Origin: a virus
Virus record (IMG/VR): IMGVR_UViG_3300044678_003030
Span: 29,957 to 93,956 of that record
Strand: one strand, 5' to 3'
Length of the DNA stretch: 64,000 bases
Under the pieces are notes generated by a model. That model was not told the origin of the DNA, made no database searches, and worked only from the letters and a program-made list of their open reading frames with translations. Of this stretch, positions 1 to 64,000 are shown piece after piece (the stretch's first letter is position 1; the number at the start of each line of letters is the position of its first letter). The position numbers and the translations under genes are program-made.

Positions 1-855
1 AAGCACTTGGACTCGCCGCATGTTTTTGCGCACGAGTACGGGCACCACCAGTTCGATCAAACACCTATCGGTAGCGCTGTTCAACACCCTGTTTTTCGAG
101 GGATTTCTAACTACGCGAACATCCCGTTGAGCGCTTTGGCGGGAGTTGCCGCTGCTCGTTCTGACAAGAAGTGGGCTCCTTACGTAGGGGCTCTTGCTCC
201 GGTGTTGACTTCGTTGCCAGTTCTCGGCTCTGAGTACATGGCGACGCGGAACGCTATGGGGCTTATGCGCGACGCTGGGGCTTCCACGCAGCAGATCGCT
301 GACAGTAAGAGAGAGCTCGCTGGTGCGTATGGGAGTTACGCGACACAAGCCCTGCTGGCAGCAGCCGCGTACGCCGCGCCGTTTTTGGCGAAGAAGTACT
401 GGCGTACAGCTCCTCCTCCCCCCAGGTGGGGAGACGAGGAGTACATCAGAGGAGGGGAGGAAAATACCAAGGCGGCATCGCTCTTGGATATGGCGCCGAA
501 CTGGGATAGCCCTGTGCGCGCGCGTGTGATTCAGGGAGGGGTAACTGGCGGCGCGGCGGGGCTTCTCGCGGGCATTCCCGTAGGTCTTTTGGCTCCAAGG
601 CTGTATGGTGGTAGCGACGACCGGCTTAGGGGTGTGTTGTCGGCAGCAGGCAGCATGGGGCTATTGGGTATGGGTTCCGGTGCGATAGCAGGCAGCGTTC
701 TTGGTGGTTACGAAGAAGGGCTTCAATACGGGAGTCATCCCGATAAGTACGACTATGACCCGATTGTTCAATACACCTATCCCCCGGACCCGCTCGGGGC
801 GGTAGCCAATAGGCTCGGCGTTCGCGATGGTGAGCGTTTTCGGGGTGCTCGGTGA
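1..855 (+). CDS. Metalloprotease-like membrane protein, 5' end missing
   Basis: The reading frame is open from the first base, so the true start lies upstream and at least 284 residues remain. Near the visible N-terminus the sequence AHEYGHHQ contains an HExxH zinc-metalloprotease motif (HEYGH). After it come several alanine/glycine/leucine-rich segments that could span a membrane (about residues 35-70, 105-125 and 175-195) and glycine-rich stretches near residues 210-235. The gene ends in a GTGA overlap with the giant downstream gene, so the two are probably translationally coupled. HExxH alone is a short motif, so peptidase activity is inferred. The glycine-rich membrane style resembles other virion-associated proteins in this window. 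Confidence 0.6.
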   Translation, partial: KHLDSPHVFAHEYGHHQFDQTPIGSAVQHPVFRGISNYANIPLSALAGVAAARSDKKWAPYVGALAPVLTSLPVLGSEYMATRNAMGLMRDAGASTQQIADSKRELAGAYGSYATQALLAAAAYAAPFLAKKYWRTAPPPPRWGDEEYIRGGEENTKAASLLDMAPNWDSPVRARVIQGGVTGGAAGLLAGIPVGLLAPRLYGGSDDRLRGVLSAAGSMGLLGMGSGAIAGSVLGGYEEGLQYGSHPDKYDYDPIVQYTYPPDPLGAVANRLGVRDGERFRGAR

Positions 856-3800
856 GCCACTCCCACCGCTGGTCGTCTTTCTACGTCCCCGGCGACGCCT
901 ATCGGTACTGCGCGTGCGGCGCGATCGAGACGGTCTCGCCGGATGGCGAGCACGGGCCTGTGCCGGCCAAGGAGGAGGGATTCGTCCGTCGCCACATCGA
1001 GCGCCTGGAGAAGAGCGCGGAGGCGCTCAAGAAGACGCTTGGGCCCTTCACCTTCGAGATCGATCGGCCCGAAGGAACTACGAAGGCGTGGCCCGGTGGC
1101 AAGTCCTTTACGTACCCCGTCGACTACGGATTCTTTCCGAAGCTCGAAGGGGAGGACGGGGAGGGACTGGATGCGTTCGTGGGAGATGACCCGCACGGTC
1201 ACCTGGAGTCCTTCCAGAAGCTCAAGCCGAACAAGGACGGCAAGCTCGTCGCCGACGAGACGAAGTACCTGCTCGGCGTGAACGACCGTCAACGCGAGAC
1301 CATCTACAAGCTCTACGGGCGAGAGATCAACGCGCGTCGCGTGTACGACACATGGGAGGCGGTGGAGCGGTCGTTGGCGCGGTTCGAGAAGGAGGCGTCT
1401 GAGCCGGAGGAAACTCCGGTTTGGGAGAAGGACGTTCGCGACGCCGCCGGGGTTGCGCTCGCAGGGCTTGGCGCACGAAGTCTTGCGCATGGGGCTGCGG
1501 AGGACCTGCTAGGCGCGCAGAGGTTCTACCACGGTACTGGTGATGCAGCGGCAGCGGCGATTCGCCGTGATGGCCTTTTGGCTTCAATGGGAGGTAACCC
1601 CAACGGCAGTGCGTCTCTTTCGGGAGTCCAGTCTTACGTAAAGAATTCAAAGGGTCATGTACACGTCGGCACGGGCTTTTTAGGTGCGCAGGCGGCTCGC
1701 GGCTACGCCTCGCTCGTGGATGCCAAGGAGCGTAATCCGCTTCTTTCCAACGAAGGCGCAATGTACGCGTACCTGCGTGGGATGGGCCCTGGGCACAAAG
1801 GCACTGTTCTTCAGGGCGCTGTCCCGTACGAGTGGCTCTCCAGCAACTTTTCACCGGACCCTGATAGCGGCGGTAGCAGCGCTGCCCTCAAGGGGCAGGT
1901 GGACATCGGAGCCTCCCACATTTCAGACGGCGCCGTAGGTCTTCGAGACCTCTACAAGAATCGAGCTCCTGACCTCCTTGGGTACGTGAAGCGCAACCCA
2001 CGTCGTGTTGCGCATGGCGCCTTGATGGCCGGAGGGTCTTTGGCCGCTGTGTACGCTGCATATCGACTGGCCAAGATGATCCAGGACCGACACAGTAGCC
2101 CAGAGCAGGAGCCTGTTGTGGAAGCAAAGCTCGGAGCTGCCGATGCCCCCTCGAATCTTCTCGGACTCGTGGGCACGCCTCAGTACTACCTGACGCGCGC
2201 CGCTGACTTCCGTCGCCGACACCCTGATCTCCGCGCTCCTGACTACTACAACGAGTACGGCGATCGCTACGCCCACCGCTTCGAGAGCCAGACTCGTCCT
2301 CGGCTCTCTCCGGCCGGGCAGGCGTGGTTCGACAAGACCAAGCACGGCCTTCAGTATGCGATCGAGCAGAAGCGCCTCGAAGACCCTGAAGGGTTCGACG
2401 CCCTTGAGCGTGACCCCAAGGCGTTCCACCGCTTCGCGTACGACACGCACGGCCCGGTGTACCTGAACTCAGGGATTCGCAAGCTGCCGCTGCGCGACCT
2501 CATGCGCGTGGCGCGCACGCCAGACCTCAAGGATGTCATCAACCGAGATGGTCTACGTCTTGTGGGGCAGGTCTTGAATCCGTTCAACAAGGCGGCCTCG
2601 GTCAAGGAGGCGCGAGTCCCTACTCATGTGAAGCAGTACCGCCGCGCGCTTCAGATGTTGGCAGAAGGGCAACACGACTTCCACGGCACCGCGAATCTTC
2701 CTGGTGTTGTACGGACCGGTCGTGTTGTTGGCGGGAAGAATGACGCGTACCATACAGGCGGCAAAGCGTACTTTTCGCGCGGTTTTCCACTGGCTGAGTA
2801 CTTTGACTACGAGACCTCGAAGTACAACGATGGAGGGTTCGCCTTCCCTCGTGTACAGATGGACAAGAACAAAGCGGAGATCATTCCGGGGACACCTGCA
2901 ACCTTGCCGGTTCCCTACGTAGCTGCTTGGCACGCCCCCCTTCAACAGGGCGCTACCGTCTTTGTGACGTCTCCCGCTGCGAAAGTGCGCGAGGCAGCAA
3001 GCGCCGCGCAACGTAAGTTCAATCTGCGCCGCGTTGACCCCGAGGCTTACGCCCTCGCCGTTGAGACCCTGAAGGGCAACGTGTCTCCTGGTGCTTCCCA
3101 GCACATACTCAAGAACCTCGAAGGTCCGTATACCCCGGTTATGCCAGCGCCTTCAATTTCCGCCTCCTCTGTTGCAACCCCTCCCGCTGCGCCCTCTGTC
3201 TATTCCATCCTCAATCGCCGCAACGCCGCGATCGCAGGCGGTACCCTCGCCACGGCTGCCGCGCTGTACGGAGGCCACCGTTGGCTTCGTTCACGGCGTG
3301 AAAAGGAACAAGAAAAGGTCGCTGACGCAGTGGAACAAGACCCGTCCGAACAGCCGCCGAAGAAGTCCTGGCTACGTCGCAACGCGGCCCCGATTGCAGG
3401 GCTGACGACGGCAGCGGTAGTTGCACCGCTTCTCTATCGCTACCTGCGTAAGCAGCGACTGAGCAATGACCCCGCACTCCGCTCGATTCAAGAGGCATCG
3501 GGCGGCAGGTTCGGCCGCATCCTTGAAGGGCGGCAAGAGGCGATGTCTGCGCCACGTCGTTGGCTCGACCGATTGATCTACTCAGGTGGCGGCGATGTCC
3601 ACTACCAGGACAACCTCATCGAGGCGGCGCGCAAGAGTGGCAAGGTGCCGCAGGTTGAGGGGGTGCTCCTTCACAACGCGCCAGGGAAGCAGCTTGCACA
3701 GGGGGCCTCAAACCTTATCGCGAATCGTGATTCCGATGCGGTGTCGAGCATCTTTGACAACGGTAACAAGTGGCAGGAGTACAACATCTTCGAGCACTTT

Positions 3801-4862
3801 GCGCCGGGGTCCATGGGAAAGACCGAGAACGTTGCAGACGTTCTCGCTGACATGGGGCACAACCTCGGAGCTCGCAACCCGCGAGAGCGCGGACAGCAGG
3901 TCGAAGCCTTCCGTAAGGCCATGTCCAACAACGGCGCGCGTAGGCGAGACATGCTCGCGGAGCTTCAGAGTAACCTCCGTCAAAGGTTTGGGGACGGCTT
4001 CCTTCTCAAGGACGTCGACGCTGCTGCTACGGGGGGGAAGTTCCCCTCGGATCTGCACAACTTCACAGATCTTGTGAACGAGGATTCGCCTGCGGCGAAG
4101 ACTCTGATCAACGCGATCAAGGATCCGCGAAGTGTGATCGCGCAGTCGAAGCTGCCGCTCGCTCAAGGATCGTGGCTCGACCGGCAGTTTGCCAAGCTCC
4201 GTGGCCTGCCATCTACGCAGGAAGTTCGTGTCCATGTGATGAACGGTGCGGTCGCCCCGGACCTCACAGTGCCGCGCTTCTCTCCGACGATGTGGCTCAC
4301 CGGACGAAAGACGATGCGCGGCGCGGACCAGTACGCGCGTGATCTGCTTACGAAGTTGCCCGAGGAGCTTCAGCGCGGGACGTATGCGATGGACGTCGCA
4401 CCGCTCGTGGGTGGCGGGTACAAACTCATTGAGTCTAATCCTGGTTACCGTAGTGGTTTCTTGAGCCCCGGTAACCATCCGGTAATCGGACCTCTTCTGC
4501 ACAAGCAGTTCACTGGCCAGCACAGCCAAATGGTTTCTGGCCTTGGTGCCGGCGCGGGCGCTGTTGGCGGAGGGCTTACGGCAGCGGCTGGTGCGCGGTA
4601 CCTCGCCAACCGGCAGCAGCCGGAGCAAGAGTCTGAGCTTCACGGCGTGAAACAAGCCAGCGCCTTCGACGCCCTCAACTGGGTCCCCGCTCCTTTCCAG
4701 GGGCGCGTGCAGTCCCCGCAAGAAATCGTCTACGCCGCGCGCTCTACCCCTGCTCTCGCGGCGACACAGGAGAACCTTCGGCTGCTTCAGGTCGCCCAGG
4801 ACCCCTACGGCACCGGGTCTCCGACGCAGGGCGTCTCTCACCATCGACGTCATCACGGCTAG
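852..4862 (+). CDS. Giant multidomain protein: pyrophosphatase-like, two ADP-ribosyltransferase-like and an ATP-grasp-like region
   Basis: This 1336-residue protein starts at GTG 852, overlapping the upstream stop. Residues about 55-180 resemble family-I inorganic pyrophosphatase: GPFTFEI, YPVDYGFFP and DGEGLDAFVGDD, with the second aspartate of the DGDxLD motif replaced by glutamate. Near residue 225 FYHGTG, and near residue 609 DFHGT followed by GGKAYFSRGFPLAEYF, resemble the conserved start and core of ADP-ribosyltransferase domains. Hydrophobic segments lie near residues 385-410, 790-810, 845-866 and 1220-1245. Close to the C-terminus AMDVAPLVGGGYKLIESNPG resembles the metal-binding end of ATP-grasp enzymes. 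Known of such mosaics: they are often effectors. Inferred: a virion-injected host-modifying polyprotein. Domain calls are by eye; the long intact frame is certain. Confidence 0.6.
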   Translation: MSHSHRWSSFYVPGDAYRYCACGAIETVSPDGEHGPVPAKEEGFVRRHIERLEKSAEALKKTLGPFTFEIDRPEGTTKAWPGGKSFTYPVDYGFFPKLEGEDGEGLDAFVGDDPHGHLESFQKLKPNKDGKLVADETKYLLGVNDRQRETIYKLYGREINARRVYDTWEAVERSLARFEKEASEPEETPVWEKDVRDAAGVALAGLGARSLAHGAAEDLLGAQRFYHGTGDAAAAAIRRDGLLASMGGNPNGSASLSGVQSYVKNSKGHVHVGTGFLGAQAARGYASLVDAKERNPLLSNEGAMYAYLRGMGPGHKGTVLQGAVPYEWLSSNFSPDPDSGGSSAALKGQVDIGASHISDGAVGLRDLYKNRAPDLLGYVKRNPRRVAHGALMAGGSLAAVYAAYRLAKMIQDRHSSPEQEPVVEAKLGAADAPSNLLGLVGTPQYYLTRAADFRRRHPDLRAPDYYNEYGDRYAHRFESQTRPRLSPAGQAWFDKTKHGLQYAIEQKRLEDPEGFDALERDPKAFHRFAYDTHGPVYLNSGIRKLPLRDLMRVARTPDLKDVINRDGLRLVGQVLNPFNKAASVKEARVPTHVKQYRRALQMLAEGQHDFHGTANLPGVVRTGRVVGGKNDAYHTGGKAYFSRGFPLAEYFDYETSKYNDGGFAFPRVQMDKNKAEIIPGTPATLPVPYVAAWHAPLQQGATVFVTSPAAKVREAASAAQRKFNLRRVDPEAYALAVETLKGNVSPGASQHILKNLEGPYTPVMPAPSISASSVATPPAAPSVYSILNRRNAAIAGGTLATAAALYGGHRWLRSRREKEQEKVADAVEQDPSEQPPKKSWLRRNAAPIAGLTTAAVVAPLLYRYLRKQRLSNDPALRSIQEASGGRFGRILEGRQEAMSAPRRWLDRLIYSGGGDVHYQDNLIEAARKSGKVPQVEGVLLHNAPGKQLAQGASNLIANRDSDAVSSIFDNGNKWQEYNIFEHFAPGSMGKTENVADVLADMGHNLGARNPRERGQQVEAFRKAMSNNGARRRDMLAELQSNLRQRFGDGFLLKDVDAAATGGKFPSDLHNFTDLVNEDSPAAKTLINAIKDPRSVIAQSKLPLAQGSWLDRQFAKLRGLPSTQEVRVHVMNGAVAPDLTVPRFSPTMWLTGRKTMRGADQYARDLLTKLPEELQRGTYAMDVAPLVGGGYKLIESNPGYRSGFLSPGNHPVIGPLLHKQFTGQHSQMVSGLGAGAGAVGGGLTAAAGARYLANRQQPEQESELHGVKQASAFDALNWVPAPFQGRVQSPQEIVYAARSTPALAATQENLRLLQVAQDPYGTGSPTQGVSHHRRHHG
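3290..3302. repeat. Dispersed dyad TTCAC-GGC-GTGAA, site 1
   Basis: Exact match to the 13-bp dyad. It lies inside the giant + strand gene and is read there as Ser-Arg-Arg-Glu, directly after a hydrophobic segment. Confidence 0.85.
4639..4651. repeat. Dispersed dyad TTCAC-GGC-GTGAA, site 2
   Basis: Exact match near the 3' end of the giant gene, read as Leu-His-Gly-Val-Lys. Same spacer as site 1 but read in a different codon phase. Confidence 0.85.
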
Positions 4863-4880
4863 CGTGATAGGGTCTGAGAC

Positions 4881-5204
4881 ATGCTCTCGTTCGACCCTGT
4901 GGGCCACTGCCCTGCGTGCCAAAAGATGAGGAAGAAGCCGCGAAATCAGCTAGGTGACTTCGCGCCGATCGATACGTGCGTGTGCCGCAAGGGTCAGGGC
5001 ACGTTCGGCGCCTACGTCGACCGTCTCTACGCCCATGTCGACCTCGGCAAGGACGACACACGCGAGGTCTTGATGGTCCTCTGCACGCTGCTCGGGCGTG
5101 CGCAGGGCGCCGTGCTCGTCGGGGACCGCAAGGCATTGCGCGAGGCGCTCGCGCAGCTCTCGGCGATCGTCTGGCGGCTCGGGGAATCGCTGGAGTCAAC
5201 GTGA
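4881..5204 (+). CDS. Small cysteine-containing protein of unknown function
   Basis: A 107-residue protein of no recognised family. It has an N-terminal CPAC pair followed by a Cys-Val-Cys pair about 20 residues later (residues 10-35), a plausible zinc-binding knuckle. The C-terminal two thirds look helical and alanine/leucine-rich. It ends in a GTGA overlap with thymidine kinase, so the two are probably co-translated. The giant gene ends 18 bases upstream with no terminator seen, so all three may share a transcript. No strong ribosome site is visible before the ATG. Confidence 0.6.
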   Translation: MLSFDPVGHCPACQKMRKKPRNQLGDFAPIDTCVCRKGQGTFGAYVDRLYAHVDLGKDDTREVLMVLCTLLGRAQGAVLVGDRKALREALAQLSAIVWRLGESLEST

Positions 5205-5743
5205 ACAAAGAAGGTTGGGTCGAAGTCATCACAGGGCCGATGTTCTCGGGTAAGACCGAGGCTTTTGTTCACCGGGTGAACAGGGCGACGCGGCAGCGGC
5301 AGCTTGTTCGTGTCTTTCGCCCTACGGCCGATTCTCGCACGAAGGAGATTATTTCCCACTCGGGTCACAAGCTCCACCCCTCTTCGTACCTCAAAGAGGC
5401 GTACATCGCCGACCTCCTGGATGCCAAGTACGGGACGTCGATGGTGGCCATCGACGAGGCACAGTTCTTCCCTCCGAGCATTGTGCCTTGGGTCAAGGGG
5501 GCGTCCGAGCGCGGGTTGCGCGTGATTATCGCCGGGCTTGATCGTGATTATCGTGGCGAGGCTTTCGGGTCGATGAAGGACCTCATCTTCCTCGCTGATC
5601 ATGTCGATAAGCTACCGGCCGTCTGTGCTGTTTGCTGCCGTGATGCCACGCGCACGCAGCGCAAAGATCCGAGCGGGCCTGTCACCCTCGTCGGCGCGGA
5701 AGACCTCTACGAGCCTCGCTGCAAGCTCTGCCACCGATTCTAA
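5201..5743 (+). CDS. tdk: Thymidine kinase
   Basis: A 180-residue thymidine kinase that phosphorylates thymidine (or deoxyuridine) with ATP to feed the dTTP pool. The P-loop GPMFSGKT lies at residues 9-16. IDEAQFF near residues 85-90 is the magnesium-binding motif with the catalytic glutamate. GLDRDYRGEAFGSM is the lasso-side family signature. Paired cysteines CAVC and CKLC near residues 143 and 175 form the structural zinc site. Length is normal for the bacterial/phage type. GTG 5201 was chosen because it places the P-loop at the usual distance and overlaps the upstream stop by four bases. A dispersed dyad lies in the gene just after the P-loop. Confidence 0.93.
   Translation: MNKEGWVEVITGPMFSGKTEAFVHRVNRATRQRQLVRVFRPTADSRTKEIISHSGHKLHPSSYLKEAYIADLLDAKYGTSMVAIDEAQFFPPSIVPWVKGASERGLRVIIAGLDRDYRGEAFGSMKDLIFLADHVDKLPAVCAVCCRDATRTQRKDPSGPVTLVGAEDLYEPRCKLCHRF
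5268..5280. repeat. Dispersed dyad TTCAC-CGG-GTGAA, site 3
   Basis: Exact match inside the thymidine kinase gene, read as Val-His-Arg-Val-Asn. Confidence 0.85.
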
Positions 5744-5768
5744 AATCGGCCCTGCGTGCAGGTATAAG
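5742..5768 (+). promoter_or_regulatory. Putative phage promoter AAAA-N17-TATAAG
   Basis: AAAA at 5742-5745 (overlapping the thymidine kinase stop) and TATAAG at 5763-5768 are separated by exactly 17 bases. The same arrangement precedes the next two genes. The first transcribed bases (around TGTCCAGAACC) also resemble those after the promoter at 6974. Confidence 0.6.
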
Positions 5769-5836
5769 ACTGTGTCCAGAACCCTCTGGCTTGCGTCAAT
5801 TCGGCGCGGCACACGAGGACGGACGGAGTTCACATC

Positions 5837-6508
5837 ATGACGCAGAGCAACAACATCAAGCGGGTCGAACTCTCCAACGCCACCGGGGCCGACGAGGTCG
5901 ATGTCGTCAACCGCAAGCTCATCGACGAGACCTTTCGGGGTCGAGTCGCCCGGCACCTCCTCGCGGCCGGCGCCGCCTCCTCGCTCGTCGCCGACCTCGC
6001 CGAGCTCTACGGTCTGGGGGTGCTCGACACCGGGTCGCCCACTCGGGCGGCGAGCCGTTTCCTCCCGGTGACGGACGCCGCCGTCGCGATCGTCGACGCT
6101 GGTGGAGGCGGTGGGTTCGTCGACGCCGCGATCACCGAATACCTCGGGGGTCACGACCCCCGGAACGTCGTGATCCTGGTCCGCCGGATGGGCGAGTGCG
6201 GCGTCACCGGGCCCGCCAGGGCGCTCGTCGCGGAGCACATGCTCGCGCTCATCGGCGCGACCGACCGCTCGTTGCCCGCGCTCCGGCCCGTCTGGGCGGA
6301 GCTCGATCGCCTCGGTTCGGCGATCGCGATGGCGCGGCGCGGCCTCGGGACCAACAAGGTCTCGTCGGCGCTCCCTGAGCTCGTGAACGCGTGGCTCAGC
6401 GGGCGGCAGATGCACCTCGACGAGGCCGTCAACCGCGTGACCGCCACGCGAGGCAAGACCGTCGCACGGGCGTTCGCGCAAGCGGAGCTGCGCGCCCGCG
6501 CCGACTGA
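5837..6508 (+). CDS. Unknown alanine/arginine-rich protein, own transcription unit
   Basis: A 223-residue protein of no recognised family, rich in alanine, arginine, leucine and glycine, with a glycine run (DAGGGGGFVDA) near residue 85 and no predicted membrane segment. Codons end almost entirely in G or C, unlike the neighbouring giant gene, which suggests high expression. GGAG about ten bases before the ATG is the ribosome site. A promoter at 5742 and a hairpin terminator at 6523 make it a single-gene unit. A 20-bp direct repeat straddles its stop codon. Confidence 0.65.
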   Translation: MTQSNNIKRVELSNATGADEVDVVNRKLIDETFRGRVARHLLAAGAASSLVADLAELYGLGVLDTGSPTRAASRFLPVTDAAVAIVDAGGGGGFVDAAITEYLGGHDPRNVVILVRRMGECGVTGPARALVAEHMLALIGATDRSLPALRPVWAELDRLGSAIAMARRGLGTNKVSSALPELVNAWLSGRQMHLDEAVNRVTATRGKTVARAFAQAELRARAD

Positions 6509-6526
6509 GCTGCGCGCCCGCGCCGA
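6485..6526 (+). repeat. 20-bp direct repeat straddling a stop codon
   Basis: Two identical 20-bp copies start at 6485 and 6507 (period 22). The first encodes the last residues of the upstream gene. The stop TGA (6506-6508) sits at the junction, and the second copy runs into the terminator stem. Confidence 0.85.
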
Positions 6527-6569
6527 GGCCCCGGTTCACGCCGGGGCCTCGGGCGTGGCTTTCTTTTGC
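6523..6569 (+). terminator. Rho-independent terminator
   Basis: A 12-bp stem (6523-6534 with 6541-6552), loop TTCACG, then a T-rich tract ending TTTCTTTT. Same design as the terminator at 6924. Confidence 0.8.
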
Positions 6570-6570
6570 C

Positions 6571-6597
6571 AAAAGCCCTTCCGTTATGCGGTATAAC
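6571..6597 (+). promoter_or_regulatory. Putative phage promoter AAAA-N17-TATAAC
   Basis: AAAA at 6571-6574, 17 bases, TATAAC at 6592-6597, immediately after the upstream terminator. Identical spacing to the promoters at 5742 and 6974. Confidence 0.6.
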
Positions 6598-6646
6598 AAC
6601 AGTGCGACGATCTGTGGCTTCCCCTCGTCGCACGGAGGGTCTATCG

Positions 6647-6910
6647 ATGTTCATCAATCAGTTCAAGTCACGCTTTCGCTTCACCCGGGATCTCTACGCC
6701 GGGGAGAACCACGCCATCCTGCTCGACCAGCGCATCCGGGAGCGCATGCGCGAGACCGGCCATGACCAGGGCGTCAACCAGGGTGCAGCACGCGCGCAGG
6801 GGGGCGCCTTCGGCGACGGCATCACCGGGGCCTGGAGGATGTTCCAGGCGGCTCGCGCCTTCGCGCCGATCCGTGACGCGATGATCGACGCGCACTACGC
6901 CGGGCGCTGA
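6647..6910 (+). CDS. Small unknown protein, own transcription unit
   Basis: An 87-residue protein without recognised family, with a basic aromatic N-terminus (MFINQFKSRFRF) and a charged helical middle. Start ATG 6647 is chosen because GGAGGG lies eight bases upstream and a promoter at 6571 precludes longer forms. A terminator follows at 6924. The promoter-gene-terminator arrangement matches both neighbours. Confidence 0.65.
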   Translation: MFINQFKSRFRFTRDLYAGENHAILLDQRIRERMRETGHDQGVNQGAARAQGGAFGDGITGAWRMFQAARAFAPIRDAMIDAHYAGR

Positions 6911-6923
6911 TACACCTGTCCTT

Positions 6924-6966
6924 CGGGGCCACGGTTCGCGCCGTGGCCCCGGGTGACGTTTCTTTT
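6924..6966 (+). terminator. Rho-independent terminator
   Basis: An 11-bp stem (6924-6934 with 6941-6951), loop TTCGCG, followed by a T-rich tract with TTTCTTTT. Near copy in design of the terminator at 6523. Confidence 0.8.
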
Positions 6967-6973
6967 GCTCTCA

Positions 6974-7000
6974 AAAACAGGCGCCGAGATCGGGTATAAG
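6974..7000 (+). promoter_or_regulatory. Putative phage promoter AAAA-N17-TATAAG
   Basis: AAAA at 6974-6977 and TATAAG at 6995-7000, spacer 17. The region after the -10-like element (ATGTCCAGGAACC) resembles that after the promoter at 5742. Confidence 0.6.
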
Positions 7001-7066
7001 AACATGTCCAGGAACCAATGGACGCGCGATGGTCGCGCGTCACTTCGGTTGGACACGAGGTTCCAC

Positions 7067-7342
7067 ATGATTCAGAGCATCCGCACCGGGTTCGTTGGCG
7101 TCAGCTCCACCCTCAGCTACTGGGGAGCCGTCGCGAGGCAGGAGCCGCGTGCCGTGGCGCTGACACAAGAGCTCGTGGGTTGGTACAACCATGAACTGGA
7201 CACCATTATCGCAACCAGCGGTAGGCTGGACACGCTGCGTGCGAAGATCGTGTACATTCGGCGTGCCCATCTCCTGGGCAGGCGCTTCACGGCGGTATGC
7301 CGGGCGCGGATCCGCGCCGAGTACGGCGGCGAAGGCGAGTGA
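7067..7342 (+). CDS. Small basic unknown protein, own transcription unit
   Basis: A 91-residue basic protein with no recognised family; its second half is arginine-rich and probably helical. ATG 7067 is preceded by GAGG at seven bases, and the upstream promoter excludes earlier starts. It is the last + strand gene before the reverse-strand late block, and a GC-rich hairpin with a T run follows. Confidence 0.6.
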   Translation: MIQSIRTGFVGVSSTLSYWGAVARQEPRAVALTQELVGWYNHELDTIIATSGRLDTLRAKIVYIRRAHLLGRRFTAVCRARIRAEYGGEGE

Positions 7343-7349
7343 TCTCCAG

Positions 7350-7394
7350 GTCCCGGGGCGGTAACGCTTCGGGGCCCCCCGCCTCTTTTTTGGC
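7350..7394. terminator. Probable terminator between convergent units
   Basis: A short GC-rich stem (GGGGC pairing with GCCCC) is followed by CCGCC and six T residues. It lies between the convergent gene ends at 7342 and 7394. The stem is weaker than in the two preceding terminators. Confidence 0.5.
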
Positions 7395-7801
7395 TACTGG
7401 AGGAGCCAGATGTCGGCCTTGAACCCTGCGACGCTCGACAGGTAGAGCGTCCGCGCGGTGCCGACGGGCGTGAAGAGGAGGATCTTGGCGCGTTCGGTCG
7501 GAACCGGGTCTGCGTCCATCGACAGGCGCGTCGGCACGCTGTCGTTGTTCGTGTCCCACTTCAGGTCGAGCGTCCCCGCGCGCAGCTCGACGAAGATGGC
7601 CTTCGGCGCAGTGATCGACCCGTCCGACACCGCGAGGTTCGTCTGGGCCGTCGCCATGTCGTACTCCAGCACGGCCTTCTGGCTGTAGTTGAGGACGAAG
7701 TCGAGCGCCATCGGTCCGGGGACCGCGCGATCGGTCAGGGTGAGGGAGAGGGTGCCTGCTGCCTTGAGCTGCTTCGCCGCCATACCCCGTAGGGTAGGCA
7801 T
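7394..7801 (-). CDS. Unknown late protein at the end of the late block
   Basis: A protein of about 135 residues, probably beta-rich (alternating hydrophobic stretches such as TLSLTLTD, AIFVELRAGTLDLKWD and AKILLFTPVG). No family is recognised; the look is that of a small virion or decoration domain. ATG 7801 begins one base after the endolysin stop (TGA-A-ATG), suggesting coupling. A second ATG at 7783 would give about 129 residues. It is the last gene of the reverse-strand block. Confidence 0.6.
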   Translation of the reverse strand: MPTLRGMAAKQLKAAGTLSLTLTDRAVPGPMALDFVLNYSQKAVLEYDMATAQTNLAVSDGSITAPKAIFVELRAGTLDLKWDTNNDSVPTRLSMDADPVPTERAKILLFTPVGTARTLYLSSVAGFKADIWLLQ

Positions 7802-7814
7802 TTCACGCGGTGAA
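7802..7814. repeat. Dispersed dyad TTCAC-GCG-GTGAA, site 4
   Basis: Exact match at the endolysin 3' end. On the - strand it reads TTC ACC GCG TGA, so the dyad supplies the stop codon and directly precedes the next ATG. Confidence 0.85.
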
Positions 7815-8594
7815 GCCGAAGGCTCTGATGCCGTGTGCGTAGCCGCGTGCCTTGAGCGCTGCGACCGTCGCGGGACCAGGATCGCCATCGGCAGTCACCC
7901 CGAGCTCGCGCTGGCGCTCTCTCCAGATGGCGTCGGCGTCGGGCGAGAAGAAGTCGAACTTCTCGACGCCAACGGCTTCCAGGGCGAGCCACATCGCATC
8001 GCCAGGATCGCCGATCCCGCGCCCCTGATCACCCTGGTAGTGGCCGAAGACGCCGACAGGGCCCTGGTAGGCGTCGAGGTTCAGGCGCTTGCGCCCCACG
8101 CGGTAGGGCCAGTGCGTCTGGAACTGCACGCCGGTCTGACCGCAGAGCCACCGTACGAGCCGCGCGGTCACGTCGAGCTGCCCCTGGTAGATCGAGGCGT
8201 CGCGGCTGAACTGCACGATCTCGATGCCGATCGAGTCGAAGCTCACGCCCGGCATGTGGTACGCCACTTCGGTGATGAGGTCGCACGTCTGGATCACCGA
8301 GCCGTCACGGTCGACGAGGAGGTGCGCGCCGGCCTGCCCAGCATTGCCGGTCCAGTAGCGGACATTGTCCTCTGCTGCGTTACCAGGAGGACCAAACCCA
8401 GGTAGGATCACCTGAGGGCGCTGGTCCCTCCCGCCAGGAATGCCCCCTGTCGAGTGAATGATGATTCGACGGATTCGAGGCTTGGGTCGTGAGCGCCCAT
8501 CGTTCCCCATCTTCAGTCGAATAGCGTTGTTGTCCCGCCAGTTCGACGTCACGATCCCAGGGACTTCCTTGGCGACACCATTGAGGATCAACAT
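7803..8594 (-). CDS. Endolysin, N-acetylmuramoyl-L-alanine amidase type
   Basis: A 263-residue lysin predicted to cut the amide bond between muramic acid and the stem peptide. RRIIIHSTGG near residue 45 holds the first zinc histidine. AGAHLLVDRDGSVIQ and AYHMPG follow, then SFDSIGIEIV, the conserved strand with GIE, and later FGHYQ with a further histidine. The C-terminus (about residues 215-255: QRELGVTADGDPGPATVAALKARG) resembles a peptidoglycan-binding repeat. There is no signal peptide, so a holin would be expected; none is recognised here. ATG 8594 has GAGG seven bases upstream and shares the palindrome CATG with the divergent + gene's start. Confidence 0.82.
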   Translation of the reverse strand: MLILNGVAKEVPGIVTSNWRDNNAIRLKMGNDGRSRPKPRIRRIIIHSTGGIPGGRDQRPQVILPGFGPPGNAAEDNVRYWTGNAGQAGAHLLVDRDGSVIQTCDLITEVAYHMPGVSFDSIGIEIVQFSRDASIYQGQLDVTARLVRWLCGQTGVQFQTHWPYRVGRKRLNLDAYQGPVGVFGHYQGDQGRGIGDPGDAMWLALEAVGVEKFDFFSPDADAIWRERQRELGVTADGDPGPATVAALKARGYAHGIRAFGFTA

Positions 8595-9210
8595 GCAGAC
8601 ACCTCGACTCAAGTCTAACGATCGGCGCGAACTCGAACGTGCTGTTTACCACGGGTTGAAGTGGCGTGGCTGCTATTGGCGCGCAGGCTTCGATTTCAAT
8701 GGCAAGGAGGTCGCGGTCGCGATGGTGCCGCCGTACCTGCTCAATGAAATTGAGCGCGGGGCTACGACCATCGAGCGAGTCTCGCGGAACCTTGCGCGGC
8801 GTAGCCTCGTTACAAGTCGGGGCCCCTGTGACTTTGACGAGTATTGCGGCCTCTGGGATGAAGCTGTGAGCTACGCCCTCGGGGTGAGGGAAGACGCTCG
8901 AAGGGCCGCTGAGTGCGGGCGTGCTGCTCTGGAAGCTGTTCGCCGAGGCGCGTGGTACGAAGCGGTCGAGCAAGCGTATCAAGCCTACGCGTGTGAGCGC
9001 CTGTACGTCTGGCGTGGACGTTTTTGGTTGCGGTTGCTACACGCGATCACAGACTTCCTGGTACGGTCTGGGTATGGACACATCCACCCCTACATCTTCC
9101 CTCGATCCCACCCAAGAGACCCGCCGCCCGTACACGGTCCTCGTCGTCGATCACCGTCCCGAAGGCGCAAGCGACGCCGAGGCGCAGGCGATGGGCGCGG
9201 AGGCGTGTGA
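8593..9210 (+). CDS. Unknown protein divergent from the endolysin
   Basis: A 205-residue protein. The first 155 residues look like a genuine charged, aromatic, alanine-rich helical domain with tryptophans and three to four cysteines. The last 45 residues are proline/arginine low complexity and overlap the next gene's first 137 bases in another frame. GGA lies upstream of ATG 8593. The start shares CATG with the endolysin start on the other strand. No family recognised. The C-terminal tail may be noise from a frame left open in GC-rich DNA. Confidence 0.55.
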   Translation: MQTPRLKSNDRRELERAVYHGLKWRGCYWRAGFDFNGKEVAVAMVPPYLLNEIERGATTIERVSRNLARRSLVTSRGPCDFDEYCGLWDEAVSYALGVREDARRAAECGRAALEAVRRGAWYEAVEQAYQAYACERLYVWRGRFWLRLLHAITDFLVRSGYGHIHPYIFPRSHPRDPPPVHGPRRRSPSRRRKRRRGAGDGRGGV

Positions 9211-9445
9211 CGCCTTCACGCGCATTCACAACCGTGACCACAGCGTCTCGATCGCGTCCACCGGGTCAGACGGAGAGCCGCTGAGCGTTCACGAGCTCTT
9301 CTTTCACTGGGAGATGCTGGGGCGCTACATCGTGAGCAAGGCGGATCTGGCACAGGCGGCTGACTTGCGGTTGGTGCGGTTTCTCACCGCAGTCCTCTCA
9401 CAGGTCAGGCTTCAGGATGTCCTCAAGCCTTCCCCTCCGCTCTGA
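9074..9445 (+). CDS. Unknown acidic protein
   Basis: A 123-residue protein with a threonine/serine-rich N-terminus, then a compact alpha/beta-like region (YTVLVVDHRPEGAS) and a helical C-terminus. Family not recognised. It starts at ATG 9074 within the upstream gene's 3' part and ends inside the convergent zinc-ribbon gene, a 23-base tail-to-tail overlap. No clear ribosome site is visible, so expression may depend on the upstream gene. Confidence 0.55.
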   Translation: MDTSTPTSSLDPTQETRRPYTVLVVDHRPEGASDAEAQAMGAEACDAFTRIHNRDHSVSIASTGSDGEPLSVHELFFHWEMLGRYIVSKADLAQAADLRLVRFLTAVLSQVRLQDVLKPSPPL

Positions 9446-9848
9446 GCCGCCGCTTCGTCGATGTCTTGTAGTCTGGCTGAACTCGTGCCGCGAGAGGGTG
9501 CTCTCGGTGGGTGCGCGGGTTCAGCGCGCCTCCCGCCCCCACACTGACCTTCTGCACGCCGATGTCCCCGTGTGAGTGCACGTAGCCGGCCTTGTGCGCC
9601 TTGGCGCCAGGGGTGTCGAGCACCGTCTTGCGGTTGCCAGAGTCGCCTGTGATCCAGAGGTCAGGGGCTGTGAGGAAGACCTGTTTGGCTGCAAGCCCAC
9701 ACGGCTCGACCACAGGGCTGAAGTCCTCGTTGCAGCGCACAGAGTCTTCGACTCCGCACGGGCACGGCGGGCTGTTTGGCTTGCTGCTGATCGAGCAGAA
9801 GATCTCGAAGGTGTGCCCTTCAGGGCAGCGGAACTCGTAGGTCGGCAT
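9423..9848 (-). CDS. FmdB-like zinc-ribbon protein
   Basis: The N-terminus MPTYEFRCPEGHTFE matches the short zinc-ribbon start of FmdB-type proteins. Further cysteines (CSI, CPCG, CNED) could complete one or two zinc sites in the first 50 residues. The remaining 90 residues, rich in Gly/Ala and basic at the end (TKRRLRAEGKA), are unassigned. Such small ribbons are widespread and poorly understood. The gene sits one base after the 566-residue structural gene in transcription order and overlaps the convergent + gene by 23 bases. Confidence 0.65.
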   Translation of the reverse strand: MPTYEFRCPEGHTFEIFCSISSKPNSPPCPCGVEDSVRCNEDFSPVVEPCGLAAKQVFLTAPDLWITGDSGNRKTVLDTPGAKAHKAGYVHSHGDIGVQKVSVGAGGALNPRTHREHPLAARVQPDYKTSTKRRLRAEGKA

Positions 9849-9849
9849 G

Positions 9850-11550
9850 TTACTCCGGTCGACAACCAGCGTCTGGGCCGGCCGTCGGTTGCATGGCGGC
9901 GTCGAATGCCACCAGCGGGTCAGGGCTTGCGGTAGACGTTACAGGGTCGGCGGGACGGGTGCCATCAACAGACGTGATGCCTGCGATGACAGGGTCTTCT
10001 TCGCTATCGCCAAAGAAGGTCTCAAACGCTCGCAAGGCCCGAAGCACGGGCTCGGGATCGGGGCCTACGGCGACGAGCACAAACCCCGTGACGTACTCTG
10101 AGCCGAATGTGAAGTCGGGTCGGTCGGGGCTTTCGTCGAGGTCGAATGCGCGCGTCATGTCGCCAAGGAAGGTGCCGACGCTGCCCTGCCCTTGGCCCAC
10201 GTAGCAGTGTGCGCCGGCCTGCGTGTTCATGAGGAGGGCGTTGATTCGTTCAAGATAGCGCGTGAGCTCGTCGGCCTTCTTTGTGTAGCGATCAGCTTCT
10301 CGGGAGAGGAATGTGATCACGGCGTTCGTGTCGTCGTTCACCGTCTTGACCATGTCGCCGAAGACTTGAACCTCTTCCTTCACCCGGTCGATGAGGCCAG
10401 ACACAGCCGGGAACACCCTCGCGACGCTCGGTGTCCGCATCCAGTCAGGAGGTGTCCCGTTCGAAGCTGCGCGGAGGGTACGGCGTCGGTCGAGGCGTAC
10501 CGCAGCGCAAGACGAGAGCGCCGTGAAGCCGAGGTCGGTCTCTCCGCTGCCGCTGTCAGAACGAACCCGGAATGCGACGTTGTAGAAGTAGTCGACACCC
10601 TCATCGAGGTTCGCAGACTCCACCCATCGAGACGTGATGCCGTCGTATCGGTGCAGGGCTACGACTTCTGAGCCGTATTCGCCCTGGATGCCTTGCGAGA
10701 GTTCGCGATTGCCGAACAGGTCTTGGACGACTTGAACGGTACGGACACGAAAGTCGCGCGATCGGATCACTGCGTAGTGCGTCGCTGAGAGCGTGGTGTC
10801 GCCGTCTACGCGGGTGGTCGGCGACATACGATCCCACGTGATCACGACTCGGTTTTGCCTACCCGACGGCCGAGCTCTCACGTTCCTTGGCACGAAGGAC
10901 ACGGCGTTGCGATCGGCCGGGACCGTGTTGGCGTCGGCACCAAGGCCGAGCAGGCGCGAGAAGAACGCGGCCACTGACGCGGCGGCGGTGATGTCCTGAG
11001 CGCCTCCGACGACAATTGTGTAGGCCCAGTAGCTGTCTCGGGTGAACTGAGGCCGGTTCTCGTCGCCAGCGTCGTGCAGGCTATCGGCGACGCATCGCAG
11101 GAACCACGCGTTGCCGCCAACGAAGGCAGCCTCAGGGTCGAAGGCTTGCCGCCACGTCGGGAGATTCTTGAGCTCAGCCGCTGAGCTTACGCCCTTGAGG
11201 ATGTTCGCTACAGGGGCGTCGACGAACGTGCTTGGCCCGCCTTCGGGCGCCGGGATCAGGCCGAGCAACCCCTTTTTTGGAAGCGGCACCACCAAGGCGT
11301 AGACGGCAGCGTCGTCGAGCGCGGCGTCGAGCGCGGCGTTGGCTGTCGCGATCAGCCCTTGGACTGCCGCGTTGAACGCCATGACGTTCGGTTGGTCCAG
11401 GCTCGACGCGAGCGCTCGGGCAGCTTCAAGGGCTACGCGCGCCCCTTGAATCCCGGCTTTCACTGCGTGAAGCCCTTCACTGACCGCCCCGCCCGCTGCG
11501 GAGAGCTCAGCCGGTGGTTTGACGCTTAGGCTCTTCCAAAGTCCGGCCAC
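9850..11550 (-). CDS. Probable baseplate or tail structural protein
   Basis: A 566-residue protein. An alanine-rich helical N-terminus (residues 15-80) precedes a beta-rich middle with RVVITWDRMSP and VDYFYNVAFRVRSDSG, which looks like a fibronectin-III-style segment. A helical coiled stretch (around residues 420-460) follows. The C-terminus is acidic and proline-rich. Position between the baseplate genes and the lysin suggests a baseplate role; the family itself is not recognised. GTG 11550 is the start used here. A 54-codon reverse frame overlaps its first 44 bases. Confidence 0.5.
   Translation of the reverse strand: MAGLWKSLSVKPPAELSAAGGAVSEGLHAVKAGIQGARVALEAARALASSLDQPNVMAFNAAVQGLIATANAALDAALDDAAVYALVVPLPKKGLLGLIPAPEGGPSTFVDAPVANILKGVSSAAELKNLPTWRQAFDPEAAFVGGNAWFLRCVADSLHDAGDENRPQFTRDSYWAYTIVVGGAQDITAAASVAAFFSRLLGLGADANTVPADRNAVSFVPRNVRARPSGRQNRVVITWDRMSPTTRVDGDTTLSATHYAVIRSRDFRVRTVQVVQDLFGNRELSQGIQGEYGSEVVALHRYDGITSRWVESANLDEGVDYFYNVAFRVRSDSGSGETDLGFTALSSCAAVRLDRRRTLRAASNGTPPDWMRTPSVARVFPAVSGLIDRVKEEVQVFGDMVKTVNDDTNAVITFLSREADRYTKKADELTRYLERINALLMNTQAGAHCYVGQGQGSVGTFLGDMTRAFDLDESPDRPDFTFGSEYVTGFVLVAVGPDPEPVLRALRAFETFFGDSEEDPVIAGITSVDGTRPADPVTSTASPDPLVAFDAAMQPTAGPDAGCRPE
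11459..11471. repeat. Dispersed dyad TTCAC-TGC-GTGAA, site 5
   Basis: Exact match in the 5' part of the 566-residue structural gene, read on the - strand as Leu-His-Ala-Val-Lys. Confidence 0.85.
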
Positions 11551-11671
11551 GCGCCGCCTCCAGTTGTTGTATGCGCGTCAGCTTGTCCTCTAGCTCGCGC
11601 TGCATTAGGGTGACCAGAGTCTGCGCCACTCGTTCAATCGCGTGAAGGACGCGTGGCCGTCTCGTCCACAT
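11507..11671 (-). CDS. Possible 54-residue coiled-coil protein
   Basis: An intact reverse frame from ATG 11671 encodes a short protein whose middle (LVTLMQRELEDKLTRIQQLEAARG) has the heptad pattern of a coiled coil. It overlaps the next gene's start by 44 bases and begins 15 bases from the divergent + start at 11686. No ribosome site is obvious. The heptad pattern is the only support, so this may be spurious. Confidence 0.35.
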   Translation of the reverse strand: MWTRRPRVLHAIERVAQTLVTLMQRELEDKLTRIQQLEAARGRTLEEPKRQTTG

Positions 11672-11685
11672 GGGAAGAAGGGTAC

Positions 11686-12255
11686 ATGAAGATCTCGGAA
11701 TATCACAAGGCTCACGGGCTCTCTGGCGTTCTCCGTGCGTTCGACTCGAACACAGAGATCCACTTCACGTTCGAGAAGGGCAAGACTCGAACGGGGGTTG
11801 AGCTCAACCTCGGGGGGCACATCATCGAAGGCTACCTGGAGATCACAGGTGTGCCGACCAAGGATCCGAACGCTGAGTTCGACGTGGCTCTGAGCCTTCT
11901 GGTCGGTCCGCGCCCTGCGCAGGACTACCAGCCCAATCCTCGGTCTGTCGGGGGCAACAAGGGTCCCGTCGCGACCCCGGAGCCCACCTACGAGCTTCCC
12001 CCTGCGCCTCCTGGCATGGTGCCGATCGCGGAGAAGAAGACGGAGCCGGCGAAGTACGAGCCTGTCGGCAGATTCGACCCAGGACCCCCGCCGCCGCCCC
12101 CGGAGCCGGCCGAGGTGGATGAGCCGGAGCCCGAGACGGCGAAGCTCGCCGTGATCCTCACGCCCGAGGAGGTCAGGAAGCAGGAGCAGCAGGGGCAGAA
12201 GGAGCAGCAGGGGCAGAAGTCGCAGAAGGCTCAGAAGGCCCAGAAGGGCCGCTGA
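11686..12255 (+). CDS. Unknown proline-rich protein with KEQQGQK repeats
   Basis: A 189-residue + strand gene lying alone inside the reverse late block. Residues 1-85 look like a compact beta domain (TEIHFTFEKGKTRTGVELNLGG). Residues 95-150 are proline/glutamate-rich with a run of polyproline. The end is a low-complexity repeat of Gln, Lys and Gly. ATG 11686 has GAAGAAGGG six to fourteen bases upstream. It ends directly against the convergent gene end at 12256. Family and function unknown; opposite orientation suggests separate regulation. Confidence 0.6.
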   Translation: MKISEYHKAHGLSGVLRAFDSNTEIHFTFEKGKTRTGVELNLGGHIIEGYLEITGVPTKDPNAEFDVALSLLVGPRPAQDYQPNPRSVGGNKGPVATPEPTYELPPAPPGMVPIAEKKTEPAKYEPVGRFDPGPPPPPPEPAEVDEPEPETAKLAVILTPEEVRKQEQQGQKEQQGQKSQKAQKAQKGR

Positions 12256-13443
12256 TCAGGACGCGACGCCGACGGTTCCTGAGAGGATGACCTCGTCGAG
12301 GCTGAGCGCGACGAGGGCATCTTCACCGGCCACGCAGCCGGCAGTGACCAGGGCGGTGTCGGCGACCTGGAGCGTCACGGCGGTGTCCGTGTACGCGATC
12401 ACGTCCACGCTCGCGCCACCGATCGAAGCCACCGGGGTCTCGCCGCAGCCGCCGCAGAGGTAGGTGCGGGGGATCGGAGTGCTCGCCACGACGTCGTCGC
12501 CGTTCGTGCCCACGACCTCGGCGAAGAAGTGCTTCTGCGCCGTCGCGTTGTTGTTGATCTGCGCTGCGACGACGCTCGCGTCCGCATTTCCGCTGCCCGT
12601 CGCCGGGGTGACGGTCAGCAGCTTCGTGCTCGTGTTCACGGCCACCGACCCACCCCCCGACGGGGCGAGCACGGTGACGGACCACTCGTTCCCACGGCTC
12701 CCAGGCAGCAGCCGCGTGACGCGCAGGCGCGTGCGAGCGAGCGTGGTCGGGAGGTCCACGAACGCCTGCCCGGCGCCAGCGTGGCGCTCGTTGTGGGTGA
12801 GGACGATCCCGTTCACCGGGCATCGCACGTCTCCGGTGCCGCCGCCGACGCAGGTCACGTGCTTGGTCACCGCGCCAGTGAACTGCGCAGCGATCGTGTT
12901 CGCCTGCGTTCCGCTGCCGCCCGACGCCGGGGTCACGTTGACCGTGACAGCACCGTCCAGGCCGTAGACGAGCTCCACGCCCGCCGAGCCAGGGGCCTTG
13001 AGGTTGATCGTGACCTTCTGACCGCGAGGGCCCTTCCCGGCAGCCGTGAACGTGAGCTGGCTCGACCCGGTACCGAGCACGGCCGACGCCTTGCGGCCAG
13101 CGATCAGGTTCTGACCACGGAAGGTGACGCTCTGGGTTCCACCAGAGAGGGAGAGGGCGCCGCCCTCTGCCTGGAGGAACCGGGGGCGCTCGTCAGACAG
13201 GACGTCGTAGCTCATGAGTGGAGACGTCCGGGTGGTGCCGGGGATCTGAACTCGCATCTGCGAGAGCTTCTCCAGCGACTGCCGGATTCCGGTCTCGAAC
13301 TCCGAGCGGGTCACGTAGATCTCGGCGCTCTGCCCTGCCGAGAGCGACACGGAGACGAACTGCTGGTCGAGCTTGTAGGGGGTCAGCCCGACGAAGTCGC
13401 CGACCGAGAAGTCGCCAAAGGCGGTGATGGCAATGCGGATCAT
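12256..13443 (-). CDS. Beta-rich virion protein with an internal repeat
   Basis: A 395-residue protein of mostly small residues and alternating beta pattern, typical of tail or decoration proteins. Two related segments (about residues 165-190, TVNVTPASGGSGTQANTIAAQ, and 275-297, LLTVTPATGSGNADASVVAAQ) indicate an internal duplication. CGGCGE near residue 330 adds paired cysteines. AGGAGAG precedes the ATG at 13443. It is transcribed after the spike gene, which suggests a baseplate or distal tail part. Family not recognised. Confidence 0.55.
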   Translation of the reverse strand: MIRIAITAFGDFSVGDFVGLTPYKLDQQFVSVSLSAGQSAEIYVTRSEFETGIRQSLEKLSQMRVQIPGTTRTSPLMSYDVLSDERPRFLQAEGGALSLSGGTQSVTFRGQNLIAGRKASAVLGTGSSQLTFTAAGKGPRGQKVTINLKAPGSAGVELVYGLDGAVTVNVTPASGGSGTQANTIAAQFTGAVTKHVTCVGGGTGDVRCPVNGIVLTHNERHAGAGQAFVDLPTTLARTRLRVTRLLPGSRGNEWSVTVLAPSGGGSVAVNTSTKLLTVTPATGSGNADASVVAAQINNNATAQKHFFAEVVGTNGDDVVASTPIPRTYLCGGCGETPVASIGGASVDVIAYTDTAVTLQVADTALVTAGCVAGEDALVALSLDEVILSGTVGVAS

Positions 13444-13477
13444 CTATCTCTCCTGGAGGTGGTCGTTCGCGACGTAA

Positions 13478-14830
13478 TCATAGGACCACGTCTTCATTCT
13501 TCATCGAGTTCAGGTCGATGCTCAGCGGGGAGCCGATGAGCGGCGCGAGCGACGGGGATGCGACAGGTCCTGGGTGCACATGAGCCCCGACGAGGGCCTT
13601 CGTGTTGTTGTAGTCGGCTTGGAGCGCCTCAAGCTGCGTACGCAGCGCCTCGTAGTTCACGGCGTGAAAACGGGGGTTGCGGCCGAGCTTTACTCCATCA
13701 GGAATGGTGGTCTTGAGGATGACCGACCCAGTGCCCATCTCGACGGTGTAGTCGCCTGTTCTCGTCCGGTGTGTCTGTCCGCCCGTTACGACGGTCACGT
13801 CGAGACCGCCGCCGTAGGTGAAGTTGCCGCGCCCTGCGACTGTCGCGCGATCGTCGCGCAATACGGTCGAGGATCTGTCTTGGCCGACAGAGAGCGCGTC
13901 GTTGCCTGAGACTTCAGCGCGGCGCCCTGCCTCATAGAGCGATGACGCGGCGCCTGCGATACGAATCGTGTCAGTCCCGGCGACTTGAGTATCGCGGTCA
14001 CCGGCGATTCGGACAGGCGCGCTTCCTCCACCATCTGTTTGGTCGATGCCGCCTGCGGCAAAGATCTCCAGCCGGCCTTCAGCGCTGACGTGCCAGCGGA
14101 ACAATGTTTGACCGCGCGGTGTCGTGATCTCGAAGTTCACGAGGTCCCCGAGGTGCCCCACATCCAGGTGGATTGTGTAGCGAGATTCGTCGGGCCCTGT
14201 CTGGGTGAGCTGGTCTGCGCCGCCGCGCCACGTGAAGGACGTCTTGCCGTCTTCGTTGATGACTCTGGACTCTCCCATCCAGGTGAGGATGCTCATCACC
14301 CCTGCGATGAGCTGGACGTGGTCGTTGTCACCAAAGAGGCGTAGCTGCGCGAGCGGCCCTCCGCTCAACAGCGCCACAGGTCCTTGCCCGAGCGCCAATG
14401 CTGCGCCACCCGGGCCACGGAGCACTGTGTCTCCCGGCAACAGGTCGTTCGGCTCATCACCGGCGCGTGCTGTGGCGCCGTAGTTACGTGCGAGGTTCGG
14501 GTCTTGGCCACCGTAGCCGCTGACACCCATGACGGACTCTTCGCGGCGACCCTCGGTGCGGCGACCCTCAGGGGGGAGGATGCCCACGATGTAGGGCTCT
14601 CCGAGAGAGTGGTCGACGACGACAGGTGTGCCGTTTGGAATGAGACCGAGGTCTCCTGGAAACGCGCGCATGCGTGGCATGGCAGCGACGCCGTTGGCGA
14701 TGGCAACTTGATAGACGTGTCCGTCAGCATCACAGCTCACCACAGATCCGCGCTCGCGCCGGTTGTGTGGTGAGGCTGTCGGTGATGGAGGTGGACTCGG
14801 AGGAGCGGCAGGTGAACGTCGGCGAACCAT
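13478..14830 (-). CDS. Baseplate spike-like protein (gp5/VgrG-like)
   Basis: A 450-residue protein. After a proline-rich N-terminus, residues about 28-90 (SVVSCDADGHVYQVAI to EPYIVGILP) look like the OB-fold of spike proteins, with the typical GxxVVVxHSLGEPYIVGI ending. A glycine-rich, repetitive beta region follows (SAPVRIAGDRDTQVAGTDTIRIAG and similar), as expected for a triple beta-helix needle. The end contains LVGAHVHPGPV. Such proteins cap the contractile tail and pierce the envelope. ATG 14830 was chosen because residues upstream of it are composed of shadow-frame sequence; no strong ribosome site is visible. Confidence 0.62.
   Translation of the reverse strand: MVRRRSPAAPPSPPPSPTASPHNRRERGSVVSCDADGHVYQVAIANGVAAMPRMRAFPGDLGLIPNGTPVVVDHSLGEPYIVGILPPEGRRTEGRREESVMGVSGYGGQDPNLARNYGATARAGDEPNDLLPGDTVLRGPGGAALALGQGPVALLSGGPLAQLRLFGDNDHVQLIAGVMSILTWMGESRVINEDGKTSFTWRGGADQLTQTGPDESRYTIHLDVGHLGDLVNFEITTPRGQTLFRWHVSAEGRLEIFAAGGIDQTDGGGSAPVRIAGDRDTQVAGTDTIRIAGAASSLYEAGRRAEVSGNDALSVGQDRSSTVLRDDRATVAGRGNFTYGGGLDVTVVTGGQTHRTRTGDYTVEMGTGSVILKTTIPDGVKLGRNPRFHAVNYEALRTQLEALQADYNNTKALVGAHVHPGPVASPSLAPLIGSPLSIDLNSMKNEDVVL
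13656..13668. repeat. Dispersed dyad TTCAC-GGC-GTGAA, site 6
   Basis: Exact match in the 3' part of the spike gene, read on the - strand as Phe-His-Ala-Val-Asn. Confidence 0.85.
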
Positions 14831-14852
14831 GAGGATCGCGAGCCTACGCCGC

Positions 14853-15635
14853 TTACGGGAGAGAAGCCACCGTGGGGTCACCCAGCGCGGCGTCAGGGAA
14901 GCCGCCGACCCGGTTCGAGATCGGTGTGGGGAACACGTCGTTCGCGAGGCCGAGCACAGCGTCCATGAGGTTGCGCCCGACTTCAGGGTTCTCCATCGAG
15001 TCGGTCGCTTGGTAGGGCAGCACGCGATCACACATGCCCGACACGGCCTCGGCGATCATGTTGCCGCCCGAGGTGATCTGCGCACCCCAGGAGTCGATCA
15101 TGCAGAGCTCCAGGTAGAACGACATGATCGAGGTGTGCGACTTCGACTTGACGATCACCGCCATCCCGAACGGGATGTAGAAGAGTTCGCTGTCGAGGTT
15201 CAGGAACGCTTGCGAGTCAGGCTGCCCCTCGAACGCCGCAGGGTCGTCGAAGCGGTCCACCTGGATGCCGGCTTCGACGGCGTTGTGGTAGAGCGCTCGC
15301 AGGAGGTTGCGCCCGTTGATCAGGCAGCGGTTGACCTGCCAACGGGACTGCGACTTGCCGCGAAGGAAGAAGGAGCGGCCCGAGCCGATGGCCATCACCG
15401 GAGTGAGCGGCACGCTCGTCTGCACAGAGAAGTTCAAGAACATCCCGAGCGCCATCAGCGTACGGGTGGAGCTTCGCTGCGGCCGAACGACTCCCTTACG
15501 AGCAGGGCCCGCGAGGATGAGCGTGTCGTCCGGGTGCGCGGCCTCGTAGGCCGAGTTGTCGAGCATGCGCTCGACGTGGTGACGCTGGAAGTTCCAGGAA
15601 CCCAGCGACTTGGTCACTCCGATCGGGTATGCCAT
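14853..15635 (-). CDS. Tail structural protein, tube or baseplate candidate
   Basis: A 260-residue protein of mixed alpha/beta composition. Its gene lies downstream of the sheath and one small gene and upstream of the spike. In contractile phages the tube gene usually follows the sheath, so a tube or baseplate part is plausible. This rests on position only, with no motif recognised. GAGATAGAGG lies directly before the ATG, a strong ribosome site. No membrane segments or cysteine clusters. Confidence 0.5.
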   Translation of the reverse strand: MAYPIGVTKSLGSWNFQRHHVERMLDNSAYEAAHPDDTLILAGPARKGVVRPQRSSTRTLMALGMFLNFSVQTSVPLTPVMAIGSGRSFFLRGKSQSRWQVNRCLINGRNLLRALYHNAVEAGIQVDRFDDPAAFEGQPDSQAFLNLDSELFYIPFGMAVIVKSKSHTSIMSFYLELCMIDSWGAQITSGGNMIAEAVSGMCDRVLPYQATDSMENPEVGRNLMDAVLGLANDVFPTPISNRVGGFPDAALGDPTVASLP

Positions 15636-15661
15636 CCTCTATCTCCGGGTGAAAGCGTAGG

Positions 15662-16264
15662 TCAGTGAGCCTGCTGCGGGCGTAGCGCTGAGTGGAGCAT
15701 ACCCGCCCCCATGACACCGAGACCGCCGACGTCGTAGAGGCTCATCGAGTCACCGTGTCGGACTTTGTCAGCCGAAGTGAGCCCGAGTGTCGCCAAGCCG
15801 AAAGCGTTGAGCGCCGTCGTCAGGTCTTGGTTGTCGTGGATACGGTCGGAGAGGTACGGCAGCAGAAAGGCGCCGTAGCCGGCGGCGTTGGCGGCGCGGT
15901 GCCACGCCGGATCGTCATTCGCGCGCTTCGTGAGCCCACCGAGCGACAGTGTTTCACTCAGTGAAGCGCTCAGCTTGACGGTGGACTGCGGCTTGAACGC
16001 CGGCTGCGAGGTCGTCATCTTGAAAGACCCGGCAGGGTCCTTGAAACTGTCTTTGATGTGACTCGCGTTGAAGCCAAGCGTCGACGCAAGGCCCGTTCCC
16101 GACTGGCCGATGAGCCCGCCTACGAGCGGTACCTTGCTGCGCGCGAAGTTGTACGCGAACTGCCCCGCACCGCTGGAGAGAGCCTTGGACCCGAAGGCCT
16201 TGGCTCCGGCCAGCGCGAGACCGCCGGCCAGGGCGGTCTTTTCGCAGAGACCGCCGAGGGGCAT
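15662..16264 (-). CDS. Glycine/alanine-rich protein of unknown function
   Basis: A 200-residue protein with a hydrophobic glycine/alanine N-terminus (EKTALAGGLALAGAKAFGSKAL) and another hydrophobic stretch near residues 165-190. It contains the Lys-Thr-Ala motif common in this block (CEKTALAG). Its ATG overlaps the sheath stop by one base (ATGA), so it is co-translated with the sheath. No family recognised. A dispersed dyad lies within it. Confidence 0.55.
   Translation of the reverse strand: MPLGGLCEKTALAGGLALAGAKAFGSKALSSGAGQFAYNFARSKVPLVGGLIGQSGTGLASTLGFNASHIKDSFKDPAGSFKMTTSQPAFKPQSTVKLSASLSETLSLGGLTKRANDDPAWHRAANAAGYGAFLLPYLSDRIHDNQDLTTALNAFGLATLGLTSADKVRHGDSMSLYDVGGLGVMGAGMLHSALRPQQAH
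15953..15965. repeat. Dispersed dyad TTCAC-TCA-GTGAA, site 7
   Basis: Exact match inside the gene after the sheath, read on the - strand as Ser-Leu-Ser-Glu. Confidence 0.85.
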
Positions 16265-19200
16265 CAGACCACCACGTAGAGATCGATGCCGTTGACGGGC
16301 TTCGCGATTTCGACGTTGACGTACATCTGGTAGCGGTCCTTGGCGAAGTCAGCGACCTTGATCAGGTTGACCTTGCCGTCGACCAGAGGCGGGCCGATGC
16401 GAGCGACGCGCCGCCCCTTGAGGTTCTCCATGCCATCAGAGACGGCACGGAACATCTCGTTGCTCGTCTCGGGGAGCACGTTGTACTGCCCGAGGAAGTC
16501 TTCGAGGATGTCCTGGAGGAACATCGACACGAAGTCGAGGTTGCGCACCACCGAGAGCTCGCCGGTCTCGACGGCCGTCGTGTCGGTGGTGAGCTGGTGC
16601 AGGCACACCGGCAGATCGGTCGGGCGGCGCTGGTGTAGGACGAACCAGCCACCATCGGAGAGCCGCGAGAGCTGACGCTCGTTGAAGTAGCCGGTCGAGT
16701 AGCGCAGGCGCCGGATGCCGGCGAACCCCAGGTTCGTGAGGCCGGCCTGAGGCGGGAGACCCGCGAGGGCACCACCGACGATCGCAGCCGCGTAGAAGCC
16801 AGGGAGCCACCCGGAAGGCTCTGCCACCGTAGGCACCGTTCGCGGCACCGACCCGTCGGGGATGTCCGCGAGTTCCACGTCCGAGGGCCATACGAGCGTG
16901 ACGCGCTTGGTGCGGAAGCTCTGCGCGAGGCTTGTCAGGGTGGTGACCTGCTCGTCCTTCGAGAGCGAGCGGCGCACACGGTAGCGCATGGCGTTGGGGG
17001 CCGCGTTGTCGACGGAGCGGCCTGCGTAGTCCCGCATGTAGTAGTGCGGGAGCTCGTTCGACGCAGACGAGGAGTCGTCGCGCCCGTTCTGGATCAGGAT
17101 CCGCTGCTCGTTGATCACCTGCGCCACGAGGTAGGTGTGCACGCGCCCATCGAACGCACCCGACGTGTAGTCGTTCGCGTCGATCGGGATCTCGATCGTG
17201 TCGCCAGGGCGGATGTTGGAGGTGAGGAACGTCGCCTGCGCGTCTTCCAGCCGGTCGAAGAGCGCGTCGTTGATGATCACCTCTGCCGCGTTGGTGCTCA
17301 CCGCGAGCTCAACGGCCGTGGCCGCGACCGCGCCCGTGACGGTAGATGTGCCGTTCGCCAGCACCTCTGCCGTGACGATCCCAGAGATCACGGTGTGCGC
17401 GTCGGCCAGCGCCTTGACGGCGTTGTGCGTGGTCACGTTGTTCACGTACGTGACGGTGATCGCGAAGCCAGAGATCGTGATACCCGGGGCAGTACCCGCG
17501 ACGTACGCGACAGTGTACGGCCCGCCGAAGACCGTCGGTGCACGCATCGACCAACGGATCTGGCCGGTGTTCTGCGTGATCGTGACCGCAGCGAGCTTGG
17601 AGACACGAGTCGTGCCGTCAGGCCCCTTGATCTGGATCTCGATGTCGCCAGCGCCCGTGCCAGCGGTGTCGTCCCACCGGCTCGTTCCCGGTTCGATCTC
17701 CAGCACCGAAGCGTTCCCGGGGTACGCCGGGTTCGTATCGGTGTAGTTGTTGTTGACGTGCGAGACGCGATGCGTTCCACGACGGTTCTGCCAACCGGAG
17801 GGAGCGCCGGAAGACGGGAGGCCGAACGTGATCAGGTCTCCAGGGAGCACAGCGGCGAGGCTGAACACCGCAGCAGCATTGACGGACACCGTACGGTACT
17901 TGCCAGAAGAGGCGCCCGGCTGCTGCGCGATGCCGTTGATCGTGCCGTCGTACACGGTCTCCGCCACAGGGAGGACACCGCTGCCGAGCACGCCACGAAA
18001 CTTCTGCTGTACACCGTCGCGGATCGCGGCGGTCGGATCGGACAGGGTGTCGACCCCGAACTTGTACGACGCCAGGATCGACGTGTCGTTCGTCAGCGGC
18101 ACGACCGCCCACATGTCACGACGGGCCTCCATGGCGGCGAGCGCCACAGCGTGACCGCCTGCGTCGTCCGACGGGACGCCGAAGTACATCATCGGTGCGG
18201 TGCCCGAGTTTTCGAGCGCCTTCTTCAGGCCGACCGCCAGGGGGTTGCGCGCATCTACGCGGCCGATACCCGTGATGTTCGTCACTCCGCTGCGCGACAC
18301 GACGTCGACGGCGCTCACGCTGCCGATCTCCTGGAGATCCTGGCGCAGCGCGCGGTAGGCGAGGTAGACCTGCGCGTAAGAGAGGCGGCGGCTGGCCGTG
18401 GAGGTCGACGGAGACGGCGTCGCCACCGAGGGCACGGGCGTGATGGCCACGCTGAGGGAGATGCCGCCCTTGAGCACCATCTGGTCATTCCCGGGCAGCG
18501 GGAACGTGATGTACTCGTGGTTTTCGTCGAGGAGCTCGGTGTTCGCGAGCGTACGCTCGATTCGGGCCTCGCCCGTAGCGTTGTAGGCCCAGAGCGAGGC
18601 GCTCGTCGCGCCTCCGGCCATGCCGGTCACGACGAAGCCAACGTGCGTGACCGTCTCCGTGACCGACTGATTACCCTCGGCGCCGCCGATGGTGTTGATC
18701 AGGTCGATGCCATCAGTGCCGTAGTTCGTAGTGTCGATGTTGAGCGACGGGGCAGCGTCGATGGCGGCCTTGATGAGCGCGCGCATCTGGGTCGCGGTCT
18801 CCGAGCCCGTGAAGATGATCCGACGAAGCGTCGCCGTCGGGGTCACCGAGGCATCGCTGTCGAACTGAAAGGTCACGGCCGGGTTGGTGCCGTCGTTGAG
18901 GACGAACGTTTCGCCGTCGGCGATGTTCGCGCCGGTGGTCGTCACGATGCGCCCCGTGGCCTTTGCGTCGCCCGTGGGCAGCGCCGACGTGATGCGGAGC
19001 TTGGTCGCGTCGGTGGCGAGTCCGTCTGCGTTGGGTTCGCCGACGGTCATCACTGTACGGACGACGGACTGCGTACCGCGCGACGAGGTCACGATGACGC
19101 GGTCACCGGGACGCACCCCGGCAGCGATGAGGTCTCCCCCAGGGAACGTCAGCAGCGTGCGGTCGCTCTCGGAAGTGGTGACCGACGACCCGAGCGACGA

Positions 19201-19536
19201 CCCGAGGCTCGCCTGGGTTGATCCGAGGATGACCTTCGGGGCGCCGAGGTAGATGCGGACGGAGGTGTGGTCGACCACGGATCCAGGGCTCTGCGCCGGG
19301 TAGGCGTTGACCGTGACCGCAGCTTCCCCGGTTGCAGGGGGCGTGTAGACGTCGCTCCCTCCCGCAGGTCGATCGAGCGACCCGTAGGTTGAGTCGAGGA
19401 GGATCTCTGCCGCGTCCTCGGGGTAGTCCTTGATGTCGTAGCAAGGGCCTACGATGATCGAGTTGAGGTCCGGGGTTGTCGGCGTCCCCGAGGGCTGCTG
19501 GATTTCCTGATAGACAGTGACAAGCGGTCGGGCCAC
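16264..19536 (-). CDS. Tail sheath protein
   Basis: A 1090-residue contractile tail sheath protein, which polymerises around the tube and shortens at injection. The N-terminus (MARPLVTVYQEIQQPSG, then NSIIVGPCYDI) and the C-terminus (FVSMFLQDILEDFLGQYNVLPET, RVARIGPPLVDGKVNLIKVADFAKDRYQMYVNVEIAKPVNG) match the conserved ends of phage sheaths. It is longer than the T4 sheath (about 660 residues); the surplus lies in a threonine/valine-rich beta middle, probably surface domains. AAGGAG precedes GTG 19536. It shows this is a myovirus-type particle. Confidence 0.88.
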   Translation of the reverse strand: MARPLVTVYQEIQQPSGTPTTPDLNSIIVGPCYDIKDYPEDAAEILLDSTYGSLDRPAGGSDVYTPPATGEAAVTVNAYPAQSPGSVVDHTSVRIYLGAPKVILGSTQASLGSSLGSSVTTSESDRTLLTFPGGDLIAAGVRPGDRVIVTSSRGTQSVVRTVMTVGEPNADGLATDATKLRITSALPTGDAKATGRIVTTTGANIADGETFVLNDGTNPAVTFQFDSDASVTPTATLRRIIFTGSETATQMRALIKAAIDAAPSLNIDTTNYGTDGIDLINTIGGAEGNQSVTETVTHVGFVVTGMAGGATSASLWAYNATGEARIERTLANTELLDENHEYITFPLPGNDQMVLKGGISLSVAITPVPSVATPSPSTSTASRRLSYAQVYLAYRALRQDLQEIGSVSAVDVVSRSGVTNITGIGRVDARNPLAVGLKKALENSGTAPMMYFGVPSDDAGGHAVALAAMEARRDMWAVVPLTNDTSILASYKFGVDTLSDPTAAIRDGVQQKFRGVLGSGVLPVAETVYDGTINGIAQQPGASSGKYRTVSVNAAAVFSLAAVLPGDLITFGLPSSGAPSGWQNRRGTHRVSHVNNNYTDTNPAYPGNASVLEIEPGTSRWDDTAGTGAGDIEIQIKGPDGTTRVSKLAAVTITQNTGQIRWSMRAPTVFGGPYTVAYVAGTAPGITISGFAITVTYVNNVTTHNAVKALADAHTVISGIVTAEVLANGTSTVTGAVAATAVELAVSTNAAEVIINDALFDRLEDAQATFLTSNIRPGDTIEIPIDANDYTSGAFDGRVHTYLVAQVINEQRILIQNGRDDSSSASNELPHYYMRDYAGRSVDNAAPNAMRYRVRRSLSKDEQVTTLTSLAQSFRTKRVTLVWPSDVELADIPDGSVPRTVPTVAEPSGWLPGFYAAAIVGGALAGLPPQAGLTNLGFAGIRRLRYSTGYFNERQLSRLSDGGWFVLHQRRPTDLPVCLHQLTTDTTAVETGELSVVRNLDFVSMFLQDILEDFLGQYNVLPETSNEMFRAVSDGMENLKGRRVARIGPPLVDGKVNLIKVADFAKDRYQMYVNVEIAKPVNGIDLYVVV

Positions 19537-19583
19537 GGTTTGGTCTCCTTGAGGTCTCGCAGGAAGGTTAGGTGCAGGTGGAT

Positions 19584-19596
19584 TTCACCGCGTGAA
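19584..19596. repeat. Dispersed dyad TTCAC-CGC-GTGAA, site 8
   Basis: Exact match at the 3' end of the 230-residue neck-region gene, 48 bases before the sheath start. On the - strand it reads TTC ACG CGG TGA, supplying the stop codon. Confidence 0.85.
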
Positions 19597-20277
19597 GCCG
19601 CGCATCGCGAGTTCGAGTACCGACACGCGACCCGTGCTTACAGCGAGCGAGATTTCTTGGAGCAGTGTGGCGATCGGCTTTGTTGACCACTTGAATTCGT
19701 TGATGACGCGAAAGCTGACGACCGCGACGTACCCGGGAGCTTCAGCTTCGTTGTCTTTTGCTTCTTGTGGCTCTGTGAGCGCGGGTAGCCCGATCTCATG
19801 CAGCTTCATGACTTCGCGGATCTGGTTGGCGCAGACGGCGACGTGTGAACGGACGATGTCTGCGATCGTAGCGGCTTCCCCGGGTTCTCTGCCGTAGCAC
19901 CTGACCGCGATGGTGAGGTAGTCGTGTGCGTAGAAGTCTTGGCGCCGATCGGGCAGTCGGACAGCGGCCCTGTTGCCGACAACAACTTGTTGAAGTTGCG
20001 CGCTTGGAACACTGACAACGACGCGAGGGAAGGTATTGCGCGCTTGCGGCTCGTTCGCGTAGACGCTCGTCACGTAGATCGGGTCGGGATTGTCGCTGGT
20101 CCCGTCTTGTGTCTCTTCTCGTGTGAATGATGGTGACCAGCGCCATGGCATACTCGGCTCGTCAAAGCGCGCCTGGATGACAGCAACGAACACCCCAACG
20201 AGACCCAGGAGGCTACCGGGCAGGACATCTTCTGCTCCGCCCTTGACCTTCGCACCCTTGTCGCCTTCGAGGTCCAT
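19585..20277 (-). CDS. Neck or tail-completion protein candidate
   Basis: A 230-residue protein placed directly upstream of the sheath in the order capsid, 273-residue protein, this gene, sheath. That position is typical for tail terminator or neck proteins. The sequence shows beta strands typical of such small adaptors (FPRVVVSVPSAQLQQVVVGNRAAV, DYLTIAVRCYG) but no recognisable signature. Its ATG overlaps the upstream stop by one base (ATGA). Role inferred from gene order alone. Confidence 0.5.
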   Translation of the reverse strand: MDLEGDKGAKVKGGAEDVLPGSLLGLVGVFVAVIQARFDEPSMPWRWSPSFTREETQDGTSDNPDPIYVTSVYANEPQARNTFPRVVVSVPSAQLQQVVVGNRAAVRLPDRRQDFYAHDYLTIAVRCYGREPGEAATIADIVRSHVAVCANQIREVMKLHEIGLPALTEPQEAKDNEAEAPGYVAVVSFRVINEFKWSTKPIATLLQEISLAVSTGRVSVLELAMRGFTR

Positions 20278-21098
20278 TAGAACAACGGTAGAACAGAGGA
20301 GGGATCTACCCGAAGGTGGTAGAGAGCGTGACCACGGTCCAGCTCTGCAACCGTGATTGTTTGGTGCGCAGGTTCGAGTCCGATACGCACTTCGTCGCGC
20401 TCCATCACACGATACCTCTGGTTGGTCTGGAGGAGCACAAGGACGTCATCCTTGTCGACCTGCGGGACATCTGTCGTCGTGAGCCTCATTGAGGAACCGT
20501 CTGACTTTGGCTTGCCGGTGGTGCGCTCGATCCCGCTGCCAGAGAACTTCACGAAGACTTTCACGGGGTTTAGAAAGCCGCCATCAAAGGTTGTTCCCCA
20601 ACAGACCTTGCAGCCTGAGCGCGTCGACACGCCAGTCTTCTTGTCGAAGCATTGCGGACACCTCAGGCCCCACACGCGAGCCTTGAGTAGGATCGCCTCA
20701 TGCCCGACGACTCTCTCCAGGCCGATGCGTGTGTCACGTGCCAACTTGCGGCGGATCCCGTTGCGCCGACCTTGCGCCGCAGGGCCAATTTCGAAGACGT
20801 CTACGAGCGTGGTCCCCTCGACCGAGACACGGTAGTAGACCGCCTGGAAGAAACGAGAGGTGTTGGGGAGGGGGTTCGCCTCACCGTCGTGGGCGCCGTC
20901 GCGAGGCAGCTCATCGAGGATGGCGTAACGGTTCTTCAGTCCTTCAGCGACGAGGTCCCACGGTCCATCAGGGCCGCCGCTGCGTTCCACCCGGAACGTG
21001 ACGTCCGTTTGATCGTTGTTCGCGACGTCTCGCAGTGTCCACTGGATGAAGTGGCCACGCGGAGGGTAGGTTCGGCTCAGGATGATCTTGACGCGCAC
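20277..21098 (-). CDS. Neck-region virion protein with a zinc knuckle
   Basis: A 273-residue protein between the capsid gene and the 230-residue neck candidate. The first 110 residues look like a beta-sandwich (ILSRTYPPRGHFIQWTLRDV, FRVERSGGPDGPWDLVAEGL). Residues about 145-170 hold CPQC and a C-x-x-C pair (CKVC), a plausible zinc knuckle. The last third is again beta-rich. The arrangement suggests a head-tail connector in large phages, but the family is not identified. A dispersed dyad lies just upstream of its start. Confidence 0.5.
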   Translation of the reverse strand: MRVKIILSRTYPPRGHFIQWTLRDVANNDQTDVTFRVERSGGPDGPWDLVAEGLKNRYAILDELPRDGAHDGEANPLPNTSRFFQAVYYRVSVEGTTLVDVFEIGPAAQGRRNGIRRKLARDTRIGLERVVGHEAILLKARVWGLRCPQCFDKKTGVSTRSGCKVCWGTTFDGGFLNPVKVFVKFSGSGIERTTGKPKSDGSSMRLTTTDVPQVDKDDVLVLLQTNQRYRVMERDEVRIGLEPAHQTITVAELDRGHALYHLRVDPSSVLPLF

Positions 21099-21104
21099 GC
21101 CGGT

Positions 21105-21117
21105 TTCACTCCGTGAA
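21105..21117. repeat. Dispersed dyad TTCAC-TCC-GTGAA, site 9
   Basis: Exact match in the 48-base gap between the capsid gene end (21147) and the next start (21098). Confidence 0.85.
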
Positions 21118-21146
21118 GAGTGTAGGCGTGCGCGGCGAGGTCGGGA

Positions 21147-22058
21147 TCAGGCGAAGACGAGGTGCTGGACCGACTCGAAGTTCCCGATGCCGATGCCCGG
21201 CGCCGAGTACGAGTCGAAGGAGATGACGTCGCGCTTCTGCTCGATGAACATCGTCGCGTCCTGGAGCAGGTAGAAGCGGCCGAGGAACTCGTTCGGGGCG
21301 AGCACCCAGCACTCCTTCTTGTCGTAGACGTGCACCTTGGTGGTCACGACCGCAGGGACGCCGTAGAGGTGGTCCTCGCCGTCGATGCCCTCGCGGTAGT
21401 GCTTCGACGCGATGTCGTTGCCGAGCGCGGTCGCAGGGAGGTCCATCGCTTCACGGAAGAGTCGCTTGGTCAGCAGGAGCTTGCCGATCGGGCGGCGGCG
21501 GTCGTCCATCGCCTGGAACGAGCGCTTGAACGCGTTCGAGGTGAACGACGACGCGCCGGTGCGCTGGATGGTCGAGTTCCGGTTCACGATCGAGAGGAGC
21601 GTGCGCCGGAAGTAGTGGTCCTCCTGGTCGCCCATCTTCTTGACCGAGTTGTCGGCGATGACCTTGCGGATATCCATCCGGTAGGTCATGAGCTCCCACT
21701 TCGTCTTCTTGTACGTCGGCGTGGTGATCTTGCCGAAGTAGATCTCGTAGCGGTCGCCCTTGATCCAGTGGGCCTCGGGGGTGCCGGTGAGCTCGACCCA
21801 CGTCGCGTAGGTCTCGTCGTCGCCCGGCTCCTTCTCCACGATCTTCATCGGGCGGTCGGTCGTGGAGACGCGGTCGATCTCGTCGTCCGCGAGACCGATC
21901 GGCTCCATGACCTCACGGACCGCCGCCTCCTGGAGGATCAGGTTGCGGATGAAGGAGTTCGAGGCGTCCTCGGCCTCCTTCGTCTGGCCGCTGTCCAGCA
22001 TGGAAAGGAAGCGCGAGTTGTAGACGCGCGTCTGCACCTGAGTCGTTTCCGTCTTCAT
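21147..22058 (-). CDS. Major capsid protein
   Basis: A 303-residue protein, the best major capsid candidate by size, position (between decoration and neck genes) and codon bias toward C/G-ending codons as in highly expressed genes. The N-terminal 100 residues are helical and charged. The C-terminus (VISFDSYSAPGIGIGNFESVQHLVFA) has the glycine-bearing terminal strand of HK97-fold capsids. No long N-terminal delta domain is obvious, so scaffolding may be separate. A purine-rich GGAG-containing stretch precedes the ATG. Confidence 0.7.
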   Translation of the reverse strand: MKTETTQVQTRVYNSRFLSMLDSGQTKEAEDASNSFIRNLILQEAAVREVMEPIGLADDEIDRVSTTDRPMKIVEKEPGDDETYATWVELTGTPEAHWIKGDRYEIYFGKITTPTYKKTKWELMTYRMDIRKVIADNSVKKMGDQEDHYFRRTLLSIVNRNSTIQRTGASSFTSNAFKRSFQAMDDRRRPIGKLLLTKRLFREAMDLPATALGNDIASKHYREGIDGEDHLYGVPAVVTTKVHVYDKKECWVLAPNEFLGRFYLLQDATMFIEQKRDVISFDSYSAPGIGIGNFESVQHLVFA

Positions 22059-22112
22059 CGTCCTGTCACTCCAAGAAAGCGTGGGGCTCTTTGTTGCTCG
22101 TTGTCGTTCGTG

Positions 22113-22625
22113 TCAGGTCGACTGCGGCATGATCACGTCGAGCGCGCCGTTCGCACGGAGCGCGCGAGGCCCCACGTACGCGATGTGCTTGATGTTGTCG
22201 TTGGCCAGCAGCTTCGGCGCGAGGTTGCCATCGACCGAGGGCGACGGCACGAGGGGCTGCCCTGCCGCGTACGAGGCCGCGTCGATCTTCGTGGTCTCGA
22301 ATCGCCCGCCGAGGAAGGCGAAGACGGAGCCGTCGAAGGAGAAGTCGTTGTTGCCGGAGAACACGCAGAAGTAGAGCTTCGGCATGTCGGTCCCGATGAC
22401 GCAGTCGGTCGCCTTGACCCAGTTGCCCTCGGCGTTCATCTCGATGATGAGTCCGCCCTCCCAGTCACCCTGGACCGGAGTTCCGTTGTCGCCGGGGACG
22501 CCGACGCCGTCACCAGCCGCGATGGCCTCGGCGACGTTCTGGGGCTGAACGTTCAGCCAGATGGCGCACATCGCGCCGGTCTGCGGCTCGTTGGTCTTGA
22601 GGTTGAACTTGGACGAGAACTTCAT
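22113..22625 (-). CDS. Head decoration protein candidate
   Basis: A 170-residue beta-rich protein encoded just before the major capsid gene, with the same strong codon bias. The central section (NGTPVQGDWEGGLIIEMNAEGNWVKATDCVIGTDMPKLYF) looks like the compact beta barrel of capsid-stabilising proteins. AAGGAAAG lies before the ATG. Role inferred from location and composition; a second capsid subunit is the alternative. Confidence 0.55.
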   Translation of the reverse strand: MKFSSKFNLKTNEPQTGAMCAIWLNVQPQNVAEAIAAGDGVGVPGDNGTPVQGDWEGGLIIEMNAEGNWVKATDCVIGTDMPKLYFCVFSGNNDFSFDGSVFAFLGGRFETTKIDAASYAAGQPLVPSPSVDGNLAPKLLANDNIKHIAYVGPRALRANGALDVIMPQST

Positions 22626-22661
22626 TGGTGTCTTTCCTTGCCAGAAATACTAGGACGTGGT

Positions 22662-23075
22662 TCAGCGCCGGCTGTTGATGAGGTCTTCACCGAAGTTGTC
22701 GAACGCCTGCTTGTAGCGCTCCGCGCGCGTGCCCTGCGGGGCCTCACGCCGAGCCGACGGGTCAGAGCGTTCACTCGGTGAACCGAGGTCGTTCACGCGA
22801 AGGGAAGCCGCAGCGAGCTTCTCGACGGCGGCGCGCGCAGCGGGGTTCTCGGCCACTTCGTCAGGGAGGTCTTCACCCGTGGCGCGGCGGTAGGCGCTGC
22901 CGAAGGACTCGTCTTCTGCCTTCTTCACAGGCATCGCCTGTGGCTGCGCAGCTTGAACCGCTTTGGGAGCGGGAACTTCCTTCGCCTTCTTCGGCAGTTC
23001 CTTCATCGCCTTGGCCGTCATGACATCGGTCAGGGCTTCCAGGGCGCTTGCGATCTTTTCGTGGAGGTCGTTCAT
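22662..23075 (-). CDS. Unknown helical protein, scaffold-like
   Basis: A 137-residue, highly charged alanine/lysine/glutamate-rich protein without cysteines, probably largely helical or disordered (residues 1-60 and 80-137). It precedes the decoration and capsid genes, the usual place of a scaffold or internal head protein. Family not recognised. Its first bases overlap the end of the upstream gene by four bases. A dispersed dyad lies within it. Confidence 0.5.
   Translation of the reverse strand: MNDLHEKIASALEALTDVMTAKAMKELPKKAKEVPAPKAVQAAQPQAMPVKKAEDESFGSAYRRATGEDLPDEVAENPAARAAVEKLAAASLRVNDLGSPSERSDPSARREAPQGTRAERYKQAFDNFGEDLINSRR
22770..22782. repeat. Dispersed dyad TTCAC-TCG-GTGAA, site 10
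   Basis: Exact match in the scaffold-like gene, read on the - strand as Ser-Pro-Ser-Glu. With site 11 it forms the closest pair in the window (513 bases). Confidence 0.85.
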
Positions 23076-23434
23076 CGGGGCACTCGCTTCAAAAGGCTAA
23101 GCGCCCCGAGGGCGCGTACAGCGGCAGCACGCTTCTCGCGCAAGTCGAAGGCCCGATCGATGCCGGCGACGCGCACGGAGTCGGCGAGAGCACGGACCTT
23201 GCCGACAGCAGACCCGTCACAGGACGCGATCTTCTCGACGAGCTCTGCGCGACGAGCGGAGAGCGCGGCGTAGTCAGCCGTTTTCACCGCGTGAACGTCA
23301 GCGATCGTGAACGGTAGGTCCCCCGCTACACGCACTGCCTGTGAGAGCGCGCCCAAGGCCCGAGCGTACGGGTCGTCGTGTGCGCGCTTCTCCGCTCCAT
23401 CGAGGTCACGAAGCGTGTCAGCCAATGTACCCAT
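23072..23434 (-). CDS. Small helical protein with a KTA motif
   Basis: A 120-residue helical, alanine/arginine-rich protein. It contains FTIADVHAVKTADYAALSARR, where a dispersed dyad and a Lys-Thr-Ala motif coincide. ATG 23434 is chosen because upstream residues are shadow-frame sequence; it overlaps the previous gene's 3' end by 17 bases. Probably a minor internal head protein by location; family unknown. Confidence 0.5.
   Translation of the reverse strand: MGTLADTLRDLDGAEKRAHDDPYARALGALSQAVRVAGDLPFTIADVHAVKTADYAALSARRAELVEKIASCDGSAVGKVRALADSVRVAGIDRAFDLREKRAAAVRALGALSLLKRVPR
23283..23295. repeat. Dispersed dyad TTCAC-CGC-GTGAA, site 11
   Basis: Exact match in the 120-residue helical gene, read on the - strand as Val-His-Ala-Val-Lys followed by Thr-Ala. 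Confidence 0.85.
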
Positions 23435-23780
23435 TCGGTACCCCCATCGACTGCGGTTGATCGTCCTTGGTGAGGTGGTGATAGAGCGCATACGCCACAG
23501 GACCCACCACGGCCCCTGTGTACCCGCGTGTCCCACCTTCAGGCGTACTCATGGAGTTCCCGACGATACCGCCCATCGCCCCGGCCAGGATCGACTCCAT
23601 GTCCTTCCCTTGAGGGGCGATGACTGAGCCGATACCGGCGCCCGCCAGCGCGGGGCCGTGGATCTTGAGCTGCTGACCGAACGCCTCCGGGGAGAACGCG
23701 GCTGACTTGCTCAGCTCGTCGAAGGCAGCTCCCTTCAGCCCGGCGTGAAGCCGGACCAGCTCGGCGTCCGTGTGGCGCAT
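23418..23780 (-). CDS. Small glycine-rich membrane-like protein
   Basis: A 120-residue protein with a charged N-terminus, FDELSKSAAFSPEAFG in the style of the local motif family, then glycine/alanine-rich stretches (ALAGAGIGSVIAPQG, AGAMGGIVGNS, YTGAVVGPVAYALY) like short membrane or glycine-zipper segments. The same pattern recurs in at least five late proteins here. Its start overlaps the stop of the 186-residue gene by one base. Function unknown; possibly an ejected protein (inference). Confidence 0.5.
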   Translation of the reverse strand: MRHTDAELVRLHAGLKGAAFDELSKSAAFSPEAFGQQLKIHGPALAGAGIGSVIAPQGKDMESILAGAMGGIVGNSMSTPEGGTRGYTGAVVGPVAYALYHHLTKDDQPQSMGVPNGYIG

Positions 23781-24340
23781 CAGCGGCCGATCGCCTGCTT
23801 GAGCGATTCGTAGCCGTTGAGGTAGTGCCCGGCGCCGAGCTCCTGGTACTGGCGCAGCTCGTTGTTCGCAGCCGTCTTGTCCTGCCCGCTCGCGGCGCGC
23901 TGCTCGTTGTAGCCACGCTCGACCTCGCGCAGGAAGCCCGCAGGGTCGGCCTGCGCCAGCTTGGCGAGCTCGATCGTACGGGGGTCGATGCCAGCGGCGG
24001 CTTCCTTCGCCATCTTCTCGGCGGCTTCGCCCGCCGACGTGAAGGTCGCCAGGGCCTGCTCCGCGAACGCAGCCCCGGCGAGCTTGCCTCGGCGGAACGC
24101 GCGCTCGTCGTTGGCCGCCTCGATCGCCTGGGCCTCCTTGGTCAGCACGTCGCTGACGGTGGTCGCGCTCGCCTCCTTGACGGACCCGAGCCCCGACACG
24201 ACTTCGCGCATCGACTGGTCGAGCGTCGAGGCTGCCGGAGCGGAGGGCGCAGGCGAGGCGGTACCGGGCTGCCCGGCCGTCTTCGCCTCGGCGGTCTTCG
24301 TGGTCTGGTTCAGGTTTCCGATCAGGCTCTTGATCTGCAT
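23780..24340 (-). CDS. Unknown helical late protein with several KTA motifs
   Basis: A 186-residue, alanine-rich helical protein. An N-terminal segment carries two Lys-Thr-Ala motifs in seven residues (TTKTAEAKTAG) before a proline/alanine linker. A third (QDKTAANNEL) lies near the C-terminus. No cysteines or membrane segments. A purine-rich AAGAGGAA sits before the ATG. It is encoded between the protease candidate and the capsid genes, so a core or internal head protein is plausible; no family recognised. Confidence 0.5.
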   Translation of the reverse strand: MQIKSLIGNLNQTTKTAEAKTAGQPGTASPAPSAPAASTLDQSMREVVSGLGSVKEASATTVSDVLTKEAQAIEAANDERAFRRGKLAGAAFAEQALATFTSAGEAAEKMAKEAAAGIDPRTIELAKLAQADPAGFLREVERGYNEQRAASGQDKTAANNELRQYQELGAGHYLNGYESLKQAIGR

Positions 24341-24357
24341 TACGTTCCTCTTGGAGG

Positions 24358-26226
24358 TCAGGACAGGAGTAGCGCACCAAGCGCGCCGCTGAAGTCGTCG
24401 AGCGATAGGGTAGGCGGTTCGGTCGAGTCTTCTGCCTGCTTCTCCCAGCGCTCGAAGTGATCATCGGCGAGATCTGAGATGCGGGTGCGGCGTCGCATCT
24501 CTGCGGCCATGTTCCCGCTGTGGCATTGCGCCGGCAGCCGCTCGGCGTAGTCCGAGGCAAACTTGGCCAGGACGGAGGCCAGCTTGAACTCGGTTCCCCC
24601 GGAGACGCGGACGCCTTGGTCGGTCAGGTACGCCGGGTTCCGGTACGGGCGAGCGGCGCGTAGAACGTGAGGGGCGGTCACTGCGCCAAGTCCGATTCCA
24701 CCGAGCGTAGAAGCCACGGGGTTCACGCCGCCGAGCCCGTAGAGCCCGAGCCCGTAGAGGGCTGACAACCCGACCGTCGTACCTACGAGACCCTTCATGT
24801 CTTCGTGGTTGGCGCGCATGGCGGCGCCACGGGTCGTCGTGTAGCGGTGCCCCGTATTCGGGTCCGTCATCGATAGGAGATCGGTCCTCGGCGGTTCTTG
24901 CGCAGAGGTCAGATAGCCGGGTCCGAGAGGAGGGTCGACCGTCTGGTTCACGCGCTGCTTGAGCCAGTCGTCCATCGAGGCGAGCTTGGCTTCGACCTCT
25001 GCGGACGGGCGCCTCGGGTCGATGGTCACATAGGCCCCGAGCTCTTCGGCGAGCTTCGGGTATCGCCCCATGATCGAGAGCACGGACGGCTGGAGCGTGA
25101 CCATCCTGTCGAGCAAACGAGCAGAAGGGATCACGCCTGCGGTCTTGCGCAGGAAGACGCGCGCGAACTCGCTCGCCGTGAGAGACGCGTTCTTGGACGC
25201 GAGCGTCGAGAGCAGGGCGTCGAACGGCAAGCCAGCGAGGTCAGCGACTTGCGCCTCAGTCGCGCTAACCGGAGCCTTGAGGGGCACGGTCTGCCGGTAC
25301 TGGCGGATCGCCTGGATGTCGGGCGCTGTACGGACAGCCTCGATGTCTCCCGCGATCTCCTTCTGGATGTCGGAGACCTTGTTTACGGCCGCTCGCTTGG
25401 CTTCGTAGTCGGCAACCTTTTCACCGAGTGAAGCTCCTGTACGGATCACGTACGCATCCTCGGCGACCTTCTTGAGCATGAACCCTGTGCGGTCTGCCGG
25501 GCGCCACACGAAGGAGATGTCGAAGAAGCTCGGTGATGGGTTGAGCGCGCAGTTCCTGATCCCCGTCGCCGGATCGATCTGGCGCATCGCCGAGCGGAGG
25601 TGCTCGCAGTAGTCCTTGCGGGTCGGGGCTCGGTGTCCGCACTTGGCGCACACGTCCCAACGGACGTTGCAGCCCATCGACACAGCCGGGAATTCACCTG
25701 CGTTGATCTTGCCGACGAGCTCAGGGTCGAGGCGATTCCTGATCTCCAGCAGGAGCTCGCTCCGGTGCATGGAGCTGTTCCAGAACGCCTTCTCGATTCG
25801 ACCGAGCGACTTGCGGGGGTCCTTGTTGACGTGGTGCTTGTAGATCCCGCCACGTGTCTCGAAGGTCTTGTAGTGCTGGGTGACAACTTCGTCCGGGGAG
25901 ATCCAACCTTCGAGGTTGCGCGGTTGACACCCTGGATGGCCACAGGTTGCCCGCTCTCCCACGCGGTAGGTGCGCTCCGGGAAGGCGTCGCCGTTGCGGT
26001 TGTCATCGTAGTACTCGTAGGCGCCGAACGCGTTGACGAGGACGATCGTGCATCCTTCGCGAGGGGTGACCGTCTTGATGTAGTCGAACGCCTCAGACGC
26101 GGTCTTTTCGGACGAACCCGGACGTTCGGTGTACCAACGGCCCTTCTCAGAACGAGCGATGACGCGCAGCGTCGGTTCGCCGGTCTTGGGGAAGTAGTCG
26201 TCGAGCTCGATGATTTTGGTGAACAT
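24358..26226 (-). CDS. Prohead maturation protease candidate with long C-terminal extension
   Basis: A 622-residue protein. In the first 190 residues, FGAYEYYDDNRNGDAFP, IYKHHVNKDPRKSLGRIEKAFWN and INAGEFPAVSMGCNV resemble the strand with the catalytic histidine and the nucleophile-serine segment of phage prohead serine proteases; the serine of AVSMGC would be the nucleophile. Cysteine pairs (CGHPGC, CAKCGHR) add zinc sites not usual in small prohead proteases. The C-terminal 400 residues hold three Lys-x-Ala motifs and a glycine-rich hydrophobic segment near residues 490-530. Position upstream of capsid genes fits. A longer-than-usual length and unverified catalytic residues limit confidence. 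Confidence 0.5.
   Translation of the reverse strand: MFTKIIELDDYFPKTGEPTLRVIARSEKGRWYTERPGSSEKTASEAFDYIKTVTPREGCTIVLVNAFGAYEYYDDNRNGDAFPERTYRVGERATCGHPGCQPRNLEGWISPDEVVTQHYKTFETRGGIYKHHVNKDPRKSLGRIEKAFWNSSMHRSELLLEIRNRLDPELVGKINAGEFPAVSMGCNVRWDVCAKCGHRAPTRKDYCEHLRSAMRQIDPATGIRNCALNPSPSFFDISFVWRPADRTGFMLKKVAEDAYVIRTGASLGEKVADYEAKRAAVNKVSDIQKEIAGDIEAVRTAPDIQAIRQYRQTVPLKAPVSATEAQVADLAGLPFDALLSTLASKNASLTASEFARVFLRKTAGVIPSARLLDRMVTLQPSVLSIMGRYPKLAEELGAYVTIDPRRPSAEVEAKLASMDDWLKQRVNQTVDPPLGPGYLTSAQEPPRTDLLSMTDPNTGHRYTTTRGAAMRANHEDMKGLVGTTVGLSALYGLGLYGLGGVNPVASTLGGIGLGAVTAPHVLRAARPYRNPAYLTDQGVRVSGGTEFKLASVLAKFASDYAERLPAQCHSGNMAAEMRRRTRISDLADDHFERWEKQAEDSTEPPTLSLDDFSGALGALLLS
25420..25432. repeat. Dispersed dyad TTCAC-CGA-GTGAA, site 12
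   Basis: Exact match inside the protease candidate gene, read on the - strand as Ser-Leu-Gly-Glu. Confidence 0.85.
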
Positions 26227-27650
26227 CAGAAGACCGGCGCCGAGTACGCCTTGACGCGGTCAGAGAGCTGGTCGACGTCTTGCGCAGTGAGCTGCCCCTT
26301 GCCCCATCCGAGCATGTCGAGCGGTAGGTCCTTGTTCCCGGCGTTGAAGTGGTCCATCAGGCGTTGACGGTTGCCAGGGTCGCTGAAGATCTTGCTTGCG
26401 GGGGACAAGCTGCCAAGGTCTTCAGCCGCCCGGCTGAGCAGGTCGTACTGCCGCTGTGCCTGCCGTGTCTTGGACAGGGCCTGAGCCGCCTCCAGCGTCC
26501 GCTGGTCCATGAGCTCCTTGACGACTTGCCCACCGACCGCGCCGAGGGGCATACCCAGGAGCCCACCCATCGCAGCGCCGCGCAGCCGGTTGTCCTTGTC
26601 GTCCCACGCGCCGATGCCCGCGCCTCCGACCGCACCGATTCCCGCTCCGATGACACGGGGGTCGGTGTAGAAAGAGGCGGGGATGCCTGCGGTCTTCGGC
26701 TGAGCTTGTGCCGTCTTGAGCGGCCACATCTCGCGAAAGCTCTCCAGGTCTTCATCAGAGACCCGATCTCGGGGGTCACGGAGTGACGCCGCGAGGCGGC
26801 GATAACGTTCTGCGTCTCCCCCTTCCAGGCCGCCGAAGTAGCTGTCTTGGATATCGGGATGCCGCAACATCACGGTTTCGGGGTCGATCGTTTCATGGAG
26901 CGTTGCCCCTGGAAGATGTGCTTGAAGCTGCGCGAGGTCGAACGGAACGGGGGGCGCGGGCGGCGGCGCGGGCGGCGCCTTCTTGCCCCTGAACCAGTCG
27001 AGCATCCCTGCGGTCTTCTCCGCCTCGCGGGTGAGGTAGCAGAGGTCGTCGATCGCTGCCTCGGCCGAGAGCGTGGCGAGCTTCTCGGCCTCTTGCTCGG
27101 TGACCTCTCCCTTCGCGCGCAGATCGGCGATCTTGGCGTCGACGAGGTAGTTGCTCGCGAAGCTGCGCGCAGCCTCTTCTCGCTCTTCACGGGACGAAGC
27201 GGTCTTGGTGCCGGTGCGCTCGGTCTCGCTCCAAACACGCAGCGCTTCACCAGCAAGCCATTGCACGGGGTCGTTTGTACGCGCTGCGGCGATCTTCATC
27301 CGCTCCCACAGGCCCCGCTGCTCAGCGGCGACGGTCGTGCGGTAGCCCACTGAGGCGGTCTTCTCCTGTGCGCCCAGAAGAACTTTCACGGCGTGAAAGT
27401 CTGGCGTGAAGCTCTCGGCTTCCGCGAGCTTCGAGTCACCGCACAGTGACCGCATGTCGTCGAACCCGGCTGCGAGCGCAGCCTCCTTGGTGATGTCTCC
27501 ACTGATTGTCTCGCCGAGGTAGCGAGCCACGCTCGGGAGGTCCCATGAGTCCGGGGCGTTGACGTCTCCCGTGTGACGAAGGTACTCCGTCGCGAACTTG
27601 GGGAAGCCGAAGACACGAATGGCCTCTCCGGCCTTGCGGTAGGGGTGCAT
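26226..27650 (-). CDS. Virion-like protein with five KTA motifs and glycine-zipper segment
   Basis: A 474-residue protein of no recognised family. It starts with MHPYRKAGEAIRVFGFPKFATEYL, sharing a VFGF motif with other late proteins, and carries five exact Lys-Thr-Ala motifs, for example QEKTASVG, GTKTASSR and AEKTAGML. A polyproline linker lies near residue 225. A glycine-rich hydrophobic region (about residues 333-378) resembles membrane-inserting ejection proteins. The stop overlaps the protease start (ATGA). Likely an internal or ejected virion component (inference). Confidence 0.5.
   Translation of the reverse strand: MHPYRKAGEAIRVFGFPKFATEYLRHTGDVNAPDSWDLPSVARYLGETISGDITKEAALAAGFDDMRSLCGDSKLAEAESFTPDFHAVKVLLGAQEKTASVGYRTTVAAEQRGLWERMKIAAARTNDPVQWLAGEALRVWSETERTGTKTASSREEREEAARSFASNYLVDAKIADLRAKGEVTEQEAEKLATLSAEAAIDDLCYLTREAEKTAGMLDWFRGKKAPPAPPPAPPVPFDLAQLQAHLPGATLHETIDPETVMLRHPDIQDSYFGGLEGGDAERYRRLAASLRDPRDRVSDEDLESFREMWPLKTAQAQPKTAGIPASFYTDPRVIGAGIGAVGGAGIGAWDDKDNRLRGAAMGGLLGMPLGAVGGQVVKELMDQRTLEAAQALSKTRQAQRQYDLLSRAAEDLGSLSPASKIFSDPGNRQRLMDHFNAGNKDLPLDMLGWGKGQLTAQDVDQLSDRVKAYSAPVF
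27385..27397. repeat. Dispersed dyad TTCAC-GGC-GTGAA, site 13
   Basis: Exact match, read on the - strand as Phe-His-Ala-Val-Lys. Eight bases on, a further GTGAA half-site occurs alone. Confidence 0.85.
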
Positions 27651-28276
27651 TACTGGCCTCCGATTTCGCCGCGCCCTTGGCGCACAGTCTTCTCGATGTC
27701 GGCGAGGGACTTGGCGGTTGCGAAGTCGAGCTGGCCGCCGATCGTGGCTCCCTGGTTGAGGAAGTTCTGAGTGACCAGCGGGTCCATCGCGAGCGAGGGG
27801 GCGTAGGTCTTGAACGACCCGTACAGGCGCCGAATCATCTCAGGGTTCTCTCGGTGGATTCTGGCGAGCTCAGGGTCCATACCCAGGACCTCGTCAAACA
27901 CCTTGCGCTGCTTGGGCTCGGTGTAGAGCTTCTTCTTGAGCACCGACTGAAGAGCGTTGAACGGGCGCTTGATGCCGATGTCGGCGACCGCATTGGCGAG
28001 CGCGCCTGTTGCGACGTCCTGGAACTTCGGAGCAGCGGCAGCAAACGTGAGAGGAGAACCCTCGCTCACGTCCGCCAGCTTGCGGGTTGCAAACGCCTCG
28101 TGGCTCTGCTTGACGGTCAACTTGGGCAGCGCCGCTGTCATGTCGTGTCGCCTTGCGTTTGAGAGATCGAGCATTCGAGCCTCTTGCTCATCTTGCACCT
28201 TGCCGCTGCGCACGACCGCCGCAGCGGCTGTCGCAGCCAGCGCTGCGGGCACGAGTCGGTTGGTGGTCGTTGCCAT
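27650..28276 (-). CDS. Unknown late protein
   Basis: A 208-residue protein. A hydrophobic alanine-rich N-terminus (LVPAALAATAAAAVV) could be a membrane anchor; the remainder is charged and mixed alpha. It contains TRKLADVSEG and SLADIEKTV, relatives of the local Lys-x-Ala motif. ATG 28276 overlaps the upstream stop (ATGA), which decides the start over one 15 bases earlier. No family recognised. Confidence 0.5.
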   Translation of the reverse strand: MATTTNRLVPAALAATAAAAVVRSGKVQDEQEARMLDLSNARRHDMTAALPKLTVKQSHEAFATRKLADVSEGSPLTFAAAAPKFQDVATGALANAVADIGIKRPFNALQSVLKKKLYTEPKQRKVFDEVLGMDPELARIHRENPEMIRRLYGSFKTYAPSLAMDPLVTQNFLNQGATIGGQLDFATAKSLADIEKTVRQGRGEIGGQ

Positions 28277-29127
28277 CAGGACCTGCACCACACATCGAAC
28301 TCTTGCTTGAGCTTGTCACGCTCGGCGCAGAGCGACTCGTAGTGGCTTCGACCCTCTTCGTGCTCGACACGCGCCTTGGTCGCGACCTTGAGCAGAGAGG
28401 TCATCGTATTCGGCTTGCCGTCGGGGATTCGCTCGATGAGCGCTGCGACTTTTTCCTGCGGCAGATCAATCGCGCTGTGGCACGCCCGAGTGAGGGCGAC
28501 GTTGAGGTCAGGGAGGGAGTCCCCGCCGAGCACCGCGAGCGCGTTCTTGCAGAAGCCGTCGAGGTCGCGGTTCAACGGCCTGAGGTGGAAGGAGACGCGG
28601 TCGACAGCATCGGTCCAGCGCTGTTCGAGCGAGCCGAGCTTGATCTTGAGCTCGTGAGCAGCCTTCTCGGCCTTGTGGTAGCGGATGTCGAGCGGGATCT
28701 CTGCGGGGATGTAGCGAGCGGCGCGACGCGCGTCCTCTTCGTAGGACGCGGTCTTGATCGACGCCGACACGACCACATCTTCACGCAGCCGCGCCATCTC
28801 GTCTGGCAGGTCTGGATAGGAGTGGGAGTCCGACGCGGTCTTGGTCGCGGCGTCGTCGAAGAGCCGCCCGATGACGACCACTTCATCGGCGACAGGGAAC
28901 GCAACGTTCTTGTCGCCGCCTTGAATCGACGCGAACTTCGACTCGAAGGTGTGCACGTTCACGGCCCGGCAGAGCCGGCGAACTTGCTCCTCGTTGAGGC
29001 TTTCGTCACGAGCGGTCTTGGTGACCAGCTCATTGAGGTCTGCGCCGTTCTGCCCTTGCCCGGCTTCGTAGGCCGAAGCGAGCTCGGCAGCCTTCGCATC
29101 GAACAGCGAGTTCGTCCACGTTGCCAT
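28276..29127 (-). CDS. Helical late protein with three KTA motifs
   Basis: A 283-residue, mainly helical, charged protein. Three Lys-Thr-Ala motifs (VTKTARDE, ATKTASDS, SIKTASYE) divide the first half into roughly 35-60-residue blocks, while the second half has none. There is no membrane segment. It has one-base overlaps with the next gene and sits 12 bases from the previous one, in a tight operon. Function unknown. Confidence 0.5.
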   Translation of the reverse strand: MATWTNSLFDAKAAELASAYEAGQGQNGADLNELVTKTARDESLNEEQVRRLCRAVNVHTFESKFASIQGGDKNVAFPVADEVVVIGRLFDDAATKTASDSHSYPDLPDEMARLREDVVVSASIKTASYEEDARRAARYIPAEIPLDIRYHKAEKAAHELKIKLGSLEQRWTDAVDRVSFHLRPLNRDLDGFCKNALAVLGGDSLPDLNVALTRACHSAIDLPQEKVAALIERIPDGKPNTMTSLLKVATKARVEHEEGRSHYESLCAERDKLKQEFDVWCRS

Positions 29128-29138
29128 ACGAGCAAAGC

Positions 29139-29843
29139 CTAGTCCTTGAGACCGGCGATCTCGTTGATGTTGACGCTGGCCTGCTCGGGCGTCTTTGTCT
29201 CGTCGACGAGGTGCAAGGCCAGTTTGATCGCGTGCGCAGCGTTGTCGCCATGGCTCGCGCTCTTCTCGTTCACGAGGGCGGCGGCGCGCAATAGCTCGGG
29301 GGCGAGCCGCAATGCGGCTTGTGCCTTGGTGGTTTCAATGTCCAGCCCTCGGTTGTCGAGGAAGCGGACGTAGAGGTCACCGAGGACAGCGCGCATGACC
29401 TCTTTGGGGTCAACAGGCTTGCGGTCGCCCACGCGAAACTTGTCCGCGAGGAATGTGGGTCCTTGTTGCGTAGCGCTGAGGTAGTACTGCCTCTGGTCAT
29501 CAGTGCAGTTGACTGATCGTGCGTACGCGTAGACGTCGAGCGCGTGCCGGAACACGGAGACGTCAAAGAAGAGGTGCCGATAAACATCCGTCACGACTTC
29601 CGGTAGGTCCAGGGCGTCACGCAGGACCGCGTTGCTCGCCTTGCCCAGGAGCAGCGCATCGACGATGTGCCGGTACTCTGGCGATACGTAGATGAGGTAG
29701 GCGTCCTCGATGTGAGCGATCAGCGACGTGTCGCCGGCCGTTTTCACGAGGTGAAAAAGGGCGCTTTCCCTGGGATCGGTGCTCTCACATACGGGTGAGG
29801 AGAGCACCGATTGGGCGCGATGATCAGGCGATCGCCGGGGCAT
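29139..29843 (-). CDS. Unknown late protein, start uncertain
   Basis: A 234-residue frame from ATG 29843, four bases after the previous stop. Sequence from residue 33 on (VKTAGDTSLIAHIEDAYLIYVSPEYRHIVDALLLG) looks like a folded helical protein. Residues 1-32 are basic and coincide with a strong hairpin, so translation may really start at GTG 29747 inside a dispersed dyad. One Lys-Thr-Ala motif. No family recognised; neighbours suggest a virion component. Confidence 0.5.
   Translation of the reverse strand: MPRRSPDHRAQSVLSSPVCESTDPRESALFHLVKTAGDTSLIAHIEDAYLIYVSPEYRHIVDALLLGKASNAVLRDALDLPEVVTDVYRHLFFDVSVFRHALDVYAYARSVNCTDDQRQYYLSATQQGPTFLADKFRVGDRKPVDPKEVMRAVLGDLYVRFLDNRGLDIETTKAQAALRLAPELLRAAALVNEKSASHGDNAAHAIKLALHLVDETKTPEQASVNINEIAGLKD
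29743..29755. repeat. Dispersed dyad TTCAC-GAG-GTGAA, site 14
   Basis: Exact match, read on the - strand as Phe-His-Leu-Val-Lys. It lies 20 bases from a 12-bp hairpin stem (29775-29811), and its GTG is a possible start codon. Confidence 0.85.
29775..29811. other. 12-bp hairpin near a gene start
   Basis: Perfect arms at 29775-29786 and 29800-29811. On the - strand a short GGG/CCC hairpin and five T residues follow, so it could act as a terminator or attenuator between adjacent late genes. Confidence 0.55.
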
Positions 29844-29847
29844 CGGC

Positions 29848-32592
<2,745 letters not shown>

Positions 32593-32607
32593 TGCTCCTG
32601 ATGGGCG

Positions 32608-32645
32608 AACGCCCGGTTCTCCCAAGGATAGGGAGACCGGGCGTT
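32608..32645. other. Hairpin in the leader of the Met-rich gene
   Basis: Ten-base perfect arms (32608-32617 with 32636-32645), extended by five more pairs after one bulged base, with a seven-base loop. No T run follows on either strand, so a leader or processing structure is likelier than a classical terminator. It abuts a dispersed dyad. Confidence 0.6.
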
Positions 32646-32657
32646 TCACGCCGTGAA
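32645..32657. repeat. Dispersed dyad TTCAC-GCC-GTGAA, site 15
   Basis: Exact match in the gap between late genes, sharing its first base with the adjoining hairpin. Confidence 0.85.
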
Positions 32658-32677
32658 CTTGGTGCGCGGAGGCTTGA

Positions 32678-34435
32678 TCAGCCCGTGGCGAGGAGCTCGC
32701 GCAGGCGAGAGTCGCGGTTGGACGGGGGAGCCGCGAGGATCTGCTGGAGTGCAGCGACCTTCTGCGACTCGGTCCAGCCGACCGGGAGCGCGCTGCCGTA
32801 GGCGGCGGCGACCTTGCTGAAGGACGCCATGTAGCTCGCGTCCGCAGCCTTCTTGTCTTCGCGCGCGACGACGTTGTCGGCGTTGACGAAGGGCACGCCG
32901 GCGCGCGGAGCCTGGACGACAGTCTCCGGGGTCGACGGTGCGCTCACGGGAGCCTTGCCCTGCGCGTTCTCGGCGTAGCCTGCGGGGCGCTGCTGCTTCT
33001 CCACCGCCGCGAGCTCGTCCGTCTTTGCGGCGTCGGCGACCGTGTTGGGGCCGTGCGGGGTGAGCGAGCCAGCTCCGGCGAGCTTGAGCTTCGAGGCGAA
33101 GGTCTGCGGGTTGCGACGCGCAGCAGCGGTCTTCGCGAACTCGGTCTTGACGAGCCACCGCGTCTCAGCCGAGGCGCACTTGGTGAGCGCATCGCGGTTG
33201 TCGGCGAACACACTGCGCAGGAGCGCGCTGGCGTCGGCGGCGGTCTTCGCGACGTGCGCGACGTGCGCGAGCACCTCCTGCCCCTGCGGGTGGTCCATGA
33301 GCCCGGCGACGGCAGCCTGGGACTCATCGTCCTCGGGGGCGAGGGACTTGAGCTTCTCCCAGATCATCTGGAGCAGCGCGGTCTGCTCGTCAGCGGGCGC
33401 CCCTTCGGCGGGCATGGGCGGCTCCGCGTCAGTCAGACCTTCGGCCGGGTTGCCGTCCCCGAACTCCGTGTCCTCACCACCGGCCAGCTTGTTGCCGAGC
33501 GCCGCAGCGGCGAGCTTGGTCGCCTGCCGCTCCGCCTTGTAGGCGTTGTAGTTGACGCTCGCGACCTTGGCGTACTCGCGAGCGGTGCTCGCGACAGCCG
33601 GGACCTGCTTGGCGATCTGCTCGTCGGTCGCGATCTTGATCAGCCGATCCGCGAGGAAGCCGATCACACCGGCCTGCGGCGCCTTGCCCATGGACGCAAC
33701 CTTGACGAGCGCGTCCTGGTCCTCCTTCTTGAGCGTCGCCATCGCGGCCTTGACGTGCGCGTCGTTGAGCGCCGCGAACACGGGCGTCATGAACCCAGCA
33801 GCGGCGACCTTGGCCACGCGCTCCTCCACACCGGCCTGCTTGAGCCCCACGTAGAGGCGCTCGGCGGCGGCCTTGGCGCTCTGGTCAGTGAGCGAGTTCG
33901 CGATCATCGGCGAGATCTCTGGCCGGGCCGGGTCAGCGATTTCCTTGGGGCCGGTGATGCCAGGAGCAGGGAGAAGCGTGTCGGCGCCCTGCGGCTGCTC
34001 GGCGTAGCCGACGGGGCGTTGCGAGATCTCCAGGGCCGCCATCGCGTCTGTGTTGGCCGCGTCGATCAGCGTGTTGGGACCCGCCTCGGTGAGCGATCCG
34101 GCGCCCGCCTGCTTGAGCATGCGGTCGATCCAGAAGTTCGAGGCGGCGCCAGCGCGGCCACAAAGGTCTTCGACCGAAGCCGTCTTGGTTCGGCCTTGCG
34201 GCGCGTGACCCATCTTCGAGAGGTTGGTTGCAGCCTCAATGAGGCGAGCCTCGATCTCCAGCGCCGCCTCCTTGGGGAGCAGCTCGGTGACGATCTCGGG
34301 GCCGCTCCACTCCTGGGAGATCTGCTCGATCGCAGCGGCGGCGACCTTCTCGTTCGGCCACCCCGGGTGGCGACCTGCGTCACTCGACGCTTCGTTGATG
34401 CCGGTGATGAGAGTACGGATCGCGAGGTTGCTCAT
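32678..34435 (-). CDS. Alanine-rich late protein with internal duplication and many K-x-A motifs
   Basis: A 585-residue helical, alanine-rich protein. Two segments of about 50 residues are clearly related: one near residue 108 (LKQAGAGSLTEAGPNT, then QRPVGYAEQPQG) and one near residue 452 (LKLAGAGSLTPHGPNT, then QRPAGYAENAQG). Exact Lys-Thr-Ala motifs (RTKTASVED, VAKTAADA, FAKTAAAR) and about ten Lys-x-Ala variants are spaced along the chain. No enzyme motif. Likely a scaffold, core or injected protein (inference); its stop and start overlap or adjoin neighbours in the late operon. Confidence 0.5.
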   Translation of the reverse strand: MSNLAIRTLITGINEASSDAGRHPGWPNEKVAAAAIEQISQEWSGPEIVTELLPKEAALEIEARLIEAATNLSKMGHAPQGRTKTASVEDLCGRAGAASNFWIDRMLKQAGAGSLTEAGPNTLIDAANTDAMAALEISQRPVGYAEQPQGADTLLPAPGITGPKEIADPARPEISPMIANSLTDQSAKAAAERLYVGLKQAGVEERVAKVAAAGFMTPVFAALNDAHVKAAMATLKKEDQDALVKVASMGKAPQAGVIGFLADRLIKIATDEQIAKQVPAVASTAREYAKVASVNYNAYKAERQATKLAAAALGNKLAGGEDTEFGDGNPAEGLTDAEPPMPAEGAPADEQTALLQMIWEKLKSLAPEDDESQAAVAGLMDHPQGQEVLAHVAHVAKTAADASALLRSVFADNRDALTKCASAETRWLVKTEFAKTAAARRNPQTFASKLKLAGAGSLTPHGPNTVADAAKTDELAAVEKQQRPAGYAENAQGKAPVSAPSTPETVVQAPRAGVPFVNADNVVAREDKKAADASYMASFSKVAAAYGSALPVGWTESQKVAALQQILAAPPSNRDSRLRELLATG

Positions 34436-35397
34436 GCGGGGTTCCTTTGCGGAGAGTAGTCTAGGCGAGGATGGGAATCTCCCGTGGGCGCAGGGGCCTT
34501 GGACAGGAGCTTACGCCCACCATGAATGGCGGCGCCGGAGAGGAGTAGCGCGCTTACGGGGTTCTGCTTCACGGCATCGATGACAAAGCCTTTGAGATCT
34601 GCCGTCTTCGGGGGAAGCATCTGCTGCACGGGTTGCTGCACGGGTTGCTGCACGGGTTGCTGCACGGGTTGCTGCACGGGTTGCTGCGGGGCCTTGGGAT
34701 CGAACTTCGACCCAACCCACTGGCCGAGCTGCTGGATCGGTTGCTGAATCAGGACAGCTCCGGGGATACCGAGGCGCGAGGTCAACGGTGCTGCGGCGAG
34801 CCCGGCGACCATGCCACCGATGTTGCGCCCAAGGTTGGTTCGGCCCTGGCGCGCGATACGGGCGGCGTTCATTGCAGGCCCGAGCAGGCCCAAGGCCGTA
34901 CCGAGCGGGTTGCCCCGGGGGACGTAGAAGTCACGCGCCATTCCCAGGTAGCCCTTTTCCCGAAACTGACGGTCGAGGGCGAGCGGCGAGCCGAAGACGT
35001 TTTCCCTGAGCCCTTCGCCGACGACATGTCCGACGTTTTTGGCCCACCCGCCAAAGCCCTTGCCGTATCCTATCGCGGCAGGCATGAACGAGGCGCCGTT
35101 CGGTTGGATGACCTTGCCATCCATCTTGAAGGCGCGATTCTCCGGCATTCGCATCACGGGTTGATGTGCGCCGTAAGCCTGCATTCCGAGGATGTGCTTG
35201 CCAAAGAAGTTTGGCTGGAAGAATCCGTCTTGTGTGGACCCGGCGAGACGGTTGTGGAGGAACCCTGTTGGGGCCTGCACCTCGGGGGTGCTGTGGAACG
35301 GCAGTCCGTGCTCGTCGAATAGAAAGCGGCCAAACCCCTTGGCTTTTGCCACCACGTCGTCGACGACCGCTGCCTCTTTCACGCCGTGAAATGTCAT
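34432..35397 (-). CDS. Late protein with QPVQ tandem repeats
   Basis: A 321-residue protein starting MTFHGVKEAAVV, where the start overlaps a dispersed dyad. The middle is glycine-rich with hydrophobic runs (LGTALGLLGPAMNAARIA, GGMVAGLAAAPL). Near residue 240 a QPVQ repeat of about six units acts as a flexible linker, followed by LPPKTADLKGFVIDAV with a Lys-Thr-Ala motif and a final hydrophobic segment. Its stop overlaps the 585-residue gene start. No family recognised; style matches other ejected-protein candidates in the block. Confidence 0.5.
   Translation of the reverse strand: MTFHGVKEAAVVDDVVAKAKGFGRFLFDEHGLPFHSTPEVQAPTGFLHNRLAGSTQDGFFQPNFFGKHILGMQAYGAHQPVMRMPENRAFKMDGKVIQPNGASFMPAAIGYGKGFGGWAKNVGHVVGEGLRENVFGSPLALDRQFREKGYLGMARDFYVPRGNPLGTALGLLGPAMNAARIARQGRTNLGRNIGGMVAGLAAAPLTSRLGIPGAVLIQQPIQQLGQWVGSKFDPKAPQQPVQQPVQQPVQQPVQQPVQQMLPPKTADLKGFVIDAVKQNPVSALLLSGAAIHGGRKLLSKAPAPTGDSHPRLDYSPQRNPA
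34619..34690 (-). repeat. 12-bp tandem repeat (QPVQ units)
   Basis: About six copies of TTGCTGCACGGG on the + strand, almost identical to each other, encoding QPVQ units. The near identity suggests recent slippage expansion. Confidence 0.9.
35378..35390. repeat. Dispersed dyad TTCAC-GCC-GTGAA, site 16
   Basis: Exact match in codons 3-7 of the QPVQ-repeat gene, read on the - strand as Phe-His-Gly-Val-Lys, eight bases from the beta'-C gene end. Confidence 0.85.
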
Positions 35398-37199
35398 CAG
35401 TAGGTACCGTCCAGCCCCTGCCGCAGTTCAGCGCCGAAAGCGTAGGCAGGCACAGGGTGAACCCCGTGGATGTTCGAGCCGAGGCCCTCAGAAGCCGCGC
35501 GCGAGATTGTACCCTTGAGACCTCGGTGTGCGAGGAGGGCGAGCCAGTCGTCATCCAGCAGCGGGTTTGTCGCCAGAGGCTTCATGACGTGTTCGATCTT
35601 CGGCATGCTACGGCTGACGAGTACCTCTCGGATGCCTTTACGGCTCAGGTCGTTGGCGACTGACGGCGTGATGCGGGTACCGAAGGTGTAATGGAACACC
35701 TCTTGGCCTAGCACCTTCCCGATGGCGTCAGCCAAGGGAACACGAGACACGTCTTTGGCGTAGGTCTCTCGGAGGCGGTTGTAGTTGACCACGTCGCCCT
35801 TGATCAGCTCCGGGTGCGATGGGTCTTGCTCGGAGATGCGGACGTGGTTCAGAACGCTCTTGGCGAGCAGTTCGAAGTGGCGCCTGTCCATCGACACGCC
35901 TTCGTTCTTGTAGACCCCAGCCAGCGAGTTCACAAGGTTCTCCCGAGACGCCCCAATTCCCTTGTAAAGCGTCAGCTTGGCAGGGTGCGGAACTCCGTCT
36001 GTCAGGGAATCACCAGCCTCCACGTGCTGGCCAACCCTCACTTTTACGGAGAGCTCGGGCTGTGAGTAGAGCTTCTCCTTGTCCACCCACACGAAGTGAC
36101 CGCCTTGAGCCGCAGGTTCGATCTTCGTCACGACACCGTCGGCCGGCGCGAGGGTTGCTTCGTGCGCGAACGCCTTGGGGATCTCCAGGAGCTGTCGCAC
36201 TCCCTTGAGCCCCTGTGGGTTCAAATTGCGCTCACGAATCGTGAGCACCGCGTGCTTGGACCCGAGGGCCATCTGCGTAAGCGGCTCGGCGAGCGCATGC
36301 GCAGTACGGATTCCGACGTTCGTCCCAATGGAGTGGAGCTTGCCCTTTTCGTCGAGCCCCATGCACATCTGGCAGACGCCCTGCGTTGCCGTACACGTCA
36401 TAGGGCTGCGTACGGTGAAGTCGACGTCGTTCGCAGCGCGGAACTGCTGAACGACGCGCGGAGTGATCAGGGTGTTGCGCGGGATCTTGTGCTCAGAGAT
36501 GGCAAGGTATCGATCGATCGCGTGTTGATCATCGACGTGCAGGAGGACGCCGTTTTGCGTGCCACAGTCATGCGCGGTGACGACCTTGGAAGATGTGTTG
36601 GCGATGAGGAGCTTTGCCATCTCACCGGGTTGAGACACAGAGACGACGGACGCGACGTTGTTGGCGCGTGCTTCAGGCGCGACTTCCCAGTACTCAGCCG
36701 GCGAGAGACCCTCGGCATAGGAGTGCCGCACAAGGAAGGAACCGATGCCACGCCCAGGCAGGTTTGACGCGAGAGGGGTCGCGACGATCTTCATGAGCTG
36801 AGACGGGTTGCCGCGTGCCCCCGAGAGCGCCATGTGAGTCATTGACCCGGGGTGGCTCTTGGTCTGCGCCAAGAGCTGCGTCTGTGCTCCGATGACGAGC
36901 TTCTCCCTCTTGGTCGGGTCCTTCTCCGCAGCCAGAGCGTCGGCGACGTTGTTCATGATCGCGTCGCGCTCTTTGTAGAGCGGCCTTACGTCAGACACGC
37001 CGACGGTGATGCCTTCCAAGGTCGCGATCTCGTCGCCGCGCTTCTTGAGCTTCTGGATCGTCTCGACGTACTTCTGCGGGTCGGACTTCGCGAGCCCTAC
37101 GACATGGTCATGAAGCTGCCGCTGGGTCATCGGCCCTGAGACCTTGTACCCATCGGGCAACACGTTGTTGACCAGCAGATGTCCAATTGTTGTGGGCAT
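35397..37199 (-). CDS. DNA-directed RNA polymerase beta' subunit, C-terminal part
   Basis: A 600-residue protein equal to the C-terminal part of bacterial beta'. SGARGNPSQLMKIV and GLSPAEYW near residues 135-180 are the conserved bridge-helix/trigger-loop-side sequences. DCGT near residue 212 plus MTCTATQGVCQMC near residue 270 supply four cysteines for the beta' zinc site. GTNVGIRTAHALAEPLTQMAL is the conserved segment after it. The active-site aspartates are in the other RNA polymerase gene, so the two proteins must assemble. ATG 37199 is preferred to a TTG 21 bases earlier. Two unrelated late genes separate it from the beta gene. Confidence 0.92.
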   Translation of the reverse strand: MPTTIGHLLVNNVLPDGYKVSGPMTQRQLHDHVVGLAKSDPQKYVETIQKLKKRGDEIATLEGITVGVSDVRPLYKERDAIMNNVADALAAEKDPTKREKLVIGAQTQLLAQTKSHPGSMTHMALSGARGNPSQLMKIVATPLASNLPGRGIGSFLVRHSYAEGLSPAEYWEVAPEARANNVASVVSVSQPGEMAKLLIANTSSKVVTAHDCGTQNGVLLHVDDQHAIDRYLAISEHKIPRNTLITPRVVQQFRAANDVDFTVRSPMTCTATQGVCQMCMGLDEKGKLHSIGTNVGIRTAHALAEPLTQMALGSKHAVLTIRERNLNPQGLKGVRQLLEIPKAFAHEATLAPADGVVTKIEPAAQGGHFVWVDKEKLYSQPELSVKVRVGQHVEAGDSLTDGVPHPAKLTLYKGIGASRENLVNSLAGVYKNEGVSMDRRHFELLAKSVLNHVRISEQDPSHPELIKGDVVNYNRLRETYAKDVSRVPLADAIGKVLGQEVFHYTFGTRITPSVANDLSRKGIREVLVSRSMPKIEHVMKPLATNPLLDDDWLALLAHRGLKGTISRAASEGLGSNIHGVHPVPAYAFGAELRQGLDGTY

Positions 37200-37209
37200 T
37201 GAATGTGTG

Positions 37210-38037
37210 CTACCGAACAAATGCGTTCAGTTGTTGTACGTAGGAGGATTGTGGACCCGGCAGTCTGAGCGAAGCATCAAGCCGTGGCAGCGCCATGGCT
37301 TCGTTGCCAGGGGTCAGCCCCCGCCAACGTCCCAACTGCTTGGTCGCGGAGTCGACCGCGACTTGACGCTTCGCTGCGCTGGCGAGTGCGGGGGCTGCGT
37401 TGACCGCTTGCGTGGCTTTCCCGATCCCGTCTGCCATGTAGTGTCGGAAGTTCAACAGCCGGTTTGTTGATACATCTGGGTTTTTTGCGCTGTTGAGAAT
37501 CTTGTTCTGAACCCAGGCGCTGCTGACGGCCGTCTTGGTTGTGCGCCCCTTCAGTTTGATGCCAAGCTGCTTGAGAAGCCCAGGAGCGACGACAGGGGCC
37601 GCAGCCTTGTTGAAGCCGAACACGCTTCGAAGTGACGCGAGCTTGGACGCCTCGACGTGCGAAGGTTCCTGATTCGGGATGTTGCTCGGAAGTGGTGCGG
37701 CGTACGCAAAGAGCTGCCGTGGTGTGTTCATCCCGCTGTAGACTCCGTAGCCGAGACCCGCGAGGCCGCCGATAACGCCGCCGAGGTCTTTGCCTGCCGG
37801 GTTGTCGAGGAGGTTGCCGAGGGCCATTCCCGCCCCAACGCCTGCGGGTGTTGCGAGCGCAGAGACTCGTGCGCCGCGCTTGAACTTCTCCCACGCCGTA
37901 GGGTTCGACATCATGACCGTAATCAGCCGTCGATCCTCCGGCGTGCCGGGTTGATCCTCGTACCCATGTGTTGACGCAACCCCGGGCGGCACGTCATTGG
38001 CGGTCTTCGTGAAGCCGAATACGATGTCGAGGTTCAT
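37210..38037 (-). CDS. Late protein with two VFGF motifs, between RNA polymerase genes
   Basis: A 275-residue protein starting MNLDIVFGFTKTANDVPPG. A second related motif, SVFGFNKAAAPVVAPG, occurs near residue 145. Glycine/alanine-rich hydrophobic stretches fill about residues 60-100. A third Lys-Thr-Ala motif (RTTKTAVSS) follows. ATG 38037 is chosen because it directly follows the previous stop and gives the shared motif at the N-terminus. No family recognised; position between polymerase genes hints at a packaged polymerase-associated protein (inference). Confidence 0.5.
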   Translation of the reverse strand: MNLDIVFGFTKTANDVPPGVASTHGYEDQPGTPEDRRLITVMMSNPTAWEKFKRGARVSALATPAGVGAGMALGNLLDNPAGKDLGGVIGGLAGLGYGVYSGMNTPRQLFAYAAPLPSNIPNQEPSHVEASKLASLRSVFGFNKAAAPVVAPGLLKQLGIKLKGRTTKTAVSSAWVQNKILNSAKNPDVSTNRLLNFRHYMADGIGKATQAVNAAPALASAAKRQVAVDSATKQLGRWRGLTPGNEAMALPRLDASLRLPGPQSSYVQQLNAFVR

Positions 38038-38041
38038 CAGG

Positions 38042-38914
38042 TCACCAGTCGAATGGTACAGGGATCGTGGCTTCGATCTCAGATCCACGGCTTCCGGCCT
38101 CGCCACGCCTCTTGCGCAACACCGACTTGGCCTTGCCGTTCTCGTCGAATCCGAAGTCTGTCTTCTGTAGCACGTCGATGAGCGGCTGGAGCGGGTCCGC
38201 TGCGCTGGTCTTCACCGCGTGAAAACCGAAGACTTCATCGAAGGAAGCCAGCTTCGCCGGAAGTTGCAGGGGTTGGGTACGCGCTTTGACTCCGAGCAGT
38301 GCCTTCGTCTCAGGGTCTAGCTCGGCTTCGACATTGTCCGCCGTGGACTTACTCCCCAGGATCTGTCCCTTGAGGTAGTAGCCGAGCCCAGGGATTCCTT
38401 CTGTGACGACGTGCGGCAGTCCTTGGATAAGAGCCTTGGTTTTGCCAATGCGCCGTGCCAGCATTGTCGCCGCTGGGTGGGCGTCTTCGTGCATCGTCCA
38501 GTTGTCGCCGTGCGAGTGGAGATGAAAGAGGTTGTCCGGGTGCCTGTACGTCCTGAACTCGTCCTGTCCCTTTTCAGGCACTGCAATCAGGACAGACTCG
38601 AACCCGAGGTTTTGGACGTCATCTCGCGAGATATGGCTCTTGGGGATGAGCACACGCTTGTGCCCGGTACCCGCGTAAACACCCTTGGTGCGAAGAAGAT
38701 TCGCGTAGTTGTCGAAGCGGGCCTGAACTTCAGGTGAAACATCGGCGAGCTTCTCGGGGTTCGCCCTAGCAGCGTCTTCGAACTTCCCCTTGAGGTCGTA
38801 GAACCCCGGCGAGGGGTCCACGTAGAACCCCCGTCGCTTCATCTTTCGGCGAGTCTCAACAGGCTGTCCCGCTGCGAGCTTGCAGACGAGGGTACTGGCT
38901 TCGTAGGGGTGCAC
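38042..38914 (-). CDS. Late protein with a histidine cluster, between RNA polymerase genes
   Basis: A protein of about 290 residues. LFHLHSHGDNWTMHEDAHPAATMLARR near residue 150 has five histidines in about 20 residues and could bind metal, but no known fold is recognised. PAKLASFDEVFGFHAVKTSAADP near the C-terminus combines the Lys-x-Ala, VFGF and dispersed-dyad signatures. GTG 38914 is chosen because it lies just after the RNA polymerase stop; ATG 38842 is an alternative. Confidence 0.5.
   Translation of the reverse strand: MHPYEASTLVCKLAAGQPVETRRKMKRRGFYVDPSPGFYDLKGKFEDAARANPEKLADVSPEVQARFDNYANLLRTKGVYAGTGHKRVLIPKSHISRDDVQNLGFESVLIAVPEKGQDEFRTYRHPDNLFHLHSHGDNWTMHEDAHPAATMLARRIGKTKALIQGLPHVVTEGIPGLGYYLKGQILGSKSTADNVEAELDPETKALLGVKARTQPLQLPAKLASFDEVFGFHAVKTSAADPLQPLIDVLQKTDFGFDENGKAKSVLRKRRGEAGSRGSEIEATIPVPFDW
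38211..38223. repeat. Dispersed dyad TTCAC-CGC-GTGAA, site 17
   Basis: Exact match, read on the - strand as Phe-His-Ala-Val-Lys followed by Thr-Ser. Confidence 0.85.
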
Positions 38915-38933
38915 GCTGGAAGGGTAATGCAGG

Positions 38934-41900
38934 TCAGCCGATTTCGACGGGGTCGTCGACTTTGACTTCGCCGCGACGCCATGCCGCAACGGCTTCGGCC
39001 TCAGTCTTGAATCGACGCACAGGTTGCGCCTTGTTGGGCGTGTACTTGAGCGCGTGCGTGATCCCGATGATCGCCTCGTGCTGCGGAAACGCCATCAGCT
39101 TGTTGGGCGTCTGGTCGGAGAGCAGCAGGTGGGACATTGTCATGCGCTTGGCGTCGTCGATACCTGCGCGGGTGAGCGGTACGTGAACCTGAAGGGTGTC
39201 ACCGTCGTAGTCCAGGTTGAAGCCCTTCTCCACGAAGGGCGAAACCCTGATCGTCTTCCCCATCGTCGGCTGTGCGTACGCGGCGACGATGCCGAAGCGG
39301 TGGAGCGTCGGCGCGCGGTTCAGTAGCACAGGCCGCTCCTTGGTCTCTTCCACGAGGCATTGCTTCGCAGCAGGCGCCCGCTTGTCGACGAGCTCTCGTG
39401 CGTGAAGCGCGCTGTAGCCCTTGCGCACCAGTCGAGCGACCAGGAGCTTGTCGAACATCTGCCAGAGCATGTCTTCAGGCAGGCTCACAGCGTCCATGTG
39501 CAGGTTGCCGTCAGGCACCGCCGTACCACGGCCAGAGACGTCTTGCTGCCTCTTCATCAGCTTGCGCTGGAAGAAGCCACCCTTTGGTGACCCTTGCCCA
39601 GAGACCTGAGTCAAGAACCCCTTGACCTCCTCCTTCTGGAGCTTCTGGTCGTCGACGGTGTGGGTCCCGAACACGGCTCCAACGGCGTTGTAGAGCGCAG
39701 CCCGGTGCTTCGGAACGTCCGAGTCAAGGACGGCGTCCTTGACGGCGTCGTTCACGTCCATGAGATGCCCGTAGAGCTTGTTCGCATCGGCGACCATGAG
39801 CTGAGACGGGTTGTTCTTCTGCTGCGTGATCGGGCGGAAGATCGGCGGAATCACAGGCACCTTCGAGAGTACGTAGGCGTTCTCCGGTCGGAGCCCCTCG
39901 GCCTTGAGGGCGCGTAGGTACTTGATCTGCTTCACCGCGTTGTTCAAGTCGCTCGCCTTGAGCATCGGCAGCTTGCCCTCAAGCTCCTTGAGTTTGGCGT
40001 CGATGTTGATGCTCGCGAGCTCCTTCTTGATGTGCCCGCCGCCCTTCTCCTTGAGGAGGTCGGTGAACCGCTTCTCGGTCAGTCCGAGGAGGCGCCGAAT
40101 CGGCTCCTCAAACACCGGGTTGGGCATGGCCTCGTGAAGGTCCACGTGGGAGTAGAGCGTGCCCTCGGTGCCGCCCGTGAGGAAGGGGTCAAACAGCCCG
40201 CCCTTTTCGGGCTTGAGGTTCTTGGCGATGAGGGTCTTGCTGTTTTGCACAGCACCCGAAGAGCGCGCCATGATGTCAGCGTCCGTCGCCGGCAGCAGGC
40301 GGAACTTGGAGCCATCCTTGCGGACCTTGACTCCCGCGCCTTCGAGCATCGCCTGGAACTTGTTGAAAGCGAACGACGGACGGTTCGCCGGGAGGGGCTG
40401 TCCGAGCTGAATCGCGCGCCAGAACGCCTCGTTCTTCTGCCCTCGGATGTTGGCGGCGTCGGAGAGCATTCCGCGTGCGTTGTGCGCCAGCAGCGCATCC
40501 ACCTCCATCTTGCCGAGGCCCTTGGCGCCTTCTTCGCCACCCTGCTTGAGGGGCTGCTCGTTGGCGTCGTAAGGGCCGACACCGTGGCCCGCGAAGTTTG
40601 TGTCCGTCGACTTGAAGAGCTTGAAGATGAAGCTCCGACCCACGAACACACCTTGTCCGTCAGGGCCGACGATCTTTCGGCCGCTCACAGGGTCGTGTAC
40701 GTGTTCGTACCCGCTGACGTTGTGCTCCTTGGCGAGCCTCTCGACCCAGTCGATGGCGTTCTCGGACGACGCGTTGTCGAAGAAGATCGGCTTCTTGGTC
40801 TTCTCCGCGATCTTACCCGCCAGAGCCTCGTGGAGCTGCGCCGGGTTGATGCGGGAGACCACGCCCGCGCTCGTCATCAGTAGCTCAACAGGATTGCCTG
40901 CGGAGTCTTTGATCATCTCCTTGTCGGAGACGATCTTGGCGACCACGCCTTTCCCGCCGAAGCGGTTCGCCAGCTTGTCGCCGACCTGCATCTGCTCGTG
41001 GGTCTTCACGAGGACCGCGATCTGCGTCGGGGTACGCACGACGTCGACGACTTCTCCCTGCGTCCCATGCTCCCAGGACAGGGAGACTTCCTGCCAGGGC
41101 TTGGTGAGCGTCTTGGAGATCTTGCCGAGCATCAGGTCGGTGCCGGTGACCTGTGCCTTGGCGAGTCCTGCGACGAGGAGGTCGTGGTGGTTTACCTTCG
41201 CCCCCTTCTTCACGACGCCGGTTTCGTCGAGCTGCGCATACTGCGAGGGTTGGTACTTCGCGCCGAAGTAGACCTTGTGGCGCTTCGCCGAGAGCTCGAT
41301 CGTCGCGTTGAGCGGAAAGACCTCGCGGTACATGTGCTCGGAGGTCATTCGCTTGGCGAAGCCCTCGCTGATCACCACGGCGTCGTTGGAGTTCAGCCCG
41401 TAGTAGGGCATGTACGCGACACGCGCGTTGAGCCCTGACGCGAGCGTGCCGTTGCGCGTGAAGTTCGAGTCGCCGAGCATCTGCCCCATCTCGACGGTGT
41501 CGTTGGCCTTCACCGAGAGGGTGTGGTGCAGGCGCGTCTTCGAGGGGAAGGGGAAGTTGTCGCTGTAGGGGACCTTGATGAGCTCACGCTCGCGACGGGC
41601 CGCTTCTTTCACCGAGTGAACCTCGGCCGGGCTCGGGTTTTCCCACGGGGCGTAGCCGTGCATAAACCACTCACCGAGCGAACCCGTATTGAGATCATCA
41701 AGGCTGTCATCATGCGTAAGCTGCGGGGGCAGGACACCGTACACCACATCAGCGGCTAGCCGGGGGAGACGCTTGCCGGCAGAGGCCAACGCACCATCCG
41801 CGCCAGGGTAATTGAACATGTACCGAACGTCGCGCCCGGCCAGCCCTGCGTTCATTGCGGCGTGGTTTGCCCAGATGCGCCCGTAGCTCGCCGTCTTCGA

Positions 41901-44006
41901 CCCCTTCCGGTAGTCCTCGATCTCTTCCTTGAGATCATCCCAGGAGGCGTACTCGACGCGGTTGACACAGCGAGTCTTCGGCTTGCGCTCGATCTGACGC
42001 AGGACCGTGTCGACCTTCTCCATGGGGACGCCGACGATGAACTTCACATCGGCCGGCTTCCACTCACCATCTTCGTTCTGTTCGTCGGTGTCGACGGAGA
42101 CCAGGGCGCCGTCAGGGTCGTCACCGACCCAGAAGTCCAGGGAGTCGCCATCAGGGCCTTCGAAGCCCGGGAGGTAGCCATAGTCGCAGGGGAAGGGATG
42201 ACCCCAGGGCTTCTCGCCCTTCTCGATCTCGATTTCGAAGGTGAAGGGCCCGTGCTTCTTGGACTGCGCCACCGGGCGGTCCGCGAGCTTCTCTTCCTCT
42301 GCGGCCCTCTTGGCGCGGCGCGGCTCAATGTAGATGAACCCGTGTTCGATCTTGCGCACAATGCCGCTCACGGGCGCGAGCGGCACAACCATGCGGCCGT
42401 AGAAGTCCTCATAGGACCCCCCGTCCGGGTGTTTGACCTGCACCAAGGGCGCCTCCCGCTGAAGCAGTGGCAGACCCTGTGTCTGCATCTTGGAGCCCAT
42501 GATCGCACGGTTCCCCTGGATCGAGTGCAGGAGAGGGATCAGGCTCGTGGCCGGCGAGTAGGTGTGCGAGACGTGGAGCTGCTGATAGTCAACGTCCTTG
42601 GCGTCGACCTTCTGGACCTGCCCTTGGTGAAGCGCGTCTACACGCCCCTGCATGCGCTGATGCGGGAAGGCGATGACTTTGCTCATCATGTCCGAGGCGT
42701 TCACGAACTCGGTCTTGTTGGTCCGTGCGTTCCTGAGCGGTGTGTAGAGGTTGCCCTCTTCGTCTCGGTGAGCGGCGATCGTGGCGCGGATGTCGACGCC
42801 TGCGTGGCCGCTCTCTGGCGTGCGGATCGGGTCGAGGATGCCGAAGTGCGTCGCGTGCGTGAGGCGTGTTGAAAAAGGGATCGCGCGCTCACTGGGAATG
42901 CCGCCCTCTCCGAGCGCTGTGACCTTCACCGAGTGATCGAGGAGCTCAAGCGGGTTGATTCCCGTGGGCACCGCTGAAAGGGCGCTCGACGTGATGAACT
43001 GGCGCAGCGGCTGGGAGAAAGGAGCTGGCTTGAGAGAGCCTCGGATCTCCTGCTTGCCGTTGAGCGCCATGCGAGCCTTCGGAGCCCATTCGCGCGCGGT
43101 GAGCTTCACGCGCTCTGCGAGAAAGTCGTCCACGCTGTGGAATGTCTTGAACGCGAGCGAGTCGGCGTCGTCCTCCGGGTCTTGACCCCTGTGCACGCGG
43201 AGCAGCTTTTGCGCTGCGGCGAGGAGCGCAGGCGGGGTGACCTTGTCGTGTGACGCCCCGAGCGTGATGCGCGTGACGTGCGCGTCCATCACGGTGTTTC
43301 CGAAGCGCTTGATGACCTCTGCGAGCTTCTCGGTGTGGCTCGCCTTGGCATTGAACACGGACTCGTGCGCGAGCTTTTGGTAGAGCTTCGCGATCGAGAT
43401 CTCCTCCTTGCCGCCGAAGAGCGCCTTGTTGGCGTCAGCGATGGGAGCGCCGAGCTCGCGCGCGATGACCTCATGGGTGACCCCGAGGGCGCGTAGCACA
43501 GGGTAGAGCGGGATGTTCGTCGAGTCGTAGACGAGGTAGAACGCTGACTTCGCCGGGTCGATCGTGACGTTGAAGTTCGCACCCTTGGAGAGGTTGAACG
43601 TCGTGTGCAGCTCCCCGTTCGCGCTCCGCTGCGTGTACGCGCCAGGACGGCGACGCAGCATGTTCGCGATCTGGTACTCGTTGCCGTCCATCAGGATGGT
43701 GTGGCGTTCGGAGAACCACGGGAGGTGCGTGAGGGTGAAGTTGCGCGCCTCGTTGACGATCTTCCCGTCGCCGTCTTTCAGGACGAGCGTCCCCTTCACG
43801 GGCTCAGAGAGCGAGTCGCCGGTGAGGAGCGCGTGCTTCTGCTCCTCAGGGGAGAAGTCTCGCGCGAGCACCTTGATGTCCTTGACCTCCAGGGTGCGAC
43901 CCTTGAGATCGACGGGGAATGCGCGTTCGAGCTCCCTGACGACTTTCCCGCGCACATTTTCGCGCAGCGAGTGGGCGTCGGTGAGTACAGGTGACAGGAC
44001 AGGCAT
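38934..44006 (-). CDS. RNA polymerase beta / beta'-N-terminal fusion with inserted pyrophosphatase-like domain
   Basis: A 1690-residue protein combining beta with the N-terminal half of beta'. Beta motifs: ILDPIRTPESGHAGVDI near residue 390, YGLNSNDAVVISEGF near 865, KLANRFGGKGVVAKI near 1010 and NPAQLHEALAGK. Beta' motifs: RPVLLNRAPTLHRFGI and NLDYDGDTLQ, the latter keeping all three catalytic aspartates, near residue 1600. Residues about 583-700 interrupt beta with GPFTFEI, CDYGYLPGFEG and DGDSLDFWVGDD, hallmarks of family-I inorganic pyrophosphatase, followed by a SKTASYG motif. It needs the separate beta'-C gene at 35397. No alpha or omega subunit is recognised in the window. Confidence 0.93.
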   Translation of the reverse strand: MPVLSPVLTDAHSLRENVRGKVVRELERAFPVDLKGRTLEVKDIKVLARDFSPEEQKHALLTGDSLSEPVKGTLVLKDGDGKIVNEARNFTLTHLPWFSERHTILMDGNEYQIANMLRRRPGAYTQRSANGELHTTFNLSKGANFNVTIDPAKSAFYLVYDSTNIPLYPVLRALGVTHEVIARELGAPIADANKALFGGKEEISIAKLYQKLAHESVFNAKASHTEKLAEVIKRFGNTVMDAHVTRITLGASHDKVTPPALLAAAQKLLRVHRGQDPEDDADSLAFKTFHSVDDFLAERVKLTAREWAPKARMALNGKQEIRGSLKPAPFSQPLRQFITSSALSAVPTGINPLELLDHSVKVTALGEGGIPSERAIPFSTRLTHATHFGILDPIRTPESGHAGVDIRATIAAHRDEEGNLYTPLRNARTNKTEFVNASDMMSKVIAFPHQRMQGRVDALHQGQVQKVDAKDVDYQQLHVSHTYSPATSLIPLLHSIQGNRAIMGSKMQTQGLPLLQREAPLVQVKHPDGGSYEDFYGRMVVPLAPVSGIVRKIEHGFIYIEPRRAKRAAEEEKLADRPVAQSKKHGPFTFEIEIEKGEKPWGHPFPCDYGYLPGFEGPDGDSLDFWVGDDPDGALVSVDTDEQNEDGEWKPADVKFIVGVPMEKVDTVLRQIERKPKTRCVNRVEYASWDDLKEEIEDYRKGSKTASYGRIWANHAAMNAGLAGRDVRYMFNYPGADGALASAGKRLPRLAADVVYGVLPPQLTHDDSLDDLNTGSLGEWFMHGYAPWENPSPAEVHSVKEAARRERELIKVPYSDNFPFPSKTRLHHTLSVKANDTVEMGQMLGDSNFTRNGTLASGLNARVAYMPYYGLNSNDAVVISEGFAKRMTSEHMYREVFPLNATIELSAKRHKVYFGAKYQPSQYAQLDETGVVKKGAKVNHHDLLVAGLAKAQVTGTDLMLGKISKTLTKPWQEVSLSWEHGTQGEVVDVVRTPTQIAVLVKTHEQMQVGDKLANRFGGKGVVAKIVSDKEMIKDSAGNPVELLMTSAGVVSRINPAQLHEALAGKIAEKTKKPIFFDNASSENAIDWVERLAKEHNVSGYEHVHDPVSGRKIVGPDGQGVFVGRSFIFKLFKSTDTNFAGHGVGPYDANEQPLKQGGEEGAKGLGKMEVDALLAHNARGMLSDAANIRGQKNEAFWRAIQLGQPLPANRPSFAFNKFQAMLEGAGVKVRKDGSKFRLLPATDADIMARSSGAVQNSKTLIAKNLKPEKGGLFDPFLTGGTEGTLYSHVDLHEAMPNPVFEEPIRRLLGLTEKRFTDLLKEKGGGHIKKELASINIDAKLKELEGKLPMLKASDLNNAVKQIKYLRALKAEGLRPENAYVLSKVPVIPPIFRPITQQKNNPSQLMVADANKLYGHLMDVNDAVKDAVLDSDVPKHRAALYNAVGAVFGTHTVDDQKLQKEEVKGFLTQVSGQGSPKGGFFQRKLMKRQQDVSGRGTAVPDGNLHMDAVSLPEDMLWQMFDKLLVARLVRKGYSALHARELVDKRAPAAKQCLVEETKERPVLLNRAPTLHRFGIVAAYAQPTMGKTIRVSPFVEKGFNLDYDGDTLQVHVPLTRAGIDDAKRMTMSHLLLSDQTPNKLMAFPQHEAIIGITHALKYTPNKAQPVRRFKTEAEAVAAWRRGEVKVDDPVEIG
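41608..41620. repeat. Dispersed dyad TTCAC-CGA-GTGAA, site 18
   Basis: Exact match in the RNA polymerase gene, read on the - strand as Val-His-Ser-Val-Lys. A one-mismatch relative lies at 42925 in the same gene. Confidence 0.85.
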
Positions 44007-44012
44007 GAGCGT

Positions 44013-44027
44013 AATACTACGCGTATT
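44013..44027. promoter_or_regulatory. Dyad AATAC-N5-GTATT in a divergent promoter region
   Basis: An inverted repeat with 5-bp arms lies seven bases from the RNA polymerase start and 30 bases from a divergent + gene. The A/T-rich stretch probably holds -10 elements for one or both directions. Confidence 0.4.
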
Positions 44028-44056
44028 CTGTGGTAGAAGAAGTTGTGGAGGTACCT

Positions 44057-44236
44057 GTGTCGATGCTAAGCGCAGCGCTGTTCGCTCTCATGCACTCATA
44101 CGCGCCGTACATGCCCGGCGAGGTGCCTCCTGCCCCGGTTCCGCGCGTGCCGCTGTGTCCGGTGGTGCAACTGGCGCCGGTTCGAGTTCGTCGTGGCTTT
44201 TCCTCGACGAAGATGCAGCCTCGTAAGTACGTCTGA
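44057..44236 (+). CDS. Small proline-rich protein, possible membrane or exported peptide
   Basis: A 59-residue protein starting with a hydrophobic stretch (MLSAALFALMHSY), then a proline-rich middle with one cysteine and a basic C-terminus. GGAGG lies five bases before GTG 44057; ATG 44063 is the alternative. It is one of two tiny + strand genes placed between the portal-side gene and RNA polymerase, opposite to both. The pattern faintly recalls small proline-rich lysis lipoproteins, but there is no convincing lipobox. Function unknown. Confidence 0.5.
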   Translation: MSMLSAALFALMHSYAPYMPGEVPPAPVPRVPLCPVVQLAPVRVRRGFSSTKMQPRKYV

Positions 44237-44246
44237 GGAGGTCCTC

Positions 44247-44312
44247 GTGGTTATTCGTTCGGTCTTCGACAAGGTGCTGCGCGCCGCGCTGCGCCTTGTC
44301 CTTCCTGCTTGA
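44247..44312 (+). CDS. 21-residue amphipathic peptide
   Basis: The frame MVIRSVFDKVLRAALRLVLPA runs from GTG 44247 with AGGAGG six bases upstream, a perfect ribosome site, 10 bases after the previous stop. It would form an amphipathic helix with arginine/lysine on one face. A strong hairpin follows directly. It is too short to judge by composition; ribosome site, spacing and terminator are the support. Confidence 0.45.
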   Translation: MVIRSVFDKVLRAALRLVLPA

Positions 44313-44313
44313 T

Positions 44314-44326
44314 TTCACGGGGTGAA
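44314..44326. repeat. Dispersed dyad TTCAC-GGG-GTGAA, site 19
   Basis: Exact match between the 21-residue peptide stop and the convergent - gene end. Its last bases form the beginning of the adjoining hairpin stem. Confidence 0.85.
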
Positions 44327-44365
44327 ACCCGCGCACCGGGCCTACAGCTTCGGTGCGCGGGTTTC
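44324..44365. terminator. Hairpin terminator between convergent genes
   Basis: A perfect 15-bp stem (44324-44338 with 44351-44365) with GAAACCC/GGGTTTC ends and a 12-base loop, at the meeting point of the + small genes and the - strand 157-residue gene, whose last codons lie in it. Confidence 0.65.
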
Positions 44366-44815
44366 GCCCATTGCCCGGCGAGAAGACGCTTCGAGGTCTT
44401 CTTTTGTCTTCGGGCGAGCGACACCGACGGACTTGATGATCGTCCCGTTCTTGAGCGTCGTCGTCTCGGTCTCGTAAAACCGACACACCCCGTCCGCGCG
44501 ATCTTGCAGCAGCTTTCGGTAGTCCTTGATCTGCGTGTGGGGGCAGGTGTGGTCACCCTCATCTGGTAGGACGAGGGTTCCAGCCTTGTGCCTCCCGCGG
44601 CACAGCGCGCACGACTCCCACGGGCGGAATACGACAAAGATGCAGTGGTCGAGGTCCCACTTCATCTGCTCGATCGCCCGACCGAAAGGGTTCCTCGGAT
44701 CGTCTTTTGGCACTCTCGGGTGAGCATCCTCGGGGCCGAGGGGATTGCGCAGCCCGCGTGCTTGCTTGTCTGCGGCGTCTGCCGACTCCGCGAAGTTCTC
44801 GGTGCTTGTGTTCAC
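44342..44815 (-). CDS. Cysteine-containing protein after the portal
   Basis: A 157-residue protein. CIFVVFRPWESCALCRGRHKAG, then CPHT and CRFYET, contain five cysteines and nearby histidines consistent with zinc binding at residues 55-115. GTG 44815 overlaps the portal stop by four bases (GTGA), so it is co-translated with the portal. No family recognised. The C-terminal tail coincides with the terminator hairpin. Confidence 0.6.
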   Translation of the reverse strand: MNTSTENFAESADAADKQARGLRNPLGPEDAHPRVPKDDPRNPFGRAIEQMKWDLDHCIFVVFRPWESCALCRGRHKAGTLVLPDEGDHTCPHTQIKDYRKLLQDRADGVCRFYETETTTLKNGTIIKSVGVARPKTKEDLEASSRRAMGETRAPKL

Positions 44816-46542
44816 TGCATACCACCTTGTGCTGCGCCGCCCTGCATCGAGCTGCGTGCCTCTGCTTCCTGGTTCTGCTGGATCTGCTGGATCCTTTGCA
44901 TGACCACTGCGTGCAGGATGGGTTGTGATCCTTGCAGGTTGTCGACGGCGTTGGTCCTCGCCGCCTCGTCCATCTGCATGTACTCCTGCGCCTTCTGGTC
45001 GGCCGCGCCCATCACTTGATCCGTGTTGTTGTAATCGATTGGCCCCGACGCCTGGGACTGTTGACGCGCTCGCTGGCTGAGGGAGGTCTGGATCTTGTTG
45101 ACTTCGAACTCCAGGATCTGCTGCTCCCGTAGGTCGTCGATGGTGTCTTGGCGGCGCTGCTTGCGTTCGTGGTCGGCGTCGATCTCGAACATCTCGTAGA
45201 TCGTCGTATCCGAGATTTTCCCCTGCCCCCAGAGCTGGAGCATGAGCTCCTTGCGCGCCGTGTCGTCGATCATCTTGAAGTCGCTCAGGCGCACGTCGAT
45301 CGGCGTGGTACCCAAGAACTTCGCGGTTTTGAGCTCGATCCAACGGAAGAGCCCGTTCAGGTTGTTGATGTGGTTCTGGAGCTGGTTTTCTATCATTCGC
45401 AGCGTCGTCTCGCCGCGTGTCTGCCCGAGACCGCCTTCCAGGAACTCCCTCGGCACGCCGAAGGCCAGCATGATGTTCTTCTCGGCCGCTTCGAGCTCGG
45501 CGAACGTCAGCATCGCGCGGCCTTGGCCCCCGATGTCCTGTACGCCGACGGGAACAGGGGAGATGATGATCTTGTTCGGGTCGCGCTTGAAGTCGCGGAA
45601 CCCTTGTTCCATCTTCTCGCGGAAACCGTCGAGGTCGAGCGACATGCTCGGGTCCCCTGCCACCCCTTGACCCGTGGGGTGAATCACACGCATCGGCGTG
45701 ATGTGTTCGAGCGCGACGGCTTCGTTGCCGCGCCGGAGCGCCGCCGCGAAGAGGAACATCTCGATCGCCGCTGCCACAGGGGGCAATCCCCACTCCGGTC
45801 GAAGACCCGACAGGTTTGGCATCTTCATGTGGTAGAGGTTGCCCTCGTTGAACCGGAGGAGCTTGCCCTTCTGCACCGTCTTCAGGATGCTCATCGGCAT
45901 CGTGTTGATGAGGTGCTGGTCCCCCGCGCGAATGTCCTGTCGCAGGTCTTGCGGGATCTGGAAGTAGTAGACTGACTGGTTGGTCAGCGGGTTGTGCTTG
46001 ATGTCGAGGAGCTTCGGGTCCCACCGGGTGAGATTCAGCCGGCGCGCGTCGACGAGAGGGATGTCTTTGATCTGCGCGCGCACAGCGTTTCGGCATCGTG
46101 GGCAGTCGTACTTGATCGTCAGCTTCTCCAGCGAGAAGTCGTAGTCCTCGACTGCGACGATGTCGGTCTCTGCGCGGCACCTCGGGCAACAGAGCATCCG
46201 CTTGAACGGCTCGTAGAGCGACGCTGCCGCGTTGCCGTAGACCCAGGCGTCGAAGGACATGACACCCGCGAACTCACGCGCCCGAAGGTGGTCGTCATAG
46301 AGCTCACGGTGGCGTTGGCGCTCGGCCACACCGACGTCGCCGAACTTGAGCTTGGTGAGTGGATACTCGCCAAACTTACGCACGACGGCGTATACGTGAG
46401 GCGAATGCTGAAGAAGCACCTCCGCCCAGTAGAAGCATTCCTTGATCGTTCTCGGGCGAGAACGACGGAAGATCGTGTCGAGGGGGTGCCCATGCAAGCC
46501 CTCCCGCAGGAAGGGCGATCGTTCGCCAGCGTAGTCGAGCAA
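44812..46542 (-). CDS. Portal protein with an inserted zinc ribbon
   Basis: A 576-residue portal protein, the dodecameric channel for DNA packaging at the head vertex. The central and C-terminal parts match portals: helical stem-like segments, NIMLAFGVPREFLEGGLGQTRGETTLRMIENQLQNHINNLNGLFRWIE, and a Gln-rich C-terminus. Cysteine pairs CCPRC and DCPRC near residues 116 and 145 form a zinc ribbon that is not usual for portals. The start is taken as TTG 46542, with GGAG nine bases upstream supplied by a dispersed dyad; a later start is possible. It opens the reverse late block. Confidence 0.8.
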   Translation of the reverse strand: MLDYAGERSPFLREGLHGHPLDTIFRRSRPRTIKECFYWAEVLLQHSPHVYAVVRKFGEYPLTKLKFGDVGVAERQRHRELYDDHLRAREFAGVMSFDAWVYGNAAASLYEPFKRMLCCPRCRAETDIVAVEDYDFSLEKLTIKYDCPRCRNAVRAQIKDIPLVDARRLNLTRWDPKLLDIKHNPLTNQSVYYFQIPQDLRQDIRAGDQHLINTMPMSILKTVQKGKLLRFNEGNLYHMKMPNLSGLRPEWGLPPVAAAIEMFLFAAALRRGNEAVALEHITPMRVIHPTGQGVAGDPSMSLDLDGFREKMEQGFRDFKRDPNKIIISPVPVGVQDIGGQGRAMLTFAELEAAEKNIMLAFGVPREFLEGGLGQTRGETTLRMIENQLQNHINNLNGLFRWIELKTAKFLGTTPIDVRLSDFKMIDDTARKELMLQLWGQGKISDTTIYEMFEIDADHERKQRRQDTIDDLREQQILEFEVNKIQTSLSQRARQQSQASGPIDYNNTDQVMGAADQKAQEYMQMDEAARTNAVDNLQGSQPILHAVVMQRIQQIQQNQEAEARSSMQGGAAQGGMQ

Positions 46543-46547
46543 GGGGG

Positions 46548-46560
46548 TTCACTCCGTGAA
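46548..46560. repeat. Dispersed dyad TTCAC-TCC-GTGAA, site 20
   Basis: Exact match in the junction between the divergent portal and SNF2 genes. Its GTG is a possible helicase start codon, and on the other strand GGAG within it precedes the portal start. Confidence 0.85.
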
Positions 46561-48649
46561 ACTTGAGGGAAGCATCGTGAATCATACGCCCGTGTTCGTC
46601 CTGCGGACTAGGGACACGGGCGAATGGCGAAAGGCGTGGGGCGCGTCGCCAAGGAAGGACGACTGGATCTTTCCTGCGTACTATCCGTTTGGGCTGCGCA
46701 CGCTTGAAGACCTCGGGCGCTTTTGCCCTGGCATTACGCTCGATCCAAGCGCCGCAAAGTGGCGCGCGAAGCTCATCGAGGCTCGCGCGCTGGAAGAAAA
46801 GGCAGAGAAGTCGTGGGCCGGGAAGCAGTTTTCAGAACTCCCGTTGCCTTCGGGGTATAAGTTTTTCCGCTCACCGTTTCGGCACCAAACCTACGGGGTT
46901 GCGGTTGCTTACGCGCGCTGGCGGAAGTTCTTCCTGTGGGACATGGGCGTCGGGAAGACCGGTACGGTGCTTGAGCTCGTCCGGTTGCTCAAGGCGCTCG
47001 GTGAGTTCGAGAAGACGCTGATCATGTGCCCGCCCGTCGTGCTCTCAACCTGGGAGCGCGAAGCCAAGAAGGTTTCAGACGGTGAGATCAACGTCGTTGT
47101 GTGGGACGGTGACTGGATCAGCGACAGGGAGCTGCGGACACGGGGGTGGATTCCGCCCCGCAAGGACGTCAAGGGCACTTCCCGTGTCCCTTTTGTCCGC
47201 GAGGTTCTCACAGAACGGGCGGCGTCTGCCGACCTCGTCGTCGTGAGCTACCCAATGGCGCGGATTGAGGCGCAAGCAGCGTTCAAGGAAAACCGCGACA
47301 ACCCGCTCAGCGTCCTTGGCTTTGGGATGGCCGTCGGCGACGAGTCTCATACGCTCGGCGACTACGACAGCCAGACGACCCGTGCCGCGTTGGAATACTC
47401 CTCTAGGGCCGGGAGAAGGATCCTTCTCTCGGGGACTGCGGCGGATCATCCCAAGAAGCTCTATCCCCAGCTTCGCTTCCTCGCGCCGGGGCTGCTCCCT
47501 CTGGATTACCGGGGGTACCAGAAGCGCTACCTCGTCAAACACCCGTTCAACAAACACATCGTCGTCGGCTACAGCAACCTCAACGAGCTCAACGAGAAGG
47601 TAGACCTCGTTGCCTCACGCATGAAGAAGGCCGACTGTCTCGAAGACCTCCCCCCTCGTACGACCACGGACGTCCCGTTCCGCCTGGGGCCCAAGCAAGC
47701 CAAGCGGTACAATCAGCTCGTCGAGGAGGCTAAGGCGACGGCTGATCTTTTTTCCTCGCGCCCCGCCAGAGTTTCTTTGCGCGTGCTCACGCCAGAAGAC
47801 GAAGAGTCCATCGCCGAGGGCGACTACATCGTTCCGCCTGTTCACAAGGAGGACAAGGCATACGTCGCGGCAGCCGAAGGCGGCGTTCGCGTTTCGAAGC
47901 TGCGCCAAGTGCTCTCTGGGTTTCTTCACACGTCGCTCGACATGACTGTCTGCGACGGGTGCGACCGGATGCTCAAGTGTGTGGATAGGCGTGTGAAGCC
48001 GTACACCCCTGCGTGCAAGATAACTGAGCCGCCTCCCCTGGAGACGGTGCGCGACTTTGAGAACCCACGCCTTGACGTCTGTAAGGCGCTCCTCTCGAAC
48101 ATCCTCAACAACGACGAGACCAACAAGGTCATTATCTGGGCGAACTTCCGCCAGGAGCTTGACGACCTCGCGGCGCTTTGCACCTCCCTCGATGTTGGCT
48201 TCGTACGCGTAGATGGTTCTACGGGGTCCAAGATCCGCCACCTCGAAGACAGGTTCGAAGCGGATCCTTCGTGCCGCGTGTGGGTCGCGCAGAGCGCAAC
48301 AGGTGTTGGCATCACGCTCAATGCCGCCAACTACACGATCGACTACGCGCCGACATGGGATCGAGTGCACGACAAGCAGAAGCGTGACCGTAACTACCGG
48401 GCAGGGCAAACTCGCCCAGTCACGGAGTACAGGCTCTACGCCGACGGGACGCTTGACGAGTTCATCCTTGCGACGCTCGCCTTCAAGGACGATGTCGCGT
48501 TCACCATGCTTGAGAAGATTCGTTGCACGGGGTGTGACCACCGTGCGCGCTGTGCCAAGGAAGAGATCCGCCCTTTTCAAGAGGGCTGTATCCATCAACC
48601 GGACGTAACCAAGCTCAAAGGAAACGTTTCCGTGGTTGACGCAGACTGA
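46556..48649 (+). CDS. SNF2/DEAD-type helicase
   Basis: A 697-residue superfamily-2 ATPase. FRHQTYGVAVAY is the Q-like motif, DMGVGKTG near residue 130 is Walker A, GDESHTLG near 262 is the DExH box and LLSGTA is motif III. The second domain has VIIWANFRQ, GFVRVDGSTG, QSATGVGITLNAA and DRNYRAGQTRPV (motif VI). Two similar cysteine clusters (CDGCDRMLKC...C near residue 465 and CTGCDHRARC...C near 660) suggest paired zinc or iron-sulfur sites. Such phage enzymes remodel replication or recombination intermediates. GTG 46577, with GAGGGA upstream, is an alternative start. Confidence 0.88.
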   Translation: MKLEGSIVNHTPVFVLRTRDTGEWRKAWGASPRKDDWIFPAYYPFGLRTLEDLGRFCPGITLDPSAAKWRAKLIEARALEEKAEKSWAGKQFSELPLPSGYKFFRSPFRHQTYGVAVAYARWRKFFLWDMGVGKTGTVLELVRLLKALGEFEKTLIMCPPVVLSTWEREAKKVSDGEINVVVWDGDWISDRELRTRGWIPPRKDVKGTSRVPFVREVLTERAASADLVVVSYPMARIEAQAAFKENRDNPLSVLGFGMAVGDESHTLGDYDSQTTRAALEYSSRAGRRILLSGTAADHPKKLYPQLRFLAPGLLPLDYRGYQKRYLVKHPFNKHIVVGYSNLNELNEKVDLVASRMKKADCLEDLPPRTTTDVPFRLGPKQAKRYNQLVEEAKATADLFSSRPARVSLRVLTPEDEESIAEGDYIVPPVHKEDKAYVAAAEGGVRVSKLRQVLSGFLHTSLDMTVCDGCDRMLKCVDRRVKPYTPACKITEPPPLETVRDFENPRLDVCKALLSNILNNDETNKVIIWANFRQELDDLAALCTSLDVGFVRVDGSTGSKIRHLEDRFEADPSCRVWVAQSATGVGITLNAANYTIDYAPTWDRVHDKQKRDRNYRAGQTRPVTEYRLYADGTLDEFILATLAFKDDVAFTMLEKIRCTGCDHRARCAKEEIRPFQEGCIHQPDVTKLKGNVSVVDAD

Positions 48650-48670
48650 CATCGAGTATCCTCCGCCCTC

Positions 48671-49213
48671 ATGGACATCACACTCAAGACCCCTGAGCTC
48701 GCGGAGGCTCTGCGCCTCTACCTTGAATCCCGGGGGTTGGTAGTCCGAAACGACACCGGGGTCGTTGTTCGCAACGGCGAGGACGGCGAGCTCCGGGTCG
48801 AGATCACCGGGGTATCACTCGGTGAAAGTCGCCCTGCCGCAACGGCACCGAGCCGCACGCCGCCACCGCGAGAGGAGCCGGCCGAGGTGCCCCTACGCCC
48901 CCACAACAGGCCGCAGACGGCGGCCATGGTGAGCATGCCTGACGCTTCCGAGTGGAAGCCAGGGCAGCTCGAACCGACCGAGACCGTCTCCATTCCTGTC
49001 GACAGGTTTCGCGTGGAGAAGGTGCCTCCAGGTGAAGTGCCTAACGCACGTGCGCTAGGTCGCCCCGTGGAGCGTATCGTGCCCGCCTACGACAACGACG
49101 GCGTCGCTGCGGAGTATCAAGTACACCCGGTGGAAGGGCTCCTCCCGAGCTCGGCGTCGGGGCCGGTTCCCGGGGAGCGTGGCAGCATGAACGACATGCC
49201 GAACGACTTCTGA
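48671..49213 (+). CDS. Unknown protein
   Basis: A 180-residue protein. The first 55 residues look folded (TLKTPELAEALRLYLESRGLVVRNDTGVVV, GELRVEITG); the rest is proline/glutamate-rich and probably disordered. TTGACG and TATCCT lie upstream with a 15-base gap and end only eight bases before the ATG, so the transcript may be leaderless. A one-mismatch dyad (ATCAC-TCG-GTGAA, 48814) lies inside. No family recognised. Confidence 0.5.
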   Translation: MDITLKTPELAEALRLYLESRGLVVRNDTGVVVRNGEDGELRVEITGVSLGESRPAATAPSRTPPPREEPAEVPLRPHNRPQTAAMVSMPDASEWKPGQLEPTETVSIPVDRFRVEKVPPGEVPNARALGRPVERIVPAYDNDGVAAEYQVHPVEGLLPSSASGPVPGERGSMNDMPNDF

Positions 49214-49298
49214 AAATCGACATGTTCCTGGTAAAAGCACTTGCCTTTCCTCTGTGGCTGCTTTACAGATCGAGCCCTCGCAAGGTAGACCTTCCTTC

Positions 49299-49616
49299 AT
49301 GACGCGACGACAGACACGGACGGCCGGCTTGTTGCACATCGAACGCATGGAAGCCGTTCGTGGGAACCTCGCCGCCAAGCGCAAGGCGGGCGGCGGCGAG
49401 CACTTCGCCGATGACCATCTCTTTCGAAAGCTCTCAACTGTGCTGTTTACGGCGTACGAAACTTCTGGCCTTTCACCGCGTGAATGTGCCATGGAGTTCT
49501 ACGGCGCCTTCGCTCACCTCTTGAACGGCAAGCCGGTAGAAACGCTACCGGCGCCGTCTCTGGAGCCCGAGGTCCACGCCGAGCTCAAGGCGTTGGCCGC
49601 TACGTCCAATGACTGA
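49299..49616 (+). CDS. Small unknown protein upstream of the ParB-like gene
   Basis: A 105-residue helical, basic N-terminal protein with no recognised family, encoded 12 bases before the ParB-like gene and probably co-transcribed. ATG 49299 is chosen since upstream sequence looks like a promoter region (AAAA at 49213, TAAAAG at 49232 and TTGCCT further on). A dispersed dyad is read within it as Ser-Pro-Arg-Glu. Confidence 0.5.
   Translation: MTRRQTRTAGLLHIERMEAVRGNLAAKRKAGGGEHFADDHLFRKLSTVLFTAYETSGLSPRECAMEFYGAFAHLLNGKPVETLPAPSLEPEVHAELKALAATSND
49472..49484. repeat. Dispersed dyad TTCAC-CGC-GTGAA, site 21
   Basis: Exact match in the small gene just before the ParB-like gene (145 bases upstream of its start). 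Confidence 0.85.
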
Positions 49617-49628
49617 GGAGAACTGATC

Positions 49629-50828
49629 ATGCCCAAGAACAAGACCGCCAAGACCGCCAAGACCGAGACCGCGCCCGAGACCGCGCCCGAGACCGCCCCC
49701 CAGGTCGACGAGCGTGAGCGCGTCGGCGCCGAGATCGCCGCGCAGATGGCGGCGCTCGCCGAGCGCTACGACTTCGACGTCCCCTCCAAGACCAAGGAGG
49801 AGTACGGCGAGGTCCCCGTCGAGGAGCTCCTCAACATCGAGGGCCTCGACTCGCGCGCCAGCATGACCCCGCTGGACAAGACGTTCGTCCAGTCCCTCAA
49901 GAAGGACAACGGGGCGCCCCACCTGATCGAACCCGTCATCGCCACGTGGGCCAAGGACAAGCAGCAGAACAACAAGATCGTGCGGCTGCTCGTCGCCGGG
50001 CGCCGCCGCGTCGCCGGGTTCACGGAGAACGGGTTCAAGGTGATCCCGTGCATCTCGCGTCCGTACAACCTCAAGGACGTCCTGATCGACGCCGGCATCG
50101 AGAACCTCGACCGCAAGGGCATGAGCGGGTGGGACCTCGCGGTCTACTTCCAGCGGCTCAAGGCGGCGGGGCTCAACCAGACCGAGATCGCCGCGCGCCG
50201 TGGCGTGTCCAGCGCCACTGTCTCGCAGACCATCTCCCTCCTGACCCTGGACCACCGGGTCCAGACCCTCATGAAGAAGGGGAAGTTCGGGGCGGGCGCC
50301 GTGACCATCGGTCGCGAGCTGGCGAAGATCGAGGACCTCGACAAGCAGTACGAGGTCGCTGAGCAGGTGATCGCCGATCCCGAGCACATCTGGACGGCCT
50401 CTGATGTCCAGACGTTCGTCAAGGACATGAACGACCGGGCCGCTGCCGCCGCCAAGAAGAAGGCGGAGAAGGAGAAGGCCAAGAAGCAGGCGGCGAAGGA
50501 CGCCAAGGCGCGCGGCGAGGCGCCCGACGGCGATGAGGAGGAGGAAGAGGAGGAGGGGCCGTCGTACGCCTACGACCCCGAGGAGTTCGTCTGCCTGGAG
50601 GTCACTCCCCTTCACCTTCGCCTGGAGGACGTGAACGCGGCGGCGGTCAAGATCAAGGACGCGGCCCCGGACATCATCACGCGGGCCAAGGCGCTCAAGG
50701 AGAGCGACAACGAGCTCCTCAAGTACCTGGAGCTCCAGGGCCACATCAAGGGCCTGAAGGAGGCAGCCGGGATCGCGAAGCTGCCGAAGGCGATCCTCAC
50801 TGCCGTCGAGGCCGCCAAGACGGAGTGA
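49629..50828 (+). CDS. ParB-like DNA-binding protein
   Basis: A 399-residue protein. EEYGEVPVEELLNI and LIEPVIATW precede LLVAGRRRVAGF (residues about 121-132), matching the ParB box with GxRR that binds CTP in chromosomal ParB. NQTEIAARRGVSSATVSQTISLL (about 183-205) is a helix-turn-helix of the KorB/ParB type. A lysine-rich coiled stretch and an acidic EEEEEEEG run (about 273-315) separate a C-terminal helical domain. N-terminal Thr/Ala/Lys repeats are likely disordered. Strong C/G-ending codon bias suggests abundance. No ParA neighbour is present. Possible partner: the dispersed TTCAC-N3-GTGAA sites. Confidence 0.85.
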   Translation: MPKNKTAKTAKTETAPETAPETAPQVDERERVGAEIAAQMAALAERYDFDVPSKTKEEYGEVPVEELLNIEGLDSRASMTPLDKTFVQSLKKDNGAPHLIEPVIATWAKDKQQNNKIVRLLVAGRRRVAGFTENGFKVIPCISRPYNLKDVLIDAGIENLDRKGMSGWDLAVYFQRLKAAGLNQTEIAARRGVSSATVSQTISLLTLDHRVQTLMKKGKFGAGAVTIGRELAKIEDLDKQYEVAEQVIADPEHIWTASDVQTFVKDMNDRAAAAAKKKAEKEKAKKQAAKDAKARGEAPDGDEEEEEEEGPSYAYDPEEFVCLEVTPLHLRLEDVNAAAVKIKDAAPDIITRAKALKESDNELLKYLELQGHIKGLKEAAGIAKLPKAILTAVEAAKTE

Positions 50829-50858
50829 CCCAGTACCGCACCGCCGGGTGATGGCGAC

Positions 50859-50893
50859 GGCGCCTCTCGTTCGCGAGAGGCGCCGTTTCTATT
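50859..50893. terminator. Strong bidirectional-type terminator
   Basis: A perfect 11-bp stem (50859-50869 with 50874-50884) closed by a TTCG loop and followed by GTTTCTATTT. It lies between the convergent ParB-like and sigma factor genes. Confidence 0.88.
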
Positions 50894-50897
50894 TGCG

Positions 50898-51746
50898 CTA
50901 GAGCAACTCGCTCACGTCTGTGACACCGAGCGTGTCCAGGTACACCTTGAGCTTCCCCAGCCCTGCGTCTCGGAGCGCGGCGAGTTCGAGCGTCGTATAG
51001 ACCGACCCATCGATCGCGAAGAGCCTGAGAGCGAGCTCGTCAAGGTCGTGCTCCCCGTCTCCGATAAATCCGTAGATGTAGGAGAGGACGAGGCGTTCAC
51101 GGCGTGAAAGTCCGGCCTTGACCATGTGCCGAACGAGCGGGGCCACGTCTGACGGGCTGGCGTCGCTAGCCAGTGTCTCAGGGTCGACCGAGGCGAACGT
51201 AGGCTCCTCGAACGAGTAGTCACGCCGCTGCCCGAGGGCCATCTCAGCCTCTTCGACTCGGCGTTGTCTTCGGTTGGCCTTGCGGACGTGGTTCGGGACG
51301 TGGACCAGTTGGTCGCGGTTGAGGTACTCCTGGATTCTGACGTTGATCCAGTAGTCGGCGTAGGTGAGGAACCGCGTCCCGTGTGCTACGTCGAAGCGGT
51401 ATACGGCATCCATCAGGCCGCAGTTGCCCGCGCTGACGAGCTCCCTGAGGAGCTGTTCGTCGCGCGTGTATTTTCGCGCCACCTTGATCACGAAGCGGAG
51501 GTACCCCCTCGGGATCGTCTGCTCCAGCCGCGTGACCTTAGCTTTCCAGACCTTGAGGTCGCTCTCGATCCGGCGCCGCTTCTCTCCTGCTGGCAGCTTG
51601 TTGAGCTTCTTCTCGGCGCTCTCGACGCTTTGACGCGCGACCAACAGGTTGGTGAAGTTCTCTCTTTCTTGCGCGGCGGTAGGCTGTGTCTCACGCCCGA
51701 CCTCCAAGAAGTAGACGGACGCGATGCGGTCCTCACGTTGACTCAC
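50898..51746 (-). CDS. Sigma-70 family RNA polymerase sigma factor
   Basis: A 282-residue sigma factor. Region 2: YLRFVIKVARKYTRDEQLLRELVSAGNCGLMDAVYRFDVAHGTRFLTYADYWINVRIQEYLNR (about residues 80-145) contains the core-binding and -10 recognition helices. Region 4-like: GLSRRERLVLSYIYGF and the C-terminal ELAALRDAGLGKLKVYL. Region 1.1 is absent, as in alternative sigma factors. GTG 51746 has TTAGGAGG six bases upstream. It is the only reverse gene in the right-hand module and so has its own control. It could program the phage polymerase encoded here or host core enzyme. Confidence 0.9.
   Translation of the reverse strand: MSQREDRIASVYFLEVGRETQPTAAQERENFTNLLVARQSVESAEKKLNKLPAGEKRRRIESDLKVWKAKVTRLEQTIPRGYLRFVIKVARKYTRDEQLLRELVSAGNCGLMDAVYRFDVAHGTRFLTYADYWINVRIQEYLNRDQLVHVPNHVRKANRRQRRVEEAEMALGQRRDYSFEEPTFASVDPETLASDASPSDVAPLVRHMVKAGLSRRERLVLSYIYGFIGDGEHDLDELALRLFAIDGSVYTTLELAALRDAGLGKLKVYLDTLGVTDVSELL
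51096..51108. repeat. Dispersed dyad TTCAC-GGC-GTGAA, site 22
   Basis: Exact match within sigma region 4 coding sequence, read on the - strand as Ser-Arg-Arg-Glu. Confidence 0.85.
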
Positions 51747-51768
51747 TGATTCCTCCTAAGAAGTGAAG

Positions 51769-51805
51769 CCATGACTTTACCTCTGTGTCGGTCATGGACG
51801 ATACT
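51769..51805. promoter_or_regulatory. Divergent promoter region with inverted repeat CCATGAC-N15-GTCATGG
   Basis: Arms at 51769-51775 and 51791-51797 bracket TTTACC (51776); GATACT (51800) lies 18 bases downstream of it, a plausible promoter for the + gene at 51855. Overlap of arm and promoter suggests an operator that could also regulate the sigma gene. Confidence 0.45.
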
Positions 51806-51854
51806 AAGGCCCTCGATGTGCCCCTACTGGGGACGGAAAGTGTGAACTGACAAC

Positions 51855-53084
51855 ATGGCGAAGAACAACAACACCAGCAGCACCAGCAAGCCCGCTACGA
51901 CGCAGCAGGCGCCGATCGAAGCGTCGGAGGAGTCCGTCAGCGAGGCCGTCTCGGGCGAGCTCGTCACCGCCCCGCCTCCGGCTCCTGTGCAGGAGACGGG
52001 GCTCTCGCGCCCCTCCGATCGCGAGGACGATGGGGTGACCCTGCTCCACCTCGTGCAACTGCTGCCGCACAAGGCGCACCGGCTGAAGAAGTTCGTGCGC
52101 GCCTCCGAGGACGACTTCGGCAACGCCTACTCGTCGCTCGACCCGGCGTCGCAGGACGCGGTCGACGAGCTCCTCGCCCGCATGTCCGGCGACAAGATGG
52201 GCATCGAGGACGACAGCCGTGGCTTCCGCCCGATGACCCTCAAGATCCGCCAGGGGTCGAGCAACGACGCGAACTGTCCCGAACTCTGCGACGTCGGCGG
52301 CATCTACACGTCCGACGGGCGCATCCTCACCGCGCCCTCGGAGCTGCTCTCCAAGAAGGGTGGCGTCCCGATGTTCCAGCGCGCCATCGTCCTCTCCACG
52401 TGGCACGGGCGCGTCATGTTCGCGCCCCGCATCAACGGCACCACCACGCAGCTCCCCGAGTTCGGGGACGCGTCGACGAACATCCCCTACTGTCAATCGA
52501 TGGATCGGCAGAAGGGTCGGCCCGTGAAGTCGGTTCCGAACGTCGGCTCCTGCAAGGGATGCCCCTACGAGCCCTGGAAGGTGCGCGGGGAGCCGAACCT
52601 CTGCACCAATCAGGTGACGGCGGTCATCCTCCTCGTCCGCACGGACGCCGACGGGAAGCACGTCGTGTTCGACGGCCTGTATCAGGTCGACTTCTCGAAG
52701 ACCTCGGAGCCTGCCGGGCAGAGCCTCCACGATGCGGTGTCGAAGGGCAAGTACGCCTGGGAGACCTTCTTCGAGCTCGGCACCTCGAAGAAGGCCGGCA
52801 AGCCCGGTCAGGGCGACTACTTCATCTACGAGACCAAGATGGTGATGGATGGCACCGGTCGGCCCCTCAAGACGCCGGAGTCGTCGCTCGCCATGATCGA
52901 GGTCTTCTGGAAGAAGCTCATGGCGGAGTACTTCTACCCCCGCCTCGCCTTCACCTACTCCCAGGTCACGGACCGTTCCGGTGGCGCCACCGGACCGACC
53001 AGCGACATGAGCGACCTGGAGCGCAATGCGGCGAACGCGGCGAACCGCGCGCCGGGCGCTGACATGCGCGCCGACAACGTCTGA
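51855..53084 (+). CDS. Unknown abundant-looking protein with four-cysteine segment
   Basis: A 409-residue protein. The first 65 residues are disordered (Ser/Thr/Ala/Pro). The core has DANCPELCDVGGIYTSDGRIL, then C-x(n)-CKGCPYEPW and LCTNQVTAVIL (residues about 215-255), a four-cysteine segment that could bind zinc or an iron-sulfur cluster. Very strong C/G-ending codon bias, as in the ParB-like and capsid genes, suggests high expression. The neighbouring RecB-like nuclease suggests a DNA role such as a single-strand-binding or recombination partner, but no family is recognised. Confidence 0.55.
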   Translation: MAKNNNTSSTSKPATTQQAPIEASEESVSEAVSGELVTAPPPAPVQETGLSRPSDREDDGVTLLHLVQLLPHKAHRLKKFVRASEDDFGNAYSSLDPASQDAVDELLARMSGDKMGIEDDSRGFRPMTLKIRQGSSNDANCPELCDVGGIYTSDGRILTAPSELLSKKGGVPMFQRAIVLSTWHGRVMFAPRINGTTTQLPEFGDASTNIPYCQSMDRQKGRPVKSVPNVGSCKGCPYEPWKVRGEPNLCTNQVTAVILLVRTDADGKHVVFDGLYQVDFSKTSEPAGQSLHDAVSKGKYAWETFFELGTSKKAGKPGQGDYFIYETKMVMDGTGRPLKTPESSLAMIEVFWKKLMAEYFYPRLAFTYSQVTDRSGGATGPTSDMSDLERNAANAANRAPGADMRADNV

Positions 53085-53091
53085 CCTGCCT

Positions 53092-53164
53092 CACGCACGT
53101 ACGGAGTGCCTACGGCGAATCATCGCTGTGGGTGCTCCGTACGTGCGTGCCTTCCTGTCTTTTG
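53092..53164 (+). terminator. Long-stem terminator
   Basis: A perfect 15-bp stem (53092-53106 with 53135-53149), a 28-base loop with its own small hairpin, then CCTTCCTGTCTTTT. It ends the transcript of the cysteine-bearing protein. Confidence 0.8.
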
Positions 53165-53167
53165 GTC

Positions 53168-53180
53168 TTCACGCCGTGAA
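53168..53180. repeat. Dispersed dyad TTCAC-GCC-GTGAA, site 23
   Basis: Exact match in the gap between the terminator and the nuclease gene ribosome site. Confidence 0.85.
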
Positions 53181-53195
53181 AAGGGGTTGACTCAC

Positions 53196-54224
53196 GTGTT
53201 TCTCGAACCTGTTTTGGAGGAGCGACCGTGGTCACCCTCGAAGGCGCAAACCGCTCTCAAGTGTCCGCTCGCCTACCACCTCAAGTACCGACTCAAAGTC
53301 AAGGATGACCGTCCTGGCGGCACCGAGGCGCGTGTAGGTACGACTACGCACGCGCTCTACGAGTGGGGCCTGCGCGATGATCTGCCTGATGCGTCGACCG
53401 TGTTGGGTGAGTCGCGCAAGGCAGACGAGGCGCCGACGGCGGTGCCCGTGAGCACCCACACCGAGGAAGAGCTCGACCGGCGACTGCCGTACCTGCTCGA
53501 TCTTTTTTCGCGTGAGGAGCGCAACCAACTCGACGAAGACTCGATCGCGCTCGTGCGCTCGTTCTTGCCTCGCGTGAAGTCATTCATCCTCGGGATGCAG
53601 CGGATCGCGGTCAAGTACGGGGTGGAAGTCTTCTACCTTGAGCACCGCGCCGCGCTCGACGTGAACATGAAGGCTTGCGGGTACAACGACCCCACGGCGT
53701 TGATTCGCGGCGTCATGGACATGGGTTACCGCACGCGCGACGGCATGTACGTCGTGATCGATCACAAGACGGGGAAGCCCAAGAGCCTCGGCGACTACAA
53801 CGATCAGCTCAACAGCTACAAGCTCTTCGTCATCGAGACGCACCCCGACATCATCGGCGTTCAGTGTGGTGTCAACCACACGCGCAAGGAGCACATGGAT
53901 TGGGCCGCGCCCGAGACGCGCGAGCACATTGAGCGCAACGTCAAGGCGTGGCTCCAGCAGTACCTCAACGGAGTCGGCCTCAAGCTCGCGCAGCTCAAGG
54001 GGCGAGAAGACACGCCCAAGCCCACCCCGCTGTGCAACTGGTGCGGCTACGCAGACTTCACCAAGAAGCAGACGGACGAAGGCAAGTACTCTTACGCCGT
54101 GGGGTTTGAGCCTGACGATGTGCCCGTGTGCCCTGAGGGCATCGCGGCCATCGAGAAGAAGCCCATGGGGCCTCGGCTGGAGCGCCAGCGCCGTAGCCTG
54201 CCGCTCGTCGGACGGCTTCCGTAG
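53196..54224 (+). CDS. RecB/Cas4-like PD-(D/E)XK nuclease
   Basis: A 342-residue nuclease. PSKAQTALKCPLAYHLKYR is the N-terminal cysteine-containing motif, GTTTHALYEWG holds the conserved histidine, and GVMDMGYR with VVIDHKTGKPK supplies the catalytic D...DxK core (about residues 180-200). DYNDQLNSYKLF is the QxxxY motif. CNWCGYADF near the end completes a four-cysteine cluster typical of Cas4/AddB-type enzymes. Likely processes DNA ends in replication or recombination. GTG 53196 has AAGGGG nine bases upstream; upstream residues of the longer frame are not protein-like. Confidence 0.86.
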   Translation: MFLEPVLEERPWSPSKAQTALKCPLAYHLKYRLKVKDDRPGGTEARVGTTTHALYEWGLRDDLPDASTVLGESRKADEAPTAVPVSTHTEEELDRRLPYLLDLFSREERNQLDEDSIALVRSFLPRVKSFILGMQRIAVKYGVEVFYLEHRAALDVNMKACGYNDPTALIRGVMDMGYRTRDGMYVVIDHKTGKPKSLGDYNDQLNSYKLFVIETHPDIIGVQCGVNHTRKEHMDWAAPETREHIERNVKAWLQQYLNGVGLKLAQLKGREDTPKPTPLCNWCGYADFTKKQTDEGKYSYAVGFEPDDVPVCPEGIAAIEKKPMGPRLERQRRSLPLVGRLP

Positions 54225-54280
54225 ACTGCCTTTGAAAGCCGGTGGTACTAGGCTTCTTCATCTAATGACGGGTGCGACGC

Positions 54281-57200
54281 ATGGCGAAGAAGCCAGCAAC
54301 CAAAGGTAACAACTCACAAACGCACAAGCAGGGCAACGGCCTGTTTTCTCGGCTTGGTGCCGCGAAGATCAGGCAGGTTGTTGAGGCGCTCATTCCCTCG
54401 CTTGACCTGGACAAGCCCCGTTCTTTCATCTTCCGTGACGGCGACGTCCTTGAGACCAACTGCATCCTTCGAGACCACAAGGATGACACGCCCTCGTGCA
54501 AGATCGATTGCCGACGGGGCACGATCCACTGCTACGGCGCGGGCTGTGGCTATCACAGCTCAAACCTCTTGCAGTGGCTGCAAGACGCGACGGGGCTCTC
54601 CTTCAAGGAGATCGCGACACAGGTCCACACCGTCACGGGGGTGCGCGCTGTCAATGACAAGGTGACCAAAGAGCTGGAGGAGCTCGATGATCACCAGCAG
54701 ATGGTCACGCTCGCGATGCGGGTGTTCAATGAGCACCTCGCGCGGTGCATCAAGCCACCTACGGGAGAGCAGCCGTACGCGAGGGACTACTCTGCGCCGT
54801 TCATGTCTGTCATCAAGCACACGCTTGATTGGCTCTTTGTCGAGAGAGGGCGCGACCCGAAGCACGTCCTCTCTTTGCCCTACGGCATCCTCCCTTCGCA
54901 GGAGATGGCTGTGCGTTTCGCCAAGGACATCCTTGACCGGATGGCTGAGGGTTACGGCACGGCGCAGCGTGCGGCCAAGCTCTCACCAGAGCGCCGTACG
55001 AAGATCGAGGCGCTCTTCGAAGCGATGATGGAGGGGGTCGACACGCGGTGGATTCACTGCGTGACATTTCACACCGGCTACGGCCTTACGACGCCTGGGT
55101 GCATCCGACTCCGTCTGCCGCGTGATGACAAGACTGACGGGACGGACACGCTCCCCGGCTCGAAGTTTTCGCCCGATGACCCGATCGGTTACTTCGGCCT
55201 CTACCTACCTCAGTACCGGACCTTCTCCCCGCAAGAGGTCAAGGACCTGCATGTCATCGTCGTTGAAGGCGAGAACGACACGCTGGCCTACGTCGAGAAG
55301 CTACTCGACAGCGGGAAGGTCGGTGTACGCGTTGTGGCGTCCATCGGCAAGCACAACGGGCTAGACCCCCTCGTCGACGCGGGCATCCAGCGCGCCTACC
55401 TCTTTGGTGACGAGCCTTCGGAGGACTACGGCAAGGGCGAAGACTGGCTTCGTCACATGCTCGCGAGCTCAGAGCGCATCGACGCCCGCCCGTTTGTGGG
55501 CTGGCAGGAACTGCGTGAGGGGTCGCCCAAAGACCCTGATGACGCGATCCGTGCTCACGGCTTTGACAAGGTCTACGCGCTTACGGCGGGCGCCAACGCG
55601 CGGTACGCCTCGGCGGAAGCCTGGGCGCTGGATCGGCTCGTGGACAACACCGCTGGCCTCGGGGCCAGCGATATGCGCGAGAAGCTCCGGTGGGGCATTG
55701 AGTTTGGCAAGTGCGTACGAAATCATGCCTCCCTCTCGGTTTATCTTGAGCAGGCTGGCAGGGTCATCGGGATTCCTCCAGCGGCTCTTCGGCGTGAGCT
55801 CGTCAAGGTCGACAATACCGAGGAGGGCTACGTCGCGCGGCTCGCAGACGTGTTGCTTCACGAGTTTCACCGGACATGCCGAAACGACACCGACGGCAAG
55901 GGTGGCGGCTCAATCGAGCTCTTCCACCGTACAACACAGACGCGACTCGCGTTCTACCTCACCGACGGCAAGGGGATGCTCGCGCAGCTCTCGGCCGTGT
56001 TCGGTGACATGTGGCGCTTCTTCAAGGACCAAGTCGGTCTGCCGCCACAGTATGAAGACCCCAACCTCGACGGGGTACCTACGTTCGACTCGCTCCCGGA
56101 CAAGCTCCGCAACCTGACGGGCTATCTGGAGATGGCGATGCACACGGTGGCCCAGGGCATCCCTTCACGCAGTGAATGTGAGGAGATTGGCCAGGGCTGC
56201 CGGTTCATGGACGACCCGCAGCGCCCTGGGACCAAGGCGTTCTACGTGCTCAACGGCTTCCACGTCTACAAGGGCGTGGTCCGCAGCGAGCCGGAGGCGT
56301 CCGTTGATTGGGCCAAGCTCGCAGGCCCCTCCGACGGGAAGTACATCTTCCTCGTCGACAAGGAGAAGACGTGGTGCGAGGAGATCCGCACCGTAGAAGA
56401 CCTCATCGCTGGCAACGCTGTGACGCGGGAAGACCTCCATGAAGCGTTGCGCGGCGCACAGGGCATCTTCCAGCGATTCTGGAGGCTCAAGCACGGGGAG
56501 ACTGACGCGCAGTTCCTCGCCTACCACCTTGCGGCTCTTGCGACCGGCTACGCCTACCGGACCAAGAGCGTCGTCCACTTCCTCGGAGACACCAACGCCG
56601 GAAAGTCGACGCTCCTCTCTTTCTTCGGCGGCACGCAGGTCCCCCGCTTTCGCCTCGTGGAAGCTGCTGACTACCGGCCGAACTACACAGCGGCGTTCAT
56701 CTGTCAGCACTGGGATCGTGTCACTACGGCGATGCTCCTCGACGAGTTCGAAGCGGAGCAGACGTCGAAGACTTCGCACAAGGGGATCCAGGTCGAAAAC
56801 ATCAGCGAGCTGATCCGACAGATCGCGTCTGAAGGCGGCACGCCAGCGAGCCGTGGCGGCAGCGACGGGCGCACGCGCACCTACCACCTTCACACGTTCG
56901 TGATGCTCACGAGCATGCTCAAGGCGACGCTTCCGCAGGACAACAATCGGCGCATGGCGATTGAGATCTACCGTAACGACGGCATCGCGCCGGAGGTCGG
57001 CGTGTTCGACGAAACGCCGCCTGAGCAGCTTCACCGCTGGCGACGCATGCTCTCGATCGGGCTCTTCAAGTTCGTGCCTGAGCTCATTCGACACTACGAG
57101 GCAGTTCGCACGAGCATCGCCCGCGTCAAGCGGGTCGACTTCAGCGTTCCTGCGCGGTTCACCGACAACCTCGTGCCGGCCGTCGCCGCCATGTCCTTCT

Positions 57201-57757
57201 TCGGTGTCGACTGGGAGACTTACCTCGTCAAGACCTTCCACGAGCGACGTTCTGCGCTTCAGGAGGTCCTCGAAGACACAGCCGCGAATGCGCTCGTACA
57301 GCGTATCCTCGGCACGCCGAACGTCAATGTCGGCGGTGACTCGCGCGCGTCCATCTCGCAGCTCCTGTCACGTGAAGACCAAGTGCCTCTGCTCAATGAT
57401 GCAGGTTGCGGAGCGTCCTTTGACAAGGACCGCAAGCTCCTGATCATCGAGTGGTACACGATCACCAGCACGGGAGGACTGCTCTCGCGCACCGGGGAGT
57501 ACAACTCCATGGGTGCGGGGCAGCTCAAGCACATGTTCGACCAGCACCCAGATGCGGCGCGTACGCACGAGTATGCTGCGCTCAACATCGAAGCGACGCT
57601 CCGCGCCTTCGGGCGCGGCAGTTCAATGCGGACGGTGTCTGCGTTGAAGCTTTCCGCCTACGTAGACAACTTGAGGAACGTTGGCGTGACTGCGCCAAGA
57701 CCCGCAGCTACCGTCGTTCCCATTCGTCGCGAAGTGTCTGCTGACGGAAACATCTGA
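54281..57757 (+). CDS. Primase-helicase fusion
   Basis: A 1158-residue replication protein. Residues about 50-90 form a DnaG-type zinc finger (CILRDHKDDTPSCKIDCRRGTIHCYGAGCGYH). Near residue 328 VIVVEGENDTLAYV and then AYLFGDEPSEDYGKGED give the TOPRIM core, with a DPDDAIR following. Near residue 768 LGDTNAGKST is Walker A and TAMLLDEFEAEQ is Walker B of a superfamily-3/D5-like ATPase. Together it would prime and unwind at forks. ATG 54281 is chosen over GTG 54272; no ideal ribosome site is seen. It is 12 bases upstream of the DNA polymerase gene. Confidence 0.85.
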   Translation: MAKKPATKGNNSQTHKQGNGLFSRLGAAKIRQVVEALIPSLDLDKPRSFIFRDGDVLETNCILRDHKDDTPSCKIDCRRGTIHCYGAGCGYHSSNLLQWLQDATGLSFKEIATQVHTVTGVRAVNDKVTKELEELDDHQQMVTLAMRVFNEHLARCIKPPTGEQPYARDYSAPFMSVIKHTLDWLFVERGRDPKHVLSLPYGILPSQEMAVRFAKDILDRMAEGYGTAQRAAKLSPERRTKIEALFEAMMEGVDTRWIHCVTFHTGYGLTTPGCIRLRLPRDDKTDGTDTLPGSKFSPDDPIGYFGLYLPQYRTFSPQEVKDLHVIVVEGENDTLAYVEKLLDSGKVGVRVVASIGKHNGLDPLVDAGIQRAYLFGDEPSEDYGKGEDWLRHMLASSERIDARPFVGWQELREGSPKDPDDAIRAHGFDKVYALTAGANARYASAEAWALDRLVDNTAGLGASDMREKLRWGIEFGKCVRNHASLSVYLEQAGRVIGIPPAALRRELVKVDNTEEGYVARLADVLLHEFHRTCRNDTDGKGGGSIELFHRTTQTRLAFYLTDGKGMLAQLSAVFGDMWRFFKDQVGLPPQYEDPNLDGVPTFDSLPDKLRNLTGYLEMAMHTVAQGIPSRSECEEIGQGCRFMDDPQRPGTKAFYVLNGFHVYKGVVRSEPEASVDWAKLAGPSDGKYIFLVDKEKTWCEEIRTVEDLIAGNAVTREDLHEALRGAQGIFQRFWRLKHGETDAQFLAYHLAALATGYAYRTKSVVHFLGDTNAGKSTLLSFFGGTQVPRFRLVEAADYRPNYTAAFICQHWDRVTTAMLLDEFEAEQTSKTSHKGIQVENISELIRQIASEGGTPASRGGSDGRTRTYHLHTFVMLTSMLKATLPQDNNRRMAIEIYRNDGIAPEVGVFDETPPEQLHRWRRMLSIGLFKFVPELIRHYEAVRTSIARVKRVDFSVPARFTDNLVPAVAAMSFFGVDWETYLVKTFHERRSALQEVLEDTAANALVQRILGTPNVNVGGDSRASISQLLSREDQVPLLNDAGCGASFDKDRKLLIIEWYTITSTGGLLSRTGEYNSMGAGQLKHMFDQHPDAARTHEYAALNIEATLRAFGRGSSMRTVSALKLSAYVDNLRNVGVTAPRPAATVVPIRREVSADGNI
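56164..56176. repeat. Dispersed dyad TTCAC-GCA-GTGAA, site 24
   Basis: Exact match in the primase-helicase gene, read as Ser-Arg-Ser-Glu. A one-mismatch relative (TTCAC-TGC-GTGAC) lies at 55053 in the same gene. Confidence 0.85.
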
Positions 57758-57769
57758 CAAGAGGCACTG

Positions 57770-60700
57770 ATGGCGTCTGTTTCGCTCCTTGCGCCGCCGC
57801 CCCCTTTCTCTTGCGCAGTCTGTGAGCAAGGGACGTACGCTGACAAGGCAGGACCCGGCTGTCGGGCCTGCCCGCTCTTCACAGGTACTCACTACTTTCC
57901 AAGCGGGCAAGGAGACCTCGCTTGTGATGTGCTCTTCCTGGGCGAGCACCCGGAGAAGCCTCCGCTCATCCAGGTGCAGCGCCCCGGGAAGGAGCGCCCG
58001 CTTGATCACTCCGCGTTTCAGGATGACGCGGGTCGCGTCGTACGAGGCGCCGTTGATCAACTCAAGACCGCAGAGCCCTCATTCCGAGGGCTCGTGGTTC
58101 GTTACGGGTACGCGCTTCGTTGCGCGAGTGACACAACACCGAAGAAGGCGTTGCAGGCATGCCAAGGGCCGCTTCGTCACGACTTCGAGCTGATCGCAGC
58201 AGCGCGCGCGTTCTCAGGTAAAACCACGCCTCTCGTCGTCGTCGCGCACGGTACGAACGCCCTTGCCGCCCTCGGTGTAACCGGCAAGAAGGAGGACGAC
58301 GCCAAGAACAAGGTTTTCAACGTCCGCTTCGCGGGCTTGGACTTGGTCGTGGTCTTCACGCGCAGCTTGGCCGCGATTGCTGCGTCGCCCGGCACCTACG
58401 AGTCCACGCGGCAGAACATCGCGCACGCGCTGGACATCGCAGCGGGCCAGGACGTGAAGCCTCTCACACGTGAAGGCATGGCAGCGGGCCATGTCTATCC
58501 GAAGACGCTTGAAGAAGTCGAGAAGCTCTGCGACTTCCTCATCGACTACGCCCCGCCAGGACGAGACCCGGCGACGTGGTCGATCTCTTTCGACACCGAG
58601 ACCAACACGCTCTACCCCACCAAGGGGGTTCAGCTTACGGCCGTCTCTTTCGCGTGGAACAATGGCAAGGCGTGCGCGATCGCGCTCTGGCACCACGAAA
58701 CACCGTACGACCCGGCTGCTGCGTTCGAGCACGTCAAGCGGGTGATTCGCTCCAAGCGGCTCATCCTTCACAACTACCGCTATGACGTCAAGGTCTGCTG
58801 GAAGCTCGGGATCGACATACCACAACTCGCGTGGGATACGCTCCTCGCTGAGCACATCCTTCGCGAAGACGCCAAGGGCTTTTACGGCCTAAAGGCCCTG
58901 ACCGCAGAGTTCTTCCCGGAGCTCGCAGGGTACCAGAGCAAGGTCGACGAGATCGTCGAAGAGGAAGAGAACAAGGCGATCAGCGAGACGGTCAAGGAGA
59001 GCAAGAGGGGGAAGAAGCACGAGGTCCCCCCTGTTCTTCTTGAGAAGCTCGCGCGCCTCAACCTCACGCCGAAGTTCCGCGAGGCGACGCTCCAAAAGCG
59101 CCTCGACGAGTGGCTCGCGTCAGCGCAGAGCAAGCTCATCCCTGAAGCCGGTGACGAAGAGATTCGCCGCAACATCGAGGACGCACAAGCCGTCATCGCA
59201 GCCAAGAAGGCCGGCGAGTTCAAGGCCGGGCCCAAGCCCAAAGCCGAGAAGAAGGTGCAGGTCGACGGCGCCTACGCACTGATCCCGCTGGATCAGCTTC
59301 TCTTCTACGCCGCTGTCGACGCTGACGCGACACGGCGCCTCGCACTCCTCCAGATTGACCGCATGAAGGAGGAGGACGCGCGCAACGCCGACAAGCAAGA
59401 CAAAGTCGCCCGTGTGATGCGCTTCTCGATCGAAGGTAAGAAGTTCCAGGTCATCAAGCGGAGCAAGGAGCAACATCCACGAATCGCTTTGACCCGGGAC
59501 CGTATCGTGCACCGCGCACGAGCCCTCGCCAAGATCGAATACCACGGCGTCAAGATCGACACCGAGTATCTCAAGCAGTGCCGCATCGACATCGAGCACA
59601 CTGTCGCGGAGGCGCAGCGGCGCCTCTTCGAGATGGCAGGGATGGACTTCAAGCCGAGGGGCGGCAAGCAACTGCCCAAGCTCTTCTGCGACACCGGCAT
59701 TGGCTACATCGCGCCCGACAAGGAGCGTGCGCAGTGGCTCGCCGACACACACCCCGATGTCTTCAAGTATTCGGGTGATCGCCTGATGTATCGCGTCCCT
59801 TCGAAGGAGAACGGGGACAACCCGTTGCGCTTCACGAAGAAGGGCGCAGTACAGATGGACGCCGGGTTCCTCAAGCGCGTCTCAGCCGCGTACAAGGACC
59901 CCTTCGCGGACTTGAACCTTGCATGGCGCAAGGCTGCAACGATTCGCGACTCTTTCCTCGTCAACATCTCACGCCTCGTCGAGTTCTACGGGGACGGGTT
60001 CATTCGGCCTGGGTACAACATCCCGGGCACGGCAACAGGCAGACTCTCTTCGTCCTCAGGCGTCAGGGGGATCGGCTACAACGGGCAGAACACCCCCAAG
60101 AAGCCCATCGGGACCGTGAACTGCAAGAAGCTGTTCATCCCTGATGACGACGATCACGTCTTCGTCAACATCGACGGCGCAGGCGCCGAGATCGGCATTC
60201 TCACGGCCTACGCGCCCGACAAGACGCTCATCGACGCGATCCTTGCGGGCCAAGACACGCACAGCTTCTTCTCCGCGAGCATCTTGAACCCTGAACTCGT
60301 CGCAGACGGCAAGACTGGGGAGGCGCGGCGTGCGGCGCTCAAGCTCGCTGGCATCGATGACGTGCACGCCTGGACCTACGACGACTTCTTCATCGGCGGG
60401 AAGAAGCAGGCGCTAGAAGACAAGGACTACTGCGCACGTCTTTACGAGCTGCGTGACAACATCAAGAAGGTCGTCTTCGCGACGCTCTTTGGTGGCGGCC
60501 CGAAGAAGATCGCCGAGATCGCCGGCATTCCGCTCTCGTTCGCCAAGAAGGTCATCGAGCTCTTCTTCCGCCGATTCCCGCTCGTGCCTGACGCGATCAA
60601 GCACTCGCAGTGGTGCCTCAAGACCTTCGGGTTCAACGAGACCTTCTACGGGCGCCTGCGTCGCTTCATGATCGATAACGCCCCGTCGGGCATGGTCGCC

Positions 60701-61114
60701 CGTGCGGAGCGCCAGGGATTCAACTTCCTCATCCAGTCGACGAACTCTGACATCGTGCTCGACGTCCTCACAGACCTCGATCGTGAAGTCGAAGCTCTCG
60801 GCGGCAGGCTCCTCGGCACCGTGCATGACTCCGTCATGTTTCAGTTCCCGAAGAAGTACCTCGGGCAGCTCGAAGACCTCGTTCTGGAGATCGGTACGCG
60901 CAAGGTTGCGCGAGAGAAGCCTTGGCTCCCGGTCCCCTTCAAGTGGGACATCGAGGTGGGCCCCAGCTACGGCGAGATGCAGAAGATCAAGGAGTACATG
61001 AAGGGCGTCAGGGTCGATACGACCCCTACGTTCATCGGTCACACCGAGGCTGATGTGCTCGAAGAGCTGCGGGACAACGAGCCTGTATTCGCCAGCAAGA
61101 AGGGCAAGAAGTGA
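57770..61114 (+). CDS. DNA polymerase A with uracil-DNA-glycosylase-like N-terminus
   Basis: A 1114-residue replicative polymerase. Residues about 15-200 resemble family-4 uracil-DNA glycosylase: CAVC and CRAC cysteine pairs, SGQGDLACDVLFLGEHP, FQDDAGRVV. The exonuclease domain has SFDTETNTL and LILHNYRYDVK. The polymerase has TATGRLSSS, VNIDGAGAEIGIL (motif A), KKVVFATLFGGGPKKIAE (motif B) and GTVHDSVMFQFP (motif C). Motif C is HDS where Pol A usually has HDE; the catalytic aspartate is kept. The phage SPO1 polymerase has the same glycosylase-exonuclease-polymerase order. A charged insert fills about residues 395-520. Confidence 0.92.
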   Translation: MASVSLLAPPPPFSCAVCEQGTYADKAGPGCRACPLFTGTHYFPSGQGDLACDVLFLGEHPEKPPLIQVQRPGKERPLDHSAFQDDAGRVVRGAVDQLKTAEPSFRGLVVRYGYALRCASDTTPKKALQACQGPLRHDFELIAAARAFSGKTTPLVVVAHGTNALAALGVTGKKEDDAKNKVFNVRFAGLDLVVVFTRSLAAIAASPGTYESTRQNIAHALDIAAGQDVKPLTREGMAAGHVYPKTLEEVEKLCDFLIDYAPPGRDPATWSISFDTETNTLYPTKGVQLTAVSFAWNNGKACAIALWHHETPYDPAAAFEHVKRVIRSKRLILHNYRYDVKVCWKLGIDIPQLAWDTLLAEHILREDAKGFYGLKALTAEFFPELAGYQSKVDEIVEEEENKAISETVKESKRGKKHEVPPVLLEKLARLNLTPKFREATLQKRLDEWLASAQSKLIPEAGDEEIRRNIEDAQAVIAAKKAGEFKAGPKPKAEKKVQVDGAYALIPLDQLLFYAAVDADATRRLALLQIDRMKEEDARNADKQDKVARVMRFSIEGKKFQVIKRSKEQHPRIALTRDRIVHRARALAKIEYHGVKIDTEYLKQCRIDIEHTVAEAQRRLFEMAGMDFKPRGGKQLPKLFCDTGIGYIAPDKERAQWLADTHPDVFKYSGDRLMYRVPSKENGDNPLRFTKKGAVQMDAGFLKRVSAAYKDPFADLNLAWRKAATIRDSFLVNISRLVEFYGDGFIRPGYNIPGTATGRLSSSSGVRGIGYNGQNTPKKPIGTVNCKKLFIPDDDDHVFVNIDGAGAEIGILTAYAPDKTLIDAILAGQDTHSFFSASILNPELVADGKTGEARRAALKLAGIDDVHAWTYDDFFIGGKKQALEDKDYCARLYELRDNIKKVVFATLFGGGPKKIAEIAGIPLSFAKKVIELFFRRFPLVPDAIKHSQWCLKTFGFNETFYGRLRRFMIDNAPSGMVARAERQGFNFLIQSTNSDIVLDVLTDLDREVEALGGRLLGTVHDSVMFQFPKKYLGQLEDLVLEIGTRKVAREKPWLPVPFKWDIEVGPSYGEMQKIKEYMKGVRVDTTPTFIGHTEADVLEELRDNEPVFASKKGKK

Positions 61115-61392
61115 TTGTTCACCGCGTGAAAGTTCTCCATGACGGGGCCTTCTACGTGGGAGATTGGCCGGGCGCTGAGCCTGCTTTGAGTCTCCTTGAC
61201 GTCATCAAGGACGCCAAGAGACACTTCGCGAGATCGTGCAAGCTCGACTCGATCGACGTTTCGATCGACGCGACCCTTGTCACACAGGACCTGAATGAAG
61301 ACCATGCCGAAGCCGAACAACAAGAAGCCCTGGTCGTGGCTGGACACCGAGACCACGGGTCTCGACCCGACCATCTGCCCGAGGTCAGGTGA
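61111..61392 (+). CDS. Small protein overlapping the polymerase stop
   Basis: A 93-residue frame. The first 62 residues (VHRVKVLHDGAFYVGDWPGAEPALSLLDVIKDAK and on) look like a small folded protein; the last 30 lie over the next gene's start and may be tail noise. GTG 61111 overlaps the polymerase stop by four bases (GTGA). A dispersed dyad covers codons 3-7. No family recognised. Confidence 0.5.
   Translation: MIVHRVKVLHDGAFYVGDWPGAEPALSLLDVIKDAKRHFARSCKLDSIDVSIDATLVTQDLNEDHAEAEQQEALVVAGHRDHGSRPDHLPEVR
61118..61130. repeat. Dispersed dyad TTCAC-CGC-GTGAA, site 25
   Basis: Exact match just after the polymerase stop, read as Val-His-Arg-Val-Lys. Rightmost exact site in the window; a two-mismatch relative lies at 63487. 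Confidence 0.85.
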
Positions 61393-62158
61393 GGAGCTGA
61401 AGGACGCGAGGTCCCCGTACGGGTCGCGCGTCCTTCAGGTCGCCGTGAAGTGCACGGATGACGCGCTGCGCCCGTGGACGCGCGGCGGGCGCAGCGAGTA
61501 CTGCACCGACATCAAGCTCCCTCCCGAGGTGCTCGCCGACGCGTCGTGCAAGGCGCTGGAGGTCAACGGGTTCGCCGAGGTCGTGCCCGCCAACAGCTCT
61601 TCGCTAGGGCGGTACCTCGCGTTGCCTGTGCGCCCCCTGGAGAGTCGGGACGGCAAGGACGGGACCATCCAGCACACCGCACCTGGAACTGTGAACTGGA
61701 CGTACGGCCCCGGGCAAGAGGTCAACGAGGACGTCCTCAAGGAGGCCGATGCCCTCGACAACACCGCGCTGTGGGTGATGTGCGACCCTGCGCGCTGGTT
61801 CGACGCGGAGTCTCCCGAGAAGGCGTGGGCGATCGTGCACACGATGCTCTCGGGCTGCCACCTCGTCTGCCAGAACATCCCCTTCGACCGACCGCACATC
61901 TTCAAGGAGCTCAAGCTCCTCAACATGACCTACCCCGCCGATCGGCGCGGCATCGAGATGATGACCGCGTCGAACCTCGTCGCGCAGCTTCACGGCGCGT
62001 CTTCGTGGGGTCTGGAGCTCACCTACGACACGCTCGCGGAGCGTATGGGAATGGAGAAGCTCTCTGCCCACCGCGCGTCTGGCGACGTCGATCGGATGAT
62101 GGCCGTCTACCGCTTCGTGCGAGACGCGTTCATGCGCGGCGCACGCCTGCCCGAGTGA
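61295..62158 (+). CDS. DnaQ-like 3'-5' exonuclease
   Basis: A 287-residue DEDDh exonuclease. WSWLDTETTGLDP near residue 14 is ExoI, HLVCQNIPFDRPHIF near 190 is ExoII, and KLSAHRASGDVDRMMAVY near 255 is ExoIII with the catalytic histidine and aspartate. The middle insert (residues about 40-165) is longer than in simple DnaQ. Likely trims DNA or RNA ends in replication or nucleotide scavenging. ATG 61295 has AGGA six bases upstream; ATG 61304 is the alternative. Overlaps the upstream small gene by 98 bases. Confidence 0.85.
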   Translation: MKTMPKPNNKKPWSWLDTETTGLDPTICPRSGEELKDARSPYGSRVLQVAVKCTDDALRPWTRGGRSEYCTDIKLPPEVLADASCKALEVNGFAEVVPANSSSLGRYLALPVRPLESRDGKDGTIQHTAPGTVNWTYGPGQEVNEDVLKEADALDNTALWVMCDPARWFDAESPEKAWAIVHTMLSGCHLVCQNIPFDRPHIFKELKLLNMTYPADRRGIEMMTASNLVAQLHGASSWGLELTYDTLAERMGMEKLSAHRASGDVDRMMAVYRFVRDAFMRGARLPE

Positions 62159-62199
62159 CTTCTCCCGCCTTCTGCCTCTGATCTTCCTGTCGGAGTAAA

Positions 62200-62607
62200 A
62201 TGCGAAATCACGATGCGCTCATCGCCACGCACTGCGAGGCGAAGATGCCTCAGCATGTCAAGGACTTGGTCGCGCTGGCCGTGGCCGATCTGTACCACGG
62301 GCCTCCGTATCCGGGTGGCTACGAGGACCGCGCGGAAGAGCTCAGCTTGGCAGAACCTGAGCAGTACAAGGAGTACGACTTTGTCAGGTGTTGCCGAGAG
62401 ATCGATGCGTGGGCAGACGACGAGCTGCCGTCACAACTCTGGCTCGACTCTCAGAGCGACAGCATCGAAGACAGCGATCCTACCGTAGGGGCGTACGCCG
62501 AGGAGTGCGAGCGCGACGGCTGTCCGATCCTGGCAGAGGACTTCTACCTCTACGGCAGCAGGGACATTCGCAGGGCGGTGTTCGGGACCCTCGCCGGGTA
62601 CCTCTGA
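62200..62607 (+). CDS. Small acidic unknown protein
   Basis: A 135-residue acidic protein, mainly helical, with six cysteines spread over its length and no clear metal motif. CGGAG precedes the ATG by six bases. It starts a run of four small genes with good ribosome sites at the right edge. No family recognised; no homologous neighbour pattern known to me. Confidence 0.55.
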   Translation: MRNHDALIATHCEAKMPQHVKDLVALAVADLYHGPPYPGGYEDRAEELSLAEPEQYKEYDFVRCCREIDAWADDELPSQLWLDSQSDSIEDSDPTVGAYAEECERDGCPILAEDFYLYGSRDIRRAVFGTLAGYL

Positions 62608-62616
62608 GGAGGGTGT

Positions 62617-62913
62617 ATGTCCATCACGGTCTATCGCGTCAAAGACGCGCCTGAGTATCTCCAGCGCCTTCTCTGGGCGGACAAGGCAATGGGCAACAAC
62701 CCCGAAGAGCGGCAAGCGATGTTGTGGGTCGCCACGGAGCCCAAGGAGAGCACCGCGTTCTGGGGACCGGCAGACGGCGTCGCGCAGCAAGGGTCTCTGG
62801 CTCGTGCCTTCGGCGCCGGGGTGCGGTTCTACTCGGTCGACCTGGAGACCGAGACGGTGCACTTCTTCACCGACAACAACCCCGAAGACGAACTGGCGTC
62901 TCTTTTCGGCTAG
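62617..62913 (+). CDS. Small unknown protein
   Basis: A 98-residue protein with mixed alpha/beta pattern (ITVYRVKDAPEYLQRLLW, FYSVDLETETVHFFTDN) and a glycine-rich centre; no cysteines. AGGAGGG lies four bases before the ATG, a strong ribosome site. It is nine bases from the previous gene and probably co-transcribed. Family unknown. Confidence 0.55.
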   Translation: MSITVYRVKDAPEYLQRLLWADKAMGNNPEERQAMLWVATEPKESTAFWGPADGVAQQGSLARAFGAGVRFYSVDLETETVHFFTDNNPEDELASLFG

Positions 62914-62919
62914 GAACAC

Positions 62920-63438
62920 ATGAAGCACAAACCTGAGGAATACACGCTGATCGCGCTGTGGCACACGACTTCCTACTCGTACTACGTCATGGACCTTCAG
63001 CGTCAAGCCGCCAAGGATGACGCACCCCTCGACGCTGTTTACTGGGATGACAGAGGCGGGGGCCGATGGGTGTTGAGCTCCGAAATCAAGAACACCGTTT
63101 CTCGCGCGCGCTTGGGCCTGCCACCGCTGACCGGGGAAGACCGTCCTTTCAACGAACGCGTCGGGGACTTCAGCGCAGCTAGCGTGCCTGCGCATTTCTT
63201 CGCGCGCGATCCAGAGGGCGACGGCTCAAACGCCTCACGCGCGGGTTACGCGGCCAAGGCACTCATCGCGTACGATCGTGCCAAGAACAACGACGAAGAC
63301 ATTCCGACAGCAGTCGGGGACCTCCTCGCTGACTTGCGACACTTCTGCGACGGACACGGCCTCGACTTCGACGCGCTGAATGACAACGGCGCGCGGCACT
63401 ACGGCCACGAGGCCAACGAGAAGCGGTTCAAGGAGTAA
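62920..63438 (+). CDS. Unknown protein
   Basis: A 172-residue protein, aromatic in its N-terminal half (YTLIALWHTTSYSYYVMDL) and charged in the rest, without recognised motif. GGAA precedes the ATG. It ends one base before the next ATG, whose ribosome site (AAGGAG) lies in its last codons, so the two are coupled. Function unknown. Confidence 0.55.
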   Translation: MKHKPEEYTLIALWHTTSYSYYVMDLQRQAAKDDAPLDAVYWDDRGGGRWVLSSEIKNTVSRARLGLPPLTGEDRPFNERVGDFSAASVPAHFFARDPEGDGSNASRAGYAAKALIAYDRAKNNDEDIPTAVGDLLADLRHFCDGHGLDFDALNDNGARHYGHEANEKRFKE

Positions 63439-63439
63439 C

Positions 63440-64000
63440 ATGCCGACCTATCAGCAGAACGACCCCAAGGGCTGGTGCGGAGACCCCTCACGCGGTGCAG
63501 CCCTCGGCCGCAGCACGATCGACCAGCCCGACGAAGACACCTTCACTGAACCCCTGACGCTCAAGCGTGTTCCGCTCGATCGCGGGGGGTACGACCCCAA
63601 CGGCACCTACTTCGGCACAGGGGAGTCGCTCTACTGGCTCGCTTCTCACGACGGCAACATCGACCTGATGTTCCGCGCCGTCAACGGGATGGCTGCGCGG
63701 CACCACGCTGAAAAGCTCTATCCGAACGCCGTGCTCCCTGATGAGATCGTCGGCCTGGACATCGAGGTCGGCGACGTCGAGCTCGATGAGTTCACGCAGG
63801 GCTACGTCGCGTGCGCTCTCTGGGTCGGTGTTCATGACGAGGAGGGCGAAACGGTCGACGGGTACGAGGTCGAGGACGTCGAGCCTGAGACGCTGCTCGC
63901 CATGAAGCGCGAATGCGCCGACTTTCAGGAAGCCAACGACGAGCTCCTGGAACAGTACTACAACCACCACACCCGAGAGTACGCGGGCCATGACTTCTTC
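63440..64000 (+). CDS. Unknown protein, 3' end beyond the window
   Basis: An open frame of at least 187 codons from ATG 63440 to the window edge. AAGGAG lies four bases before the ATG. The segment GGYDPNGTYFGTGESLYWLASHDG (about residues 52-75) is a pattern I recognise as recurring in uncharacterised phage and plasmid proteins, without known role. The rest is acidic. A two-mismatch relative of the dispersed dyad (CTCAC-GCG-GTGCA) lies in its first codons. Confidence 0.6.
   Translation, partial: MPTYQQNDPKGWCGDPSRGAALGRSTIDQPDEDTFTEPLTLKRVPLDRGGYDPNGTYFGTGESLYWLASHDGNIDLMFRAVNGMAARHHAEKLYPNAVLPDEIVGLDIEVGDVELDEFTQGYVACALWVGVHDEEGETVDGYEVEDVEPETLLAMKRECADFQEANDELLEQYYNHHTREYAGHDFF

What the first reader, a model, noticed from the sequence alone, without database searches (positions are those of the whole stretch)
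3290..61130. A 13-bp dyad, TTCAC-N3-GTGAA, is dispersed 25 times at near-regular intervals across the window
Seen directly: 25 exact copies starting at 3290, 4639, 5268, 7802, 11459, 13656, 15953, 19584, 21105, 22770, 23283, 25420, 27385, 29743, 32645, 35378, 38211, 41608, 44314, 46548, 49472, 51096, 53168, 56164 and 61118. Ten fixed bases should occur about 0.03-0.06 times in 64 kb by chance. Spacing averages 2.4 kb (513 to 4954); no two are closer than 500 bases and no gap exceeds 5 kb, which is more even than random. The spacer's first base is never A and its last never T (TTCAC-BNV-GTGAA), itself dyad-symmetric. A flanking extra T/A often extends the arms. Sites cross early and late modules and both strands. 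Inference: a binding site for a genome-organising, segregating, packaging or silencing protein. Analogues in layout are MatP matS sites, Noc sites and mycobacteriophage stoperators.
Basis: partly seen in the sequence, partly recalled or inferred. Interest (0 to 1): 0.93.

Follow-up and report, generated by a model that had tools for sequence, protein, structure and literature searches.

The report
Phage-wide ParB-type clamp loading sites
This phage carries about 40 evenly spaced copies of a short mirror-image DNA word and also encodes a ParB-family DNA-clamp protein of the kind that binds such words, and relatives with a different version of the protein carry a matching different version of the word, which suggests the phage coats or marks its whole genome with its own clamp protein.

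Summary
Confirmed: 25 exact TTCAC-N3-GTGAA in the window (0.02 expected), 40 in the 94-kb record, spaced more evenly than random (CV 0.40). Synonymous-codon permutation removes essentially all coding copies. The window encodes an orphan ParB/Noc/KorB-family protein (49629-50828) with CTPase boxes II/III and a ParB HTH, but no ParA and no ParA-binding motif. Relatives (DNA polymerase ~42% identical) keep this gene beside a sigma factor. G004 and G005 carry 39 and 18 copies of the same dyad, partly at orthologous positions. The sister clade (G001/G002/G003/G008) instead carries 17-37 copies of TTTACG-N-CGT(AAA), the same register with one half-site base changed; its ParBs differ in the recognition helix. 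The arms match the parS half-site; the 13-bp layout matches the KorB operator. Best reading: genome-wide loading sites for a phage-encoded ParB-type CTP clamp. That ParB is the binder is inferred, not shown; the consequence (organisation, transcription, packaging, shielding) is open. Layout precedents: KorB on RK2, Noc, Cluster O mycobacteriophage dyads. Two other orphan-ParB phages (Adler, Hedwig) lack such dyads, so the link is not universal.

The parts
49629..50828 (+). ParB/Noc/KorB-family protein, 399 aa (P0001), proposed binder of the dyads
   Evidence: PHROG ParB families E 4e-11; HTH_ParB PF17762 6.6e-11, above cut-off; PDB Spo0J/Noc/KorB; Foldseek to ParB/Noc/KorB-DNA complexes; GRRR and ENLDR boxes
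49347..49616 (+). small ORF (89 aa) directly upstream of parB; orthologues of 118-121 aa in G004 and G005, similar ORF in G001
   Evidence: no PHROG match
50898..51746 (-). sigma factor, conserved convergent neighbour of parB
   Evidence: PF04542 2.9e-11, phrog_351; same arrangement in G001, G003, G004, G008
3290..3302 (.). dyad TTCACGGCGTGAA
4639..4651 (.). dyad TTCACGGCGTGAA
5268..5280 (.). dyad TTCACCGGGTGAA
7802..7814 (.). dyad TTCACGCGGTGAA, at the endolysin gene end; orthologous site in G004
11459..11471 (.). dyad TTCACTGCGTGAA
13656..13668 (.). dyad TTCACGGCGTGAA
15953..15965 (.). dyad TTCACTCAGTGAA
19584..19596 (.). dyad TTCACCGCGTGAA upstream of the 1090-aa gene; orthologous site in G004 and G005
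21105..21117 (.). dyad TTCACTCCGTGAA, intergenic
22770..22782 (.). dyad TTCACTCGGTGAA
23283..23295 (.). dyad TTCACCGCGTGAA
25420..25432 (.). dyad TTCACCGAGTGAA
27385..27397 (.). dyad TTCACGGCGTGAA; orthologous site in G004 and G005
29743..29755 (.). dyad TTCACGAGGTGAA
32645..32657 (.). dyad TTCACGCCGTGAA, gene boundary; orthologous site in G005
35378..35390 (.). dyad TTCACGCCGTGAA; orthologous site in G004 and G005
38211..38223 (.). dyad TTCACCGCGTGAA
41608..41620 (.). dyad TTCACCGAGTGAA, inside the RNAP gene
44314..44326 (.). dyad TTCACGGGGTGAA, intergenic; orthologous site in G005
46548..46560 (.). dyad TTCACTCCGTGAA in a 34-bp divergent spacer
49472..49484 (.). dyad TTCACCGCGTGAA, 145 bp upstream of the parB start
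51096..51108 (.). dyad TTCACGGCGTGAA, inside the sigma-factor gene
53168..53180 (.). dyad TTCACGCCGTGAA, upstream of the exonuclease gene; orthologous site in G004 and G005
56164..56176 (.). dyad TTCACGCAGTGAA, inside the primase-like gene
61118..61130 (.). dyad TTCACCGCGTGAA, just after the DNA polymerase gene

Best explanation
The dyads are nucleation (loading) sites for the phage's own ParB/Noc/KorB-family CTPase, encoded at window 49629-50828. By analogy with that family, a dimer reads the two TTCAC half-sites with its HTH domain, binds CTP, closes into a clamp and slides off the site. With a loading site every ~2.3 kb and no gap over 5 kb, clamps from neighbouring sites would cover the whole phage genome. 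Shown here: the sites, their density, evenness, selection at DNA level, partial positional conservation, the ParB gene in every relative where that stretch is present, and motif class tracking ParB class. Inferred: that ParB is the binder, CTP clamping, and genome-wide coating. The most likely use is ParA-independent organisation and marking of the replicating phage DNA (a phage nucleoid protein), with global modulation of transcription by the phage's own RNA polymerase and sigma factor as the nearest alternative.
For: ParB family membership. Arms (T)TTCAC/GTGAA(A) equal the parS half-site TGTTTCAC-GTGAAACA (PMC7383237); the 13-bp dyad with a one-base centre equals the KorB operator layout TTTAGCGGCTAAA (PMC5577506). 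Motif class follows ParB class: TTCACN3GTGAA is 40/39/18 in G000/G004/G005 and 0-1 in G001/G002/G003/G008; TTTACGNCGT is 36/28/37/17 in the latter, expected <3. Recognition-helix segments differ by class (GVSSATVSQ, GVSDAMVSQ, GVADSKVSQ against HVTDGYVSQ, AISEGNVSQ, SISEGNVSQ, NISEGNVSQ), including positions equivalent to ParB G170, S174 and A184. G008 was found by its ParB alone and its motif class agreed with its HTH class. Orthologous positions: G000-G005 7/16 against 0.35 expected, G000-G004 5/23 against 0.31, cross-class G004-G003 6/31 against 0.56, several in exact register. Coding copies vanish under synonymous permutation. Of the core proteins scanned in Pfam, ParB is the only HTH match; the sigma factor and RNAP subunits are the only other DNA-binding matches. 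Even spacing in every genome.
Against: No binding data. The class-2 genomes form one clade in the trees, so the motif/ParB correspondence may be a single evolutionary switch and any co-inherited protein could be the binder. In G006 (six TTTACN3GTAAA) the fragment lacks the ParB region. Orphan-ParB phages Adler and Hedwig show no comparable dyad, so ParB presence does not by itself predict dispersed sites. Canonical parS has no spacer; here the half-sites are 3 bp further apart. Some in-register coincidences inside genes could partly reflect conserved AVK-like peptides. Most core proteins have no family assignment, so an unrecognised DNA-binding protein is not excluded.
Confidence: 0.75

Rival explanations
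1. The same ParB-type protein binds the dyads but acts mainly as a KorB- or VirB-like global transcription regulator working with the phage-encoded RNA polymerase and the adjacent sigma factor, rather than as a genome organiser.
For: Sites are enriched at gene boundaries in G000 (20 of 40 wholly coding against 35.5 expected; 15 near 5' ends against 3.8); parB is next to a sigma-factor gene; the phage encodes a multisubunit RNAP; KorB silences at long range by clamp sliding (PMC11790492).
Against: In G004 and G005 29/39 and 13/18 sites are wholly coding; most boundary sites in G000 lie in tandem spacers, not divergent promoters (17 tandem, 4 divergent); even spacing is not expected of promoter operators.
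Confidence: 0.3
2. Another conserved phage protein, not ParB, binds the dyads (a repressor, nucleoid protein or packaging protein), and ParB class tracks motif class only by shared ancestry.
For: Class-2 genomes are a clade, so all proteins co-segregate; most core proteins have no family assignment.
Against: Arms equal the parS half-site; no other HTH protein found in the core proteins scanned; recognition-helix differences coincide with the motif change.
Confidence: 0.15
3. The dyads are RNA hairpins (stem 5-6 bp, loop 3) acting as terminators or processing sites.
For: Perfect inverted repeats in class 1; enrichment near gene ends in G000.
Against: In G001 and G003 most copies pair at only 3-4 of 6 positions, yet the motif is retained; base identity, not pairing, is conserved; many copies sit inside genes in both orientations.
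Confidence: 0.03
4. The dyads are recognition sites of a DNA methyltransferase or restriction system, retained or protected by modification.
For: Interrupted palindromes are typical of such sites.
Against: The count is enriched more than 1000-fold over chance with even spacing and positional conservation; no methyltransferase was recognised among the proteins scanned, apart from a weak fragment match in the helicase.
Confidence: 0.02

Closest known systems
KorB and its OB operators, IncP plasmid RK2 (PMC11790492, PMC5577506)
   Same: ParB-family CTPase with HTH; 13-bp dyad with a single-base centre; several operators dispersed over a replicon; clamp slides from the site
   Different: Here ~0.43 sites per kb; sequence TTCACG/TTTACG instead of TTTAGC; no ParA partner (IncC in RK2) and no KorA homologue seen; a phage with its own RNAP; half or more of the sites lie in coding DNA
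Noc and NBS sites (Bacillus; PMC7383237, PMC8429893)
   Same: Best profile match in the PDB is Noc (9e-19); many dispersed sites without ParA
   Different: NBS is TATTTCCCGGGAAATA with no spacer and, from general knowledge, far sparser; no evidence of the Noc membrane-targeting helix; no nucleoid-occlusion role expected in a phage
ParABS/parS of chromosomes and plasmid-prophages
   Same: parS half-site TTTCAC; ParB CTPase boxes and HTH
   Different: No ParA, no ParA-binding motif, sites dispersed and half-sites separated by 3 bp rather than one parS cluster
Cluster O mycobacteriophage 17-bp dyads, TGTTCGG-N3-CCGAACA (Corndog/Catdawg; PMC4351075)
   Same: 34 exact dispersed dyads with a 3-bp spacer, many in coding DNA, plus an orphan ParB-like protein (gp90) homologous to this one (hhalign 96.7%); function unexplained, authors doubted promoter regulation
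   Different: Different sequence; spacing clustered (CV 1.11), not even; unrelated phage group; the authors did not tie gp90 to the dyads
Cluster A mycobacteriophage stoperators
   Same: Many short sites dispersed over a phage genome
   Different: Stoperators are asymmetric, oriented with transcription (PMC4351075 discussion) and bound by an immunity repressor; these are dyads with no orientation, and no integrase was found

Membership tests
ParB/Noc/KorB protein family | ParB N-terminal CTPase boxes II (GxRRxxA-like) and III (ENxxR) | tested here: met
   AGRRRVAG and ENLDR in P0001; GRRR/GRQR and EN(L/I)KR in relatives; PF02195 above cut-off in G001 and G003, slightly below in G004, not reported for P0001 itself
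ParB/Noc/KorB protein family | Central ParB HTH domain | tested here: met
   PF17762 6.6e-11, 42.7 bits against cut-off 22.6; Foldseek to the Noc DNA-binding domain TM 0.83 by target
ParB/Noc/KorB protein family | CTP binding/hydrolysis and clamp closure | not testable with these tools
   needs biochemistry
ParABS partition system | ParA ATPase in the genome | tested here: not met
   PF13614: 0 of 7 records, controls 14/14; records may be fragments
ParABS partition system | ParA-binding motif (L/F/I)G(K/R)G(L/F/I) | tested here: not met
   absent in all six ParBs
ParABS partition system | parS TGTTTCACGTGAAACA cluster | tested here: not met
   TTCACGTGAA 0-1 copies per genome; sites dispersed
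KorB/OB operon-control system | 13-bp dyad operator with one-base centre | tested here: met
   searches compared with PMC5577506
KorB/OB operon-control system | operator sequence TTTAGC-S-GCTAAA | tested here: not met
   TTTAGCNGCT 0-2 copies
KorB/OB operon-control system | KorA partner and promoter-proximal operators | tested here: inconclusive
   no KorA-like family seen in the proteins scanned; sites partly at gene boundaries
Noc/NBS | NBS-type site TATTTCCCGGGAAATA | tested here: not met
   the enriched dyads differ in sequence and spacing (PMC7383237)
Noc/NBS | membrane-binding N-terminal helix | not tested
   -
Stoperators | asymmetric sites oriented with transcription | tested here: not met
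   perfect dyads, in genes of both strands
Cluster O dyad layout | orphan ParB-like protein plus ~30 or more dispersed N3-spaced dyads | tested here: met
   same layout, but different motif, spacing and phage group

The most novel reading that the evidence does not exclude
A phage lineage uses a ParA-less ParB-family CTP clamp, loaded from about 40 evenly spaced sites, to coat its whole genome, so that the viral chromosome is marked and organised by clamps; protein and all of its sites have changed specificity together in place. The unexplained Cluster O mycobacteriophage dyads would be a second, independent case.
Probability: 0.45. Interest if true: 0.85.

Novelty: new variant of a known kind. 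Interest (0 to 1): 0.72.

Why it matters
ParB-type CTPases are known as partition proteins loaded at clusters, as the sparse Noc system, or as plasmid regulators. A phage-encoded, ParA-less version with dense and even genome-wide loading sites would be a new use of the clamp and a natural series of matched protein/site specificity variants. It also makes a question open since 2015 (what binds the Cluster O mycobacteriophage dyads) directly testable, since those phages carry a homologous orphan ParB-like protein and grow on M. smegmatis.

Tried and rejected
Close DNA relatives in known phages: none. ParB as a single-sequence query in IMG/VR: nothing; RNAP single query: nothing; relatives came from DNA polymerase, ParB alignment and RNAP alignment. 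Genome contigs ParB search gave bacterial (mostly Clostridia) ParBs only. 'Orphan phage ParB implies dispersed dyads' as a general rule: rejected by Adler and Hedwig. RNAP-sharing phages Arash and Vibrio D181 have no ParB match, and the D181 stretch has no such dyad, so the dyads do not follow the RNAP. Hits labelled phage that are bacterial by gene content (Acinetobacter 'phage' MD-2021a; MT835476) were set aside. AlphaFold model of P0001 is weak overall (pLDDT 58); only the DNA-binding domain is usable. Integrase absent. tRNAs none in the window. A paper search for further dispersed dyads in phages gave none. RNA-hairpin and methylation-site readings considered and rejected (see rivals).

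Full report
Observation. TTCAC-N3-GTGAA occurs 25 times in the window at exactly the listed coordinates; dinucleotide shuffles give 0.02. The record containing the window (G000, 93,956 b, a virus record) holds 40. The spacing is more even than random (CV 0.40; 0 of 20,000 random placements as even). Symmetrised, the site reads (T)TTCAC-B-S-V-GTGAA(A); the centre is G or C in 76 of 80.

Chance and codon controls. Permuting synonymous codons within genes leaves about only the copies outside genes: G000 40 to 19.5, G004 39 to 11, G005 18 to 6. Coding copies occur on both strands in the two phases that do not create an in-frame TGA. In G000 half of the sites touch gene boundaries (20 of 40 wholly coding, 35.5 expected), mostly tandem spacers; in G004 and G005 most are coding. 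Gene calls are from a simple codon-usage script, so boundaries are approximate.

Candidate binder. Window 49629-50828 encodes a 399-aa ParB-family protein: PHROG ParB families, Pfam HTH_ParB above its cut-off, PDB matches to Spo0J, Noc and KorB, and a predicted DNA-binding domain matching Noc, ParB and KorB DNA complexes (the overall model is weak). Boxes II and III are intact and the ParA-binding motif is absent in all six proteins checked. No ParA and no integrase were found in the lineage, with the caveat that records may be incomplete. The gene lies beside a sigma factor on the opposite strand, and the phage encodes a multisubunit RNA polymerase.

Relatives. DNA polymerase searches gave seven records whose polymerases match over most of their length at 31-43% identity (further weak hits were not used); a ParB alignment search gave G008; an RNAP search gave three further fragments. 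ParB is present in G001-G005 and G008. G004 and G005 carry 39 and 18 exact TTCACN3GTGAA. G001, G002, G003 and G008 carry 0-1 of these, but 36, 28, 37 and 17 copies of TTTACGNCGT, expected 0.2-2.6: one full half-site plus the core of the other, in the same 13-bp register as TTCACGSCGTGAA with C replaced by T at the third base. L114 and L117 are class 2; L115 looks class 1 but is only 9 kb. G006 carries six TTTACN3GTAAA; its ParB region is not in the fragment. In every genome the sites are spaced more evenly than random (G006 has only seven sites).

Co-divergence. Recognition-helix segments fall into two groups that coincide with motif class, with differences at positions equivalent to ParB G170, S174 and A184 by my own alignment to the residues discussed in PMC7383237. 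Trees place class 2 as one clade, so this may be one switch event and is not independent replication. Sites occupy orthologous places more often than rotated controls: G000-G005 7/16 against 0.35, G000-G004 5/23 against 0.31, G005-G004 14/22 against 0.36, and across classes G004-G003 6/31 against 0.56; G000-G003 and G000-G001 show no excess. Several cross-class pairs are in exact register with the base switched; conserved short peptides may contribute to some of the coding ones.

Mechanism. The arms equal the parS half-site and the layout equals the KorB operator (PMC7383237, PMC5577506). ParB-family proteins load at such sites, bind CTP, close and slide (PMC11790492, PMC12704722). With a loading site every 1.7-2.8 kb the whole genome would be within reach of a clamp. 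This supports genome-wide loading; it does not say for what. Organisation and marking of the viral DNA, global transcription control with the phage RNAP and sigma factor, packaging and shielding all remain; the first is favoured because sites are even and largely indifferent to promoters.

Generality. Cluster O mycobacteriophages have 34 TGTTCGG-N3-CCGAACA and an orphan ParB-like gp90 (PMC4351075), an association their authors did not propose. Adler and Hedwig, also with ParB-like proteins, show no such dyad. VarioGold (ParB-like protein) has six dispersed GTGCA-N6-TGCAC and Yong-DA (ParA plus ParB) five dispersed GTTCAGA-N2-TCTGAAC. So dispersed dyads accompany some but not all phage ParBs.

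Verdict. Real, strongly selected, and best explained as loading sites of a phage ParB-type clamp. The binder is inferred; the function is open.

Noticed in passing
window 38934-44006 (-) and 35397-37130 (-): Multisubunit RNA polymerase with beta fused to the N-terminal part of beta' (Rpb2 domains 2, 3, 6 plus Rpb1 domains 1, 2; 1690 aa) and a separate C-terminal beta' piece (Rpb1 domain 5); an InPase-like match (23.6 bits, just below the Pfam cut-off) lies between the beta domains.
   Followed up: partly
L053:11667-17645: The G004 orthologue of the fused RNAP is ~300 aa longer, with an intein-like insertion (CLTGDAEVFTATGW...) absent from G000.
   Followed up: no
window 852-4862 (+): 1336-aa protein with only a sub-cut-off InPase match (E 1.1e-4), the same weak domain match as inside the RNAP; function unknown.
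   Followed up: no
window 49347-49616 (+): Small ORF directly upstream of parB, with orthologues in G004 and G005 and a similar ORF in G001 (overlapping the parB start in G004); no family match. Possible ParB partner.
   Followed up: partly
L097/L098 (Variovorax phage VarioGold, W03): Six dispersed GTGCA-N6-TGCAC dyads (consensus GTGCAGACGTCTGCAC) in 39 kb, with a large ParB-annotated protein in the genome.
   Followed up: partly
L130-L132 (Aphanizomenon phage Yong-DA, W08): Five dispersed GTTCAGA-N2-TCTGAAC dyads in a phage with ParA and ParB; possible dispersed parS sites.
   Followed up: partly
L077, L082: Records labelled as phage (Acinetobacter phage MD-2021a contig; MT835476) carry gidB-par chromosomal gene order and look bacterial.
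   Followed up: no
L060-L062 (G006): Six TTTAC-N3-GTAAA dyads at lower density (about one per 6.8 kb); a possible third motif class without the central G/C.
   Followed up: partly
window 30244-30646 and 34622-34699: In-frame repeats inside structural-region ORFs: a Met/Gly-rich repeat and a 12-bp tandem repeat.
   Followed up: no

What the first reader, a model, noticed from the sequence alone, without database searches (positions are those of the whole stretch)
41907..42260. A pyrophosphatase-like domain is inserted inside the RNA polymerase beta region
Seen: residues about 583-700 of the 1690-residue polymerase carry GPFTFEI, CDYGYLPGFEG and DGDSLDFWVGDD, matching family-I inorganic pyrophosphatase hallmarks YGFIP and DGDPLD, flanked by normal beta motifs. 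A sister domain lies in the giant gene at about 1020-1390 with DGEGLD. Established: RNA synthesis releases pyrophosphate, and its removal pulls the reaction forward. Inference: built-in pyrophosphate removal may support a polymerase working in the confined or newly injected state. I do not recall such a fusion being described.
Basis: partly seen in the sequence, partly recalled or inferred. Interest (0 to 1): 0.82.

Follow-up and report, generated by a model that had tools for sequence, protein, structure and literature searches.

The report
Pyrophosphatase domain inside phage RNA polymerase
A group of uncultured tailed phages has repeatedly inserted a small pyrophosphate-splitting enzyme, with its key active-site residues kept, into one surface hairpin of the RNA polymerase that they probably carry in their particles; this suggests a polymerase that removes its own waste product or smuggles an extra enzyme into the host.

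Summary
Residues ~569-808 of the 1690-aa phage RNA polymerase (fused beta + N-terminal beta') are an insertion absent from its orthologues. It contains a type I inorganic pyrophosphatase domain (Pfam InPase PF18823, above cut-off; AlphaFold pLDDT ~95; best PDB fold matches all inorganic pyrophosphatases) with the metal-binding aspartates intact, followed by ~95 disordered residues. It is not unique: of 120 non-redundant relatives in IMG/VR, 14 carry an InPase at the same hairpin, two a GNAT acetyltransferase, one a short Cys-rich piece; the rest have 0-35 residues. The InPases fall into at least two families (recruited at least twice); in one clade they evolve under purifying selection as strong as the polymerase (dN/dS 0.02-0.11). 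The gene lies between portal and head genes; its orthologue in Salmonella phage Arash is the most detected protein in virions. Best reading: a virion-packaged RNA polymerase with a hot spot for injected, 'polyvalent' effector domains, InPase most often. The InPase domain and its PPi-clearing proposal are published (Iyer 2017); this architecture was not found in the literature searched.

The parts
38934..44006 (-). RNA polymerase beta + N-terminal beta' fused in one 1690-aa polypeptide (P0003)
   Evidence: Pfam PF04561, PF04565, PF00562, PF04997 (below cut-off), PF00623; 36% identical to Arash gp206; only beta DPBB match in the record
41583..42302 (-). Whole insertion (residues ~569-808) at the turn of a beta hairpin of the beta subunit
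   Evidence: Absent from Arash, Vibrio phage D69 and most IMG/VR relatives; AF2 places beta strands directly on both sides
41892..42281 (-). InPase (type I inorganic pyrophosphatase) domain, residues ~576-705
   Evidence: PF18823 29.4 bits; AF2 pLDDT ~95 for this part; Foldseek top 50 PDB hits all inorganic pyrophosphatases, prob 0.96-1.00, best E 3.7e-4
42042..42230 (-). Putative active-site residues E593, Y609, D619, D621, D624, D653, K655 (E. coli PPase E20, Y55, D65, D67, D70, D102, K104)
   Evidence: Y609, D619, D624, K655 invariant in 42 InPases; alignments to solved PPases; D653/D102 by pattern only; E. coli numbering from own knowledge
41886..41897 (-). KTAS motif (residues 704-707) at the C-terminal edge of the InPase
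   Evidence: KTA 23 observed vs 3.9 expected in putative late proteins of this phage, 3 vs 1.9 in replication proteins
41598..41885 (-). Rest of insertion (residues 708-803), predicted mostly disordered linker, no Pfam match
   Evidence: pLDDT mostly 25-58; no family
35397..37220 (-). C-terminal part of beta' (607 aa), second polymerase gene
   Evidence: PF04998; 31% identical to Arash gp216, itself abundant in virions
44812..46542 (-). Portal protein, directly upstream of the polymerase gene
   Evidence: 29% identical over 553 aa to Arash portal gp204, E=1e-97; homologue found in 167 of 187 related loci
1041..1385 (+). Second InPase domain, N-terminal part of a 1336-aa polyvalent-like protein (ORF 852-4862)
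   Evidence: 38% identical to the first, E 2e-18; closest to the InPase in the polymerase of L212 and to L044
50898..51746 (-). Sigma-70 family factor of the phage
   Evidence: Sigma70_r2 PF04542 43 bits
24358..26226 (-). Head maturation protease-like protein
   Evidence: phrog_18299 head maturation protease, E 1.2e-5; no Pfam match

Best explanation
The polymerase is a virion-packaged RNA polymerase. A turn of a beta hairpin in its beta subunit has become a hot spot into which these phages place effector domains of the 'polyvalent' type, which ride into the cell with the polymerase. In this phage and 14 sampled relatives the passenger is a catalytically competent type I pyrophosphatase, held on flexible linkers. 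It most likely hydrolyses pyrophosphate during the first rounds of transcription (and so reduces back-reaction where host pyrophosphatase is absent or limiting), with action on some other small phosphoanhydride as the alternative substrate. Shown by computation: domain, fold, site, recurrence, at least two recruitments, purifying selection (one clade), gene order. Inferred: packaging in this phage, enzymatic activity, substrate.
For: InPase by profile and fold. Invariant Y, two D and K plus D/E at the remaining metal positions in 42 sequences, polymerase-borne ones included. Same site used in 14 of 120 non-redundant relatives by InPase, in 2 by GNAT. At least 4 gains or losses on the polymerase tree; two InPase families split by a supported branch. 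dN/dS 0.02-0.11 in the inserts, like the polymerase core. Nearest annotated relatives of one insert family lie in portal or minor head proteins, including a solved portal, 9b41. Orthologues gp206 and gp216 are among the five most detected proteins of Arash virions (PMC10585845); portal-polymerase-beta'C order conserved. Iyer et al. 2017 proposed PPi clearance for injected phage InPases (PMC5512222).
Against: No activity, virion proteomics or structure for any insert-bearing phage. Arash, whose polymerase is in virions, lacks the insert. Pyrophosphate diffuses and hosts have abundant pyrophosphatase, so tethering helps only in special conditions. GNAT at the same site shows the site is not specific for transcription chemistry. 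The PPase residues K29, E31, R43, Y141, K142 have no clear counterpart in the short phage form. The insert comes and goes in the window's own clade (5 of 12 rows carry it).
Confidence: 0.6

Rival explanations
1. Effector cargo: the polymerase is only a vehicle; the InPase works on a host or defence nucleotide, or on the host's free pyrophosphate pool, unrelated to transcription by this polymerase, perhaps after being cut free by the head protease.
For: Same site carries GNAT, ParB-like, P-loop kinase segments; InPases are common in other injected polyvalent and portal proteins; the phage has a second InPase in a polyvalent-like protein; KTA motifs at domain edges and a head maturation protease-like gene.
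Against: InPase outnumbers every other domain at the site (14 of 17 inserts) and was recruited at least twice, hinting at a link with transcription; cleavage is unproven.
Confidence: 0.3
2. Structural role: a pyrophosphatase fold kept as a docking or oligomerisation module, for example to anchor the polymerase to the portal or in the capsid, catalysis being irrelevant.
For: InPase domains also sit at the C-terminal end of portal proteins; family I pyrophosphatases are oligomeric (own knowledge).
Against: Metal-binding and catalytic residues are the most conserved positions; polymerases without insert (Arash) are packaged too.
Confidence: 0.1
3. Neutral or parasitic insertion, or an assembly artefact.
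For: The site tolerates many lengths (0-543 aa) and the insert is lost or gained within the window's clade.
Against: Independent contigs from many metagenomes show the same junction; dN/dS 0.02-0.11 in one clade; retained in all 9 sampled members of that clade.
Confidence: 0.03

Closest known systems
InPase domain of phage polyvalent and portal proteins (PF18823; Iyer et al. 2017, PMC5512222)
   Same: Same domain family, same short form by profile, same phage setting, PPi clearance already proposed
   Different: Here inside the catalytic beta subunit of a multisubunit RNA polymerase; not mentioned in the passages read there
Soluble family I inorganic pyrophosphatase (PF00719; E. coli, M. tuberculosis Ppa)
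   Same: Predicted fold; Tyr, Asp triad and Lys of the active site; one relative (L140) passes the PF00719 cut-off
   Different: About 110 residues, several active-site residues without counterpart, embedded in another protein
HD phosphohydrolase fused to the RNA polymerase beta C-terminal part in group 1 Bacillus jumbo phages (PMC7824862)
   Same: Phosphohydrolase joined to a phage multisubunit polymerase
   Different: Unrelated fold, terminal fusion in a different polymerase lineage
Virion RNA polymerase of Salmonella phage Arash gp206/gp216 (PMC10585845)
   Same: Orthologous (36% and 31%), same gene order with portal
   Different: No insertion at the site
mReC phages encoding multisubunit RNA polymerase (Weinheimer and Aylward 2020, PMC7481178)
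   Same: Uncultured tailed phages with beta and beta' of their own
   Different: No pyrophosphatase, insertion or virion packaging mentioned in the text; membership of this phage not tested

Membership tests
InPase PF18823 | Curated profile score above 26.8 bits | tested here: met
   29.4 bits as a 144-aa stretch, 28.3 in the genome scan; 23.6 within the whole protein; relatives up to 113.6
InPase PF18823 | Family I pyrophosphatase fold | tested here: met
   AF2 model, pLDDT ~95; PDB matches all inorganic pyrophosphatases, E 3.7e-4, prob 1.00; whole-chain TM-scores low (0.25-0.35 by query) because the model includes the disordered tail
InPase PF18823 | Four acidic metal ligands and catalytic residues | tested here: met
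   E593, D619, D621, D624 and acidic D653, with Y609, K655; D653 equivalence by pattern
InPase PF18823 | Lacks the beta hairpin between first and second strands of classic PPases | tested here: inconclusive
   Sequence between the first strands is short here; not superposed in 3D
Soluble family I pyrophosphatase PF00719 | Full active-site set including K29, E31, R43, Y141, K142 | tested here: not met
   No clear counterpart in the alignment of the window domain; PF00719 not reached by the window domain
Enzyme: inorganic pyrophosphatase | Hydrolyses PPi | not testable with these tools
   Needs an assay
Multisubunit RNA polymerase, beta and beta' | Two DPBB cores with the DxDGD aspartates and the two beta lysines | tested here: met
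   NLDYDGD (D1599-D1603) and GDK1011...GGK1019 invariant with Arash and D69; PF00562, PF00623
Virion RNA polymerase | Present in the particle | not testable with these tools
   Only by orthology: Arash gp206, 3516 spectra, most detected, and gene order
Polyvalent protein (Iyer 2017) | Several effector domains in one injected polypeptide | tested here: inconclusive
   L132: InPase + P-loop kinase-like + unidentified segment; L143: ParB-like (by eye) + InPase; injection not testable

The most novel reading that the evidence does not exclude
Virion RNA polymerases of this phage group are a new class of polyvalent carriers: one hairpin of beta is an exchangeable bay for injected enzymes, repeatedly filled by pyrophosphatases, which make the polymerase self-clearing for pyrophosphate during first transcription; head-protease sites (KTA) may cut the bay or the passenger free.
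Probability: 0.35. Interest if true: 0.85.

Novelty: new variant of a known kind. Interest (0 to 1): 0.72.

Why it matters
If active, it would be a natural multisubunit RNA polymerase with its own pyrophosphatase, found by evolution at least twice at one site. It makes testable whether pyrophosphate limits transcription right after phage entry, gives a site in beta that tolerates foreign enzymes of 100-500 residues, and extends the idea of injected multi-enzyme proteins to the transcription machinery itself.

Tried and rejected
Search with the single polymerase found no relatives; alignment queries were needed. A scan of bacterial and archaeal genomes with the two InPase copies found none. An alignment mixing all InPases had no stretch conserved enough to scan with. 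Two alignments failed on a wrong frame and were repeated. A search for single-subunit polymerase (PF00940) is uninformative, because its control found nothing. The artefact and neutral-insertion readings were rejected on independent contigs and dN/dS. KTA as a head-protease site is only weakly supported outside this phage (ratios 0.9-4.6 in relatives) and is left as a lead. In the InPase tree long branches meet, so deep branching is uncertain.

Full report
What was checked. The ORF 38934-44006(-) encodes 1690 residues with beta domains at both sides of the cited stretch and the catalytic beta' barrel near the C-terminus. The rest of beta' is a separate gene, 35397-37220(-). The record is a 93,956-base IMG/VR contig, probably a fragment, with one beta barrel.

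The domain. Pfam InPase (PF18823) matches the 144-aa stretch above its cut-off. A profile from about 30 other phage InPases, none from polymerases, gives the window insert 28.6 bits against a maximum of 9.0 for 2000 shuffles, and below zero for the GNAT-type inserts. AlphaFold2 models residues ~576-705 at pLDDT ~95, whereas residues ~723-789 are below 50; all of the first 50 PDB fold matches are inorganic pyrophosphatases. A profile from 42 InPases finds solved pyrophosphatases of M. tuberculosis (4.6e-6) and, very strongly, the C-terminal domain of a solved phage portal, 9b41 (1.5e-41). Tyr, two Asp and Lys of the active site are invariant in all 42; the remaining acidic positions are mostly Asp or Glu.

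The insertion. Arash gp206 and Vibrio phage D69, 35-36% identical over the whole length, pass directly from ...GVVTKADATSVHI to ...VDFVKNLPFNMKGF...GDKV, with no insert. Scans of IMG/VR with polymerase alignments gave up to 68% identical relatives. The junction is always the same: after '[GTV]xKIDxxFIYIEP' and before 'LxKVPYxxNFPFPSKTxLHH'. In the T. thermophilus alignment this is a turn after 'DGNRIVVR', and the model of the window beta fragment also shows strands directly at both sides.

Recurrence. Among 120 non-redundant relatives, 14 have InPase there, 2 GNAT (Pfam above cut-off), 1 a 69-aa Cys-rich piece; others have at most ~35 residues, apart from two that were aligned short. L132 combines InPase with a P-loop kinase-like domain and an unidentified segment in 543 residues; L143 adds a ParB-like segment (by eye). 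The polymerase core tree (columns of the insert left out) needs at least 4 gains or losses of InPase; nine rows of one clade all have it (100/100), while the window's clade (12 rows) is mixed. The window is sister to L212 (100/96) although their InPases are of different subtypes: L212's is nearest to the window's other copy, in the polyvalent-like protein. The domain tree separates the window subtype from the other clade's subtype, which groups with ordinary phage InPases (SH-aLRT 98; long branches, so moderate trust). This means at least two recruitments to one site, and suggests exchange between polymerase and other injected proteins. In the uniform clade, inserts evolve with dN/dS 0.02-0.11, like the polymerase next to them (0.04-0.10; dS is near saturation in several pairs).

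Setting. The gene is preceded by a portal gene (29% to Arash portal) and followed by beta'C and head genes; a portal homologue is present in 167 of 187 related loci, beta'C in 128 (contig ends limit this). In Arash, proteomics of particles found gp206 as the most detected protein and gp216 as the fifth (PMC10585845); the authors note that carry-over of abundant protein is possible. The phage has a sigma factor.

How it most likely works. Step 1, packaging and entry with DNA: inferred from orthology. Step 2, an active pyrophosphatase on flexible linkers: inferred from residues, fold and selection. Step 3, removal of pyrophosphate made by the polymerase: plausible, proposed for injected InPases in general by Iyer et al., unproven; the variety of passengers at the site keeps the cargo reading alive.

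Novelty. The domain, its presence in injected phage proteins and the PPi idea are known. A phosphohydrolase (HD) fused to another lineage of phage polymerase is known. An InPase within beta, the hot spot and its convergent filling were not found in the papers searched, a library that lacks most subscription papers. No annotated phage record with a polymerase match was seen to carry it: the full-length orthologues examined (Arash, D69, D181) lack it, and D148 matches in the same two pieces as D181. Hence: new variant of a known kind.

Noticed in passing
window 15662-38106 (-), late genes: KTA tripeptide, often KTAS/KTAG/KTAA, is strongly enriched in the putative virion proteins (23 seen, 3.9 expected) but not in replication proteins (3 vs 1.9); candidate recognition site of the head maturation protease.
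   Followed up: partly
L132, L134, L135, L157, L158 at P0003 residue ~399 (RTPES): About 330-350 extra residues interrupt beta at a conserved motif in several relatives; probably inteins.
   Followed up: no
L151:5862-10661, L161:967-5856: GNAT acetyltransferase domain inserted at the same hairpin of beta.
   Followed up: partly
window 852-4862 (+): 1336-aa protein with N-terminal InPase, two YHGT-like stretches that resemble ADP-ribosyltransferases by eye and a weak ATP-grasp R2K_3 match (E 0.057); no match among 50,697 phage records.
   Followed up: partly
L174, L177, L178, L180, L183, L185, L206-L208: More distant relatives have single ORFs of 2000-2600 residues, apparently beta and most or all of beta' in one chain.
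   Followed up: no
L013-L020, L033, L039, L041; L005:7525-8423: In several relatives the beta and beta' parts lie in separate frames 0.2-3.6 kb apart, and in Vibrio phage D181 an annotated homing endonuclease splits beta itself.
   Followed up: no
window 46556-48649 (+): SNF2-type helicase beside the portal/polymerase operon on the other strand; jumbo phages have a Rad25-like helicase linked with their polymerase.
   Followed up: no
window 29848-32649 (-): Long Met/Gly/Gln-rich tract (GMDPSMMGQMGGM repeats) inside a probable head protein.
   Followed up: no
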